From contig JADIMR010000049.1 in NCBI GenBank assembly GCA_017694565.1, positions 1-47,322 on the forward strand: a stretch of DNA of 47,322 nt. Direction: 5' to 3'. Under the pieces are notes generated by a model. It did not search any database. It was not told where the DNA came from and saw only the letters and a list, made by a program, of their open reading frames with translations. Of this stretch, positions 1 through 47,322 are shown one piece after another. Position numbers and translations under genes: made by a program. The stretch's first letter is position 1. Each line of letters opens with the position of its first letter. Source of the stretch: Candidatus Enterocola intestinipullorum (lineage in GTDB: Bacteria > Bacteroidota > Bacteroidia > Bacteroidales > Paludibacteraceae).

Positions 1-1
1 G

Positions 2-190
2 CTCACTTTTCTGACGAATGCGAAACAACTTTCTGCATTGGATGTCGCCAATCTTTACAAGAAAAGATGGTTGATCGAGCTGTTCTTCAAATGGCTCAAG
101 CAGCACCTCAAGATAAAGAAATTCTGGGGCATTACTGCATCTGCCCGGGAATCTTCAAGTTTTGAGAAAAGACCCGTGTTAGCGCAAACT
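2..190 (+). pseudogene. C-terminal remnant of an IS4-family-like DDE transposase
   Basis: Frame 2 reads LTFLTNAKQLSALDVANLYKKRWLIELFFKWLKQHLKIKKFWG, typical of IS4-type transposase C-termini (YKKRWxIExFFKWxKQHLxxKxFxG). After KKFWG the similarity is lost and the frame soon stops. The 5' part lies outside the window. Confidence 0.6.
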
Positions 191-274
191 GGAAAAAACG
201 ATAATAAACATGTATATTAACACTCCACGACAGCAAGTAAAATACTCTTTCCCTTTCACAAAAATAACAAAAAA

Positions 275-303
275 GCGGGCAAGGAAAAACCTTGTCCGCT
301 TCG
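275..303 (-). terminator. Rho-independent terminator downstream of tig
   Basis: AAGCGGGCAAGG-aaaaa-CCTTGTCCGCTT (one G/T mismatch), followed by a T-run on the minus strand. Confidence 0.75.
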
Positions 304-333
304 ATATTGAGTACTAATTAACCTTTATGCGAT

Positions 334-1707
334 TTACTTGCCTGCGGCTTCCATATTGCGGAAAAACTCGTTGAATTCTTCCAAGGAAACTTCCTTGTCA
401 CTGAGGCTTACCATCTCTTTGATACGGGCCAAAACCTTGTCGCGCAAGGCGGTTTCCGTAAGTTGGCGGACAGTGTCCTCGCTTTTGAGCATTTCCTGTG
501 AATAGGACGACAAAAGTGCGTCATCAACGCCCAACAAACCGTATTGCTCGAACTGGCGTTTGGCAACTTTCTTGGCTTCGTTCTCGACATCGGCTTTCTC
601 CACTTTGAGGTTTTCTTTTTCTGCCACCTTGTCGGTAAATACCTGCCATTTCAAATCTTCGAGCAACTTGGGCATTTCCCTGTCCAATTCCTCTTCTTTT
701 GAATTTTCATTACGGGCCTTCAACCAACGTTTGATAAAGGCTTCGGGCATTGCCACATCCGACATTTTGTCAAGCACGTATTTGCGTATGTCCCATAAGA
801 AACGTATATCGCTTTGATCCACGAATTGGTCGGCAAGGCTCTTGCGGATCATTTCATAGAACTCTTCCTCGCTCTTGACCTTATCCTTACCAAAACATTT
901 GTCGAAGAAATCCTGGTTCAATTCGGCTTTGGCGTAACGGGTTATCTCCGTAATCGTGAATTTGCAATCGGATTTGAATTCTTTGGCTTCGTCTTTGGTT
1001 TTATGCAAAAGCGTTGCCAACTCCATCTCGCTGCCTCCGAACGCCTTGAACGGATTGAACACGAAAGAGTCTCCCAATTTCAAACCTTTCACCTTGGCTT
1101 GTTCGTCCTTGTCGCTCATGTAATTGGGGCTGATGAGCGCGTTTTCAATGTTTACTCCGCCTTCCTTTTCATTGCCGTTTTCATCGAGTTCTACCAATTG
1201 GCCTTTAAGCACATCGGTTTCTTCGGCAGTCTCCGCTTTTACATATTCGCCGAAACGTCCGCGAAAAGCCTCTGTCTGCTTGTCGACGAGGTCTTGCGCC
1301 ACCTTTATTATATAGTAATCAAGCTTGTCGGCTTTCGACGGCATGAAATCGACCTCCGGGGACAATCCCAAATCGAAATGGAATTCAAAGCTTTTTCCTT
1401 CTTCGAAATCGTTGGAAGGATTATCCTCCGACGGCATGGGTTCGCCGAATATGTTCAATTTGTTGTCTTTAAGATAATCGAAAATCGCGCCTGACACGAT
1501 CTTTTCAACCTCCTCTGCCAAAAAAGCCTTGCCCAGCTTGTTCTTTATCAATCCGACGGGTGCCATACCTTGACGGAATCCTGGAATAGTAGCCCTTTTA
1601 CGGTAATTCTTTACGGCGGAGTCCACCTTTTCCTGATAATCGGACGGTTCCACCTTGATTACCAAACGCGCATTGACTGCATCGAGATTGTTTTTTGTTA
1701 TGTCCAT
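334..1707 (-). CDS. tig: Trigger factor
   Basis: 457 aa. N-terminal ribosome-binding-like region (YRKRATIPGFRQGMAPVGLIKNKLG) and trigger-factor C-terminal domain. Confidence 0.9.
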   Translation of the reverse strand: MDITKNNLDAVNARLVIKVEPSDYQEKVDSAVKNYRKRATIPGFRQGMAPVGLIKNKLGKAFLAEEVEKIVSGAIFDYLKDNKLNIFGEPMPSEDNPSNDFEEGKSFEFHFDLGLSPEVDFMPSKADKLDYYIIKVAQDLVDKQTEAFRGRFGEYVKAETAEETDVLKGQLVELDENGNEKEGGVNIENALISPNYMSDKDEQAKVKGLKLGDSFVFNPFKAFGGSEMELATLLHKTKDEAKEFKSDCKFTITEITRYAKAELNQDFFDKCFGKDKVKSEEEFYEMIRKSLADQFVDQSDIRFLWDIRKYVLDKMSDVAMPEAFIKRWLKARNENSKEEELDREMPKLLEDLKWQVFTDKVAEKENLKVEKADVENEAKKVAKRQFEQYGLLGVDDALLSSYSQEMLKSEDTVRQLTETALRDKVLARIKEMVSLSDKEVSLEEFNEFFRNMEAAGK

Positions 1708-1785
1708 CTTGTTTACGAATAATTAAAAATTGGCATCGCATGGAACAGACTTCCCGCGATGTTTCATACTGTTAATCTTTTTTCG

Positions 1786-1867
1786 TGCGGCCGGTGGGAC
1801 TCGAACCCACACGTCTCTCGACACCAGATCCTAAGTCTGGCACGGCTACCAATTACGCCACGGCCGC
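1786..1867 (-). tRNA. tRNA-Leu (anticodon TAG)
   Basis: Minus strand GCGGCCGTGGCGTAATTGGTAGCCGTGCCAGACTTAGGATCTGGTG...GTGGGTTCGAGTCCCACCGGCCGC. Anticodon stem CCAGA/TCTGG, loop CTTAGGA, long variable arm, complementary acceptor ends. Confidence 0.93.
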
Positions 1868-1878
1868 AAATCGGACTG

Positions 1879-1923
1879 CAAAGGTAAGTTTTTTTGATTG
1901 CAAATCAAAAAAACTTACCTTTG
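1879..1923. promoter_or_regulatory. Palindromic divergent promoter pair (tRNA-Leu on minus, U32 peptidase on plus)
   Basis: Perfect 21-bp inverted repeat with GCA loop. Each strand carries TTTG-N19-TACCTTTG, matching the Bacteroidetes -33/-7 consensus TTTG / TAnnTTTG. Confidence 0.7.
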
Positions 1924-1929
1924 TACATA

Positions 1930-3171
1930 ATGTGCAACGATTATGAAATAATGGCTCCTGCGGGAAACCGCGAGTGTCTGGCAGCTGCTTTGAAGGCTGG
2001 AGCCGATTCAGTATATTTCGGTGTCGGGAAGCTGAATATGCGGAGCCACTCGTCCGTAAACTTCCGGACGGAAGACCTACGATACATCGCAGGGGAATGC
2101 GAAGCTGCCGGAGCAAAGGCATACCTTGCGCTGAACACCGTAATGTACGACTGTGATTTGGGCGAGATGAAAAAAACCGTGGATGAAGCCTGCAACGCCG
2201 GAATATCCGCAATAATAGCGTCCGACGTGGCCGCTATGCAATACGCCCGCAGGCAAGGCATGGAAGTCCACCTTTCCACCCAACTGAACATCTCGAACAT
2301 CGAATCCCTGAAATTTTACTCGCAATTCGCCGATGTGGCCGTTCTTGCAAGGGAATTGAATCTTGAACAAGTGAAACACATCACCGATGCCATATCGCTC
2401 GAAGGCGTTTGCGGTCCGTCCGGAAAACCCGTGCGGATAGAAATGTTCTGCCACGGGGCATTGTGCATGGCCATATCCGGGAAATGCTACATGAGCCTGC
2501 ATAACCAGGGACGCTCCGCGAACAGAGGTGAATGTATGCAGGTTTGCCGGCGTTCCTACACTCTCACCGACAGCGAAACCGGCGAACAAATCGAAGTGGA
2601 CAACAAATACCTCATGTCGCCGAAAGACCTCAAAACCATCCATTTCCTGAACAAGATGGCGGATGCCGGAGTAAAGGTTTTCAAAATAGAGGGCCGTGCA
2701 CGCGGACCGGAATACGTGGCAACCGTAACAAAATGCTACAAGGAAGCCTTGCAAGCGTACATGGACGGGAATTTCGATGAAGAAAAAATCGCCGGATGGG
2801 ACGAACGCCTTGCAAAAGTATTCAACCGGGGATTCTGGGACGGTTATTATTTGGGACAACGGCTGGGAGAATGGAGTTCGAAATACGGTTCGCAAGCCAC
2901 CGAGCGCAAACAATATGCCGGAAAGGTAACCAACTATTTCAAAAAGATAGGAGTAGCCGAATGCCTGTTGCAAACAGGGGAAATCTCGGTAGGCGACAAG
3001 ATATTGTTCACCGGCGAAACCACGGGAGCCGAATATTGCACGGTTACCGGACTGCATGACAACAACGGCAATCCTGCGGAAACCGTAAACAAAGGGGAGC
3101 TATTCGCGGTAAAGACCGAAAAACCGGTACGCCGCAACGACAAAGTTTATAAGATAATACAAAATGAGTAG
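1930..3171 (+). CDS. U32 family peptidase
   Basis: MCNDYEIMAPAGNRECLAAALKAGADSVYFGVGKLNMR..., U32 family signature including EMFCHGALCMAISGKCYMS and NRGECMQVCRR. ORF extends from 1894 but the start at 1930 fits better. Confidence 0.9.
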   Translation: MCNDYEIMAPAGNRECLAAALKAGADSVYFGVGKLNMRSHSSVNFRTEDLRYIAGECEAAGAKAYLALNTVMYDCDLGEMKKTVDEACNAGISAIIASDVAAMQYARRQGMEVHLSTQLNISNIESLKFYSQFADVAVLARELNLEQVKHITDAISLEGVCGPSGKPVRIEMFCHGALCMAISGKCYMSLHNQGRSANRGECMQVCRRSYTLTDSETGEQIEVDNKYLMSPKDLKTIHFLNKMADAGVKVFKIEGRARGPEYVATVTKCYKEALQAYMDGNFDEEKIAGWDERLAKVFNRGFWDGYYLGQRLGEWSSKYGSQATERKQYAGKVTNYFKKIGVAECLLQTGEISVGDKILFTGETTGAEYCTVTGLHDNNGNPAETVNKGELFAVKTEKPVRRNDKVYKIIQNE

Positions 3172-6100
3172 AGGCAAGAAAATAGCAAAATGGACAGGGA
3201 TATGCCTTGCAATAGCGATATTCATCGTATGCCTGCCTTTTCTATTGCTACGCATGGCATTAAGCGAAAGCGTATCCAATAAAATTCTGGAAACAGTCGT
3301 CCCGGATTTCGCCAATGCGGAAGCCCGCATAGGACATATCGATTACGCCCTGCTTTCCTCTTGGCCCGATGTCGAATTGGGGATAAAGGACATAACCGTT
3401 ATTTCCAAGGTATTCGAACCTGCCGACACCTTGCTGCACATCGACAGCATCGGAGTATCCGTAAACGCCGGGGACTTTTTGAATTACGGGGACATACGCA
3501 TAAACAGGCTGCATGTGGACGACCCGCATTTTTACATAAAGCGCAGCAATGGCAAACTGAATGCCGGCATACTTCTGCCATCGGATACCGCCGCGACCGA
3601 TACCGCCGCTTTTGCCATGCCGGATATTTTCCTGCGCGACATACGGTTAAACGGAGGCAGGCTGCGACTTGATGACGAGGATGGCAACCAAGACCTGTTA
3701 GTGGACAATCTGTTTTTTTCACTTCCCCGGGCGCAATACAAATTCGACTCCATAATGGGAGGTTTGGAACTGGCAATCGACACGATAGTCTACGACAATC
3801 ACAAATATGCGGCAATCCACTCGATAGGGAGTTTCGTTTTAAATGCCAAGGCCGCGCAAATCGGCAGCAACGTGTTCACCGACATAAATATCAATTCTCC
3901 TTCGGTGAACCTGAACGATTCCCTGTGGAAAATAGACAACCGCAGCCTTGATTTGTACCTGCGGGGGCGCACGGACACCACCTTCCGCGACATAAGCATA
4001 GTCCGCATGTCGGCGGCAATCGACAGCATGTCAGTTTCGATGGGAGGAAAAATGAAAGTGCAAGACGACAAATCAGTATACACCGACCTTGCACTTGACG
4101 TGAAATTGCCGGAGATAAACGACCTGCTCTGCCTTGTGCCGGCACCATACAAAAGCTACTTCGACGGCCTCGAAATCAGCGGGGGAATCGACATGGGCGC
4201 GACCGCGAAAGGCATCATGCGCAAAAAGGACCTGCCAACCATCGAAGCGCGCTTGCAAATAAAAAACCTGAAAGCGAAATACAAACAGTTCCCCCAAGGT
4301 TTGGACGACTTGCAATTGGACATGTCGGCAGTTTACAACGACAACCACAGGGATTCCTCCAAAATCAGTTTGGAAAAGCTGCTTGCCCGGACCGGAAAAA
4401 CAGCTTTGTCCACGAACGGGACTTTCGGTTTTGCAGGCGGACGCGGCTACATCGACTGGAAGTTGAAAACACACCTCAACCTCGAAACTGTAAACAACAT
4501 ATACCGCATAGAACAAAACCAAGCCATGTCGGGCACATTGGACGCGGACATAAAAGCGGACTTCTTCTTGGATGACATAAAGAAAAAAGATTTCTACAAA
4601 ATATTCACGCAAACGAAAATAACGGGAGACGACGTCAGCATAAACCTGCCTGAAAAGAAGCTGGCGCTGTTTGTCGATTCCCTGAGGGCGCGGCTGAACA
4701 CGAACACCGGCGTGAAAAACCGTCGCCGTACCGACACGTCCTTAGTTAACACCCGCATATCTTTCAGCGCGATGGACTTGGAATTCGACAAATCGATAAA
4801 GGCCAACGCCGACCGTTTCAGCGTAAGCCTGCTGGCCGACGACTTGGACAGCGCGAAAGTTCCGAGATTCCGCATTTCCGCCTCCACTTCGGGACTGAAA
4901 GCATCGGTACGCGACACCATGAAATTGTTTGCAAAAAAGGCGCGGGCATCTTTCAACATCCGCAAGGACAGGACATACAAGTTCTTGCCTAACACCTCCG
5001 CCACTATCAGCATGGATACCATATTGTTCTCGAATCCGGGGATAGGCGCGATGCTGAAAGAAAGCGACATGAGGCTTTCGATCCAACCCCGTTTCCGCAG
5101 ATTCCGGCGCAATGCCGAAGGCAAGAGGGAACGCATTCCCATGGACGAGCAACCCATAATCGACCTGCGGGCATTGACAATGATGTTCGACACGATAGGC
5201 AAAGCCGACGACAAGGCGGAAATGTTCTTGAAAGAATTCGGGGTAAGCGGCAACATCAAGGTAAAATCGTTACGGGCAAAAAGTCCTGCCAACCCCATAC
5301 GCATGGCTGTAAACAGGGTAAACGTGGACTTCACGGACGACACACTGCATCTGAACAACCTGACACTGCGTTACGGACGTTCACGGATAAAGCTGTCGGG
5401 AGACGTGAACAACATCAGGCGTTTCCTTTTGAGAGGCCGGACTTTGTCGGCCGACCTTTCGCTCACGTCCAAACGCATAGATGTAAACCAGATTCTGCGT
5501 TCACTGTACATGAGCCAGGCCAAAGAAGAAGAAATCGCGGGCAACGAGCAATCCATGAAGGATTCCGTAACGAACAACATGGAAGACCTGGCGATGGACA
5601 TTTCCGAGACGCAGGAAGAAGCCATGAGCGAGGAAGCCATTGACAGCACCGTGCAAGCCAGCCTTATAGTATTGCCTAAAAACCTGAATATAAAATTCGG
5701 AGCAAAAGTAGACACTGTGAAATTCGGCCGCATGAACCTTTGCAATTTCACGGGCGATGTTTCCATAAATAAAAGCGCGTTGAGATTAAAACAACTCTCG
5801 ACATCGACGCAGCTCGGCAACGCCGCGCTGAACGTGATGTACGAATGCAAGAACAATGAAAAAGCCAATGCCGCGCTCTCATTGGAAATGGACAGTGTCC
5901 AAGTGGGCGACATAGTCCATTACTTCCCGGAATTGGACAGCATAATGCCCATGCTGAGATCGTTCTCCGGAAGCGTGGCCGCCGAGGCTTCCGCCTCGCT
6001 GGATTTGGATTCGACGATGAACATCGACCTGCCGTCGGTAAACGCAGGCTTGTACTTGCGCGGCGACAGCCTGACCCTGATGGACGGCGAGACCTTCTCC

Positions 6101-6487
6101 GAAATCGCGAAAATGCTAATGTTCAACAAAAAAACCAAAAACCGCATAGACAGCGTATCTGTGGAGTTATTGGTGCGGAACAACGAAATAGAGATATATC
6201 CGTTCATGGTGGGCATGGACAAATACCGTTTGGGGGTCGGGGGGACACAAGGATTGGACGGTAGTTTCGACTACCATATCGTATTGCTGAAATCCCCGTT
6301 GCTTTTCCGCATAGGATTGGATGTATACGGCACGGATTTCGACCATATAAAGTTCCGTCTGGCATCGCCCAAGTTCAAGAATTTCAACGTATCGATAGGC
6401 AAAGGCGGCACGTTGATAAACAACAGCAAGGTGAACCTGCGGAAATCGTTCCACGATGCGATGGTAAAAACGATAACGGAGGAATAG
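3164..6487 (+). CDS. AsmA-like family protein
   Basis: 1107 aa, N-terminal TM helix, AsmA-like repeats (VELGIKDITV..., C-terminal GLDGSFDYHIVLLKSPL). Overlaps the previous stop. Confidence 0.75.
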   Translation: MSRGKKIAKWTGICLAIAIFIVCLPFLLLRMALSESVSNKILETVVPDFANAEARIGHIDYALLSSWPDVELGIKDITVISKVFEPADTLLHIDSIGVSVNAGDFLNYGDIRINRLHVDDPHFYIKRSNGKLNAGILLPSDTAATDTAAFAMPDIFLRDIRLNGGRLRLDDEDGNQDLLVDNLFFSLPRAQYKFDSIMGGLELAIDTIVYDNHKYAAIHSIGSFVLNAKAAQIGSNVFTDININSPSVNLNDSLWKIDNRSLDLYLRGRTDTTFRDISIVRMSAAIDSMSVSMGGKMKVQDDKSVYTDLALDVKLPEINDLLCLVPAPYKSYFDGLEISGGIDMGATAKGIMRKKDLPTIEARLQIKNLKAKYKQFPQGLDDLQLDMSAVYNDNHRDSSKISLEKLLARTGKTALSTNGTFGFAGGRGYIDWKLKTHLNLETVNNIYRIEQNQAMSGTLDADIKADFFLDDIKKKDFYKIFTQTKITGDDVSINLPEKKLALFVDSLRARLNTNTGVKNRRRTDTSLVNTRISFSAMDLEFDKSIKANADRFSVSLLADDLDSAKVPRFRISASTSGLKASVRDTMKLFAKKARASFNIRKDRTYKFLPNTSATISMDTILFSNPGIGAMLKESDMRLSIQPRFRRFRRNAEGKRERIPMDEQPIIDLRALTMMFDTIGKADDKAEMFLKEFGVSGNIKVKSLRAKSPANPIRMAVNRVNVDFTDDTLHLNNLTLRYGRSRIKLSGDVNNIRRFLLRGRTLSADLSLTSKRIDVNQILRSLYMSQAKEEEIAGNEQSMKDSVTNNMEDLAMDISETQEEAMSEEAIDSTVQASLIVLPKNLNIKFGAKVDTVKFGRMNLCNFTGDVSINKSALRLKQLSTSTQLGNAALNVMYECKNNEKANAALSLEMDSVQVGDIVHYFPELDSIMPMLRSFSGSVAAEASASLDLDSTMNIDLPSVNAGLYLRGDSLTLMDGETFSEIAKMLMFNKKTKNRIDSVSVELLVRNNEIEIYPFMVGMDKYRLGVGGTQGLDGSFDYHIVLLKSPLLFRIGLDVYGTDFDHIKFRLASPKFKNFNVSIGKGGTLINNSKVNLRKSFHDAMVKTITEE

Positions 6488-6595
6488 CGTTACGGCCTTC
6501 GGCAATTAAAAATTAAAAATTAGAAACGCAGGATACCATGTTGCTCCGTTGCATGGTGGTTGGCGGTCAGTGAAAACAATCTTAAATATAAGAAC

Positions 6596-7786
6596 ATGTT
6601 GGAAATCGGTACGCCGTTTACAAAATCGGCAAAAAGAGCCCTGCTCTGCGGCTCGGGAGAATTAGGCAAGGAAGTGGCAATAGAATTGCAACGCTACGGT
6701 GTCGAAGTGATAGCCGTGGACCGCTACGCAAACGCTCCTGCCATGCAAATAGCCCAGCGGAGCCATGTGATAAACATGCTCGACGGACAGGCTTTGCGTT
6801 CCGTAATAGAAAGCGAAAGACCGGATTTGATAATTCCGGAAGTGGAAGCCATCGCCACTCCCGTATTGGTGGAATTGGAAAAAGAGGGCTATCATGTGAT
6901 TCCGACAGCCAATGCCGCCCTTCTGACGATGAACCGGGAAGGCATACGCCGTTTGGCCGCCGAAACCCTCGGGCTACCGACGACATTCTACCGCTTCGCC
7001 TCCGATTTCGACGAATTCAAATCAGCAGTCAAAGAAGCCGGATGCCCGTGCGTGGTGAAGCCTATCATGAGTTCCTCCGGACACGGACAAAGTGTTGTCA
7101 AAAGCGAAGCCGACATTGAAAAATCTTGGCATATCGCGCAAGAGGGAGGACGGGCCGGCGCAGGCAGGGTAATCGTGGAACGTTTCGTGAAATTCGATTA
7201 TGAAATAACCCTGCTGACAGTAAGGCACGTAGGCGGGACTACTTTCCTGAACCCCATCGGACACCACCAAGTAGACGGGGATTATCGCGAAAGCTGGCAA
7301 CCGCAGGCAATGAGCGGGCCGGCATTGGCACAAGCCAAAGCCATAGCAAAAAAAATCACGGATGCCCTTGGAGGATTCGGCATTTTCGGAGTGGAATTGT
7401 TCGTTTGCGGCGATAAAGTCCTGTTCAGCGAAGTTTCACCACGCCCGCACGACACAGGCATGGTTACGATGATTTCGCAAGACCTGTCCGAGTTCGCCCT
7501 GCACGCAAGAGCCGTACTCGGACTGCCCGTACCTTCCGTCAATTTTTACGGACCGTCCGCGTCAAAAGCCATAGTCGTGGAAGGAGACGGCAACGAAGTG
7601 GTTTTTTCCGGATTGGAAGACGCATTGAAAGAACAAGACGTTCAAATACGTCTGTTCGGCAAACCTATGGTACACGGACACCGGCGCATGGGGGTCATCC
7701 TTGCCAAAGACAACAGCGTGGAAGCCGCCCTCGCCAAAGCAGAAAGGGCATACGGAAAATTGAAGTGGAAAGTGGTTTGTAATTAG
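6596..7786 (+). CDS. purT: Formate-dependent phosphoribosylglycinamide formyltransferase
   Basis: [45 protein letters not shown] and ATP-grasp domain with FGVELFV...[14 protein letters not shown]; PurT-specific. Confidence 0.95.
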
Positions 7787-7818
7787 TGGTCAGTAATACT
7801 ATACTTGTAACCTTGACA

Positions 7819-8982
7819 ATGACATTACAAGAAGATTTAAAGCAGCGCACGCGACGCCTTGCGGCAATGCTGGAAGAAGCGGAAGCAGCCGTTATCGCGA
7901 CCCCGGTAAACATCTTTTACCTGACCGGACGCATAATAAACGGTTATGTTTACATCGACGGCAGCGCGAACCGTTTAGTATTTTTGCGCCGGCCCCTCGG
8001 CATAAACGAAACAGGATATCATTATATCCGCAAGGTCGAACAAATCCCCGATCTGCTTAGGGAATACGGCATCCGTGTTCCTGAAAAACTTTTATTGGAA
8101 ACCGACGAATTGCCCTACAACGACTGTATGCGTATTTGCAAGGCGTTCGGCTGTGAAAAACCCGGCAATGCCACAAAAGCGCTACGTTCCTTGCGCAGCA
8201 TAAAAAGCGGATACGAAATCGGTTTGCTGCGGCAAAGCGCAAAGTTTCAAAGCGAAGCCCTTGCGGAAATTCCCGCATTGTTCAAGCCCGGCATGACCGA
8301 TCACGAGTTATGCGTGGAATGCGAACGCTTGTTCCGCATGAAAGGCTGCCTCGGCTTGTTCAGGACATACGGCACGGACATGGAAGGATTTATGGGGTCG
8401 CTTTTGGCCGGAGACAACGCCGATACCCCGTCGCCCTACGATTTCGCATTAGGAGGGGCGGGAATGCACCCTTCCCTGCCATTGGGAGACAACGGCACGG
8501 CACTCCGCGAAGGGATTGCCGTAATGGTGGACATAAACGGCAACTTCAACGGTTATATCGCCGACCAGTCGCGGACATTTTCCGTAGGCCGGCTACCGGA
8601 TGAAGCATACCGCGCCCACGAAGTTTCATTGTCAATCCATCACAGCATCTCAGAAATTGCAAAAGAAGGCACTGTATGCGAGGATTTATATGCCCTTGCC
8701 CTTGACATTGCCGAAAAGAACGGGCTCAAAGACCGTTTCATGGGACACAGGCAGCAAGCCAAGTTCGTCGGGCACGGCATAGGATTGCAAATCAACGAGC
8801 TTCCCGTACTATGCGCCAAAAACACGTCTTGCCTGCAACAAGGGAACGTCATAGCCATCGAGCCGAAGTTCATAATAGACGGAGTCGGGGCCGTCGGCAT
8901 AGAAAACTCGTATGCCGTAAACGCGGACGGGTTGGAGAAACTCACGACCGCCGAAGAAAACATCCTGCAATTGGGCAGATAA
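7819..8982 (+). CDS. M24 family metallopeptidase (Xaa-Pro aminopeptidase-like)
   Basis: Pita-bread fold motifs: VDINGNFNGYIADQSRTF, GHRQQAKFVGHGIGLQINELP, IAIEPKFI. Confidence 0.85.
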   Translation: MTLQEDLKQRTRRLAAMLEEAEAAVIATPVNIFYLTGRIINGYVYIDGSANRLVFLRRPLGINETGYHYIRKVEQIPDLLREYGIRVPEKLLLETDELPYNDCMRICKAFGCEKPGNATKALRSLRSIKSGYEIGLLRQSAKFQSEALAEIPALFKPGMTDHELCVECERLFRMKGCLGLFRTYGTDMEGFMGSLLAGDNADTPSPYDFALGGAGMHPSLPLGDNGTALREGIAVMVDINGNFNGYIADQSRTFSVGRLPDEAYRAHEVSLSIHHSISEIAKEGTVCEDLYALALDIAEKNGLKDRFMGHRQQAKFVGHGIGLQINELPVLCAKNTSCLQQGNVIAIEPKFIIDGVGAVGIENSYAVNADGLEKLTTAEENILQLGR

Positions 8983-9020
8983 AACCATTTCTTGCAGCTA
9001 ATAACATAGACGTACGGAAG

Positions 9021-10370
9021 ATGGGATTTCACGATTACCTGCCCTATTACAAGAACAACCTGAAAATAGCCGGACCGATAATGCTCTCGCAATTGGGCGG
9101 GGCAGCCACACAGTTGGCCGACAATATAATGGTCGGACAATTGGGAACAGTGGAACTCGCGGCCGCATCGTTCTCAAACGCCGTATTCGGAATCGGCTTT
9201 TTAGTCTCGTCGGGAATCGCAATGGCCGCCACTCCGTTGATAGGCCGCCACTTCGTTTGCGGCGACGATGAAAACGTAAGCAAGTATTTGCAGAACTCGT
9301 TGGTGGTGGCAATCGCCACCGGGATTGCGGTTTCCGCCATTCTCGGGATTGCCGGCACGTTTTTTCCTTTCATGGGACAGGAAGCGGAAGTCATAAGGTT
9401 GGCGACACCATACTACATCACCTTGGTCGCAAGCCTGCTCCCGTTCATGTGTTTTGCTTTTTTCAAGCAATTCCTCGAAGGAATCGGCAATACGAAAATA
9501 GCGATGCACATAACCATCACGGCCAATATAATAAATATCGTATTCAACTATTTCCTTATATTCGGCACATTCGGATTTCCCAAATTGGGAGTTTTAGGCG
9601 CGGGAATCGCCACCTTGCTCTCCCGGATATTCATGCCGGTCGCGTGTTTTTTCGCCGTGAAAAAGCACGCCGGATGGTGGAAGTTCTTCCGCATGTTCGC
9701 CAAATCCCGTTTCTCCGCAAAAACCATTAAAGAACTGTTCAGTGTCGGCCTGCCCATTTCCGCGCAAATGGGTATCGAGATGACTACTTTTTCCGTTTCT
9801 GCCGTCATGGTCGGGTGGATTGGAGCCGCCTCGCTTGCCGCCCACCAAATTGCCGTCAGCATTTCAACCACCACGTTTATGGCCATCACCGGTATCGCCG
9901 CTGCAACGACGATACGTGTAAGCCACCGCCTGGGGCTCAAAGACTATGCGGCCATGAAAATGGCATCGAACGCATCATTGCACCTCAGCCTTGCGATAAA
10001 CGGCGCACTTGCAATAATATTGGTCATTTTCAGGAACATATTCCCGCTCGCTTTCAGTTCCGACCCGGTTGTTGTGGATTTGGCGGCGCAACTGCTTGTT
10101 GTCGTGGCTTGTTACCAAATATTCGATTCGTTACAAGGCGTGGGATTGGGCATTCTGCGTGGAATGACCGATGTTTTCGCTCCCATGATTGCCGCTTTCG
10201 TCTCTTACGTGATAATAGGGCTTCCGCTCGGTTACGTGCTCGGATTCCATGCCGGGTCGGGAGCAGTAGGCGTATGGGCCGGATTAAGCATAGGCCTCGC
10301 AATCGCCGCATTATTTTATCATATACGCATCCGCCAAAAATTCGGATATTTTAGTAAATTGCGAAATTAA
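9021..10370 (+). CDS. MATE family efflux transporter
   Basis: MatE signatures GPIMLSQLGGAATQLADNIMVGQLGTVELAAASF; about 12 hydrophobic segments. ORF extends upstream to 8811 but the start at 9021 fits the family. Confidence 0.9.
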   Translation: MGFHDYLPYYKNNLKIAGPIMLSQLGGAATQLADNIMVGQLGTVELAAASFSNAVFGIGFLVSSGIAMAATPLIGRHFVCGDDENVSKYLQNSLVVAIATGIAVSAILGIAGTFFPFMGQEAEVIRLATPYYITLVASLLPFMCFAFFKQFLEGIGNTKIAMHITITANIINIVFNYFLIFGTFGFPKLGVLGAGIATLLSRIFMPVACFFAVKKHAGWWKFFRMFAKSRFSAKTIKELFSVGLPISAQMGIEMTTFSVSAVMVGWIGAASLAAHQIAVSISTTTFMAITGIAAATTIRVSHRLGLKDYAAMKMASNASLHLSLAINGALAIILVIFRNIFPLAFSSDPVVVDLAAQLLVVVACYQIFDSLQGVGLGILRGMTDVFAPMIAAFVSYVIIGLPLGYVLGFHAGSGAVGVWAGLSIGLAIAALFYHIRIRQKFGYFSKLRN

Positions 10371-10440
10371 TCGCGGCTCTGCGAAAAAAAACGGGCTACA
10401 TGTTCCCTTGATCCGCATTTGGCCGTTACCTGACACAACC

Positions 10441-13212
10441 ATGAAAAAACTTTTCCTAATCGATGCCTACGCGATAATCTATCGCGCCTACTATGCCTTG
10501 TTGAACAACATAAGGTTCACCAACAAAGACGGCGTGAACACCGCGCCTGTTTACGGATTCCTGAACACTTTGCACGAAGTCATCAGCAAGGAGAATCCTA
10601 CGCACATGGCCGTGGCATTCGACACAGGAAAGACATTCAGGCACGAGGAGTACGAGCAATATAAGGCTCAACGTGAAAAAACCCCGGAAGACATAACCGC
10701 CGCCATCCCTTTTATAAAGAAGTTGGTACGGGCTTATAACATTCCTGTCATAGAAGCCCCGGGATACGAGGCGGACGACATAATCGCTTCCGTCGCGCGC
10801 AATGCGGAAGCACAGGGATTCGACAGTTACATGCTGACCCCTGATAAAGACTACTGCCAACTTGTGGACGACCATTGCTTTTTATACCGGCCTGTACACG
10901 GGGGCGGTTACGAAATAATGGGCGTTGAAGAAGTAAAGAAAAAATACGGATTCGACGACCCTAAGCAGATGATCGATTATTTGGGGCTTGTCGGCGACAA
11001 GTCCGACAATATTCCGGGGTGTCCGGGAGTGGGAGAGAAAACAGCCGGTACCTTGCTGAAACAATTCGGGACCATTGACAATCTATACGCCAACATCAAC
11101 GAAGTCAAAGGCGCGATCCAAGGCAAACTTTCGGCATACGAGGACCAAGTAAGATTGTCCCGCCGTCTGGCTACAATCAAAACGGATTTGGATTTGCCTT
11201 TTGACGAGAATGCCCTGGCTTTAAAAGATCCCGACCTGCCCGCCCTGAACGCGATTTTGGACGAATTGGAGATGAAATCGCAACAAAAGAAGATCAACAG
11301 TTACTACAAAAAGAATCAGCTCCCCGCGCAGAGCGAGGAAATTTCCCTTTTCGACATGGAAGATTTTGTCCCGAAAGACGAACCCTCCATCGCGAAAAAC
11401 GTCAAATTGCAATCCCTGCAAAACTATCCCCACGATTTCCATATACTGCAAAGCCCCGGACAAGTTGAAAGTTTCTTCAACAAGTTGGCGGAACAAAAAG
11501 AATTCTGCTTTGAAACCGAAACTTCTTCATCGGACGTGTTTTCTTGCGACTTGTTGGGAATCGCTTTCTCGTGGAAGAATTCCGAAGCATGGTTTTTGCC
11601 AATCGATTCCTTCAACCATGACCTGTATGTGGAAAAATTGCGCCCGGTTTTTTCCGACCCCGGCATAAAAAAAATATCCAACGACATAAAAAAATCCTAC
11701 TCCGTTCTAAAAATACAAGGCATCGTACTATCCGGCGGGCTTTTCGACAATACGATTGCCCATTATCTGTTACAGGCCGAATCCCGCCATGACCTTGCAG
11801 CCCTTGCGGAGCTTTATCTCGGTTACGAGCCTGCCGGGTTGGAAAAAATAGCAGGACCGGCAGGAAAAAGACAGAAATCCCTCAAAGACGTGGCATTGCC
11901 CGATCTGGCAACATTTGCCTGCGAAAACACGGAAACAGGATTCCGGCTGTACAAGACATTGCGCGACAGACTTGGGACAGCAGGCGTGGAAAGCTTGTTC
12001 TACAATGTGGAAATGCCCCTATCCATCTGCCTTGCCGATATGGAAATGGCAGGAGTCCGCATAGATTCCGATGCCTTGCGGGCATATTCAGCCACATTGG
12101 GCAAGGAAGCTGCAAGGATAGAATCCCTGATTTACGGATATGCAGGAGAGGAATTGAACATAAACTCCCCAAAACAAGTCGGGGAATTGCTTTTTGACAA
12201 ACTCCAATTGAGCGGCAAGGCAAAAAAAACAAGGAATGGGCAATATTCCACCTCGGAAGAGATTTTGGAAAGCTTGAAAGGACGGCATCCGGTAATATCG
12301 CTATTATTGGATTACCGGCGTATCAAAAAATTATTAAGCACATACGTAGACGCGCTTCCAAGCCTTATAAATCCTGTAACAGGCAAGATACATACTTCTT
12401 ATAACCAAACAGTTACCGCAACAGGACGCTTAAGCTCCGCCAATCCGAACCTGCAAAACATACCGGTACGCGAAGATATGGGACGGGAAATAAGACAAGC
12501 ATTCGTACCCGACAACGGGTGCATTTTCCTTTCAGCCGACTATTCCCAAATCGAACTGAGGCTGATGGCACATCTGAGCGGGGACGAACACATGTGCGAC
12601 GCATTCAAAAGCGGCAAGGACATACATGCCGCCACGGCAGCGAAAATATACAAGATGCCTTTGGACAAAATCACCAAGGACATGCGGCGCAAAGCCAAAA
12701 CCGCGAACTTCGGCATCATATACGGCATAACGGCATTCGGTCTGGCTGAACGGCTTACGATAGGCCGGGAAGAAGCCAAACAACTGATTGACGGATATTT
12801 CGAGAGCTACCCGAAAATAAAACAGTTCATTGACAACTGCATACTGTCGGCACGGGAAAAAGGTTACGCCGAAACCATACTGCACCGTAAAAGATACCTG
12901 CCCGACATTTCATCGGCAAATTCAGTAGTCAGGAAATTCGCCGAACGCAACGCCGTCAATGCTCCCATACAGGGCAGCGCTGCCGACATCATAAAAATCG
13001 CCATGGTAAACATACACCGCAAAATGAAAGAAGCCGGCCTGCGTTCGCAAATGATACTGCAAGTACACGATGAGTTGGATTTCAACGTCTACCCCGACGA
13101 ATTGGAAAGCGTAAAGGAAATCGTACGCGACGGCATGGAGAACGCCGTGAAACTGTCCGTCCCCCTCGTTGCCGACTGCGGCACGGGCAAAAACTGGTTG
13201 GAAAGCCATTGA
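10441..13212 (+). CDS. polA: DNA polymerase I
   Basis: MKKLFLIDAYAIIYRAYYAL 5'-nuclease start; 3'-5' exonuclease-like domain; polymerase motifs SADYSQIELRLMAHLSGD, RRKAKTANFGIIYGI, QVHDELDF. Confidence 0.97.
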   Translation: MKKLFLIDAYAIIYRAYYALLNNIRFTNKDGVNTAPVYGFLNTLHEVISKENPTHMAVAFDTGKTFRHEEYEQYKAQREKTPEDITAAIPFIKKLVRAYNIPVIEAPGYEADDIIASVARNAEAQGFDSYMLTPDKDYCQLVDDHCFLYRPVHGGGYEIMGVEEVKKKYGFDDPKQMIDYLGLVGDKSDNIPGCPGVGEKTAGTLLKQFGTIDNLYANINEVKGAIQGKLSAYEDQVRLSRRLATIKTDLDLPFDENALALKDPDLPALNAILDELEMKSQQKKINSYYKKNQLPAQSEEISLFDMEDFVPKDEPSIAKNVKLQSLQNYPHDFHILQSPGQVESFFNKLAEQKEFCFETETSSSDVFSCDLLGIAFSWKNSEAWFLPIDSFNHDLYVEKLRPVFSDPGIKKISNDIKKSYSVLKIQGIVLSGGLFDNTIAHYLLQAESRHDLAALAELYLGYEPAGLEKIAGPAGKRQKSLKDVALPDLATFACENTETGFRLYKTLRDRLGTAGVESLFYNVEMPLSICLADMEMAGVRIDSDALRAYSATLGKEAARIESLIYGYAGEELNINSPKQVGELLFDKLQLSGKAKKTRNGQYSTSEEILESLKGRHPVISLLLDYRRIKKLLSTYVDALPSLINPVTGKIHTSYNQTVTATGRLSSANPNLQNIPVREDMGREIRQAFVPDNGCIFLSADYSQIELRLMAHLSGDEHMCDAFKSGKDIHAATAAKIYKMPLDKITKDMRRKAKTANFGIIYGITAFGLAERLTIGREEAKQLIDGYFESYPKIKQFIDNCILSAREKGYAETILHRKRYLPDISSANSVVRKFAERNAVNAPIQGSAADIIKIAMVNIHRKMKEAGLRSQMILQVHDELDFNVYPDELESVKEIVRDGMENAVKLSVPLVADCGTGKNWLESH

Positions 13213-13297
13213 TTGCGTTCCCACTAATGGACGGAATGTAATCCTACTGATTATCGCGTATTGCCGGTTATCTGATTACGGCTGGGATGTCTCCACA

Positions 13298-13333
13298 AAA
13301 AAAGCGGAAGAAAATATTTTCTTCCGCTTTTTT
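13298..13333. terminator. Bidirectional terminator between polA and the convergent CoA-transferase gene
   Basis: Perfect palindrome AAAAAAGCGGAAGAAAAT/ATTTTCTTCCGCTTTTTT between convergent genes. Confidence 0.85.
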
Positions 13334-13350
13334 ATAATCAATCGACAAAA

Positions 13351-14847
13351 TCATTGGAATTTTGACCAATCGGTTGTCCTCATGTCTCCCGTTTCCATGA
13401 ATGCCCTGTGCATTCCGAAACAAGCGGCAAGATTGTGCGGAGTATGGCCGTCTTTGCAAAGTGCAAGGTAGTCGCGAAGCATCGGACGATATTCCGGATC
13501 CACGCATTTGTTGATAATCTCTTCTGCCCGCTGCCTCGGCGATTTGCCGCGCAAATCGGCAACACCGAATTCCGTAACCAATATTTTCACCGAATGTTCG
13601 CTGTGGTCCAAATGTGAAACCATCGGGACTATGGAACTGATTTTCCCGTCTTTTGCGGTTGCCGGTGTTGTAAAAATCGAAATATAGGCATTGCGGGTGA
13701 AGTCTCCCGAACCGCCTATGCCGTTCATCATCCTCGTACCCGTTACATGCGTCGAATTTATATTGCCGTAAATATCGGCTTCCAATGCGGTGTTGATGGT
13801 AATCAAACCCAGTCGCCTGATAAGCTCGGGATTGTTCGACAACTCCTGCGGACGCAGAAGGATCTTGTCGTGGAAATAAGACATGTCGTCATATATGCCT
13901 TGCAATACGGGTGCGGTAACAGTAAGCGCACATGCGCTGCCGAATGTAATCCTGCCCTGGCGCATAAGGTCGATGACGGCATCCTGCATCACTTCGGTAT
14001 ACATGGTAAAAGGCGGCACATGGGGATTGTTGCCCAATTCGTACAATACGGCGTTGGCTATGTTGCCGACCCCTGATTGTATCGGCAGGAAAGCGGCAGG
14101 TATGCGTCCCGACTTTATTTCCTGCGTAAGGAACTCGGAAACATTGCGCCCGATACGCATGGTAACTTCGTCCGGGGTATGGAAACTTCCCACCTCGTCG
14201 GGAAGATCCGTCTCCACTATGCCCACGATTTTTGACGGGTCGAGTTTCAATACGGGAGAACCTATGCGGTCCTTTACGGTGTATATCGGGATTTCGCGCC
14301 TTACGGGAGGATCTGCCGGCTCGTATATGTCGTGCATTCCACGCAACTGCTTGCTGTGATGCTTGTTAAGTTCTATTATGACCTTGTCCGCATAACGGGC
14401 GAACGTGGCGACGTTACCGACAGCGGCGGTCAATACCACCGTGCCGTCCGGCTCGATGTCACAAGCCTCGACTATCAGCACGTTGGGACGGGACATGAAG
14501 CCGTAACGCATTTCCTGTGCCAGGTGCGAAAGGTGCATATCCACATAATCCACTCCGCCGGTCTTGTTCATGGATGCCCGCAAATCCTTATTGGACTGGT
14601 ACGGGGTACGGAAAGATACCGCTTGGGCACGGACCAAAGCCCCGTCGACGGAATCGCCCGTGGACGCGCCAGTATAAACTGAAATCTTGAAAGGTTTGCC
14701 TTCCGCATGGAGAGCTTCGGCCCTCTTTGCTATCTCCGGCGCAACGGCCTTGGGCACACCTGCGGGGGTAAACCCGCTGAATCCTACGACATCCCCGTCG
14801 TTTACCAATTGCGCCGCTTCTGCGGCTGTCAAAATCGGGAAATTCAT
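13351..14847 (-). CDS. Acetyl-CoA hydrolase/transferase (succinyl-CoA:acetate CoA-transferase-like)
   Basis: MNFPILTAAEAAQLVNDGDVVGFSGFTPAGVPKAV..., GIGGSGDFTRNAYISIF, LVTEFGVADLRGKSPRQRAEEII. Confidence 0.9.
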   Translation of the reverse strand: MNFPILTAAEAAQLVNDGDVVGFSGFTPAGVPKAVAPEIAKRAEALHAEGKPFKISVYTGASTGDSVDGALVRAQAVSFRTPYQSNKDLRASMNKTGGVDYVDMHLSHLAQEMRYGFMSRPNVLIVEACDIEPDGTVVLTAAVGNVATFARYADKVIIELNKHHSKQLRGMHDIYEPADPPVRREIPIYTVKDRIGSPVLKLDPSKIVGIVETDLPDEVGSFHTPDEVTMRIGRNVSEFLTQEIKSGRIPAAFLPIQSGVGNIANAVLYELGNNPHVPPFTMYTEVMQDAVIDLMRQGRITFGSACALTVTAPVLQGIYDDMSYFHDKILLRPQELSNNPELIRRLGLITINTALEADIYGNINSTHVTGTRMMNGIGGSGDFTRNAYISIFTTPATAKDGKISSIVPMVSHLDHSEHSVKILVTEFGVADLRGKSPRQRAEEIINKCVDPEYRPMLRDYLALCKDGHTPHNLAACFGMHRAFMETGDMRTTDWSKFQ

Positions 14848-15001
14848 ATATTGATGTATTTTAAACTCGGCGTTATTGCAAAACGTCTGCAAAGATAATG
14901 CAAATGGGAACAATGAAGAAATCGGGCAAAGTTAATTTTTCATTGACTGTTGCCGTTGTACGGTTTCATTTAAAAAGAGAATGCGGAACGGCGCCCGGCC
15001 T

Positions 15002-15793
15002 TCACTTCTTTATCTCACTGACAACCCCTTTGCCAAGATACACGGCAAGTTTTTCGGGAGAAATGCCTATGTCCATGCGGCCGCGCTCGGCAAAAGAAAT
15101 CTTGCCCGTTTCTTCCGACACGACTATGACGCCGGCATCCGTCTTTTCGGTAAGACCCAAGGCGGCGCGGTGCCGCAATCCCAGATTCTTGGGCAGAGTC
15201 CTGTCGTGCGACACGGGAAGTATACATCCGGCGGCTTTCAGGGTATCGTTATTGATTATCAGCGCGCCATCGTGCAGGGGCGTGTTTTTGTAGAAGATGT
15301 TTTCTATAAGACGGGCCTTCACGTTCGCATCTATGAGTTCCCCGGTTTCGCAATACATCGACAAATCGGCCGCCCTTTGTATGACGATCAATGCCCCCGT
15401 TTTTGTTTTCGACATGTATTCCACGGCAGCCACCAACTGCTCGATACTGGCCATATTCACTGACGAATCCACCTTTCCGGAAAAGAACCTTTTGATTGTA
15501 CGGACAATGCGCGTGGAACTTTTCTCCCCCAACGTGGTAACGAAAGAACGTATGTCGTCCTGGAACAATATGACGACAAGGATGACACCGACGTTCACTA
15601 TCTTGTTCATCAAGAATCCCAACAATTCCATTTGGAAGACATACGCCACCAACACGTACAAAACGGCGAAAGCCGTTACCGCTACCAGTATGTTCACGGC
15701 CGACGTACCGACTAAAATGCGATATATCTGATAGATGATGACGGCCACTATCAGTATGTCGAATATGTCCTTTATACCTATGAGTTCGAACAT
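15002..15793 (-). CDS. cdaA: Diadenylate cyclase (CdaA type)
   Basis: N-terminal TM segments, DAC motifs LHDGALII and LGLRHRAALGLTEKTDAGVIVVSEETG. Confidence 0.92.
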   Translation of the reverse strand: MFELIGIKDIFDILIVAVIIYQIYRILVGTSAVNILVAVTAFAVLYVLVAYVFQMELLGFLMNKIVNVGVILVVILFQDDIRSFVTTLGEKSSTRIVRTIKRFFSGKVDSSVNMASIEQLVAAVEYMSKTKTGALIVIQRAADLSMYCETGELIDANVKARLIENIFYKNTPLHDGALIINNDTLKAAGCILPVSHDRTLPKNLGLRHRAALGLTEKTDAGVIVVSEETGKISFAERGRMDIGISPEKLAVYLGKGVVSEIKK

Positions 15794-16557
15794 GGCGTTT
15801 TATGGAATTGTCTGTAAATGGCTACGGCTTCCTTGGCCTCTTTTGTGTCATGGACCCTGATTATGTCCGCTCCGCGTTCCAACAGCATACAGTTCAACGC
15901 GGTCGTGGCGTTCAATGATTCACCGGGAGATGTTCCCAACAACTGCCACAACATGCGTTTACGGGAAATTCCCGCCAGGACGGGCAATCCGAATTCTTGC
16001 AGCACTTCCATGTTCCGGGCAATCTCGTAATTGTTTTCCACATCCTTGCCGAACCCGAAACCCGGATCGAGAATGACATCGTCCACTCCCGATTTGGAAA
16101 GGGAGTCGAGTTTTTCCGAAAAGAAAAACAGCATGTCGGACACGCTGCCCCCGTGCGGCCATGTCAGGACATAGGCGGCATTGTGCGCGGCACAGACCGC
16201 GAACATTTCATCGCAACCGCCGGAAACGTCGTTGATGATGTCCACGCCATACCTTTCCAACATTTCACGCGCGATTCGGGGGCGGAAAGTGTCTATCGAC
16301 ACCGGCAATCCGGCATAGCGCCGCATGATTTCCGGCATGAAGCCGAGCAATCGCGACAATTCATCCTCTTCGCTTGCAGGCTCGCCGCCGGGCCGCGTCG
16401 AACAGGCTCCCACGTCCACCATGTCCGCACCTTCGGCAGCCGACAAATCGCAGCGGCTCCTTTCGAAAAAAGAATCCGGAGTCAAGTTTATTATGGACAT
16501 GACTTTGGGAAAGCCGTCCCCGTATAATTTGCCCTTGATGTTTAAAGACTTGTACAA
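15778..16557 (-). CDS. folP: Dihydropteroate synthase
   Basis: MSIINLTPDSFFERSR, DVGACSTRPGG, DIINDVSGG, ILDPGFGFGKDVENNYEI, GISRKRML. Overlaps cdaA by 16 bp. Confidence 0.93.
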   Translation of the reverse strand: MYKSLNIKGKLYGDGFPKVMSIINLTPDSFFERSRCDLSAAEGADMVDVGACSTRPGGEPASEEDELSRLLGFMPEIMRRYAGLPVSIDTFRPRIAREMLERYGVDIINDVSGGCDEMFAVCAAHNAAYVLTWPHGGSVSDMLFFFSEKLDSLSKSGVDDVILDPGFGFGKDVENNYEIARNMEVLQEFGLPVLAGISRKRMLWQLLGTSPGESLNATTALNCMLLERGADIIRVHDTKEAKEAVAIYRQFHKTPCSNS

Positions 16558-16698
16558 AAGCGAAAATATTTGCGGGGCTCATTCAAAAAAGCCCCTTATT
16601 CCCTTTGCAAAATTAGAAAATATCGTCATATTTGCAGGCATTTGGTTAAAAAAACGTTTTTTCTGCCGAGTTACACAATTTTGACACTTAAAATTCGT

Positions 16699-16706
16699 TA
16701 TCTTTG
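16699..16706 (+). promoter_or_regulatory. Bacteroidetes -7 promoter element upstream of the gldJ-like gene
   Basis: TATCTTTG matches TAnnTTTG in the intergenic region, about 54 bp before the ATG. Confidence 0.5.
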
Positions 16707-16759
16707 CAGATAGCTCGAAATATCATTGAACCTTAATTAAATACTTTATAGACGTCATA

Positions 16760-18295
16760 ATGATGAGAAGCACAAAGACTTTCTTTCTGACCGTTCTCGG
16801 TATGGTGGCACTGACCCTCGCCTCCTGCAACAAAAACACGTCCGGCACTACCGGCTGGAAATACAACGATGCCGAATACGGCGGATTCCAGGTTGTGGAC
16901 GGCTACCAGCAGCAAACCCCTCCGGGCATGGTATTCATTCCCGGCGGTACATTTACCATGGGCAGGGTTACAGAAGACATTTTCAGCGAATGGAACAATT
17001 ATCCCCGCCGCGTTTCCGTCAACAACTTTTACATGGACCAATACGAAATATCCAACAGGGATTGGAAAGAATACGTGTATTGGATGGGGCTCATGTACGG
17101 CGGCGAAGTTGCCGAAAAATGCCGTCCCGACTCCACGGTATGGAGGGAAGAACTGGCCTACAACGAACCTTATCTGAATTATTACTTCACACACACGGCA
17201 TACGACATGTATCCCGTTGTCGGAATCAGCTGGGAACAGGCTACCGACTACTGCACATGGCGTAGCGACCGCGTGAACGAACGCATCCTTGTCGAAGAAG
17301 GAGTGATAGACTTCCCCGACTTCGAAGCGATAAGCCAAGACAGCACCAAGGCAGGCAACGATTCCATTGCCAAGGATATGGTTTTCAACACCGGTAAATA
17401 TTTGACTGTATCGGACTACAATCCCGACAGGGAAAAGTCGTCGATGAAAGACGCTTTCGGCAATGTGCGCAAAACCAACATGAACGACGGCCTGCTTATG
17501 CCGAATTTCCGTCTCCCGACCGAAGCCGAGTGGGAATTCGCAGCCTACGGCATACAGTCCGCGTCCGAAATGGAAACATACGAGAACCGCAGGATATACC
17601 CGTGGGACGGTTCGCAAATGCGTAACCCCAACCGCAAAGGCCGCGGAAAAATGATGGCCAACTTCGCAAGGGGACGAGGCGACATGATGGGTGTTGCAGG
17701 CGACGCGAACGACAACGCCACCATAACGGCACCTGTAAATTCATTCTGGCCAAACGATTTCGGCCTTTACAACATGGCCGGCAACGTAAACGAATGGGTC
17801 ATGGATGTTTACCGCCAGCTCAGCAGCGAAGAATTCGAAGAATACAATCCTTTCCGAGGCAACATATACAAATCGCCCGTCAGGGATTCCTCGGGAGTTT
17901 ACCAGTTGGATTCGCTTGGAAGGCTTGACATGGCCGTTGAATACTCGAAGACAGACAGTCTCGCGGCTTACGTGAAACTTGACGTCCGCAACTACGGAGA
18001 CGGCGATGCAGCAAGCAGCTACGACCAAAACCAATGGAAAGCGGTAGTCGATCCCGACGCGGCCACCAAAAAGTTGTACGATGCCGATGAACCCACCGAT
18101 CCCGAATCGATGCTGTCGTCAAAGATTTCAAACACTACCCGCGTATACAAAGGCGGAGGTTGGAAAGACCGCGCATATTGGCTCAGCCCGTCGACCCGCA
18201 GGTATTTGGAACAAACCGAGAAACGTAACGACATCGGTTTCCGTTGCGCCATGGATTGCGTAGGGTCCGACAAGGGCAACAATCCCAAAAATTGA
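16760..18295 (+). CDS. GldJ-like SUMF1/FGE-sulfatase-domain lipoprotein (gliding/type IX secretion associated)
   Basis: Lipobox LASC; MVFIPGGTFTMG, NFYMDQYEISNRDWKEYVYWM, PVVGISWEQATDYCTWRSDRVNE, LPTEAEWEFAA, NVNEWVMDVYR, GGGWKDRAYW...GFRCAM. Confidence 0.75.
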   Translation: MMRSTKTFFLTVLGMVALTLASCNKNTSGTTGWKYNDAEYGGFQVVDGYQQQTPPGMVFIPGGTFTMGRVTEDIFSEWNNYPRRVSVNNFYMDQYEISNRDWKEYVYWMGLMYGGEVAEKCRPDSTVWREELAYNEPYLNYYFTHTAYDMYPVVGISWEQATDYCTWRSDRVNERILVEEGVIDFPDFEAISQDSTKAGNDSIAKDMVFNTGKYLTVSDYNPDREKSSMKDAFGNVRKTNMNDGLLMPNFRLPTEAEWEFAAYGIQSASEMETYENRRIYPWDGSQMRNPNRKGRGKMMANFARGRGDMMGVAGDANDNATITAPVNSFWPNDFGLYNMAGNVNEWVMDVYRQLSSEEFEEYNPFRGNIYKSPVRDSSGVYQLDSLGRLDMAVEYSKTDSLAAYVKLDVRNYGDGDAASSYDQNQWKAVVDPDAATKKLYDADEPTDPESMLSSKISNTTRVYKGGGWKDRAYWLSPSTRRYLEQTEKRNDIGFRCAMDCVGSDKGNNPKN

Positions 18296-18325
18296 AATTG
18301 GCATTAATCAACAGACCATAAATAA

Positions 18326-18361
18326 GATGAAGTCGGAAAAATCCCAAATTCCGGCTTCATC
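18326..18361 (+). terminator. Rho-independent terminator
   Basis: GATGAAGTCGGAA / TTCCGGCTTCATC (one wobble) followed by TTTTA. Confidence 0.7.
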
Positions 18362-18382
18362 TTTTATATTACAAACCATCAG

Positions 18383-19603
18383 ATGATCATCAACGATTGC
18401 GAACTATCCAACGGCTCCCGCCTGCTTCACGTGCGCTGTAAGGGAGATGTTTCCATATTCGGGGCAATGATAAATGCCGGAAGCCGCGACGAAATGCCCG
18501 GTGAGCACGGTTTCGCACACTTGGTGGAACACATGCTGTTCAAAGGAACGACGCATCGCGACTACGCGCAAATCATCAACAGGGTGGAAGACGTGGGCGG
18601 GGACATAAACGCCTTCACGACAAAGGAAGACACCTCCCTGTACACGATATTCCTGAAACGGTATCTGCCAAGGATGGTGGAATTGATATGCGACATGGTT
18701 TTCAATCCCGAATTCACAGACGAAATGCTGCGTCGCGAAACCGAAGTCATAAGGGACGAAATAGATTCATACTCCGACAATCCGATCGAATTGATTTTGG
18801 ACGATTTCGAAGACGTGATTTTTTCAGGAAGCCCGATAGGACACAACATTCTTGGAGAGAAAAGAACGATTTCGGCTGCCACGCGGCAAAAAGTGTCGGC
18901 ATTCTACAAACGCTGCTACACTAACGGCAGAATAACTTTTTTCTGCATGGGAGAATACGATTTCGCGCGTGTACGAAAACTGTTGGAACAACATACTTCA
19001 AGTTCGGGAGCAATCGACAAGGAAGCGTCACGGATGCCGCCGGCAACATACTCGCCGCGCAAACTGCACCTTAAAAAGCGCACACAACAAATACACTGCG
19101 TTTTGGGCAACCGCGCCTACCGTGCGACGGACGAACGCCGCCCCGCCCTTGCCCTGCTCAACAACTTATTGGGTGGCAACTGCCTTAGCAGCAGGTTGAA
19201 CATGAGTTTAAGGGAAAACCATGGTTTGGTGTATACCGTGGAATCGCAGTATACGCCTTACAGCGATACCGGTAATTGGAACATATACATGGGGGCGGAC
19301 AGGTCCGACATCTGCAAGGCCGTAAGCCTTGCAAAGTCCGAATTGTCGAAACTATGCGAAAACCGCCTGTCGGAAAAAGAACTGTCCAAGGCGAAAAGGA
19401 AATTCCTTGCGCAGATGACCTTGGGCGGAGAGGTAAAGGAGAACTGGATTTTGGCCGCCGTGCGGCAATACACGGAATACGGGCATATTTTTGAAAAAAA
19501 CGAAGCCGAGGCTGCCGTAAATTCGATAAGCCCGGAACTATTGCGCGAAGTGGCCTGCGACATTTTCGATGAAAACAAAATCTCAGAACTGTATTACGAA
19601 TGA
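18383..19603 (+). CDS. M16 family zinc peptidase
   Basis: HxxEH inverted zinc motif in GEHGFAHLVEHMLFKGT; RREtevIrdEI; LGGNCLSSRLNMSLRENHGLVYTV. Confidence 0.92.
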   Translation: MIINDCELSNGSRLLHVRCKGDVSIFGAMINAGSRDEMPGEHGFAHLVEHMLFKGTTHRDYAQIINRVEDVGGDINAFTTKEDTSLYTIFLKRYLPRMVELICDMVFNPEFTDEMLRRETEVIRDEIDSYSDNPIELILDDFEDVIFSGSPIGHNILGEKRTISAATRQKVSAFYKRCYTNGRITFFCMGEYDFARVRKLLEQHTSSSGAIDKEASRMPPATYSPRKLHLKKRTQQIHCVLGNRAYRATDERRPALALLNNLLGGNCLSSRLNMSLRENHGLVYTVESQYTPYSDTGNWNIYMGADRSDICKAVSLAKSELSKLCENRLSEKELSKAKRKFLAQMTLGGEVKENWILAAVRQYTEYGHIFEKNEAEAAVNSISPELLREVACDIFDENKISELYYE

Positions 19604-20232
19604 GCGAAGAATTGGAACAATATGTAATAGATCATTCCGTGGAAGAACTTCCGCTGTTGAAACAACTGTCCCGCGAAGCGAATGTCAAACTTTTGCACGG
19701 ACGAATGGTTTCGGGACATATCCAAGGCCGGTTGTTGTCGGCGGTGGCACACATGATAAAGCCGGACCGCATACTTGAAATAGGCACGTATGTGGGATAT
19801 TCCGCAATCTGCCTTGCGGAAGGTTTGCCGGAAAACGGGAAACTCATAACCATAGACAAGGACGACGAAATCGAAGACATGGCCCGCTCGTACTTGGAAC
19901 GCTGCGACAATGCCGGCAAGATTGATTTCATAATAGGCGATGCCTTGAAAATAATTCCCGGATTGGATGAAACTTTCAATTTGGTATTCATAGACGGGGA
20001 CAAACGACAGTACAATGAATATTACGATGCCGTATTCGACAAAGTGCCGTCCGGTGGATTCATCTTGGCAGACAACACCTTGTGGAACGGCAAACTGCTG
20101 CACGACGTGGCATCGAACGACCACATGAGCAAGGGACTGGTAGCATTCAACGACCGGATTGTCAATGACAAGCGCGTTGAGACTTTCATGCTTCCGCTCA
20201 GGGACGGCATTACATTCATACGGAAACTTTGA
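19600..20232 (+). CDS. Class I SAM-dependent O-methyltransferase
   Basis: ILEIGTYVGYSAICLAEGLPENGKLITIDKD, FIDGDKRQYNEYYDAV; overlaps previous stop by ATGA. Confidence 0.9.
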   Translation: MSEELEQYVIDHSVEELPLLKQLSREANVKLLHGRMVSGHIQGRLLSAVAHMIKPDRILEIGTYVGYSAICLAEGLPENGKLITIDKDDEIEDMARSYLERCDNAGKIDFIIGDALKIIPGLDETFNLVFIDGDKRQYNEYYDAVFDKVPSGGFILADNTLWNGKLLHDVASNDHMSKGLVAFNDRIVNDKRVETFMLPLRDGITFIRKL

Positions 20233-20267
20233 AAACCACAGGCATATACAAAAACACAAGGACGCAA

Positions 20268-20894
20268 ATGAAAAAAGCTATCATAGCATCGATACTGTGC
20301 CTTTCGTCCATTTGGACAGGCATGGCGCAAAGCAAGGGCGACATGGCGTTGGGCGGAGACTTGGGGCTAAGCACTACGCAAATGATACACACCAAGGAAG
20401 CAGGCGGTTATTACCTCAACCAGACACAACATTACGGCACCACGTTTACCATAGCCCCGAAGTTCAGCTATTTCGCCGCCGACAATTTCGAAATGGATTT
20501 AAGCGTAGGCTACACCTTGTCCGGCGATTTCTTCGGCGATGGTGAATTCATGCACGTTTTGGACGGTTCGATAGGTATGCACTACTACGTCCATATCATA
20601 CGCGACCGGTTCTTCTACACGCCCGGCTTCAATTTGTCGTTCGGCGGGGTAAAGAGCGTGGAGGTGCGCGACAACGGGGAACGCTTCAGCCAGGACGGTA
20701 TGCCTTTCGTGTTCGGGGCGGATTTGGAATTGGGACGTTTTGAATTCAAAGCAAATCGACATTGGGGATTTTCGGCAAATTTGCTTACTTTGCAAATTGC
20801 AACCACGACGGGAATTACCGCATACGACCGTTCTACTTCGATAGGAGTGAACCTCAATTGCGGTATCACGCTCGGCACCATGTATTATTTTTAA
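20268..20894 (+). CDS. Outer membrane beta-barrel protein
   Basis: Signal peptide MKKAIIASILCLSSIWTGMAQ, alternating beta-strand pattern, C-terminal aromatic residues (TLGTMYYF). Confidence 0.75.
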   Translation: MKKAIIASILCLSSIWTGMAQSKGDMALGGDLGLSTTQMIHTKEAGGYYLNQTQHYGTTFTIAPKFSYFAADNFEMDLSVGYTLSGDFFGDGEFMHVLDGSIGMHYYVHIIRDRFFYTPGFNLSFGGVKSVEVRDNGERFSQDGMPFVFGADLELGRFEFKANRHWGFSANLLTLQIATTTGITAYDRSTSIGVNLNCGITLGTMYYF

Positions 20895-20971
20895 GATGAA
20901 TCCGGTATCAGATTCCAGCAAGCGGCTTCGCCGCTTTGATTGGTGCATAAGACAACATCTGTAACCTGCCA

Positions 20972-21015
20972 CGGTAACAAGCGTTGTTAATTCTAAATTT
21001 TTAATTATACATTAA
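20972..21015 (+). repeat. AT-rich dispersed repeat copy (GGTAAC..AGCGTT..TAAATTTTTAATTA)
   Basis: Similar sequences at 6503-6538 (reverse) and 40581-40640. Confidence 0.45.
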
Positions 21016-21033
21016 TAGAAACCACTGCAAGCT

Positions 21034-21094
21034 GAAAATTCGTGCAAGCCGAATTTTCGTGCCAGCGAGAGCATGAACAACTGAATTTGTTCAT
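21034..21094. repeat. Tandem intergenic hairpins
   Basis: GAAAATTCG-tgcaagc-CGAATTTTC and ATGAACAA-ctgaat-TTGTTCAT. Confidence 0.7.
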
Positions 21095-21148
21095 AGCCGG
21101 GCGCAGCCGAAAATGAGCGGAGCTAAACCTGTAACCAGAATAACTAAT

Positions 21149-21484
21149 ATGGAAACCAAACGCCAAAACAAAATTGCACGTCTTATCCAAAAAGAGATGA
21201 GCGAAATATTTTTGGGTATGACCCGCCAAATGCACAACACATTGGTAACCGTAACCGTAGTGCGTGTCAGCCCCGATTTAAGCGTGGCGAAAATTTACCT
21301 CAGCATATTCCCAAGCGAAAAATCACAAGAACTTTTGGAATTCATCCGCTCGAAATCAGTACCCATAAGACATGATTTGTCGCAACGCACCCGCTTCCAG
21401 TTGCGCATAGTCCCCGAATTGTCTTTCTTTTTGGACGATTCGCTGGATTATATCGACCACATAGACCAACTTCTGAAAGAGTAA
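21149..21484 (+). CDS. rbfA: 30S ribosome-binding factor A
   Basis: METKRQNKIARLIQKEMSEIF...VTVVRVSPDLSVAKIYLSIF...RTRFQLRIVPELSFFLDDSLDY. Confidence 0.92.
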   Translation: METKRQNKIARLIQKEMSEIFLGMTRQMHNTLVTVTVVRVSPDLSVAKIYLSIFPSEKSQELLEFIRSKSVPIRHDLSQRTRFQLRIVPELSFFLDDSLDYIDHIDQLLKE

Positions 21485-21489
21485 CGAAC

Positions 21490-22701
21490 GTGCCTTTCCC
21501 GTTATACATAGCAGCACGTTACCTGTTTTCGAAGAAATCGCAAAATGCGATCAACATCATTTCGTTAGTGTCTGTTTGCTCCGTAGCAGTAGGCACAATG
21601 GCATTGGTATGCGTGATGTCCGTTTTCAACGGCTTTGAAAACGTCGTGGCTTCCATGTTCGGGAATTTCGACCCGCAATTGAAAATCAGCGCCGTCGAGG
21701 GCAAGGTTTTCGACCCGGCGGAAACCGACACCGTAAAGACATTCGAAGAAGTGGTTTATTACGATGCCGTGCTGCAAGAAAACGCGCTTTTGCAATTCCG
21801 CGACAAACAAACACCCGTAAGCGTGAAGGGCGTAGGGGAAAATTACGCCGACATAAACCGCATCGGGGACATAATGACCGACGGCGAGTTCATGCTCCGC
21901 TCAGGTTCTTTCAACATGGCCGTCGGAGGCGCAGCCCTTGTACGCAACATGGGATGCGGAGTGCATTTCGTAGACCCTATGTACCTCTATGCGCCCAAGC
22001 GCGAAGGAAAAGTGAACATTATCCGTCCCGACCAATCTTTCCGCCGCGAAACCGTTTTCTATTCCGGCTCTTTTTTGGTGCAACAGGAACAATACGACAA
22101 CAACCTGCTGATTGTTTCACTTCCTGTGGCACGCAGGCTTTTCGATTACGACACGGAAGCCAGCTCCATTGAAATAAAGCTCCGGGACGGGTGCGACGAG
22201 AAAAAGGTGCAGAAAAAAATGCAAGCGGCTTTGGGCGACGGCTTCAAAGTGCAAAACCGCTACGAGCAACAGGAAGATTTCTACAAAATGATGCAGGTGG
22301 AAAAATGGGTTACATACCTCATCCTGTCCTTCATATTGGTTATCGCCCTGTTCAACATAGTCGGCTCGCTCACCATGCTCATGCTCGACAAGAAAGAAGA
22401 TTCCCGCATACTCGAAGATTTGGGAGCCTGCAAAAACGACATTTTCCGGATTTTCCTTTATTGCGGTTGCCTCATAACCGTAACCGGTGTAATAGCAGGC
22501 ATCGTCGTAGGTTTGATATTATGCTACATACAACAACGCTTCGGCATAATCACCTTGGCAAGCAACTACATCGTAAGCTATTATCCCGTCGATGTACGTG
22601 GCGGCGACCTTGTCGTGATTGCCGCTACCGTCTGCCTTTTGGGATTCGCAGCTTCCGTTTACCCTGCGTTGGAAGCGAAAAAACAATCTTCTACAAAATA
22701 A
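21490..22701 (+). CDS. ABC transporter permease, LolC/LolE/FtsX-like (GTG start)
   Basis: YIAARYLFSKKSQNAINIISLVSVCSVAVGTMALVCVMSVFNGF; C-terminal MLDKKEDSRILEDLGACKNDIFRIF. Confidence 0.85.
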   Translation: MPFPLYIAARYLFSKKSQNAINIISLVSVCSVAVGTMALVCVMSVFNGFENVVASMFGNFDPQLKISAVEGKVFDPAETDTVKTFEEVVYYDAVLQENALLQFRDKQTPVSVKGVGENYADINRIGDIMTDGEFMLRSGSFNMAVGGAALVRNMGCGVHFVDPMYLYAPKREGKVNIIRPDQSFRRETVFYSGSFLVQQEQYDNNLLIVSLPVARRLFDYDTEASSIEIKLRDGCDEKKVQKKMQAALGDGFKVQNRYEQQEDFYKMMQVEKWVTYLILSFILVIALFNIVGSLTMLMLDKKEDSRILEDLGACKNDIFRIFLYCGCLITVTGVIAGIVVGLILCYIQQRFGIITLASNYIVSYYPVDVRGGDLVVIAATVCLLGFAASVYPALEAKKQSSTK

Positions 22702-22702
22702 A

Positions 22703-22747
22703 TGTGTACAATTTTGGTACACAAATTACAAAAAGCGGCTATCTTTG
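22703..22747 (+). promoter_or_regulatory. Putative TA autoregulatory operator plus promoter
   Basis: TGTGTAC-aattttg-GTACACA inverted repeat (22703-22723, contains TGTACA) followed by TATCTTTG (22740-22747, TAnnTTTG). Confidence 0.55.
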
Positions 22748-22780
22748 CATTAACGATGCAACCCTTTAAAACACTATACC

Positions 22781-23041
22781 ATGTTAGTAGTTTCGGCAAG
22801 AGAATTCAGAGAAAACCAAAAAAGTTATTTGGACCAAGTAATAAACGGAGTAGAACTGCTCATCACCAGAGGCAAAAAACAGGCATTCAAGATATTGCCC
22901 GTTACAAACGATGACACATTGATGAGCAAGGAAGAGTTTTTTGCCAAATTGGACAAGGCAAAAGAGGAAATCAAGGAAGGGAAAACCATAGCAATGGAAC
23001 CGGATGAAACATTGGAAGACCTGCTAAACAGAATTAATTAG
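22781..23041 (+). CDS. Phd/YefM family antitoxin
   Basis: MLVVSAREFRENQKSYLDQVINGVELLITRGKKQAFKILPV, Phd/YefM fold signature; paired with a downstream toxin. Confidence 0.88.
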   Translation: MLVVSAREFRENQKSYLDQVINGVELLITRGKKQAFKILPVTNDDTLMSKEEFFAKLDKAKEEIKEGKTIAMEPDETLEDLLNRIN

Positions 23042-23048
23042 AAATACG

Positions 23049-23321
23049 ATGTTCAAGATCGAATTTACAAAACAAGGGCTGGAAGACATACGGAAATTGC
23101 AAAAAAACGAAATCTCCGCATTTAAAAAGGTCAGTGCCTTAATCGAAGAACTTAAAGAGCATCCAAGAAGCGGGACCGGTCATCCTGAACAATTGAAAGA
23201 GTATGGCAACGAGACTTGGTCGCGTAGGATAACAAAAAAACACCGCTTGGTATATAGCATAGAGGAAGAGAGGATTTTGGTTTTGGTACTATCGTCATAC
23301 GGTCATTACGATGACAAATAA
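23049..23321 (+). CDS. Txe/YoeB family toxin
   Basis: KQGLEDIRKLQKNE...HPRSGTGHPEQLKEYGNETWSRRITKKHRLVYSIEEERILVLVLSSYGHY; YoeB signature. Confidence 0.92.
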   Translation: MFKIEFTKQGLEDIRKLQKNEISAFKKVSALIEELKEHPRSGTGHPEQLKEYGNETWSRRITKKHRLVYSIEEERILVLVLSSYGHYDDK

Positions 23322-23331
23322 ATTATAACAG

Positions 23332-23859
23332 ATGTACAGATTCATAGCCCTTGCATTTGCATTTTGCTGTTTTGCGCTTTTGCAAGCCCAAGACTACATG
23401 AAATACGCCCGGATGTACGAAGGCTGCGAGGACAAGGAGCCTTCGGTGATTTACGGGGCAAGTTACAATCCCTACCCTCCCGGACTAACCGATGCCGAAT
23501 TTCCGGGCGGGGACGTGGAATTCATAGTATATATCAAAAACAACACCGAATTGCAGGAAGTTTACAGCGGTGAATACGATGAACAGGGACGACCGCTTTT
23601 GGTAACCGGGGAAGTATGGGTGGAATTTGTCGTGGACCGCTGCGGCTTGGTAGGCAACCTGAACATCGTGCAATCGCTTACGGACGAGCAAGATGCCGAA
23701 GCCTTGCGCGTCATGGAATCGCTGCCGATATTCAAAGCCGCCGAACTTGACGGTTATCGCGTAAAGTCGGCATATATCGCCAAGATTCCTTTTACAAAGC
23801 CTCTTTGGGAAGAACCCGAACCAGACCCTCTGTACTACTACGACGATTATTATTATTGA
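23332..23859 (+). CDS. Secreted TonB C-terminal-domain-like protein with Tyr-rich tail
   Basis: Signal peptide; FPGGDVEFIVYIKNN...GEVWVEFVVDRCGLVGNLNIVQSL...ALRVMESLPIFKAAELDGYRVKSAYIAKIPFT; ends DPLYYYDDYYY. Confidence 0.65.
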   Translation: MYRFIALAFAFCCFALLQAQDYMKYARMYEGCEDKEPSVIYGASYNPYPPGLTDAEFPGGDVEFIVYIKNNTELQEVYSGEYDEQGRPLLVTGEVWVEFVVDRCGLVGNLNIVQSLTDEQDAEALRVMESLPIFKAAELDGYRVKSAYIAKIPFTKPLWEEPEPDPLYYYDDYYY

Positions 23860-23886
23860 AACATTATGCCTATAATCTTATAAATC

Positions 23887-24114
23887 ATGAAAGTAGAAAT
23901 AACAATTGAAAGCATGTGGAATGGAATACAATCATTGCCACTTGTGAGCAAAAAAAAATTATTCGAAAAGTTATACTTCGACATAATTGAACAAGCAAAA
24001 GAAGAGACCATCAGTAAACAAGAAATCCTGAATGGCATAGAATCAGGGCTTAAAGACATGCACAATGGCAAATACAAAACTTTCGAACAATTCATGAAAG
24101 ATTGGCAAGATTGA
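23887..24114 (+). CDS. Putative type II antitoxin
   Basis: 75 aa, C-terminal IESGLKDMHNGKYKTFEQFMKDW; immediately upstream of a RelE-like toxin. Confidence 0.65.
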   Translation: MKVEITIESMWNGIQSLPLVSKKKLFEKLYFDIIEQAKEETISKQEILNGIESGLKDMHNGKYKTFEQFMKDWQD

Positions 24115-24121
24115 CAAAATC

Positions 24122-24496
24122 ATGGAATATTCTATTATCGTAGAACAAACTTTTGAAAAAGAAGTAAAACGACTCTACAAAAAATACCCGTCATTAAAAC
24201 AAGACATTTACACACTTGCCAAGGAACTTGTTAAGGATCCTCTTATTGGGGCAGATCTGGGAGGTGGATTGCGTAAAATCAGAATGCCAATAGGTTCTAA
24301 AGGAAAGGGCAAGAGTGGCGGGGCACGGGTCATCAGTTTTAATATCAAAATAGATAATGAAAAGGGAGTTGTTCATTTGATTTATCTTTATGACAAATCA
24401 GAAAGAGAAAGCATTTCCAAAAAAGAAATTGAGGAATTGCTGAATAAGACTTCGGTAAAACAAAACATAAGAAGTTATCGAGGATTCCGTAAATAA
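24122..24496 (+). CDS. RelE/HigB-like toxin
   Basis: EQTFEKEVKRLYKKYPSLKQDI...LGGGLRKIRMPIGSKGKGKSGGARVISFNI...VHLIYLYDKSERESISKKEIEELL; RelE superfamily pattern. Confidence 0.82.
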   Translation: MEYSIIVEQTFEKEVKRLYKKYPSLKQDIYTLAKELVKDPLIGADLGGGLRKIRMPIGSKGKGKSGGARVISFNIKIDNEKGVVHLIYLYDKSERESISKKEIEELLNKTSVKQNIRSYRGFRK

Positions 24497-24503
24497 TTTT
24501 CAA

Positions 24504-25079
24504 ATGCTCCAAATTCAAGATACGATAGTGAGTCTCGATTTGCTCCGGGAATGTTTTTGCTGCGACCTTGCAGCCTGCAAAGGGATGTGCTGCGAAGAAG
24601 GCGACGGCGGAGCTCCCCTGACGGAAGAAGAAGCGGAAACCATAACCGCCGACTTGGACAAAATCAGGCCATATATGACATCATCAGGGCAGAAAGCCGT
24701 GGAAGATGCCGGCGTTGCCTATACCGATCCTGACGGGGACCTTGTAACGCAGCTTGTAAACGGACGCGAATGCGCGTTTGCCGTAAAGAAAAACGGGACA
24801 TGGTCCTGTGCAATCGAAGAAGCATTCAACAATGGCGACAGCAAACTGCGCAAACCCATATCGTGCTTTTTGTACCCGGTCCGCATCACGGAACACAAGA
24901 AATTCACAGCCGTGGAATATCACCGCTGGAATATTTGCAAGCAAGCTGTTTGCAAAGGCAAGGGACTATCTCTGCCGCTTTACAAATTCCTGAAAAAACC
25001 ACTCATTGAACGTTTCGGCCAAGAATGGTACGACGAACTCGACCTTACTGCAAAAGAGTTCCTGAAACAATTCCATTGA
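24504..25079 (+). CDS. DUF3109-like Cys-rich protein
   Basis: CFCCDLAACKGMCCEEGDGGAPLTEEEAE...CAFAVKKNGTWSCAIEEAF...PISCFLYPVRI. Confidence 0.8.
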   Translation: MLQIQDTIVSLDLLRECFCCDLAACKGMCCEEGDGGAPLTEEEAETITADLDKIRPYMTSSGQKAVEDAGVAYTDPDGDLVTQLVNGRECAFAVKKNGTWSCAIEEAFNNGDSKLRKPISCFLYPVRITEHKKFTAVEYHRWNICKQAVCKGKGLSLPLYKFLKKPLIERFGQEWYDELDLTAKEFLKQFH

Positions 25080-25201
25080 ACACTCATTTCCAAATCGGTA
25101 TGCGGCAGCAATATTGAGTATCGCCGACACATGCATACCGCATTTTACCATTAATCATTAATTCCATAAAAAACAACTTGTTGCCACAGTTATCAATTAG
25201 C

Positions 25202-25238
25202 AAGAAAGCTGCGGCCGGATATCGGTTGCAGCTTTCTT
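25202..25238 (+). terminator. Rho-independent terminator
   Basis: AAGAAAGCTGC ... GCAGCTTTCTT perfect 11-bp stem, then TATTTAT. Confidence 0.7.
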
Positions 25239-25324
25239 ATTTATCATAATGCCGCCCCACTTTCCAATAACCAATATCCACTAAAAATTCGTACCTTAGC
25301 CGCTAACTATTCGACATAAACGAA

Positions 25325-26899
25325 ATGATACACGAATATGACTTTTTAGTAATAGGCAGCGGTTTGGCGGGCATGAGCTTCGCCCTGAAAGTTGCCGACA
25401 AGGGCAAAGTGGCAATACTTTGCAAAAACAAATTGGAAGAAGCCAACACGAACCTGGCACAAGGCGGAATCGCGTCGGTTACGAACACTGCCGCCGACAA
25501 TTTTGAAAAACACATCCAAGACACGCTGATTGCGGGCGACGGGCTATGCAATGAAGCGGTGGTACGCAAAGTAGTGGAAGACGCACCTCGCGAAATAAAA
25601 CAATTGGTGGACTGGGGCGTGGACTTCGACAAGGACGAGAGCGGACATTTCGACCTGCACCGCGAAGGCGGACACTCCGAGTTCCGCATCCTGCACCATA
25701 AGGATTCTACCGGCGCGGAAGTGCAGCACACCTTGATGAAGCGCATACAGCAGCATCCCAACATAGACGTGTTCGAAGAATTTTACGCAATTGAAATAAT
25801 CACCCAGCACCACTTGGGACAATTGGTAAAACATACTACCCCGGACATAGAGTGTTACGGGGCATACGTACTCGAACCGAAAAAACATACAGTGCACACG
25901 TTCCTTAGCAAGGTAACCTTGATGGCCACCGGCGGCATAGGACAAATCTACCAGACCACTACCAACCCGTCCATTGCCACTGGCGACGGCATATCAATGG
26001 TTTACAGGGCAAAAGGGCGGGTAAAAGACATGGAATTCGTCCAATTCCACCCCACATCGCTGTATAACCCGTCGGAGCGTCCATCGTTCCTGATAACGGA
26101 AGCCATGCGCGGCTACGGCGCGGTTCTGCGGGACATAAAAGGGCGCGAGTTCATGCACAAATACGACAAGCGAGGCTCGCTTGCTCCCCGCGACATCGTC
26201 GCCCGCGCCATAGACACCGAAATGAAATTGGCCGGAAGCGACTATGTATATTTGGACGTTACGCACAAGAACGCGGATGAAACCAAAGAACATTTCCCCA
26301 TGATCTACGACAAATGCCTGAGCCTCGGCATAGACATTGCCAAAGATTACATACCCGTGGTTCCTGCCGCACATTACCTTTGCGGCGGCATAGTGGTGGA
26401 CACCAACGCCCGGTCGTCAATACGCCATTTGTATGCGGCGGGGGAATGCTCCTGCACCGGATTGCACGGGGCGAACCGCTTGGCCTCCAATTCGCTTTTG
26501 GAAGCGATTGTTTACGCCGATGCCGCCGCCCGCGACGCATTGTCAAAAATAAATTCGTTGTCGATTAACAGAGAAGTCCCTGATTGGAACGACGAAGGCA
26601 CTTCGCTGAACGAAGAAATGGTGCTAATTACCCAAAGCAAGAAAGAAGTTGGACAGATAATGAGCAACTATGTGGGCATTGTACGCTCCAACCTGCGCCT
26701 GAAACGCGCATTCGACCGTTTGGAACTGCTGTACAAAGAAACGAAAGACCTGTACGAACGCTCAATCGTAACCCGTGAGATATGCGAACTGCGCAATATA
26801 ATCAATACCGCCTACTTGGTGATAAAAATGGCGATGGAGCGCAAGGAAAGCCGGGGCTTGCATTACACCATCGACTATCCCGACAAAATAGTAGAGTAA
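25325..26899 (+). CDS. nadB: L-aspartate oxidase
   Basis: FAD-binding start YDFLVIGSGLAGMSFALKVADKG, NTNLAQGGIASV, HREGGHSEFRILHHKDSTG, MEFVQFHPTSLY, AAGECSCTGLHGANRLASNSLLEAIVY. Confidence 0.96.
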   Translation: MIHEYDFLVIGSGLAGMSFALKVADKGKVAILCKNKLEEANTNLAQGGIASVTNTAADNFEKHIQDTLIAGDGLCNEAVVRKVVEDAPREIKQLVDWGVDFDKDESGHFDLHREGGHSEFRILHHKDSTGAEVQHTLMKRIQQHPNIDVFEEFYAIEIITQHHLGQLVKHTTPDIECYGAYVLEPKKHTVHTFLSKVTLMATGGIGQIYQTTTNPSIATGDGISMVYRAKGRVKDMEFVQFHPTSLYNPSERPSFLITEAMRGYGAVLRDIKGREFMHKYDKRGSLAPRDIVARAIDTEMKLAGSDYVYLDVTHKNADETKEHFPMIYDKCLSLGIDIAKDYIPVVPAAHYLCGGIVVDTNARSSIRHLYAAGECSCTGLHGANRLASNSLLEAIVYADAAARDALSKINSLSINREVPDWNDEGTSLNEEMVLITQSKKEVGQIMSNYVGIVRSNLRLKRAFDRLELLYKETKDLYERSIVTREICELRNIINTAYLVIKMAMERKESRGLHYTIDYPDKIVE

Positions 26900-26910
26900 G
26901 CAAGACATTG

Positions 26911-26956
26911 ACAAATAAAAAAGTTGCGATTTAATAATCGCAACTTTTTTATTTGT
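26911..26956. terminator. Bidirectional terminator between nadB and tRNA-Glu
   Basis: Perfect 21-bp inverted repeat ACAAATAAAAAAGTTGCGATT-taat-AATCGCAACTTTTTTATTTGT. Confidence 0.85.
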
Positions 26957-27028
26957 AGCGCAACCGGGACTCGAACCCGGGTTTCCGCCGTGAGAGGGCG
27001 GCGTCCTAGGCCACTAGACGAATGCGCC
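26956..27028 (-). tRNA. tRNA-Glu (anticodon CTC)
   Basis: Minus strand GGCGCATTCGTCTAGTGGCCTAGGACGCCGCCCTCTCACGGCGGAAACCCGGGTTCGAGTCCCGGTTGCGCT; anticodon stem CCGCC/GGCGG, loop CTCTCAC. Confidence 0.92.
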
Positions 27029-27045
27029 ATGCCTTAAACGTGGGG

Positions 27046-27077
27046 CAAAGGTAAGATTAAAAACAAAAAGGTGCAAA
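27046..27077 (-). promoter_or_regulatory. Promoter of tRNA-Glu
   Basis: Minus strand TTTG-N20-TACCTTTG, about 18 bp upstream of the tRNA 5' end. Confidence 0.6.
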
Positions 27078-27129
27078 TTTATTTTCTTTAATTGCGACAC
27101 TTTGTGCCGCAATTAAAGAAAATAAATTT
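27075..27129. repeat. Long hairpin (22-bp perfect stem, extendable to 25 bp)
   Basis: AAATTTATTTTCTTTAATTGCG-acactttgtgc-CGCAATTAAAGAAAATAAATTT; the loop can pair CAC/GTG. Confidence 0.9.
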
Positions 27130-27133
27130 ATCC

Positions 27134-27180
27134 TCTTATGACCCCCGGAATAGGCGAAGCCTATTCCACCCCTTAGGGGT
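27134..27180 (+). repeat. Modular variable-hairpin repeat, copy A1a (divergent)
   Basis: TCTTATGACCCCC-[GGAATAGGC gaa GCCTATTCC]-ACCCCttaGGGGT. Confidence 0.65.
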
Positions 27181-27224
27181 GGCCTTTGGCCGGTCGATTT
27201 GGCAAGCCAAATCTTTTATTAATC

Positions 27225-27285
27225 GTCTTATCCCCCATAAAAATCGCTGTGCGATTTTTATTGCCCCCAAAGGGGACGGCCTTCC
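27225..27285 (+). repeat. Modular variable-hairpin repeat, copy A1b
   Basis: GTCTTATCCCCC-[ATAAAAATCGC tgt GCGATTTTTAT]-TGCCCCCaaaGGGGACGGCCTTCC. Confidence 0.85.
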
Positions 27286-27314
27286 ATGAACGTAATGCAA
27301 TTTTTAAGAGGTGC

Positions 27315-27346
27315 TACTATCCACTAACCACTGTCCACTAATCCAC
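27315..27346 (+). repeat. Heptamer array (CCACTAA)n-type
   Basis: CTATCCACTAACCACTGTCCACTAATCCAC; overlaps the stop codon of the adjacent GH16 gene. Confidence 0.8.
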
Positions 27347-28873
27347 AAACACTTTAACCGCATTGCCATCCACAAGAACAATATAAATGCCTTGCAAATT
27401 GCCGTTGTCCGTAGTAACGTCCTGGCCGATAAGGTTCAACACGCGGAAAGGCTCGTCGCAGTATATGCGGCCGCCGTGCGCGGAGACGGTCAAAAGGTCG
27501 TCCACGGTTTCGTACACAGCCGAACCGCCGCAAGAAGTTGCCACGAGTTCCACGTTGCTAAGGGTGAATGTGCAGTTGGCAGGATTGTTGTCCGCAGCTA
27601 TCACCACGCATGGGTTGTACATTGCTTGCCCGTTCATTGCCTTTACGGAAAATTCATTCGCCACGTTTGCCTGCAAGTCCAGAGTATTGTCCAAAAACAA
27701 TTGCTGCGTATTGTTCGAAGCGGCTTCGATATACACGCGGGCTGTGCAACTCTGCGAAGCCGTAAGATTGCCCGAAAGCATGTAATCGGTATTTGCCGCG
27801 AGCGGGCTGCCGTTGCCTTGCGCCACCACGTACATGTTTGTAAAACTTTCAGGGACATTTGCAGTAACAGTCGTTCCGCTGTAACTTATCCAGCTCTTAT
27901 CATCATGCCACCAACCGTTGGAATTGAGCGAATTGCGTATGTCCGTGTAGCTATCGAACGGATTCGCACACACGTCTATTGACGGATCGGGTTCGGGAAC
28001 GTCCCCTCCGTCGGGATATGTCACTGTCGATTCGGGGTATGCGTCCCTGTCTTGATAAACGCGCACGTAGTCCACTATCATTTGAGCCTCGGTAAATGCA
28101 GGGTCTATCTGATAGTTCACATACGAACCGCCCATGGCGATGTTCAGGATGAAGTACGCCGGATATTTGAAAGCATACAAGCCGCTGCCACGGTCGTTGA
28201 ACTCGGCAATCGACATATTGCATATATCCATGCGGTTGGTACCGTTTTCGTCATCGGCAACATAACCCACCAAGTAATCTGGAGTCCACTCCACGCCGTA
28301 AATACGGAATTTCGTACCAGGTTCTTCACTCAATGTTATGTTCTTTCCGTAATTGACATTCGAATAACTACCGTCCATGCCTTGGTTGTTCCAATGGTAA
28401 GTGTTCACTATCCTGCGCCATGACGCTTCCTCGCCGGTACACATGTATTCCATTATGTCGATTTCACCGCAATACGGCCAACCGGCAGCACCTGTTCCGA
28501 GCATCCAGTAAGCAGGCCATACTCCCATTTGTCCCTTCGGCAATTTTATACGGGCTTCCAACTTGCCATAGCGGGCAGTAACCTTGTTAGCTGTTGTTAT
28601 ACGGGCGGAAGTATATTCCGAGCCGCTGTAATTCTCCTTTTTGGCATGTATTACCAAATTCCCGTCCTCTATACGGACATTTTCGCTGCGGTTCGTGTAA
28701 TATTGGCTTTCACCGTTGCCCCAGCCCCAATTGCCCGTTCCGATTTCGTAGTTCCAAACATCCGTGTCGAGCGCAGATCCGTCGAACTCGTCGCTCCACA
28801 CCAATTCGTATGCCGCATTGGCCTGCAAAACAGCCAAAAGCAATGCAGCGATAGTAGCGGTAATCTTTTTCAT
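27338..28873 (-). CDS. GH16 family glycoside hydrolase with C-terminal CBM-like region and possible T9SS sorting domain
   Basis: GH16 catalytic motif GEIDIMEYM, signal peptide MKKITATIAALLLAVLQANA, C-terminal FRVLNLIGQDVTTDNGNLQGIYIVLVDGNAVKVFVD resembling T9SS type A tails. Confidence 0.88.
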   Translation of the reverse strand: MKKITATIAALLLAVLQANAAYELVWSDEFDGSALDTDVWNYEIGTGNWGWGNGESQYYTNRSENVRIEDGNLVIHAKKENYSGSEYTSARITTANKVTARYGKLEARIKLPKGQMGVWPAYWMLGTGAAGWPYCGEIDIMEYMCTGEEASWRRIVNTYHWNNQGMDGSYSNVNYGKNITLSEEPGTKFRIYGVEWTPDYLVGYVADDENGTNRMDICNMSIAEFNDRGSGLYAFKYPAYFILNIAMGGSYVNYQIDPAFTEAQMIVDYVRVYQDRDAYPESTVTYPDGGDVPEPDPSIDVCANPFDSYTDIRNSLNSNGWWHDDKSWISYSGTTVTANVPESFTNMYVVAQGNGSPLAANTDYMLSGNLTASQSCTARVYIEAASNNTQQLFLDNTLDLQANVANEFSVKAMNGQAMYNPCVVIAADNNPANCTFTLSNVELVATSCGGSAVYETVDDLLTVSAHGGRIYCDEPFRVLNLIGQDVTTDNGNLQGIYIVLVDGNAVKVFVD

Positions 28874-28920
28874 AATTATATCATATCGCATTAAAATCTA
28901 TTATGACAATTATTATAATA

Positions 28921-28970
28921 TCCACTGCCGCGAAGCGGCCAACTAACCACTAACCTGCTTCGCAGGCTAT
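28921..28970 (+). repeat. Heptamer array interrupted by GCCGC/GCGGC hairpin
   Basis: TCCACT-GCCGCgaaGCGGC-CAACTAACCACTAA-CCTGCttcGCAGG. Confidence 0.75.
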
Positions 28971-28980
28971 ATATTTCCTT

Positions 28981-29034
28981 GTCTTATCCCCCGTGAAAAT
29001 TGCTAATGCAATTTTCACAGCCCCCAGAGGGGGC
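28981..29034 (+). repeat. Modular variable-hairpin repeat, copy A2
   Basis: GTCTTATCCCCCG-[TGAAAATTGC taat GCAATTTTCA]-CAGCCCCCAGAGGGGGC. Confidence 0.9.
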
Positions 29035-29073
29035 ATGGGCATTTCCGCTTCGCTACAATGTCCATGCCCATGT

Positions 29074-29136
29074 CATTGTCTCATCCCCCGGATTTAGCCT
29101 TTGGCTAAATCCTGCCCCCAGAGGGGGCGACCTTCC
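29074..29136 (+). repeat. Modular variable-hairpin repeat, copy A3
   Basis: CATTGTCTCATCCCCC-[GGATTTAGCC ttt GGCTAAATCC]-TGCCCCCAGAGGGGGCGACCTTCC. Confidence 0.9.
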
Positions 29137-29189
29137 TTGAACCCTGTGCTTTCACTACCGGGAGCTTTCTGTAGCATCGTGCCATCATT

Positions 29190-29397
29190 AGTAGGGACGT
29201 GGCGTGCCGCGTCTCTACTGACACCTCTTTCACTATAACTGTAAGTGCGCCGATGCCCTTTGTCCATCGGCTTAACTTACAGTTAAGCATTAATGAACCT
29301 GCATTTTACCAATGCAGGTTCTCAGACTTGTGAAACCTGCGCCTTGTGTGCAGGTTTCTTTATGCTTAACCGCGAATTGAGCGAAGCGCATTCGCGG
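29190..29397. repeat. Dense nested hairpin array in the GH3-GH16 intergenic region
   Basis: AGTAGGGACGTGGC/GCCGCGTCTCTACT; TAACTGTAAGT/ACTTACAGTTA enclosing GCCGATG/CATCGGC; AACCTGCATT/AATGCAGGTT; GAAACCTGC/GCAGGTTTC; GTTAAGCAT/ATGCTTAAC; CCGCGAAT/ATTCGCGG. Confidence 0.85.
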
Positions 29398-29422
29398 TGG
29401 TGGTCCTGCGGTGCCAACTGCA

Positions 29423-29447
29423 ACTATCCACTAACCACTAACCACTA
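29423..29447 (+). repeat. Heptamer array beginning at the GH3 stop codon
   Basis: CTATCCACTAACCACTAACCACTA; minus strand TAG-TGGTTAGTGGTTAGTGGATAG. Confidence 0.8.
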
Positions 29448-31685
29448 CTCACCAAGGTAAAAACCTTTGCCTGCGCCGACCGCGCTGTTCGGTGCGACCC
29501 ACACGGTGAAATCGCCGGGTTCTGCCACCATCCGCATGTCGGCATTGCAGAATTCAAGCATGTCGGGGGAAATGGTAAACGTAACAGTCGTATCTTCTCC
29601 GGCTTTTATGTCCACCAATTGGAAATCTTTCAACTCCTTTACGGGACGCACCAACGAACCGAAATGGTCGCGGGTGTACAGTTGCACGATTTCAGTACCG
29701 TCGTAATCACCGGTATTCTTGATGTCGCATGTAACCGTGATTTGACCGTCCATCGTAAGGGTGTCCGACGACAACACGGGGTCTGAATATTCAAACGTGG
29801 CGTAGGACAAGCCGTAACCGAATGGCAGCAACGGCGATATGCCGGCATCCAACCAATATGTACAGAAGCCCATCGAAGTTTGTTTCGCTTCCAAGGGAAT
29901 TTCGTCTATCATGGTCGGGCGGTAATCGGCGGGACGGCCGGTGCGGTAGTCGTTATAGTAAATTGGCACTTGGCCGACCATGCTCGGGAACGTAACCGGC
30001 AACTTTCCTTGCGGCACCGTCCGTGCCGACAGAATGTCGGCGATGGCAGGTCCTGCCATCGTCCCGCCGTGCATCGCTATCAGCATGGCATCGGATTTCG
30101 ACAATTCCACCGGCAGGGTATTGGGACGGCCGGACATCACTATGGTTACGACGGGCTTGCCTGTCGCTTCCACCGCCTCCAACAAAGCCGTCTGCGCACC
30201 GGGCAACGATATGTCGGCGCGGCATTTCGCCTCGCCCGACAAAATAGCCTCCTCTCCCAAGAAGAGCAACACTATGTCGGATTGCCTTGCAGCTGCAACC
30301 GCTTTTGCAAAACCCTCCTTGCTGTTGTCGCGGCTGTACTTCGTGCCGGGGGCGTAAATTATCTTGTCGCCGTATTCTTCGCGCAGCGCGGCCAGCGGTG
30401 TTACGCTATGCTCTTTCTCCGCGTCGAAGCACCACGTACCCATTTGGTCGTATGCCGCATCTGCCATCGGGCCTATTACCGCAATCTTGCGTACATCGGG
30501 CTTAATCGGCAGTGTCTTGTCTACATTTTTCACCAAAACCACGCTCTTGGCGGCAGCTTCCCTTGCCATTTGCAAGTGGGCGGGATTATATAAAACCGTA
30601 TCGCGCCCGCTCATGTCGGTATAAGGATTGTCGAACAGCCGCAACTGGTATTTGAGGGTCAGCACACGGCGGCAAGCCTCGTCAATCACGGCTTCGCTGA
30701 CTTCGCCTGCTGCCACGAGCGAATCCAAATAGGCATAATAGCCTCCGCCCATCATGTCCATGTCCACACCTGCATTGATACCGTCGGCAGCGGCTTGCGC
30801 CTTGCTGTCGGAATATCCTTGTACCCAAAGCTGGTCTATCGAGAAATAATCGCTTATTACCATGCCGGGATAATTCCATTCGCCGCGCAACACGTCGCGC
30901 AAGAGGAATTTGCTGCCCGAAACAGGCACACCGTTAAGCTCGTTGAAACCTGCCATGAACGTTGCCACGCCCGCATCGGCGACCGCCTTGAACGGTGGCA
31001 GCACCCAATCCCGCAAACGCTCCTCGGAAACGAACACCGAATTATAATCGCGTCCGCTCTCGACCAAGCCGTAAGCAGCGAAATGTTTGGCACATGCGGC
31101 CACGCGGTCGGCATCAGCCATGTCGTCGCCCTGGAAGCCCTGCACCATTGCCACTCCCAAACGCGAAGTGAGCAGCGCATCCTCTCCGAGGCTCTCCGCT
31201 ATCCTGCCCCAACGCGGTTCGTGGGTAACGTCGATCATCGGGGCGAAAGTGTATTTTATGCCCGAAACGGCCGCTTCGGCCGCAGCTACCTGCGCGCCGG
31301 CCTTCACAACGGACGTATCCCAAGAGCAGGCTTGAGCAAGAGGAATCGGGAAAATGGTTTTATAACCGTGCACCACGTCGCGGGCGATAAGCAACGGTAT
31401 TCCCAAACGGCTTTCTTCCACGGCTATGCGCTGCACCTCGTTTACCCGTTCAGGGGCGCAATTAAGCAGCGAACCTACTCCGCCCTGACGGATGAGTTCA
31501 GGCACGTCTTCCGCTCCCCAGCCGAAATCGCGCTGGTTGAGCTGGCCGATTTTCTCCTGCAATGTCATCAGGGACATCAACGAATCTACTTTTTGGGCAA
31601 TGCTTTTATCGCCACCGGCGTTGTTGCCGCACGATGAAAACGTCAGCGCGACCGCAACGGATAATATTATAAAATGTTTTTTCAT
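29445..31685 (-). CDS. GH3 family beta-glucosidase lipoprotein
   Basis: Lipobox FSSCGNN; GH3 N-domain LIARDVVHGYKTIFPIPLAQACSWD, VISDYFSIDQL, C-domain AVIGPMAD, LPVTFPSMVGQVPIYYNDYRTGRP, FnIII-like C-terminus. Confidence 0.94.
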   Translation of the reverse strand: MKKHFIILSVAVALTFSSCGNNAGGDKSIAQKVDSLMSLMTLQEKIGQLNQRDFGWGAEDVPELIRQGGVGSLLNCAPERVNEVQRIAVEESRLGIPLLIARDVVHGYKTIFPIPLAQACSWDTSVVKAGAQVAAAEAAVSGIKYTFAPMIDVTHEPRWGRIAESLGEDALLTSRLGVAMVQGFQGDDMADADRVAACAKHFAAYGLVESGRDYNSVFVSEERLRDWVLPPFKAVADAGVATFMAGFNELNGVPVSGSKFLLRDVLRGEWNYPGMVISDYFSIDQLWVQGYSDSKAQAAADGINAGVDMDMMGGGYYAYLDSLVAAGEVSEAVIDEACRRVLTLKYQLRLFDNPYTDMSGRDTVLYNPAHLQMAREAAAKSVVLVKNVDKTLPIKPDVRKIAVIGPMADAAYDQMGTWCFDAEKEHSVTPLAALREEYGDKIIYAPGTKYSRDNSKEGFAKAVAAARQSDIVLLFLGEEAILSGEAKCRADISLPGAQTALLEAVEATGKPVVTIVMSGRPNTLPVELSKSDAMLIAMHGGTMAGPAIADILSARTVPQGKLPVTFPSMVGQVPIYYNDYRTGRPADYRPTMIDEIPLEAKQTSMGFCTYWLDAGISPLLPFGYGLSYATFEYSDPVLSSDTLTMDGQITVTCDIKNTGDYDGTEIVQLYTRDHFGSLVRPVKELKDFQLVDIKAGEDTTVTFTISPDMLEFCNADMRMVAEPGDFTVWVAPNSAVGAGKGFYLGE

Positions 31686-31701
31686 AATTTCGGTAATCTA
31701 T

Positions 31702-31744
31702 AACCACTAACCACTGCCGCAAAGCGGCCAACTAACCACTGACC
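31702..31744 (+). repeat. Heptamer array interrupted by GCCGC/GCGGC hairpin
   Basis: TAACCACTAACCACT-GCCGCaaaGCGGC-CAACTAACCACTGACC. Confidence 0.75.
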
Positions 31745-31770
31745 GAATTACAGTTTCACTGTGATTCGGT
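31742..31770 (-). other. Gene-end hairpin embedding the phosphorylase stop codon
   Basis: ACCGAATTACAGT-ttc-ACTGTGATTCGGT: 13-bp arms, one mismatch; stop TAA (31748-31750) lies in the stem. Confidence 0.75.
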
Positions 31771-34700
31771 TAACAAAGCCGTCGCGGGCGAAAATGTGCG
31801 CGGAAGTTTCCGCATCCAACTGCAAGCCCTGCATGTCGCGGCTGCTGCCGTCGGCAAAGTCCAATCCTACTGTACCCTGCCCGTCCTGCTTGTAAACCAC
31901 GGGGCAATGGCACAGTGTAAAGCGCAATTCCTTGGTTTCCGAATCGAAATCCTTGTCTTTCAGCATCAGGCTGTTGAAAGAAATCTTCCCGTCCTCGACT
32001 TTCACTCCGAGCTCGAAGAAACGGTTTATGATGTCTTCCTTTACCTGTCCCGTCATGCCGGGCTGCTGGACTCCCGCCATCGACGGGGTATGCGAATAGG
32101 CATCAAAAGGAAACGCTCCGTAAACATCGGGGGTCTTGTGCGCACCGATACCGTCGCGTATGTCGTAATAAGCAGCCTTCAAGGCTTCCACGGTTTCCGC
32201 ATCCGCACCGTCTTCCACTGCTTTTTGCACATTCTCGCCTACGGCAAGCAACAATTTTGAAACCATGTGCCAGTAAATGCAGCCCAAACCCTCGTATTTG
32301 TAGAATGTACCGCTTCGTCCGGTAAACGCCCTGTGGTTGAAAACCTTTTCGTACAAGTCGAGCAACTGGCGGCGTTCCTCGGTCGAAGGCACGACAGGTA
32401 GTTTGTCCAAAGCTTCCGACAGCAGGCGGGCGTTGCGAAAATCGGCATTGAAGTGCATTCCTCCTTTTTCGTCGGTCATGATTATTCCTTTCACGGCCGA
32501 GAATTTCCTTACTACCGGCAAATCCTTGTCAGCGGATGAAATATTGTTTTTTTCGGAGAACAGCGGCAACTTCTTGTTAGGATAAAGTATGTAACTGTTC
32601 TGGTCGGCACGGTAAAGCGAACTTGCCCTCAGGCTCTTCAACAAATCGAGGACTTCTGCCGGCGTAAGTTGCAATGCCGACAGCACCGCTACCTGTCCTT
32701 CCAACATTTCATAAAGGCGGGTAATCCTTATGCCGCCATCGTAATATTCTATCAGATTATAAGCATGGTACATGCCGTCCTCGCGTTTGTTCTTGGCGAT
32801 GGACTCGTCCAAGTATACCAGTACGGCACTGAAAAATTCCACGAGCGAAGATTTCGATATGCCTTGCTTTGCTCCGGTAAACCCTGCATAAACCTCGTTG
32901 CGGTATTCCTCGGCAGCCTTGCCCATCGCATCCGCGAAACTGCGGCGCGAAGCATCGTCGAACTCCATTTTGGCAAACGGCATGAAATTCCTCAGCGTAG
33001 CCGACACCTTGGCAAAGTAAGCGGCCATCTCGCCGGAAAGTTCGAACTCGTTGTCGTCGGCAGTTTCAAATATGTTTTTCATGAATGCCGCATACCTGCG
33101 CATATAGTACAATGTAACCATTGAAGCTCCGTAACCGACAAGTGCGTTGTTCGCATCGTTCCATTCGGGACGCAGGGTGTTCATCCAAATTCCTGCTTCG
33201 GGAATGAAGTCCGTAAGTTTCGCAAGGTAGCTTACAAGGATTTTTTCCGTGAAAGTCGCTAACAAGACCTCTCCGTCCTTGTCCAATACAAGACGTGCGT
33301 CCTGCCCGTATGAAGGCAACATTTCGAAAATCCTCTTGTGCAGGTTGTCGTCGAAATACACCGAGTTTTTCGGGTCGGCGACTATTTCTGAGTATTTCTT
33401 GAATTTATACGGCACGTTGGCGTATGCGAACACGGCCTCGTTGAAATATTGCTTCAAGCTTCCGGGATAATATTTCTGGGCCAATTCCATCAGTTTCAAC
33501 AGGTATATTATCTGATGGTCGCCCCAATAACCGATATTCGACCACGGATTTTCGGGTTCGATAACCTCCCAGTCAATGCCTTCGCTGGTTACCTTGTAGG
33601 GATTGTAACCGTCCACAGTCGTCGCATTGAGGAATTTCGCTATTATGCCGCACAAATATTGCGGGTAGGACAACGACAGGGCTTCCCAATTCTGGAATAT
33701 GTCGCGCCAGTTGCCTTGATAAGAAATTATGCGTTTGCCGTTTTCGTCGTTTACCTTTATGTCGAACAAGTTCCACGGGCGCGACGGATCGCCATGCCTG
33801 CGGCTGAATGTCAGTGGCAGGTACTCGTAATACAAACGCAAAAGCTGTTTGTCCCCGGTGGCCTTTACCTTTTCGCCCAAATCCCCGTAATCGATGTCGG
33901 CCGGGAGCGCGTCGAGGAATGCCGCTTGACGCTCCGCGAGTTTTTTGTTGAATACGGATATGTGTTTTTTGAACTTGTCCGTGGAGATATTGTAATTGTC
34001 GCAATAGAAACCACCGCGCATGGTATTGAACATGCAATTGGCAAAATGGCGTGCCATGTCGGCCTCGTCGCCTGTCTGCTGCAAGCCGTCCACTTCCCCT
34101 ACAATTTCCACTATCTCTTTCGTACCTGCGGCGATTTCGGACTCCAAGTCGGCGGCAATGTCCTTGCCCGACATTATATAGTCTTTCAACTTGCACAGCT
34201 TCACGGCATCGAATGCCACGTCGGCGACAAAATACCATGTTTTGGAACCGCCCGCACCGAGGGAGAAACTCTTATGTACGAACATAGCACCGCGCACGCC
34301 TTTCGATTCCGTTTCGGGAACAACGTCGCCGCCCTTGCGGAACTTGTCTATCTGGGTCGAACTCAAAAGGTAGTCGGCGGCAGGCATACCCGCGCACCAC
34401 ACCACATTGCAACGCAGGGACTCGCTCGGCTCTGCAACGTCGGCAAGTATCGATTCCATGCGGAACAAGGCGAGCGGCAACCCTGCAACCATTTCCGTTT
34501 TCTTGTAAGCGTCCACAAGACACGAAAGCCTTGCCTGCGTGATTTGTTCAACGCCGTCGGGCAACAGGTTTTGCAAACCGTCGAGAATTTCGACCTCGGC
34601 TTGCGCGCTCGAAATGTTTTGCAACGTGCTGCGTTTTATGAAACCGGAACGAGCGGCATTGCAATAGCAATACGAAAAGCTCAAACCCAAGCTGCGGTTC

Positions 34701-35107
34701 TCTTCGGTAAATATTATCTTGTTGCCGACAGTGCTTTTCGCAATGGAGCGTTTCACGTCGTATGCGCCGCACTGACGGTCGGAAAACGGCTCCCAAAGAT
34801 AAACGTCTCCGTCCTTCCTTACCCTCACGATTGTCTTGCTGCCCGTGGTTTCGTAAGCCTCGGTTATCTTGTCGTCGGTGTAATAAGGGAACAATGCCTT
34901 GTTGGGATTTTGCCTGCCGGCCGTTATGCCGCCGCTCGACGACAGATATGTCCAAATGTCGCAGTTGGACGACAAACTGATAAAGAACGGCAACATTTTG
35001 TCGTAGTTGTCGATTTTGTAAAACTTTTCGCCGTTTATATCAATAAAAGAGCCCTTAACATCTTCCGTATTGAAGTTCAATGCTGTTTTTCCTGAAAACA
35101 AAGTCAT
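31748..35107 (-). CDS. GH94/GH149/GH161-like glycoside phosphorylase (candidate beta-1,3-oligoglucan phosphorylase)
   Basis: 1119 aa without signal peptide; SSSGGITAGRQNPNKALFPYYTDDKI, ISYQGNWRDIFQNWEAL, RPEWNDANNALVGYG; context with GH16/GH3. Confidence 0.75.
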   Translation of the reverse strand: MTLFSGKTALNFNTEDVKGSFIDINGEKFYKIDNYDKMLPFFISLSSNCDIWTYLSSSGGITAGRQNPNKALFPYYTDDKITEAYETTGSKTIVRVRKDGDVYLWEPFSDRQCGAYDVKRSIAKSTVGNKIIFTEENRSLGLSFSYCYCNAARSGFIKRSTLQNISSAQAEVEILDGLQNLLPDGVEQITQARLSCLVDAYKKTEMVAGLPLALFRMESILADVAEPSESLRCNVVWCAGMPAADYLLSSTQIDKFRKGGDVVPETESKGVRGAMFVHKSFSLGAGGSKTWYFVADVAFDAVKLCKLKDYIMSGKDIAADLESEIAAGTKEIVEIVGEVDGLQQTGDEADMARHFANCMFNTMRGGFYCDNYNISTDKFKKHISVFNKKLAERQAAFLDALPADIDYGDLGEKVKATGDKQLLRLYYEYLPLTFSRRHGDPSRPWNLFDIKVNDENGKRIISYQGNWRDIFQNWEALSLSYPQYLCGIIAKFLNATTVDGYNPYKVTSEGIDWEVIEPENPWSNIGYWGDHQIIYLLKLMELAQKYYPGSLKQYFNEAVFAYANVPYKFKKYSEIVADPKNSVYFDDNLHKRIFEMLPSYGQDARLVLDKDGEVLLATFTEKILVSYLAKLTDFIPEAGIWMNTLRPEWNDANNALVGYGASMVTLYYMRRYAAFMKNIFETADDNEFELSGEMAAYFAKVSATLRNFMPFAKMEFDDASRRSFADAMGKAAEEYRNEVYAGFTGAKQGISKSSLVEFFSAVLVYLDESIAKNKREDGMYHAYNLIEYYDGGIRITRLYEMLEGQVAVLSALQLTPAEVLDLLKSLRASSLYRADQNSYILYPNKKLPLFSEKNNISSADKDLPVVRKFSAVKGIIMTDEKGGMHFNADFRNARLLSEALDKLPVVPSTEERRQLLDLYEKVFNHRAFTGRSGTFYKYEGLGCIYWHMVSKLLLAVGENVQKAVEDGADAETVEALKAAYYDIRDGIGAHKTPDVYGAFPFDAYSHTPSMAGVQQPGMTGQVKEDIINRFFELGVKVEDGKISFNSLMLKDKDFDSETKELRFTLCHCPVVYKQDGQGTVGLDFADGSSRDMQGLQLDAETSAHIFARDGFVNRITVKL

Positions 35108-35138
35108 ATTCTTGATTTTTTAATTATTACGATCGTTT

Positions 35139-36569
35139 TTACTTATTTCCACGGATTTCTATTTCTTCCTCAACAACAATTATGGTTTCCTTTTCCACCA
35201 TGACACTTTCCATCTCCCTTTTCCTGTCCAAATCCGCTTTCATGCAGGCAATGGTGTCATTGTCGATATTATATCCGATGAGCAGGAATCCGCACGAAGC
35301 ATACAGTATACCGGGAATCACGCTCACCAACAAGCGGATGCCGAGTATGGCCGAATCCTCCTGCACGGCGGCGTTCGCTACGAAATGTGAAATACCCAAA
35401 ATCCAGCTTGCGCCGGCTGCTCCTATCGCCCATCCCAATTTCTGTGCAAGCACGGCGGCCGAAAAACACAGTCCCGTGGTGCGGCGGCCGAGTTTCCATT
35501 CCCCGTAATCGGCACTGTCGGCAATCATCGTCCACAACAACGGCACTGCCGGGGCGTATGCCATCTTGGCAAGGACATTGAAAATATAAATCCATGTTAT
35601 GTTTTCTCCCGCGAAGAAAATAAGGATGAAGAAAACTCCCGATATAAGCGAACTGCCCATATACACCAACTTGTTTCCGAAACGTTTTGCAAGCGGTTTC
35701 GACAAAGGCAATGCCACTATGAGGGCTATCGTCCCGACTATGTTGAAAATCTGCACCTGTTCCTCATCGGCGATGTAATACTTGAAGAAATAAGCAATCG
35801 CAGCGTTCTGCATCGCGAACATTATGAACGACACTATGCCCACCAATACCAAAACAACCCAAGGCTTGTTCATGAACAGGAACTTGAAATCCTTCAACAC
35901 CGAACTGTCCTGCTGCTTGGGAGCCGGTATGCGTTCCTTGGTCGTGAGGAATGCTATGAGGAAGAACACCAAGCTCAAAACGGCGAACAATGCCACCGTA
36001 TATTGATAGCCCTTGGCCTGGTTCACTTCGCCGCCGTCCAACGCTCCGAAATAATTGACAAGATACAACGCTCCGCCGGTTACGATGAACTGCCCGACGT
36101 AGGCCGCGATGAAACGGTAGGTGTTAAGGCTCGCCCGCTCGAAACTGTCGTTGGTCATCACTGCCGCCATCGATGAATAAGGCAGGTTGATGAAAGCATA
36201 CGCGGTACGCAACAACAAACAGGTTACAAGCGCGTAAACCACCTTGCCGTCCGCTCCGAAATCCGGGGTGGAAAACGCCAACACGGCCAATATCGCGTAG
36301 GGTACGGCACCGAACAACAGATACGGGCGGAATTTGCCCCAACGGGAGTTGGTACGGTCGGAAATCACGCCCACCACGGGATCCATTATAGCATCCCATA
36401 TACTGCCGACAAACATTATTATGCCTGCCCACGCAGGAGACAAGCCGTAAATGTCGGTATAAAAAATAAGCAGCCAGAAACCCACCAAGTCCCACACGAA
36501 ATGCGAGGCGGTGTCGCCGAGGCTGTAACCCAATTTTTCCTTTATGGAAAGTTTTATTACGTTGCTCAT
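35139..36569 (-). CDS. MFS/GPH-family sugar transporter (MelB-like)
   Basis: KLGYSLGDTASHFVWDLVGFWLLIFYTDIYGLSPAWAG, WDAIMDPVVGVISDRTNSRWGKFRPYLLFGAVPYA. Confidence 0.92.
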   Translation of the reverse strand: MSNVIKLSIKEKLGYSLGDTASHFVWDLVGFWLLIFYTDIYGLSPAWAGIIMFVGSIWDAIMDPVVGVISDRTNSRWGKFRPYLLFGAVPYAILAVLAFSTPDFGADGKVVYALVTCLLLRTAYAFINLPYSSMAAVMTNDSFERASLNTYRFIAAYVGQFIVTGGALYLVNYFGALDGGEVNQAKGYQYTVALFAVLSLVFFLIAFLTTKERIPAPKQQDSSVLKDFKFLFMNKPWVVLVLVGIVSFIMFAMQNAAIAYFFKYYIADEEQVQIFNIVGTIALIVALPLSKPLAKRFGNKLVYMGSSLISGVFFILIFFAGENITWIYIFNVLAKMAYAPAVPLLWTMIADSADYGEWKLGRRTTGLCFSAAVLAQKLGWAIGAAGASWILGISHFVANAAVQEDSAILGIRLLVSVIPGILYASCGFLLIGYNIDNDTIACMKADLDRKREMESVMVEKETIIVVEEEIEIRGNK

Positions 36570-36734
36570 TTCAACAATTTATGATTTATGATAAAAATCG
36601 ATGTATGTCCATAGTGTCCGGAAATCCTGTCTTCGACCACCCCTGTCAAAGAAAAGAATAGTGGATAGCGGTCATTTTATCCGGCCACTATCCACTGCGG
36701 CTACGCCGCTTATATTGAAACAAGAAAATTCATC

Positions 36735-37808
36735 TTATTTTTTTATTATCAACTGTTCGCCCTCGTCTCCCCTTTGGTATATGCGCACAAAGTCGATATA
36801 CATTTTCGAGGGAGTGCCGTCTTCGGCCAATGCCCCGGTTTGCAAGATGTGTTGGAAATTCTTCCAATCCTCGCTTATCACTTCGGGATATTTGTCGGTA
36901 TCCGAACCGGGCAGTCCCGTAAACGCTCCGCCGACTGCAAGGTTGGCGATTATGAAGAACGGATGGTTGAAATAATTGCCGGGATCGTTCTCTATGCCCT
37001 TATATGTGGTTGCCAAGGAGAAATAGGGTTTCACGTCCGGATCCTTGTCCCTGTCCAAATACATTTGCAAGGAATCTGCAGTCCATACAAGGCTGAACAA
37101 GTGGAAGTCTTCCTGCAAACTGCTGTCGGCCGTGAAATTGCCGGCCGTATTGGGATATGCCCCGTTGTTGAAATCTTCCCCCCAGTGGCATGCACCGTTG
37201 AAATAGCGGTCTTGAATGGAATCCTTTATACCGTTGGCATGTCCCATTTCGAGTATGTCTATTTCGCCGCACTTGGGCCACACGACTACGTTTGACGCGC
37301 TGTCGTTCTTTACGGAAGACTCGAAACTGTCGTCATTGCCCATGTTTTGCACGCTGTTGGCTCCCAACATCCAGAAAGCAGGCCACAAGCCGTCTGCCGT
37401 GCGCGGCACTTTTACACGGGCTTCGATAACGCCGTACTGTACTGCCAATTTACCTGCCGTGTTCACTCTCGCCGATGTAGCGGGACGGTTTTTATAATTT
37501 TCCTTTCGGGCGTTCAAAACCATACATTTCTCACCTGTCGGGGCTTGTTCCAACGTTACGTTCTTCGGTGCATAATACTGCATTTCCCAATTGCCCCCGC
37601 CACGGGAATTGTCCTCGAAATTCCATATCGAAGTGTCGATGCTGTCGCCATCGAACTGGTCGTACCACACCAATTTATAACCTTCCGCTTCCGCCCAGCC
37701 AGTAGGCATTGCTTCTTTTTCGACTGCCTGCTGCTTTTCGTTGCAGCCCGCCAACAACATCGCCGACAATATCCCGGCGAATAAATACGAATGTCTCATT
37801 TCAACCAT
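36735..37808 (-). CDS. GH16 family lipoprotein
   Basis: Lipobox LLAGC; GH16 motif GEIDILEMGHANG; YKLVWYDQFDGDSIDTSIWNFE. Confidence 0.92.
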   Translation of the reverse strand: MVEMRHSYLFAGILSAMLLAGCNEKQQAVEKEAMPTGWAEAEGYKLVWYDQFDGDSIDTSIWNFEDNSRGGGNWEMQYYAPKNVTLEQAPTGEKCMVLNARKENYKNRPATSARVNTAGKLAVQYGVIEARVKVPRTADGLWPAFWMLGANSVQNMGNDDSFESSVKNDSASNVVVWPKCGEIDILEMGHANGIKDSIQDRYFNGACHWGEDFNNGAYPNTAGNFTADSSLQEDFHLFSLVWTADSLQMYLDRDKDPDVKPYFSLATTYKGIENDPGNYFNHPFFIIANLAVGGAFTGLPGSDTDKYPEVISEDWKNFQHILQTGALAEDGTPSKMYIDFVRIYQRGDEGEQLIIKK

Positions 37809-37963
37809 GTATATTATTAATTTTTAATTTTATTCCAAAACTTTGTCCATATTTTTAAACCCTTTTATACACTACCATTATGAAACATTAAGATTATCAG
37901 AGATATCGGTATCAGCAATCAGCGACAAAACGAATTTAGTCGTGTCGGCACAATGTAAATGGT

Positions 37964-38028
37964 GGTCGCCCCCTCTGGGGGCAGGAAATTCTTAATTAAA
38001 GAAGAATTTCCGGGGGATTAGACAATGG
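37964..38028 (-). repeat. Modular variable-hairpin repeat, copy A4 (inverted)
   Basis: GGTCGCCCCCTCTGGGGGCA-[GGAAATTCTT aattaaag AAGAATTTCC]-GGGGGATTAGACAATGG. Confidence 0.9.
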
Positions 38029-38030
38029 AT

Positions 38031-38063
38031 AGAAGTGATTGGCGCTACACGCAAATCACTTCT
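38031..38063 (-). other. Gene-end hairpin embedding a GH16 stop codon
   Basis: AGAAGTGATT-ggcgctacacgca-AATCACTTCT; stop codon at 38056-38058 lies in the stem. Confidence 0.8.
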
Positions 38064-39024
38064 TTTGGTAGATTCTCACGTAATCCACCCACATACTTGC
38101 TTTGAAATCGTTTTCTTCGTTGAGCGCGGTAATCTCGTCTGCCTTGAATATACCCGGGAAATTTCCTCCTACCGCAAGGTTGAGTATCACGAAATACGGC
38201 ACCTGCAAATAGTTGCCCGGAACGGTCGGATCGTCAGGTTTGACCTCGGACACATCGATTGTAAAATACGGCGGTATGTCGGGATATTTGTCCAAATCCA
38301 CATAGCAACTGCCTGATTTGTCATCCCATATCCATGTGAACAAGTGGTACTCGCCGTCTTGCATGGTATAGCCGTAAGTCGTACTTTGGGCATGTTGCTT
38401 GTGCTGGTCCCAACGCGGTCCCCAATGGAAAGCTCCATTGAAATATTTCCCCGCACCCTCTTCTCCGAGACGATAGCTGTTGGAGTGTCCCATTTCAAGT
38501 ATGTCGAACTCGCCGCACGCGGGCCAGCCCACTTCATCGAAGTTGTTGCCCATCGCCCACCATGCCGGCCACAATCCTTTGTAGGTATTCGGCATTTTAA
38601 TCAATGCCTCGAATTTGCCTTGTTTGAATGCCACCTTGTTTTTAGTGTTTACACGGCCCGATGTGAAGTTTTTGCCGTTATACAGTTCCTTTTCCCGCTG
38701 TGCCGTAAGAACCAAGCACCTGCGGTTGGTTTCAGGGTCGGTTTGTATGCTCACGTTGTCGCGGCGGTAATATTGCAGCTCGTTGTTGCCGCCCCCGTTG
38801 CCGTTTACCTCTATGTTCCAGTCTTCTTCATTAAGCACTTCACCGTCGAACAGGTCTTCCCAAACCAACACATAGCCGTCTGTTTCGCCGGACCCTTCTT
38901 GTGAGGGCATGGTAGGAGCAGGGGGATCCGGTTCGCCTTCGTCGCCGCCTTTTTGTTCGCAGGCCGCAAACATCAGTGCCACAGCCGCCGCAGCCGCCAT
39001 ATAAAAGAATTTGCTGAATTTCAT
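38056..39024 (-). CDS. GH16 family lipoprotein
   Basis: MKFSKFFYMAAAAAVALMFAACEQKGG lipoprotein leader; GEFDILEMGHSN catalytic motif; ORF extends to 39081. Confidence 0.92.
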   Translation of the reverse strand: MKFSKFFYMAAAAAVALMFAACEQKGGDEGEPDPPAPTMPSQEGSGETDGYVLVWEDLFDGEVLNEEDWNIEVNGNGGGNNELQYYRRDNVSIQTDPETNRRCLVLTAQREKELYNGKNFTSGRVNTKNKVAFKQGKFEALIKMPNTYKGLWPAWWAMGNNFDEVGWPACGEFDILEMGHSNSYRLGEEGAGKYFNGAFHWGPRWDQHKQHAQSTTYGYTMQDGEYHLFTWIWDDKSGSCYVDLDKYPDIPPYFTIDVSEVKPDDPTVPGNYLQVPYFVILNLAVGGNFPGIFKADEITALNEENDFKASMWVDYVRIYQKK

Positions 39025-39037
39025 AGTATATTGATTT
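38946..39037 (-). repeat. Duplicated leader cassette, copy 1
   Basis: 92 bp nearly identical (2 differences) to 40178-40269; covers upstream region, start and signal peptide. Confidence 0.9.
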
Positions 39038-39065
39038 TTTAGTTTCTTTCTAACCACTAACCACT

Positions 39066-39091
39066 GCGGCAACGCCGCCACTATCCACTAC
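39066..39091 (+). repeat. Heptamer units interrupted by GCGGC/GCCGC hairpin
   Basis: ...AACCACTAACCACT-GCGGCaacGCCGC-CACTATCCACTA. Confidence 0.7.
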
Positions 39092-39142
39092 GGATGTATG
39101 AATTGGAATAATCGCTCTGCGATTATTCCAATTCATACATCC
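39092..39142 (-). other. 24-bp perfect gene-end hairpin copying the last codons and stop of a GH16 gene
   Basis: GGATGTATGAATTGGAATAATCGC-tct-GCGATTATTCCAATTCATACATCC; the right arm contains stop 39123-39125 and the codons for RMYELE. Confidence 0.92.
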
Positions 39143-40256
39143 TCACCCAATCCACTTTCATTTGGACGGGGAATATGCTGTCATCGATAGGTTCCGCCCC
39201 ACCGAATTGCCCGCCAATCGCCATGTTCAAAATCACATAGAAATCCTGGTCGAAGGGCCAATCCTGCCATGTGCTGTTGAACCATGTAGTTTGTGACCAA
39301 CGGCCTACCTCCTCTCCATCGAAGGTGAACAAAAGCAAGTCGTTGCCGTTCTGGTAATCGTCTATCCACTCAATGCCATAAGTATGGAAATGGTCGGCCA
39401 CGTTGTCGTATGTCTTGGTTTGGTTCCACGCGCTGCCTTGCGAACCTACGTTACCGTTGCGATTGTTGGTATGCGCTGCCACTGAAACCCGGTTGGGTAT
39501 GCTGCCCACGTGTTCCACAATGTCCACCTCGCCGCTGCGCGGCCAACCGCCGTAAACGCTTTCGTTGGGCATCAGCCAGAATGCGCACCATGTACCCGCC
39601 CCCGAAGGGAAACTGATACTTGCCTCTATCTTTCCGTATTTGATAAATGCTTTTCCCGAAGTATTGATACGCCCCGAAGTATACTCATATTCGTTTACAT
39701 GACCTGTCGCAGTCGGGCGTTCCCAATGCTCTTTCTTTCCGGTTATTACGAGATAACCGTTCTCGACGCTTACATTCTGTTGCAGGTAACATTGTTTTTC
39801 TTGATTACGGCCTCCGCCTTCTTCATAGTTCCAATAAGCGGTATTGAGTTCCGTTCCGTCGAAATTGTCTTCCCATACCAATTTGTAATTGCGTTCAGGC
39901 TCGTTTACAGTTACCATGCAATACTCTTCCACTCCATCGACTTTCGCCCATGCGAATGTTCTGCCGTATGCAAGAGCCGTAACCTTGCCTGTCGCGTCTA
40001 TTGAAGCAACCCTCTCGTTGTCCACGCTCCATGCCACTCGCGACATGTCGGCATTTGCAGGAGCAAAGGACGTTACGGACAACTGCAACGATTCTCCCAC
40101 ATCCAAAGTCGCAGCAGTTTCGTTGAGTTCGAGTGCGGTTATGGTTACAACGGGCGGAGTCGGTTCGCCTCCGTCGTCGCCTTTTTGTTCGCAGGCCGCA
40201 AACATCAATGCCACAGCCGCCGCAGCCGCCATATAAAAGAATTTGCTGAGTTTCAT
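39123..40256 (-). CDS. GH16 family lipoprotein with Big_2-like domain
   Basis: Leader MKLSKFFYMAAAAAVALMFAACEQKG; Big_2-like DVGESLQLSVTSFAPANADMSRVAWSVDNERVASIDATGKVTALAYG; GH16 GEVDIVEHVGS. Confidence 0.92.
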   Translation of the reverse strand: MKLSKFFYMAAAAAVALMFAACEQKGDDGGEPTPPVVTITALELNETAATLDVGESLQLSVTSFAPANADMSRVAWSVDNERVASIDATGKVTALAYGRTFAWAKVDGVEEYCMVTVNEPERNYKLVWEDNFDGTELNTAYWNYEEGGGRNQEKQCYLQQNVSVENGYLVITGKKEHWERPTATGHVNEYEYTSGRINTSGKAFIKYGKIEASISFPSGAGTWCAFWLMPNESVYGGWPRSGEVDIVEHVGSIPNRVSVAAHTNNRNGNVGSQGSAWNQTKTYDNVADHFHTYGIEWIDDYQNGNDLLLFTFDGEEVGRWSQTTWFNSTWQDWPFDQDFYVILNMAIGGQFGGAEPIDDSIFPVQMKVDWVRMYELE

Positions 40257-40269
40257 AGTATATTGATTT
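40178..40269 (-). repeat. Duplicated leader cassette, copy 2
   Basis: See 38946-39037. Confidence 0.9.
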
Positions 40270-40295
40270 CTTGTTATCGTTTTTTTCTCGTTTGT

Positions 40296-40459
40296 GGGAT
40301 TTATTCGACCTGCGGTGTTCACTTCGTTCTGCGGGATTTGTAATCCCGCAGGATAATGTCTTGGCGATTTGTAATCGCTTTCTAAATTACGTAAGTCGCG
40401 AACCACATTAGTTTATGGAGATTACACGAGTTGATGAGACCGTAGGTCGAATAAATCCC
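40296..40459. mobile_element. MITE/REP-like element with 21-bp terminal inverted repeats
   Basis: GGGATTTATTCGACCTGCGGT (40296-40316) and inverted ACCGTAGGTCGAATAAATCCC (40439-40459), one mismatch; internal hairpins CTGCGGGATT-tgt-AATCCCGCAG and GCGATT-tgt-AATCGC. Confidence 0.65.
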
Positions 40460-40481
40460 GAACAACGCCAAGTACTACCCA

Positions 40482-40572
40482 CTATCCACTAATCACTATC
40501 CACTGCCGCGAAGCGGCAAACTATCCACCGCGATGCTTCCATCGCTAACTATCCGCTAAACACTACCCACTG
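40482..40572 (+). repeat. Heptamer array with embedded hairpins
   Basis: ACCCACTATCCACTAATCACTATCCACT-GCCGCgaaGCGGC-AAACTATCCACC-GCGATGcttcCATCGC-TAACTATCCGCTAAACACTACCCACT. Confidence 0.75.
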
Positions 40573-40662
40573 ACACCCGCAACCTGATACCTCATTGGTA
40601 ATCAGCGTTTTAAATTTTTAATTTTCAATTATGCATTAGCGAAGCCCGTCTCCGCCATTAGT

Positions 40663-40692
40663 GGTATATGGAGCGGTCAGGCTCCATATACC
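40663..40692. repeat. 12-bp perfect hairpin
   Basis: GGTATATGGAGC-ggtcag-GCTCCATATACC. Confidence 0.85.
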
Positions 40693-40796
40693 CGGACTTT
40701 TAGTTTCATAGCGGGGGAAGCTGTAATCCGGTATTGCCGCCACAAACTTCCCCCCTTGTATCTAACTTCTGCTAAACTCGCAGGTATCTCTTATTA

Positions 40797-41777
40797 TTAC
40801 TCTGCGGGCACATAGAAGAACACTGCGTCTACATCAACGCGGTTGCCGGCACCGTTTGCGGTGTATGTCCAAGCATACCATGCTTCGGCTGTGATGTCCT
40901 GGCTGAAATCCAAGCCCATCGAAACCAAATCAGCATACGAGAAAGTGAACACTTCCCAGTCGCCGTCTTTGTATTCGCCTGTGGAATCGGTAATCTCAAG
41001 CAAAGTTACAGTGTCGCCGCCGCCAAGGGGTGTCATGCCGATTTGCAACGATGTCGCAGGAGTGTATTGACCTTTCAAGATTATTACGAACTCGTGTTCG
41101 GCTGTAAGGTTCTTCAACTTGGGAAGTTCGGTATCAGTTGCCGACGCGATGCCCAAACCGCCGCAGATGTTGCCCCAGCAGCCTGCGGGTGTGGGGGAAG
41201 CGGCTGCAATCGAGAACCAGCCTTCTGCCTTGCCGAACGAGTTGACACCGGTTTGCGGAGCATCCGCAACTTCGGCAGCGGGATTCCAAACATAGTTCAC
41301 GCGGGTGGCATCTTCGGGAACGAGTGTTTCTCCCTCGAATGCACCGTTGCTGCGGAGGTCGGCAGTAATTTTGCCTGCGTTGCTCAGTTCATCGAAAGAC
41401 GACTGGTCGATTTGGAAAATGTAGTAGTCGCTACCGTTGAGCAAACCGCCGGTCTGTGAACCTGCGATTACTTGGATTGAGCATGTTTGGGTTTGTCCGT
41501 TATATTCGCAAGTGATGGTTGCATTGCCCTCGGCAACACCTGTTACGACACCCGCAGCAACAGTTGCGACAGCTTCATTATCAGTTGCCCACGTAGCCTG
41601 CGAAGTAACATCCACATCACCGCTTGTCGCGTTGATGGTAACTGTTTGTCCGGCTTCCACTACTGCGGAAGAGCGGCTCAATGAGAGATTGCCATCACCC
41701 TCTGCGCCATTGTTGCAACTTGCAAGAGCCAAGCCCATTACAGCTGCCAATGATAAAATCAAACTTCTTACTTTCAT
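40797..41777 (-). CDS. Surface lipoprotein with Big_2-like domain (candidate surface glycan-binding protein)
   Basis: Lipobox LALASCNN; SSAVVEAGQTVTINATSGDVDVTSQATWATDNEAVATVAAGVVTGVAEGNATITCEYNG; located directly after SusD. Confidence 0.75.
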   Translation of the reverse strand: MKVRSLILSLAAVMGLALASCNNGAEGDGNLSLSRSSAVVEAGQTVTINATSGDVDVTSQATWATDNEAVATVAAGVVTGVAEGNATITCEYNGQTQTCSIQVIAGSQTGGLLNGSDYYIFQIDQSSFDELSNAGKITADLRSNGAFEGETLVPEDATRVNYVWNPAAEVADAPQTGVNSFGKAEGWFSIAAASPTPAGCWGNICGGLGIASATDTELPKLKNLTAEHEFVIILKGQYTPATSLQIGMTPLGGGDTVTLLEITDSTGEYKDGDWEVFTFSYADLVSMGLDFSQDITAEAWYAWTYTANGAGNRVDVDAVFFYVPAE

Positions 41778-41851
41778 AGTTCAAAAATTTAAATGGTTAA
41801 TTGGTAAAATTTTTATTTGTCTTTAATTTGTGGACAGCAGAAAGCAAAACC

Positions 41852-41882
41852 AACCACTGTCCACTAATCACTAAACACTGAT
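41852..41882 (+). repeat. Heptamer array following the SusD stop codon
   Basis: ACCACTGTCCACTAATCACTAAACACTGA; minus strand TAA-TCAGTGTTTAGTGATTAGTGGACAGTGG. Confidence 0.7.
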
Positions 41883-43552
41883 TAATACCCCGGGTTCTGT
41901 TCCATCGGGTTCAGCATACGTTCTTCTTCCGGTATGGGGAAGAGTTCGTGCTTGCCTGCCACGAAGTCGGCCATTTCATCACGCGCCTCTTGGCTTTCGG
42001 TCGCAGCGTATGCGTCCATGTGGGCTTTCACTCCTTGGCCGTCAAATCCTCCCCAACGGCAAATGTCGAACCAGCGGTGGCCTTCCATTGCCAATTCCAC
42101 ACGGCGTTCGTGGCGTATTGCCTGTTCCCATGTGGGTTCAGCTATTTCTTGGCCGTTCACTTTTATCGAATAGCCGGGGTAATCGGGCAAGGCATCGGGA
42201 TCTGCCGCATTTGCCCTTGCGCGCTGGCGCACTTCGTTCAATGCCTGTATTGCCGTCTTGCCGCATTTCCCGGCACCGCCCGCTCCTACGCAAGCCTCGG
42301 CATACATCAACAGCACGTCGGCATAACGTATCAACTTGTAGTTGAGAGGTCCGCGGCTGGCGTGTGCCAAAGTATTCGCGCCTGTAACATTACCGTCGGC
42401 ATCCGTGGTATACCATGCGTATTTGCGGCTGCAATACGGGGTTCCGCAATAAATTTCTTCCGATTCGTTGGTCATGTGGCCTGTCGCATCCCAAATGGTA
42501 ACATCGCGGCGGGGGTCGCCCTCTTCGTATTCGTCATACAAGTTGTGCGTGGGCTTGTTGAATCCCCAACCTGCATTGCTGCCGAACATGGGGTCTTGCG
42601 AACGGGAACGGGTAAGTATCTGCGTGAACGTGCCGCGGCTGAAACCGTTGCCTTCGCCGTAGTCCGAACTCGGGTCTTCCATGTACTGTATTTCGAATAC
42701 GGATTCCACGCCGTTCTCGTTCTCGAGCAACCAGTTGTCGGCATAGTCCGTCTCCAAGGAATATTCATTCGACAGGATAATGGAGTCGCCCCATGCGCGG
42801 GCTTCTTCATATTGGTGGCGATAGAGGTTCGCCTTCAAGAGCATTGCCTGCGCCGCGCCTTTTGTTGCACGACCCATGTCGGTATCGGCAAAACGGCTGT
42901 CGCTGCGGAGCCACAAACGCTTGTTGGCTTCCGTCAAATCAGCAACAATCTGGTCGTAAACGGCATCCGCTGTCGCTCTCGGCTGTTGCCAATCGGCATC
43001 CGTAAGCAAATTGTTCAATACCAAAGGCACTCCGCCGTACACCCTCACCAATTGGAAGTAATAGAAGGCACGGAGGAAATATGCTTCGCCTATGATGCGT
43101 TCCTGCAAACCGTCCACGCATTGGTACTTCTCTTCGTCGAACAATTCAAGATCCATGCCGGGAACCCTTTCCAACACCAAGTTGCAACGCTGTATGCCCT
43201 GATATTTGGCACGATAGTATTGCAAGAGCAATTCGTTGTCGGTCTGGGTTTTCCAGTTTTCCATATCGTAAACATCGGCCATGTCGCTCTGTATGTACTG
43301 ACCGCCTTTGAGAGCGTCATCGGACACTATGTCGCCGATGAACCACTCAGCGTAATATGTACCTTGATACTCCCACGCCAAAGGGGTGTATGCGGCATTG
43401 ACGTTTTCCAATGCAGCTTGCCAAGTGGTATAGTAGTCGGCAAGGTTCGTCTGGCCCGGTGTCGGTTCTTTCAACCAGTCGGAGCAAGAACCCAAGCCCA
43501 ATACCACCAATGATGTAATCGCTGCTTTTACAAATATTCTAATCTTTTTCAT
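41882..43552 (-). CDS. SusD/RagB family nutrient-binding lipoprotein
   Basis: Lipobox LGLGSCSDWL; EAYFLRAFYYFQLVRVYGGVPLVL; RYADVLLMYAEA; RRVELAMEGHRWFDICRWG. Confidence 0.96.
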   Translation of the reverse strand: MKKIRIFVKAAITSLVVLGLGSCSDWLKEPTPGQTNLADYYTTWQAALENVNAAYTPLAWEYQGTYYAEWFIGDIVSDDALKGGQYIQSDMADVYDMENWKTQTDNELLLQYYRAKYQGIQRCNLVLERVPGMDLELFDEEKYQCVDGLQERIIGEAYFLRAFYYFQLVRVYGGVPLVLNNLLTDADWQQPRATADAVYDQIVADLTEANKRLWLRSDSRFADTDMGRATKGAAQAMLLKANLYRHQYEEARAWGDSIILSNEYSLETDYADNWLLENENGVESVFEIQYMEDPSSDYGEGNGFSRGTFTQILTRSRSQDPMFGSNAGWGFNKPTHNLYDEYEEGDPRRDVTIWDATGHMTNESEEIYCGTPYCSRKYAWYTTDADGNVTGANTLAHASRGPLNYKLIRYADVLLMYAEACVGAGGAGKCGKTAIQALNEVRQRARANAADPDALPDYPGYSIKVNGQEIAEPTWEQAIRHERRVELAMEGHRWFDICRWGGFDGQGVKAHMDAYAATESQEARDEMADFVAGKHELFPIPEEERMLNPMEQNPGY

Positions 43553-43577
43553 ACTGCTCTGATTTTAATTGCGGTTA

Positions 43578-46500
43578 TCAGAAATCGAGATTTACACCGA
43601 AGGTGAACGAACGGGCCTGCGGATAGTTACCGAAGTCCACACCGTAGTTGCTGACCTCGGGGTCATAACCGGTATAGTTGGTTATGGTAAACAAGTTGTT
43701 TGCAGACACATAGAAACGCACCCTGTTGAAATGAGCCTTGCGTGTAAGCTCGCGCGGCAAAGTGTAACCCAATTGCAGGGTTTTCAAACGCAGGTAGCTG
43801 CCGTCTTCCACGAAGCGGCTCGATACCGCGAAGTTCTGCGAGTGGTTGGGATCGGGAATCGAACCGTCGCCGTTGGCGACACCGTCGTTCCATGCGTTCG
43901 CCATAACGGGGCTCAACTGGTTGGTGGCACCGGTAGATTCGGTACGCTCGCGCAAGGCGTTGTAGATTTCATTGCCGTAAACGCCTTGGAAGAACATCTG
44001 GAAGTCGATGCCTTTCCATTCCAAGCTGAAATTCAAACCGTAAGTCAACCACGGGAAGTTATTGCCTATGCCGGTGCGGTCGTTGTCGTCGATTTTGCCG
44101 TCGCCGTTAAGGTCTTCGTACTTGGCATCGCCGGCACCGTAACCCGAAGTATCGTTGGGCAAATATTCCTTGGCTTCCTCGTCGCTCTGGTAAACGCCAA
44201 GGTAATTGTAGCCCCAGTATTCGAATACGGGCATACCCACGTCGCAACGCCAGTATGTCGAAATTACGGGAGAACCTCCGTTAAGCGCGGTAAGTTCGTT
44301 TTGCACGAAAGACACATTGGCATCGATCGAGTATCTGAAATCGCCCACCATGTTCGAGTGGCCGAGAGAAATGTCTATACCCTGGTTGCGCATCGTACCC
44401 ACGTTGCCCATGAGGTAGTAGCGGTTGCCCACATGCGCGGGAGTGGTGATGTTCAGCAACATGTCGCGGGTGTCGCGGATATATCCGTCGACGGTAGCCG
44501 TCAACATTCCGCCCCACATGCTCAAATCCACACCCACGTTCCATTGTTCCGTGGTTTCCCATTTTCCGTTTTCGTTAACGTAAGTAAGGATGGTGGCACC
44601 CTGGCCGTTGAGATAATCCTGGTTTACACCGAACACGTAATCCACGAAAGTAGGACCTGCGGTGAACATGTTCATAGTGAAGTTGTCCTGGTCAATCGAC
44701 TGGTTACCCAACTGTCCCCAGCCGGCACGGATCTTCAACATGTCGAGGATGTCGCTGTGGTCTTTCAACCAGCTTTCCTCGCTCATGCGCCATGCCAAAG
44801 AAACTGATGGGAAGTAGCCCCAAGGATTCTGGGGGAACTTGGAAGAACCGTCCGCACGGAAGTTCACGGTAACCAAATAGCGGTTGTCGTAGCCGTAGAA
44901 CAAACGTCCGAAGAAAGATACCATGCGTTGGCGGTCTACCGTATCCGAAGAATACGATTTGTCCTCGGTGGTATTCGACAGGTACCAGTTGCTCTCGACA
45001 GGATTGAGGATGACTGCACCCGAACCGCCCATCGAATAATAGTCGTACTGTTCGGTAGATTGGCCCACCATTATGTTCATATTGTGCTTGCCGAAATCGC
45101 GGGCGTAGGTGATGGTGTTGTCCACCGTCCAACGCATCTGGCGGTACATGCTGCTCGACAAGAAATTCTTCTCAGCGTAATCGTAAGACGAATACTCGTA
45201 TTTGTTTCTGAATGATTTGTCGCGCACGTAGTACATGTCCATGCCGACAGAAGAATGCAAGGTAAGGCCTTCCACCGGAGTGATGTCCAAATATACATTG
45301 CCCACCCAGCGTTCAGCATTGTTTTCGGGGAAGCTTTCTTCCACCATCGTGAACGGGTTTGTTACGTTCTTGAAGTTGGACGAAGCCGCTATCTGGCCGC
45401 TCAAATCATCACCCACGTTATTGACTGCCCCGTCGGGGTAATGGGTGGGATCCCAAGGAGCCATAGCCAAAGCCGCGGACAAGATTGAAGAACCCGGGCT
45501 GGCGTTGTTCACGGTGGCGTTGCGGCCGCCGCTGTTCGAATACGAAAGGTTTTCGCCCACTTTCAACCATTTGCGTACTTTATAAGATGTGTTGGCACGT
45601 ATGGTGAAGCGGTGGTAATCGGATCCCATGATGGTACCTTCCTGCGAGAAGTAGCTACCGCTTATGGCATAGCTGAACTTGTCGTCCGCACCGTCGATCG
45701 ATACCGAGTAGTTTTGTATGGGGGCGTAGTTGTTGAACACCTCTTCCTGCCAATCGGTCTCCTGCTGCGAATAATCAAAAGATTCGGCTGTAGGGTAATA
45801 GGTGGAAGTTCCCAAGCGATAACCGTGCAACCACGTATTGAAATCCTGGTCCAAAGCCGCCTGTTCGCGGAGAGTTCCGGTAAAGCCGACCATAGTGCGC
45901 GCATAATCCTCGGCACCCATCAAATCGAGTTTTTTCCAAGCGTTCTGGAAACCTGCGTAAGCGTTCACCGAAATATTCGCCATGCTTTCCGTAGAGCCGG
46001 TCTTGGTCGTGATAAGCACCACGCCGTTAGCCGCACGCGAACCGTAAATCGCAGAAGAAGATGCATCCTTCAAGATTTCGGTGCTGGCAATGTCGTTAGG
46101 CGAAAGGAAGCTGATGTCTTCGACAATTATACCGTCCACAACATAAATAGGAGCGGAGCTGCCGTTCACTGATCCGATACCGCGGATGCGGATTTCGGCA
46201 GCCGCACCCGGCTGTCCCGAAGAAGAATTGACAGTTACACCGGCGGCACGTCCCTGCAAAGCCTGGTCCACGCTTGCGGCGGGAGTCTTTTGCAGCTGGT
46301 CGCCCTTCACCGAAGAAATAGCACCGGTAACGTCGCTCTTGCGCATCGTACCGTAACCCACGGCCACAAACTCTTCCAATTGCTCGGTTTCGACCGCCAG
46401 GGTTACATTGACAGTACCGGAGGTCGGCGTAATCGTTTGCGACTCGTAACCTAAATAAGAAAACGTGAGGCTTTGCCCGTCAGGTACTTCGAGCGTGTAA

Positions 46501-46667
46501 TTACCGTCGATGTCGGTAATCGTACCCGTTGTTGTCCCGGTAACGACAATGTTCACGCCCGGCTCACCCATTCCGGTGTCGTCGAGCATGACGTTACCAC
46601 TGACTTGCCTTGCGGACACCGTCGCACAGGCGACGGATAAAGCCAAAAAGAGCAAGAATTTTTTCAT
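43578..46667 (-). CDS. SusC/RagA family TonB-dependent receptor
   Basis: Carboxypeptidase-like N-domain (GVNIVVTGTTTGTITDIDGNYTLEV), plug VDQALQGRAAGVTV...IRIRGIGSVNGSSAPIYVVDG, C-terminal ARSFTFGVNLDF. Confidence 0.97.
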   Translation of the reverse strand: MKKFLLFLALSVACATVSARQVSGNVMLDDTGMGEPGVNIVVTGTTTGTITDIDGNYTLEVPDGQSLTFSYLGYESQTITPTSGTVNVTLAVETEQLEEFVAVGYGTMRKSDVTGAISSVKGDQLQKTPAASVDQALQGRAAGVTVNSSSGQPGAAAEIRIRGIGSVNGSSAPIYVVDGIIVEDISFLSPNDIASTEILKDASSSAIYGSRAANGVVLITTKTGSTESMANISVNAYAGFQNAWKKLDLMGAEDYARTMVGFTGTLREQAALDQDFNTWLHGYRLGTSTYYPTAESFDYSQQETDWQEEVFNNYAPIQNYSVSIDGADDKFSYAISGSYFSQEGTIMGSDYHRFTIRANTSYKVRKWLKVGENLSYSNSGGRNATVNNASPGSSILSAALAMAPWDPTHYPDGAVNNVGDDLSGQIAASSNFKNVTNPFTMVEESFPENNAERWVGNVYLDITPVEGLTLHSSVGMDMYYVRDKSFRNKYEYSSYDYAEKNFLSSSMYRQMRWTVDNTITYARDFGKHNMNIMVGQSTEQYDYYSMGGSGAVILNPVESNWYLSNTTEDKSYSSDTVDRQRMVSFFGRLFYGYDNRYLVTVNFRADGSSKFPQNPWGYFPSVSLAWRMSEESWLKDHSDILDMLKIRAGWGQLGNQSIDQDNFTMNMFTAGPTFVDYVFGVNQDYLNGQGATILTYVNENGKWETTEQWNVGVDLSMWGGMLTATVDGYIRDTRDMLLNITTPAHVGNRYYLMGNVGTMRNQGIDISLGHSNMVGDFRYSIDANVSFVQNELTALNGGSPVISTYWRCDVGMPVFEYWGYNYLGVYQSDEEAKEYLPNDTSGYGAGDAKYEDLNGDGKIDDNDRTGIGNNFPWLTYGLNFSLEWKGIDFQMFFQGVYGNEIYNALRERTESTGATNQLSPVMANAWNDGVANGDGSIPDPNHSQNFAVSSRFVEDGSYLRLKTLQLGYTLPRELTRKAHFNRVRFYVSANNLFTITNYTGYDPEVSNYGVDFGNYPQARSFTFGVNLDF

Positions 46668-46785
46668 AGTTAAACGTATACAATAAATGAATAAACCGCT
46701 ATATTTCGCTCGTGATTCGATTCAAGGCTCAAAACCGCAAACGTTGCACAATTAAAACCTTTTACTCCGCAAACGTTCACGAATG

Positions 46786-46815
46786 CAAAGATAATAGTTA
46801 TTTTTGGCGAGCAAA
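46786..46815 (-). promoter_or_regulatory. Predicted SusC/PUL promoter
   Basis: Minus strand TTTG-N18-TATCTTTG about 120 bp upstream of the susC start. Confidence 0.5.
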
Positions 46816-47088
46816 ATATTTTATCATTATATATGATTACATCAAACTAAGGAAAACACCTCATCATTCACCAATCAAAAGGCTCCTATTTAATTTATAA
46901 TCTGATATTTATAAATGCCAAATAACTCAAATACAAATTTCATTATGATTTTTTCCAAATGTTAAAATCGTACCGCAATCCTGTTTTTATGCGGTATGCA
47001 AACGTTTTAAAAACGATTTTTCACACTTGTTATTCCATCGAACACCTGCAAAAACCGCTACTTTTTTAACTCACCGTTATTCTTAGTG

Positions 47089-47182
47089 GATGGTGGATAG
47101 TGGTGGCCGAGGCCGCAGTGGATAGTTAGCCGCTTCGCGGCAGGACATCCACCGTGGATGCGCTTCGCTCTATCCACGGTTA
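47089..47182 (+). repeat. Heptamer-like array (TTAGTGG orientation) with embedded hairpins
   Basis: TTAGTGGATGGTGGATAGTGG..., GCCGCttcGCGGC, CATCCACcGTGGATG, CCGTGGAT/ATCCACGG. Confidence 0.65.
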
Positions 47183-47230
47183 AGCTGCCGGACTTACAGT
47201 GGGTATAGTGCAAGCACTACGTTCAGGGAA

Positions 47231-47292
47231 GACCGCCCCCTCTGGGGGCAGTAAAATCATCTTTGATGATTTTACGGGGGATAAGACAATGG
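47231..47292 (-). repeat. Modular variable-hairpin repeat, copy A5 (inverted)
   Basis: GACCGCCCCCTCTGGGGGCAG-[TAAAATCATC ttt GATGATTTTA]-CGGGGGATAAGACAATGG. Confidence 0.9.
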
Positions 47293-47295
47293 CAA

Positions 47296-47322
47296 GCGTT
47301 AGCCTGCAAAGCAGGCTAACGC
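47296..47322. repeat. 12-bp perfect hairpin at window end
   Basis: GCGTTAGCCTGC-aaa-GCAGGCTAACGC; sits at the upstream variable-hairpin position of copy A5. Confidence 0.85.

Follow-up and report, generated by a model that had tools for sequence, protein, structure and literature searches.

The window, a 47,322-nt stretch of DNA from Candidatus Enterocola intestinipullorum, carries several copies of a short cassette in which a hairpin of variable sequence (HP2) stands between constant blocks, and the evidence suggests a double-hairpin DNA element that is REP-like and private to the species. Its copies appear to trade entire hairpins with one another, and DNA copying, rather than RNA function, apparently keeps the two halves of HP2 complementary. 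Our full reading, to which we give about an even chance of being right, is that of a lineage-specific, high-copy, intergenic double-hairpin DNA element with template-switched arms and exchanged hairpins, amounting to a selfish or neutral repeat. The evidence on arm rewriting and exchange consists of a comparison of copies within one genome of one strain.

Architecture of the cassette and its copies in the window

The unit spans about 57 bp and has the form CATTGTCTTATCCCCC - HP2 - N - GCCCCCAGAGGGGGC, that is, a 16-nt constant leader, the variable hairpin, a single linker nucleotide and the invariant hairpin GCCCCC-ANA-GGGGGC. HP2 mostly consists of a 10-13 bp stem and a 3-nt loop. Copies sharing the same HP2 retain an identity of 0.96-0.99 to 15 nt on each side, beyond which identity lies near the level of unrelated pairs. 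The two-hairpin fold is stable: as single-stranded DNA, the copy at 29074-29128 forms two adjacent hairpins (z -5.2).

All six copies that a preliminary description had placed in the window were recovered at the same positions or within a few bases of them, and five are full members of one family by their covariance-model matches. The sixth (27134-27180, plus strand) is a diverged relative arranged in the same way, TTATGACCCCC - hairpin - ACCCCTTAGGGGT; it reads CTTATGACCCCC - GGAATAGGC/GAA/GCCTATTCC - ACCCCTTAGGGGT, falls below the threshold of model R1 and belongs to a subfamily B whose layout also occurs at L101, L123 and L126. Directly to its left, the sequence and a hairpin scan revealed a 55-nt near-perfect hairpin, AAATTTATTTTCTTTAATTGC...GCAATTAAAGAAAATAAATTT (HP1; 27075-27129).

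Three full members lie on the plus strand, at 27221-27277 (HP2 ATAAAAATCGC/TGT/GCGATTTTTAT at 27237-27261; model E 6.9e-19), 28977-29034 (HP2 GTGAAAATTGC/TAAT/GCAATTTTCAC at 28993-29018; E 9.8e-19) and 29074-29128 (HP2 GGATTTAGCC/TTT/GGCTAAATCC at 29090-29112). The last carries the commonest HP2, present in 10 copies, and the HP2 of 28977-29034 recurs in five other copies, mostly with different flanks. These two cassettes stand in tandem, with a linker hairpin between them (GGGGGCATGGGCATT...AATGTCCATGCCCATGT; 29029-29073, plus strand) that also joins tandem pairs on C1, C43, C50, C64, C77 and C98. The tail repeat GACCTTCCTTGAAC (29129-29142, plus strand) is a neighbouring module that does not co-travel with HP2. 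On the minus strand, the copy at 37968-38027 (HP2 GGAAATTCTT/CTTTAATT/AAGAATTTCC; E 6.9e-17) is accompanied by an HP1 at 38031-38064 (AGAAGTGATTTGCG/TGTAG/CGCCAATCACTTCT, minus strand), and that at 47235-47291 (HP2 GTAAAATCATC/AAA/GATGATTTTAC; E 4.7e-21) by an HP1 at 47296-47322, which reads GCGTTAGCCTGC/TTT/GCAGGCTAACGC on the minus strand, is truncated by the contig end and recurs on C71 with the loop AAA.

The variable stems of all six copies are perfectly complementary, as had been described, although two of them, GTGAAAATTGC and GTAAAATCATC, had been read one pair short. The constant hairpin had been thought common to all, yet the exact GCCCCCAGAGGGGGC is present in four of the six. The tail GRCCTTCC-TGAAC does not belong to the shared parts among which it had been counted: it occurs in three of the six copies and, genome-wide, lies outside the unit that travels with HP2.

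Copy number, distribution and genomic setting

A covariance model retrieved 136 cassette copies (E<=0.01) from the 1.8-Mb MAG that carries the window, a single assembly that is 84% complete; the family comprises about 130 copies overall, 136 being the model matches and 80 a strictly defined subset. A reversed-pattern control gave 0 matches, compared with 81 for the real cassette pattern. The order-wide covariance search of 146 other genomes yielded no convincing copy, with a single marginal match (E 0.006), and an exact-pattern search of 357 genomes of the same family found none. The cassette was absent from 40 relatives (0/40), from 15 congeners searched by blastn (0/15), and from the phage and plasmid sequences searched. 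An Rfam scan of the window returned two tRNAs above the gathering score and no other family, and a text search of the literature for the constant-block sequences found no occurrence. By these searches, the cassette has spread within a single species.

All 80 strictly defined copies are intergenic, except a couple that overlap short doubtful ORFs. About two thirds of the copies are located 0-15 nt after another near-perfect hairpin (HP1), and cassettes often occur in tandem, with further hairpins as joints. These left-hand hairpins had suggested targeting of terminators or gene 3' ends, a candidate that was rejected because the orientations of neighbouring genes (18/7/10/7) show no such pattern. 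A replication-strand bias is likewise not claimed, the count being 41:16 by copies in the first contigs and 40:24 by clusters in more contigs (p 0.06).

The genes ackA and pta, adjacent in most congeners (spacer 0-8 bp), are here split by one cassette within a 243-bp spacer, which points to an insertion. No direct repeats of at least 4 bases were found at the cassette edges. A test for a DDE-type MITE showed no target-site duplication and no inverted-repeat relation between the two ends, and a search for reverse transcriptases (group II intron, retron) gave no PF00078 match in the 84%-complete assembly.

The sharp unit boundaries, hairpins, intergenic sites, missing target duplication and weak strand bias would suit a REP-like element whose mobility depends on a trans-acting Y1 (HUH) single-strand transposase of IS200/IS605 or REP-associated type, which would read hairpin shape and constant blocks and leave HP2 free to vary since only shape counts. 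We regard this explanation as possible, though clearly less likely than our own. The genome encodes one Y1 transposase (C29:23485-23829, IS200-type by NCBIfam) with a degenerate cassette about 1.4 kb away; however, given the density of copies, chance alone would place a cassette that close in about one fifth of cases, no cassette lies within 1 kb of the gene, and its surroundings look different. As a REP transposase driving the family, this protein was rejected, as it is IS200-type, lacks flanking cassettes and scores 22.7 bits against the REP-transposase cut-off of 80 (in a MAG that is 84% complete). The sole look-alike beyond the species, in the species-genome collection, adjoins an IS200 tnpA in a Deltaproteobacterium MAG, and a CCCC-ATA-GGGG hairpin lies downstream of the tnpA of another IS200; against this, the Deltaproteobacterium genome holds a single such structure, which may be coincidence, and the congener G009 has a Y1 gene but no cassette family.

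Pairing, covariation and loop inversion in HP2

The two arms of an HP2 pair at 97%, compared with 16% for arms swapped between copies. Covariation score, number of paired cells and two-sided changes were each higher than in any of 500 shuffles or any slid version. Every one of the 11 HP2 pairs covaries with changes on both sides, and two-sided changes numbered 57 against 14 in shuffled data. Genome-wide, 63 distinct HP2s were identified, 41 perfect and 22 with mismatches, so that the perfect matching described earlier holds in the window but not throughout the genome. The further claim that pairing is kept and sequence is not was correct on pairing but too strong on sequence: stem subfamilies have common inner base pairs (AATCGC, TCATC, ATTGC, AGCC, ATCC), and certain stems recur 3-10 times across the genome, the impression of stems without shared sequence having arisen because the sample was small. 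The outcomes that would have spoken against the description, namely cores lacking complementarity, sequence-conserved cores and a match to a described family, were each sought and did not appear, the last by an Rfam scan of the window, a text search for the constant blocks and a check for GTAG/CGTC REP tags.

The HP2 loops are of the DNA triloop type. Triloops were found in 103 of 135 hairpins near elements, compared with 82 of 348 in coding DNA, the closing pair being C..G in 93 cases versus G..C in 1. Most HP2 loops have the form C-NNN-G, C..G-closed triloops being also common in the other intergenic hairpins of this genome and thus not family-specific. GNA/TNC loops account for 21 of 38 distinct HP2 triloops, against an expected 1/8. 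Reverse-complemented loops occur on identical stems (GTA/TAC, GGA/TCC, AAA/TTT) and on near-identical stems (GCA/TGC); such inversions account for 4 of the 23 pairs with unequal loops, where 0.36 would be expected, counts that are small and drawn from related copies whose loops are not independent. An additional AAA/TTT inversion lies at C116:40430.

The related stem subfamilies and the mismatches in 22 of the 63 distinct HP2s would fit an old repeat family in which ordinary divergence, together with homologous recombination between copies, shuffled modules. This is improbable: the constant blocks are mostly 83-96% alike even where HP2s differ, yet the HP2s vary at all 11 pairs while remaining 97% paired within themselves, and ordinary divergence would not alter both arms together or flip loops.

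Covariation is usually taken to prove that an RNA is functional. A family of structured RNAs (sRNA, 3'-end stabiliser or terminator-like), its stem kept by compensatory mutations under selection, would account for strong HP2 covariation beside an invariant second hairpin and for the stable two-hairpin fold. Nevertheless, G.U pairs occupy 0 of 198 HP2 cells (chance 4e-5 if G.U frequency were 5%), and the mismatches (3 G.T, 6 A.C, 18 others) show no wobble preference. In GTAG REPs, by contrast, G.T pairs are often seen and are taken as a sign of transcription (PMC3733652). Gene orientation around the copies is inconsistent, with copies also standing between divergent genes, and this, together with the absence from all congeners, the lack of an Rfam match and the DNA-type triloops, makes an RNA role very unlikely; selection on the structure as RNA, which the preliminary description had offered as one option, is disfavoured. 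Another of its options, rewriting of one arm from the other at the DNA level, is supported by the loop inversions and the absent G.U pairs, short of proof, and template switching probably keeps the HP2 arms matched. The cassette is therefore a naturally occurring example of very strong covariation that may stem from DNA copying alone, and a warning that covariance searches can report such DNA repeats as RNAs.

Probable exchange of hairpins between copies

HP2 and the flanks to its left and right assort independently of one another (Mantel r 0.03, 0.06 and -0.01, none significant). Among 14 pairs of copies whose right flanks are at least 95% identical, 12 carry unrelated HP2s, which strongly supports the earlier suggestion that hairpins are swapped. 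Replacement of a whole HP2 between flanks that are 97-99% identical is unexplained by template switching within a hairpin, and a second exchange process is therefore needed.

That HP2 itself is a micro-mobile hairpin, inserting into a CCCCC...GGGGG palindrome and duplicating CCCCC as its target site, is the least likely of the explanations considered: the C5 blocks do directly flank HP2, and in L025 a tandem twin lacks HP2 (AATCCCCCCAAAGGGGGC versus AATCCCCC-HP2-GCCCCCAAAGGGGGC), but this is the only empty site against about 130 occupied ones and is equally explained by deletion between C5 direct repeats, the 911 kb searched contained no HP2 apart from those in cassettes, and HP2 linkage runs through both 15-nt blocks rather than stopping at C5.

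Proposed mechanism

Our preferred reading, a DNA element with template-switched arms and exchanged hairpins, would operate as follows. The loop type and the lack of wobble pairs suggest that the hairpins arise while the DNA is single-stranded, probably at replication forks; as orientation relative to the G-rich (leading) strand is only weakly biased (40 versus 24 clusters, p 0.06), fork dependence stays a conjecture. Polymerase template switching within one hairpin would copy one arm into the other and sometimes invert the loop; at short inverted repeats, such switching is known to give arm homogenisation and spacer inversion (PMC8604942, PMC8794818). A change in a single arm would be erased or copied across, so that 'compensatory' changes would appear without RNA selection, consistent with the observed loop inversions and covariation. 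The observed boundaries and independent assortment further suggest that a cassette and its HP2 are moved or exchanged together among sites sharing little else, for which ectopic template switching, recombination of short tracts at the constant blocks or a trans-acting single-strand transposase of the Y1 type are candidate agents. The cassette would then best be read as a selfish or neutral repeat.

More tentatively, the family may be a hairpin-swapping system in which the constant blocks serve as sockets and newly made perfect hairpins are, as the DNA replicates, either synthesised in place by fold-back copying or taken over from other copies. Hairpins would then diversify faster than the frame, whether as a side effect of stalled forks or through a single-strand enzyme that requires the shape and is indifferent to sequence. 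With about 130 copies, one frame and dozens of hairpin versions, the family would allow strain comparisons to measure how fast arms are rewritten, loops flipped and hairpins exchanged.

Comparison with known systems

Like the REPs and BIMEs of the GTAG and CGTC types (PMC3733652, PMC6006769, PMC2817692), cassettes are short intergenic palindromes in more than 100 copies, arranged singly or in tandem groups; some REPs are also species-restricted, with subfamilies that differ by complementary stem residues, and the cassette family fits the REP description of a 20-40 bp intergenic palindrome in many copies. The defining REP features tested, the tag and a flanked REP transposase, were not found: no GTAG/GTGG or CGTC tag lies 0-2 nt from the hairpin foot, the TTGTC of the leader CATTGTCTTATCCCCC ending 9 nt from HP2, and the 84%-complete MAG yielded no REP transposase with copies on its flanks. 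Unlike REPs, the cassette combines a variable and an invariant hairpin in one unit, has no G.U pairs, and its flanks and HP2 reassort.

The parallel with the double-hairpin elements of fungal mitochondria (Paquin et al. 2000, via PMC2800124), drawn in the preliminary description, is fair as to layout and does not imply descent. These elements and the repetitive hairpin elements of sponge mitochondria (PMC2800124) share with the cassette two adjacent hairpins, intergenic location and inferred mobility, and no target duplication is reported for the Allomyces elements. The cassette likewise has two adjacent hairpins and is dispersed and, judged by the insertion, mobile. Compared by layout, sequence homology not being expected, the cassette differs in its bacterial chromosome, constant leader, invariant C5 hairpin and independently assorting hairpins.

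IS200/IS605 right ends likewise involve hairpins read in single-stranded DNA and no target duplication, and a stretch resembling the cassette, TTTTATCCCCC...GCCCCCAAAGGGGGC, adjoins an IS200 tnpA in L072. Unlike these elements, cassettes have no transposase gene inside or adjoining them; no matching hairpins adjoin the IS200-type gene of this genome, in an assembly from which multicopy IS may be missing. Quasipalindrome template-switch mutation (PMC8604942, PMC8794818) shares with the cassettes both arm homogenisation and spacer inversion. It is a single-locus process, whereas in the cassettes its target would be a repeat family scattered through the genome whose flanks are fixed.

A cassette family private to one species

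The repeat unit, here called the cassette, consists of a constant leader, a variable hairpin (HP2), one linker base and the constant C5 hairpin. An exact pattern search retrieved 79–81 copies from its own genome (1.81 Mb, 119 contigs, 83.65% complete), in which the reversed pattern, used as a control, gave 0 matches; the covariance-model search proposed in the preliminary description, built from 18 distinct copies, retrieved 136 at E<=0.01. The family is private to the species. No cassette was detected in 40 genomes of relatives, 15 congeners (blastn), 357 other genomes of the same family, or phages and plasmids, and the wider search of related Bacteroidales, also proposed there, returned a single marginal match (E 0.006) from 146 genomes of the order. 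The only exact match in the species-genome collection lay in a Deltaproteobacterium MAG, where it is single-copy and adjoins an IS200 transposase; this match beside the transposase may be a coincidence. At L106:2045 (contig C68), a third sequence shares the cassette layout, CCTTTTACCCCCC-hairpin-GGCCCCGGTGGGGC, which suggests that additional divergent subfamilies exist.

Six places in the window had been described as one family. By direct reading, the central stem pairs perfectly in all six and five are family members, the copy at 27134-27180 being a divergent cousin that shares the layout. The constant hairpin GCCCCCAGAGGGGGC is exact in four of the six; the supposedly common tail GRCCTTCC-TGAAC occurs in three. 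Positions 27338-46667 are probably a polysaccharide utilisation locus: the genes clustered there encode glycanase-like proteins, a SusC-like protein and a BglX-like beta-glucosidase.

The travelling unit and its assortment

Pairs of copies with the same HP2 are 96–99% identical over 15 nt on either side and near the level of unrelated pairs beyond that; what travels together is thus CATTGTCTTATCCCCC-HP2-N-GCCCCCAGAGGGGGC, a unit of about 57 bp. The GRCCTTCC-TGAAC tail is a neighbouring module outside this unit. Mantel tests gave no correlation among left flank, HP2 and right flank (r 0.03, 0.06 and -0.01), and where right flanks were at least 95% identical, the HP2s were unrelated in 12 of 14 pairs. 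No HP2 was found outside cassettes. A tandem pair at L025 (C28) combines an HP2-bearing cassette with an HP2-less one, best read as a deletion between the C5 runs on either side. In one copy on C77 and one on C28 the leader is joined directly to the tail.

Genomic placement

Essentially all copies are intergenic, with no consistent direction relative to genes. Of 80 copies, 66% have a hairpin with perfect or near-perfect pairing whose end lies no more than 15 nt to the left of the leader; at nearby control positions the figure is 3.5%. Tandem cassettes are joined by a further hairpin as linker, and its left arm often incorporates the end of the cassette before it (GGGC...GCCC). Very long AT-rich, near-perfect hairpins (21-26 bp stems, short loops) stand immediately left of cassettes at window 27075-27129 and in L007, L101 and L111. 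Degenerate 7-mer tracts (CACTAAC / CCACTAT), among the commonest 12-mers in the retrieved loci, adjoin cassettes at window 27318-27350 and in many other spacers.

The ackA-pta gene pair is split by a 243-bp spacer holding a cassette and other repeats (L071 / L134, C9); in most congeners pta-ackA are 0-8 bp apart or overlap, and in two the genes lie about 120 and 210 bp apart. HP2s of at least four kinds are interrupted in the 3' arm, after a T run, by the insertion of a different dispersed repeat of ~75 bp (TGAGTTTCTCCAAATTCGG...CACGAATTTTC; L007:1801, +; L110:4994, -; L114:1845, -; L119:1753, -). In L026 and L121 (C32, C97), cassettes lie within a tandem array of ~176-bp period with terminators and tRNA-3'-end-like sequence (ACTCGAACCCGCG...); ARAGORN called one tRNA-Asp in L121 and no tRNA on C32.

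Covariation and loop flips

Across 18 distinct copies with 11-bp stems, two-sided changes occurred at 11 of 11 HP2 pairs (57 cells, against a shuffled mean of 14.1), and the constant C5 hairpin showed no covariation. An RNA under selection would be expected to pass through G.U, whereas these HP2 cells contain none. The 27 mismatches across 63 distinct HP2s comprise 3 G.T, 6 A.C and 18 others; G.T pairs occur in previously described REP families (PMC3733652).

Three-nucleotide loops occur in 103 of 135 hairpins near elements (closing C..G in 93, G..C in one) and 82 of 348 in coding DNA (21 and 12, respectively). GNA or its complement TNC accounts for 21 of 38 distinct HP2 triloops (1/8 expected, p 4e-10); C(GNA)G loops are DNA mini-hairpins of unusual stability. 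Other intergenic hairpins of the genome share this preference more weakly. Exact reverse-complement loops occur on stems GAAGAAAATTGC (GTA/TAC), (GC)AAAATCATCT (GGA/TCC), GTGAAATGCC (AAA/TTT) and GCAAAAATCGC/GCAAACATCGC (GCA/TGC), that is, in 4 of 23 unequal loop pairs versus 0.36 expected, with an additional AAA/TTT flip at C116:40430. Template switching between the arms of short inverted repeats produces arm homogenisation and spacer inversion (PMC8604942, PMC8794818).

Candidate movers

The sole Y1 transposase gene in the assembly (C29, IS200-type) has no cassette within 1 kb, no reverse transcriptase was found in the assembly, no target-site duplication was seen at cassettes, and the bias of cassette orientation relative to GC skew is only suggestive; these searches thus yielded no mover. 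The IS200-type transposase gene (L077:1304-1946, C29) is flanked by ~22 bp that repeat, in inverted orientation, the end of the adjacent dusA-like gene on its 3' side (TGCTTTACATGCGGTTACGCAT), possibly a fold-back duplication.

Nature of the element

The best-supported reading is that the arms are maintained at the DNA level by template switching and that whole hairpins are exchanged between copies. The data show the unit and its spread, flanks and HP2 assorting independently, wobble-free covariation and flipped loops. Template switching would keep the HP2 arms matched in DNA, and whole HP2 hairpins would pass between cassettes through some exchanging agent; the DNA would be single-stranded when acting, and a link to replication may exist. 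Taken as a whole, the cassette is a species-private double-hairpin DNA repeat. It is like REPs in habit, but the REP tag test and the REP transposase test both came out negative; in layout, it is like the mitochondrial double-hairpin elements.

Follow-up and report, generated by a model that had tools for sequence, protein, structure and literature searches.

Template switching makes perfect stems in one event in RNA genes (PMC8794818), and quasipalindrome or template-switch mutation acts in E. coli reporters (PMC7202029). The products resemble the hairpin at the end of a GH16 gene of Candidatus Enterocola intestinipullorum in their one-step perfect stem, short loop, exact reverse-complement arms and absence from outgroups. 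That template switching can yield perfect hairpins has therefore been published; what differs here is that, in a single bacterial lineage, a whole class of them straddles the stop codons of protein-coding genes, and that the coding arm tells which way the copy was made. U-less hairpins and perfect inverted repeats, the latter peaking after bacterial stop codons (PMC13155455), are likewise stem-loops with a short spacer at gene ends (PMC8355165, PMC13155455). Their usual place is past the stop codon (reported peak at +50 to +80), whereas the hairpins of this class take in the stop codon and some coding sequence, and the GH16 one sits inside a gene cluster. Lineage-specific long perfect inverted repeats that touch coding sequence are also described for the coding palindromes of Nematomorpha mitochondria (PMC6649704); both arms are coding there, whereas here one arm codes and the other follows the stop codon. 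REP and BIME elements with their REP-associated transposases (PMC3733652, PMC2817692) share with this genome short dispersed intergenic palindromes, and one IS200-like Y1 transposase gene is found here. The GH16 hairpin differs from these elements in being single-copy with arms of local gene sequence; only a repeat that we call E forms a dispersed family, with variable hairpins. Membership of the GH16 hairpin in a REP or BIME family is ruled out, since a search allowing up to 3 mismatches finds its arm at a single genomic site.

The hairpin lies on the minus strand of the window, by which we mean the whole 47,322-nt stretch of DNA analysed. Its upstream, coding arm (39119–39142) consists of the last coding bases, the TAA stop codon (39123–39125) and TCGC; the loop (39116–39118) reads AGA in the sense RNA and TCT on the plus strand, and the downstream, non-coding arm (39092–39115) is an exact inverted copy of the gene end. 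All 24 of the 24 positions pair across the 3-nt loop, which places the stop codon and 17 coding nucleotides inside the stem and bears out the 24-bp perfect hairpin that an earlier note on this DNA had reported. That note had put the second arm 12 nt downstream, which is wrong; it begins 7 nt after the stop codon. The RNA fold of 39025–39160 reached –53.8 kcal/mol (z = –8.2). Chance origin is ruled out by the 24/24 pairing, and by the fact that 715 kb of the genome resampled once with a first-order model (roughly a dinucleotide shuffle) gave no perfect short-loop hairpin of at least 14 bp. Rfam covariance models gave no match at the locus up to E = 1.

The gene itself (39123–40256, minus strand), whose end appears to have been the source of the copy, matches Pfam Glyco_hydro_16 (2e-16) and Big_2 (1e-11). 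Its start codon is likely the ATG at 40256, and the N-terminus suggests that the product is a lipoprotein. It belongs to a cluster that runs from a SusC-like gene (43578–46667) through a SusD-like gene (41882), the gene at 40797 and three GH16 genes to a transporter-like gene (35139) and the gene at 31748; the SusC, SusD and transporter labels reflect our own reading of the sequences. Between the hairpin and the next gene of the cluster, a GH16-like one (38056–39024, minus strand), is an intergenic stretch (39025–39091, minus strand) with dispersed heptamer-type repeats (AGTGGTTAGTGGTTAG) and a small hairpin, without a U-tract. The end of this neighbouring GH16 gene carries a second, imperfect stop-spanning hairpin (38031–38063, minus strand; 14-nt arms, one mismatch, loop of 5), followed directly by a copy of repeat E (37968–38026, minus strand). 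As a separate observation, the first 43 residues of the two neighbouring GH16 proteins are 77% identical (40128–40256 versus 38896–39024), with catalytic parts about 40% alike, which suggests that the 5' ends of the genes may have been exchanged or duplicated.

The coding arm is homologous to other GH16 gene ends. The residues R-M-Y, encoded by its outer part, line up with the VDWVRxY terminus of distant orthologs; the VDxVRxY end is common to all of these and the downstream arm is present in none, one ortholog (L007) having an unrelated palindrome at its stop codon. The nearest GH16 orthologs found were less than 50% identical. Closer comparisons came from three further genes with hairpins at their stop codons, encoding AtpG, a SerB-like protein and an ABC-F ATPase. 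Their orthologs within the genus (about 50–90% amino-acid identity) keep the coding end, the arm is missing in every readable case, and several carry ordinary U-tract terminators further downstream. Since orthologs of four hairpin genes have the coding end but not the downstream arm, it is this non-coding arm that is derived, and it is specific to this lineage. This agrees with the proposal in the earlier note that the non-coding arm was copied from the gene end. The same comparison, which had been put forward there as the test of conserved function, speaks against such a function, as orthologs share the coding end and have no downstream arm.

A selected role for the hairpin would be that of a U-tract-less terminator or an mRNA 3'-end stabiliser, with its upstream arm in the coding end; selection on the RNA would have assembled and preserved the pairing. 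The very stable fold (z = –8.2), the location of such hairpins at gene ends and not at gene starts, and the frequency of U-less hairpins after stop codons (PMC8355165) are consistent with this role. However, a GC-rich stem and a U-tract directly after it, which mark intrinsic (Rho-independent) terminators, were both missing: only 9 of the 24 pairs are GC (38% GC), and the sense flank 3' of the hairpin (GUAGUGGAUAGUGG) contains no U-tract. The hairpin also sits between same-strand genes of one cluster, which a strong terminator would cut. The suggestion that the structure could act as a terminator therefore keeps little force. Ordinary U-tract terminators exist in the genome and Rho is present, which rules out loss of Rho as a driver of hairpin terminators. 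The pairing itself argues in the same direction. The U-less stop-spanning stems of this genome have cores without G·U pairs, and two have G·U pairs only in outer extensions; comparable stems in relatives contained G·U pairs in three of six cases. In these small numbers, the G·U-free cores would fit recent copying better than long selection on RNA structure. Taken with the orthologs that have no hairpin, we consider a selected terminator or stabiliser unlikely. A 24-bp stem could nevertheless delay 3'-to-5' degradation of the message from the upstream gene, or could be a target of a double-strand RNase.

One case outside this lineage supports a maintained structure. Three Aquirufa species keep a stop-centred hairpin in one orthologous gene (L037:5581–5613, L038:5577–5609, L041:5600–5632), although the reading frame that enters it differs in one of the three; the DNA or RNA structure there has outlasted the protein end, hinting that some stop-centred hairpins are maintained. 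Separately, two similar U-tract hairpins 340 nt apart (L183:12423–12454 and 12767–12798) differ near the stem base by a change in both paired positions (A-T to G-C).

The GH16 hairpin is one of many in its genome. We sampled 61 contigs (701 kb without N) of the 1.81-Mb genome, an incomplete draft of 119 contigs at 83.65% completeness, along with stretches of 15 genus mates (635 kb), of three family members (460 kb) and a mixed set of 80 loci (514 kb). Hairpins were counted if they had a stem of at least 16 bp, a loop of at most 8 and at most one mismatch, with long ORFs taken as genes. The genome sample contained 44 (15 with a T-tract, 29 without), compared to 11 in the genus (3 and 8), 15 in the family (9 and 6) and 8 in the mixed set (5 and 3). 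Hairpins spanning a stop codon numbered 11, 2, 0 and 1 in these samples, or 11 in 701 kb versus 2 in the 1.1 Mb of genus and family together, an 8.6-fold difference (p = 0.001); perfect stems of at least 22 bp numbered 14, 0, 2 and 0 (p = 9e-5 versus genus and family). U-less hairpins were in excess over the same relatives (p = 2e-4) and T-tract hairpins gave p = 0.11. These rates are sample-based and the categories were defined only after the data had been seen. The non-coding share was similar, at 10.7% in the genome and 10.2% in the genus sample. This lineage makes or keeps such gene-end hairpins at a rate several times that of its relatives.

The genes with stop-spanning hairpins include those for AtpG, the ABC-F ATPase, a FabG-like reductase, FeoB, two Omp85 proteins and a TonB receptor, and further ones for the SerB-like protein, a TPR protein and a LuxR-type regulator; the names AtpG, ABC-F, FabG and SerB reflect our own reading of the sequences. 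Convincing hairpins lay either outside coding sequence or across a gene end, and the handful within called ORFs were in ORFs that look spurious. Hairpins spanning stop codons were far more numerous than those spanning start codons. Loops of 3 nt (18 of 54) and 4 nt (12 of 54) were the commonest of all. In a separate view of loop position, loops were concentrated on the middle of the stop codon (offset –2), in four stems of at least 16 bp in the genome and two in the genus; ordinary terminators lay apart, at +18 to +60. Near this position the family sample added only a single case (offset 0), and those of the mixed set came from a single orthologous group. We regard this sharp peak as a lead.

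The same distribution bears on the possibility that the hairpin is an assembly or library artefact, such as a fold-back chimera. The draft state of the assembly, in 119 contigs, would allow for this. But the sequence is normal on both flanks of the GH16 hairpin, and the hairpins avoid coding interiors and fall exactly at gene ends, unlike artefacts. We therefore consider an artefact highly improbable.

We believe that the hairpin probably arose by a one-step inverted duplication of the gene end through intramolecular template switching, an origin that would need no dedicated function. It has exact reverse-complement arms and a short loop, and one arm is absent from outgroups that keep the other. 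The replicating strand just past the gene end would fold back at a short complementary seed (TCGC-AGA-GCGA), copy itself for about 20 nt, then unfold and resume, so that a single step would leave a perfect stem around a minimal loop. Events within genes would break the protein and be purged by selection. Past the stop codon, events would survive if the coding arm were the template, and perfect hairpins astride stop codons would result. Once transcribed, the stem of 24 bp may give the GH16 mRNA passive protection, or it may be a cleavage site between cistrons. The earlier note had likewise raised a template-switch or snap-back event; this is the simplest route to the derived arm, while the event itself is one that we infer, with the nearest GH16 orthologs less than 50% identical. 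The excess of stop-spanning over start-spanning hairpins counts against template switching to the extent that it fits a neutral process only if hairpins at 5' ends are harmful.

Hairpins without a U-tract were also found upstream of genes, at 1879–1923 in the window and at L210:10269–10314 and L189:576–624. These promoter-side hairpins are covered by template switching and not by the terminator account. All three are perfect over 21–23 bp, and their arms contain TACCTTTG/TATCTTTG on both strands, motifs that, in our view, look like the –7 promoter box of Bacteroidota with a mirrored, divergent partner.

ExoVII suppresses quasipalindrome mutation in E. coli, so its loss was a candidate cause of the hairpin excess. 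The ExoVII gene (xseA) is present in the genome, which rules out this candidate; that check found no repair defect.

A different route would be the insertion of a dispersed repeat beside genes, with the host flank duplicated in inverted orientation to form the first hairpin of the repeat. Repeat E has the order variable hairpin, CATTG, TCTTATCCCCCG, variable hairpin, CTGCCCCCAGAGGGGGC, or, written in brief, CATTGTCTTATCCCCCG-hairpin-CTGCCCCCAGAGGGGGC. Copies occur at 37968–38026, 28979–29128, 47235–47290 and about 45 other places, often in tandem; the sequence of the hairpin arms varies among copies and pairing is kept. A moderately strict pattern found 48 copies in this genome and none in 118 other genomes of the order, and a stricter pattern found 24 copies and none in 299 other genomes of the family; E is thus confined to this genome among about 415 screened. 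None was found in viral contigs. The hairpin excess, too, is confined to this genome. A strong hairpin preceded the E lead at 26 of 61 sites compared to 17 of 300 control sites, and E or an E-like lead comes immediately after several of the hairpins that span a stop codon (L122, L191, L192, L128 and the one at 38031 in the window). An E-like repeat would then spread by copying that leaves the inverted host flank, typically the last codons and stop codon, as its first hairpin, each insertion building its own hairpin from local sequence; the GH16 hairpin would be one such scar. However, the GH16 hairpin is followed by a heptamer repeat and not by E, and many E copies have related first hairpins and are hence non-independent. 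The general association is also weak: 12 of 28 U-less hairpins lie near repeats compared to 2 of 15 with a U-tract (p = 0.09), with 29% of the non-coding DNA near repeats, so that a strict link is suggestive only. We consider it quite doubtful that repeat E spreads in this way, and equally doubtful that the GH16 hairpin is a footprint of such an insertion.

Given its recurrence at other gene ends here and its rarity in relatives, the hairpin looks less like a conserved switch than like a DNA-copying error that this lineage makes or keeps unusually often. If the whole class was made in this way, the genome would be a natural record of one-step perfect hairpins, possible proto-terminators, at gene ends. 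The coding arm would then show which way the copying went, information that hairpins do not normally give. A rate several-fold off that of the genus could also make the cause, whether a repair gene, a repeat element or selection, mappable.

The heptamer repeats past the GH16 hairpin (39025–39091) recur at 40470–40500 and at many intergenic sites as AACCACT units, with at least 20 copies of AACCACTAACCACT-type words. Genus mates carry a different heptamer, AACTCCT, and similar intergenic heptamers are described for Beggiatoaceae (PMC4679880). The IS200-like Y1 transposase gene is single (L243:1429–1854, G000:C29; 141 aa) and occurs in only 2 of 16 genus genomes; the putative enzyme could help short palindromic repeats.
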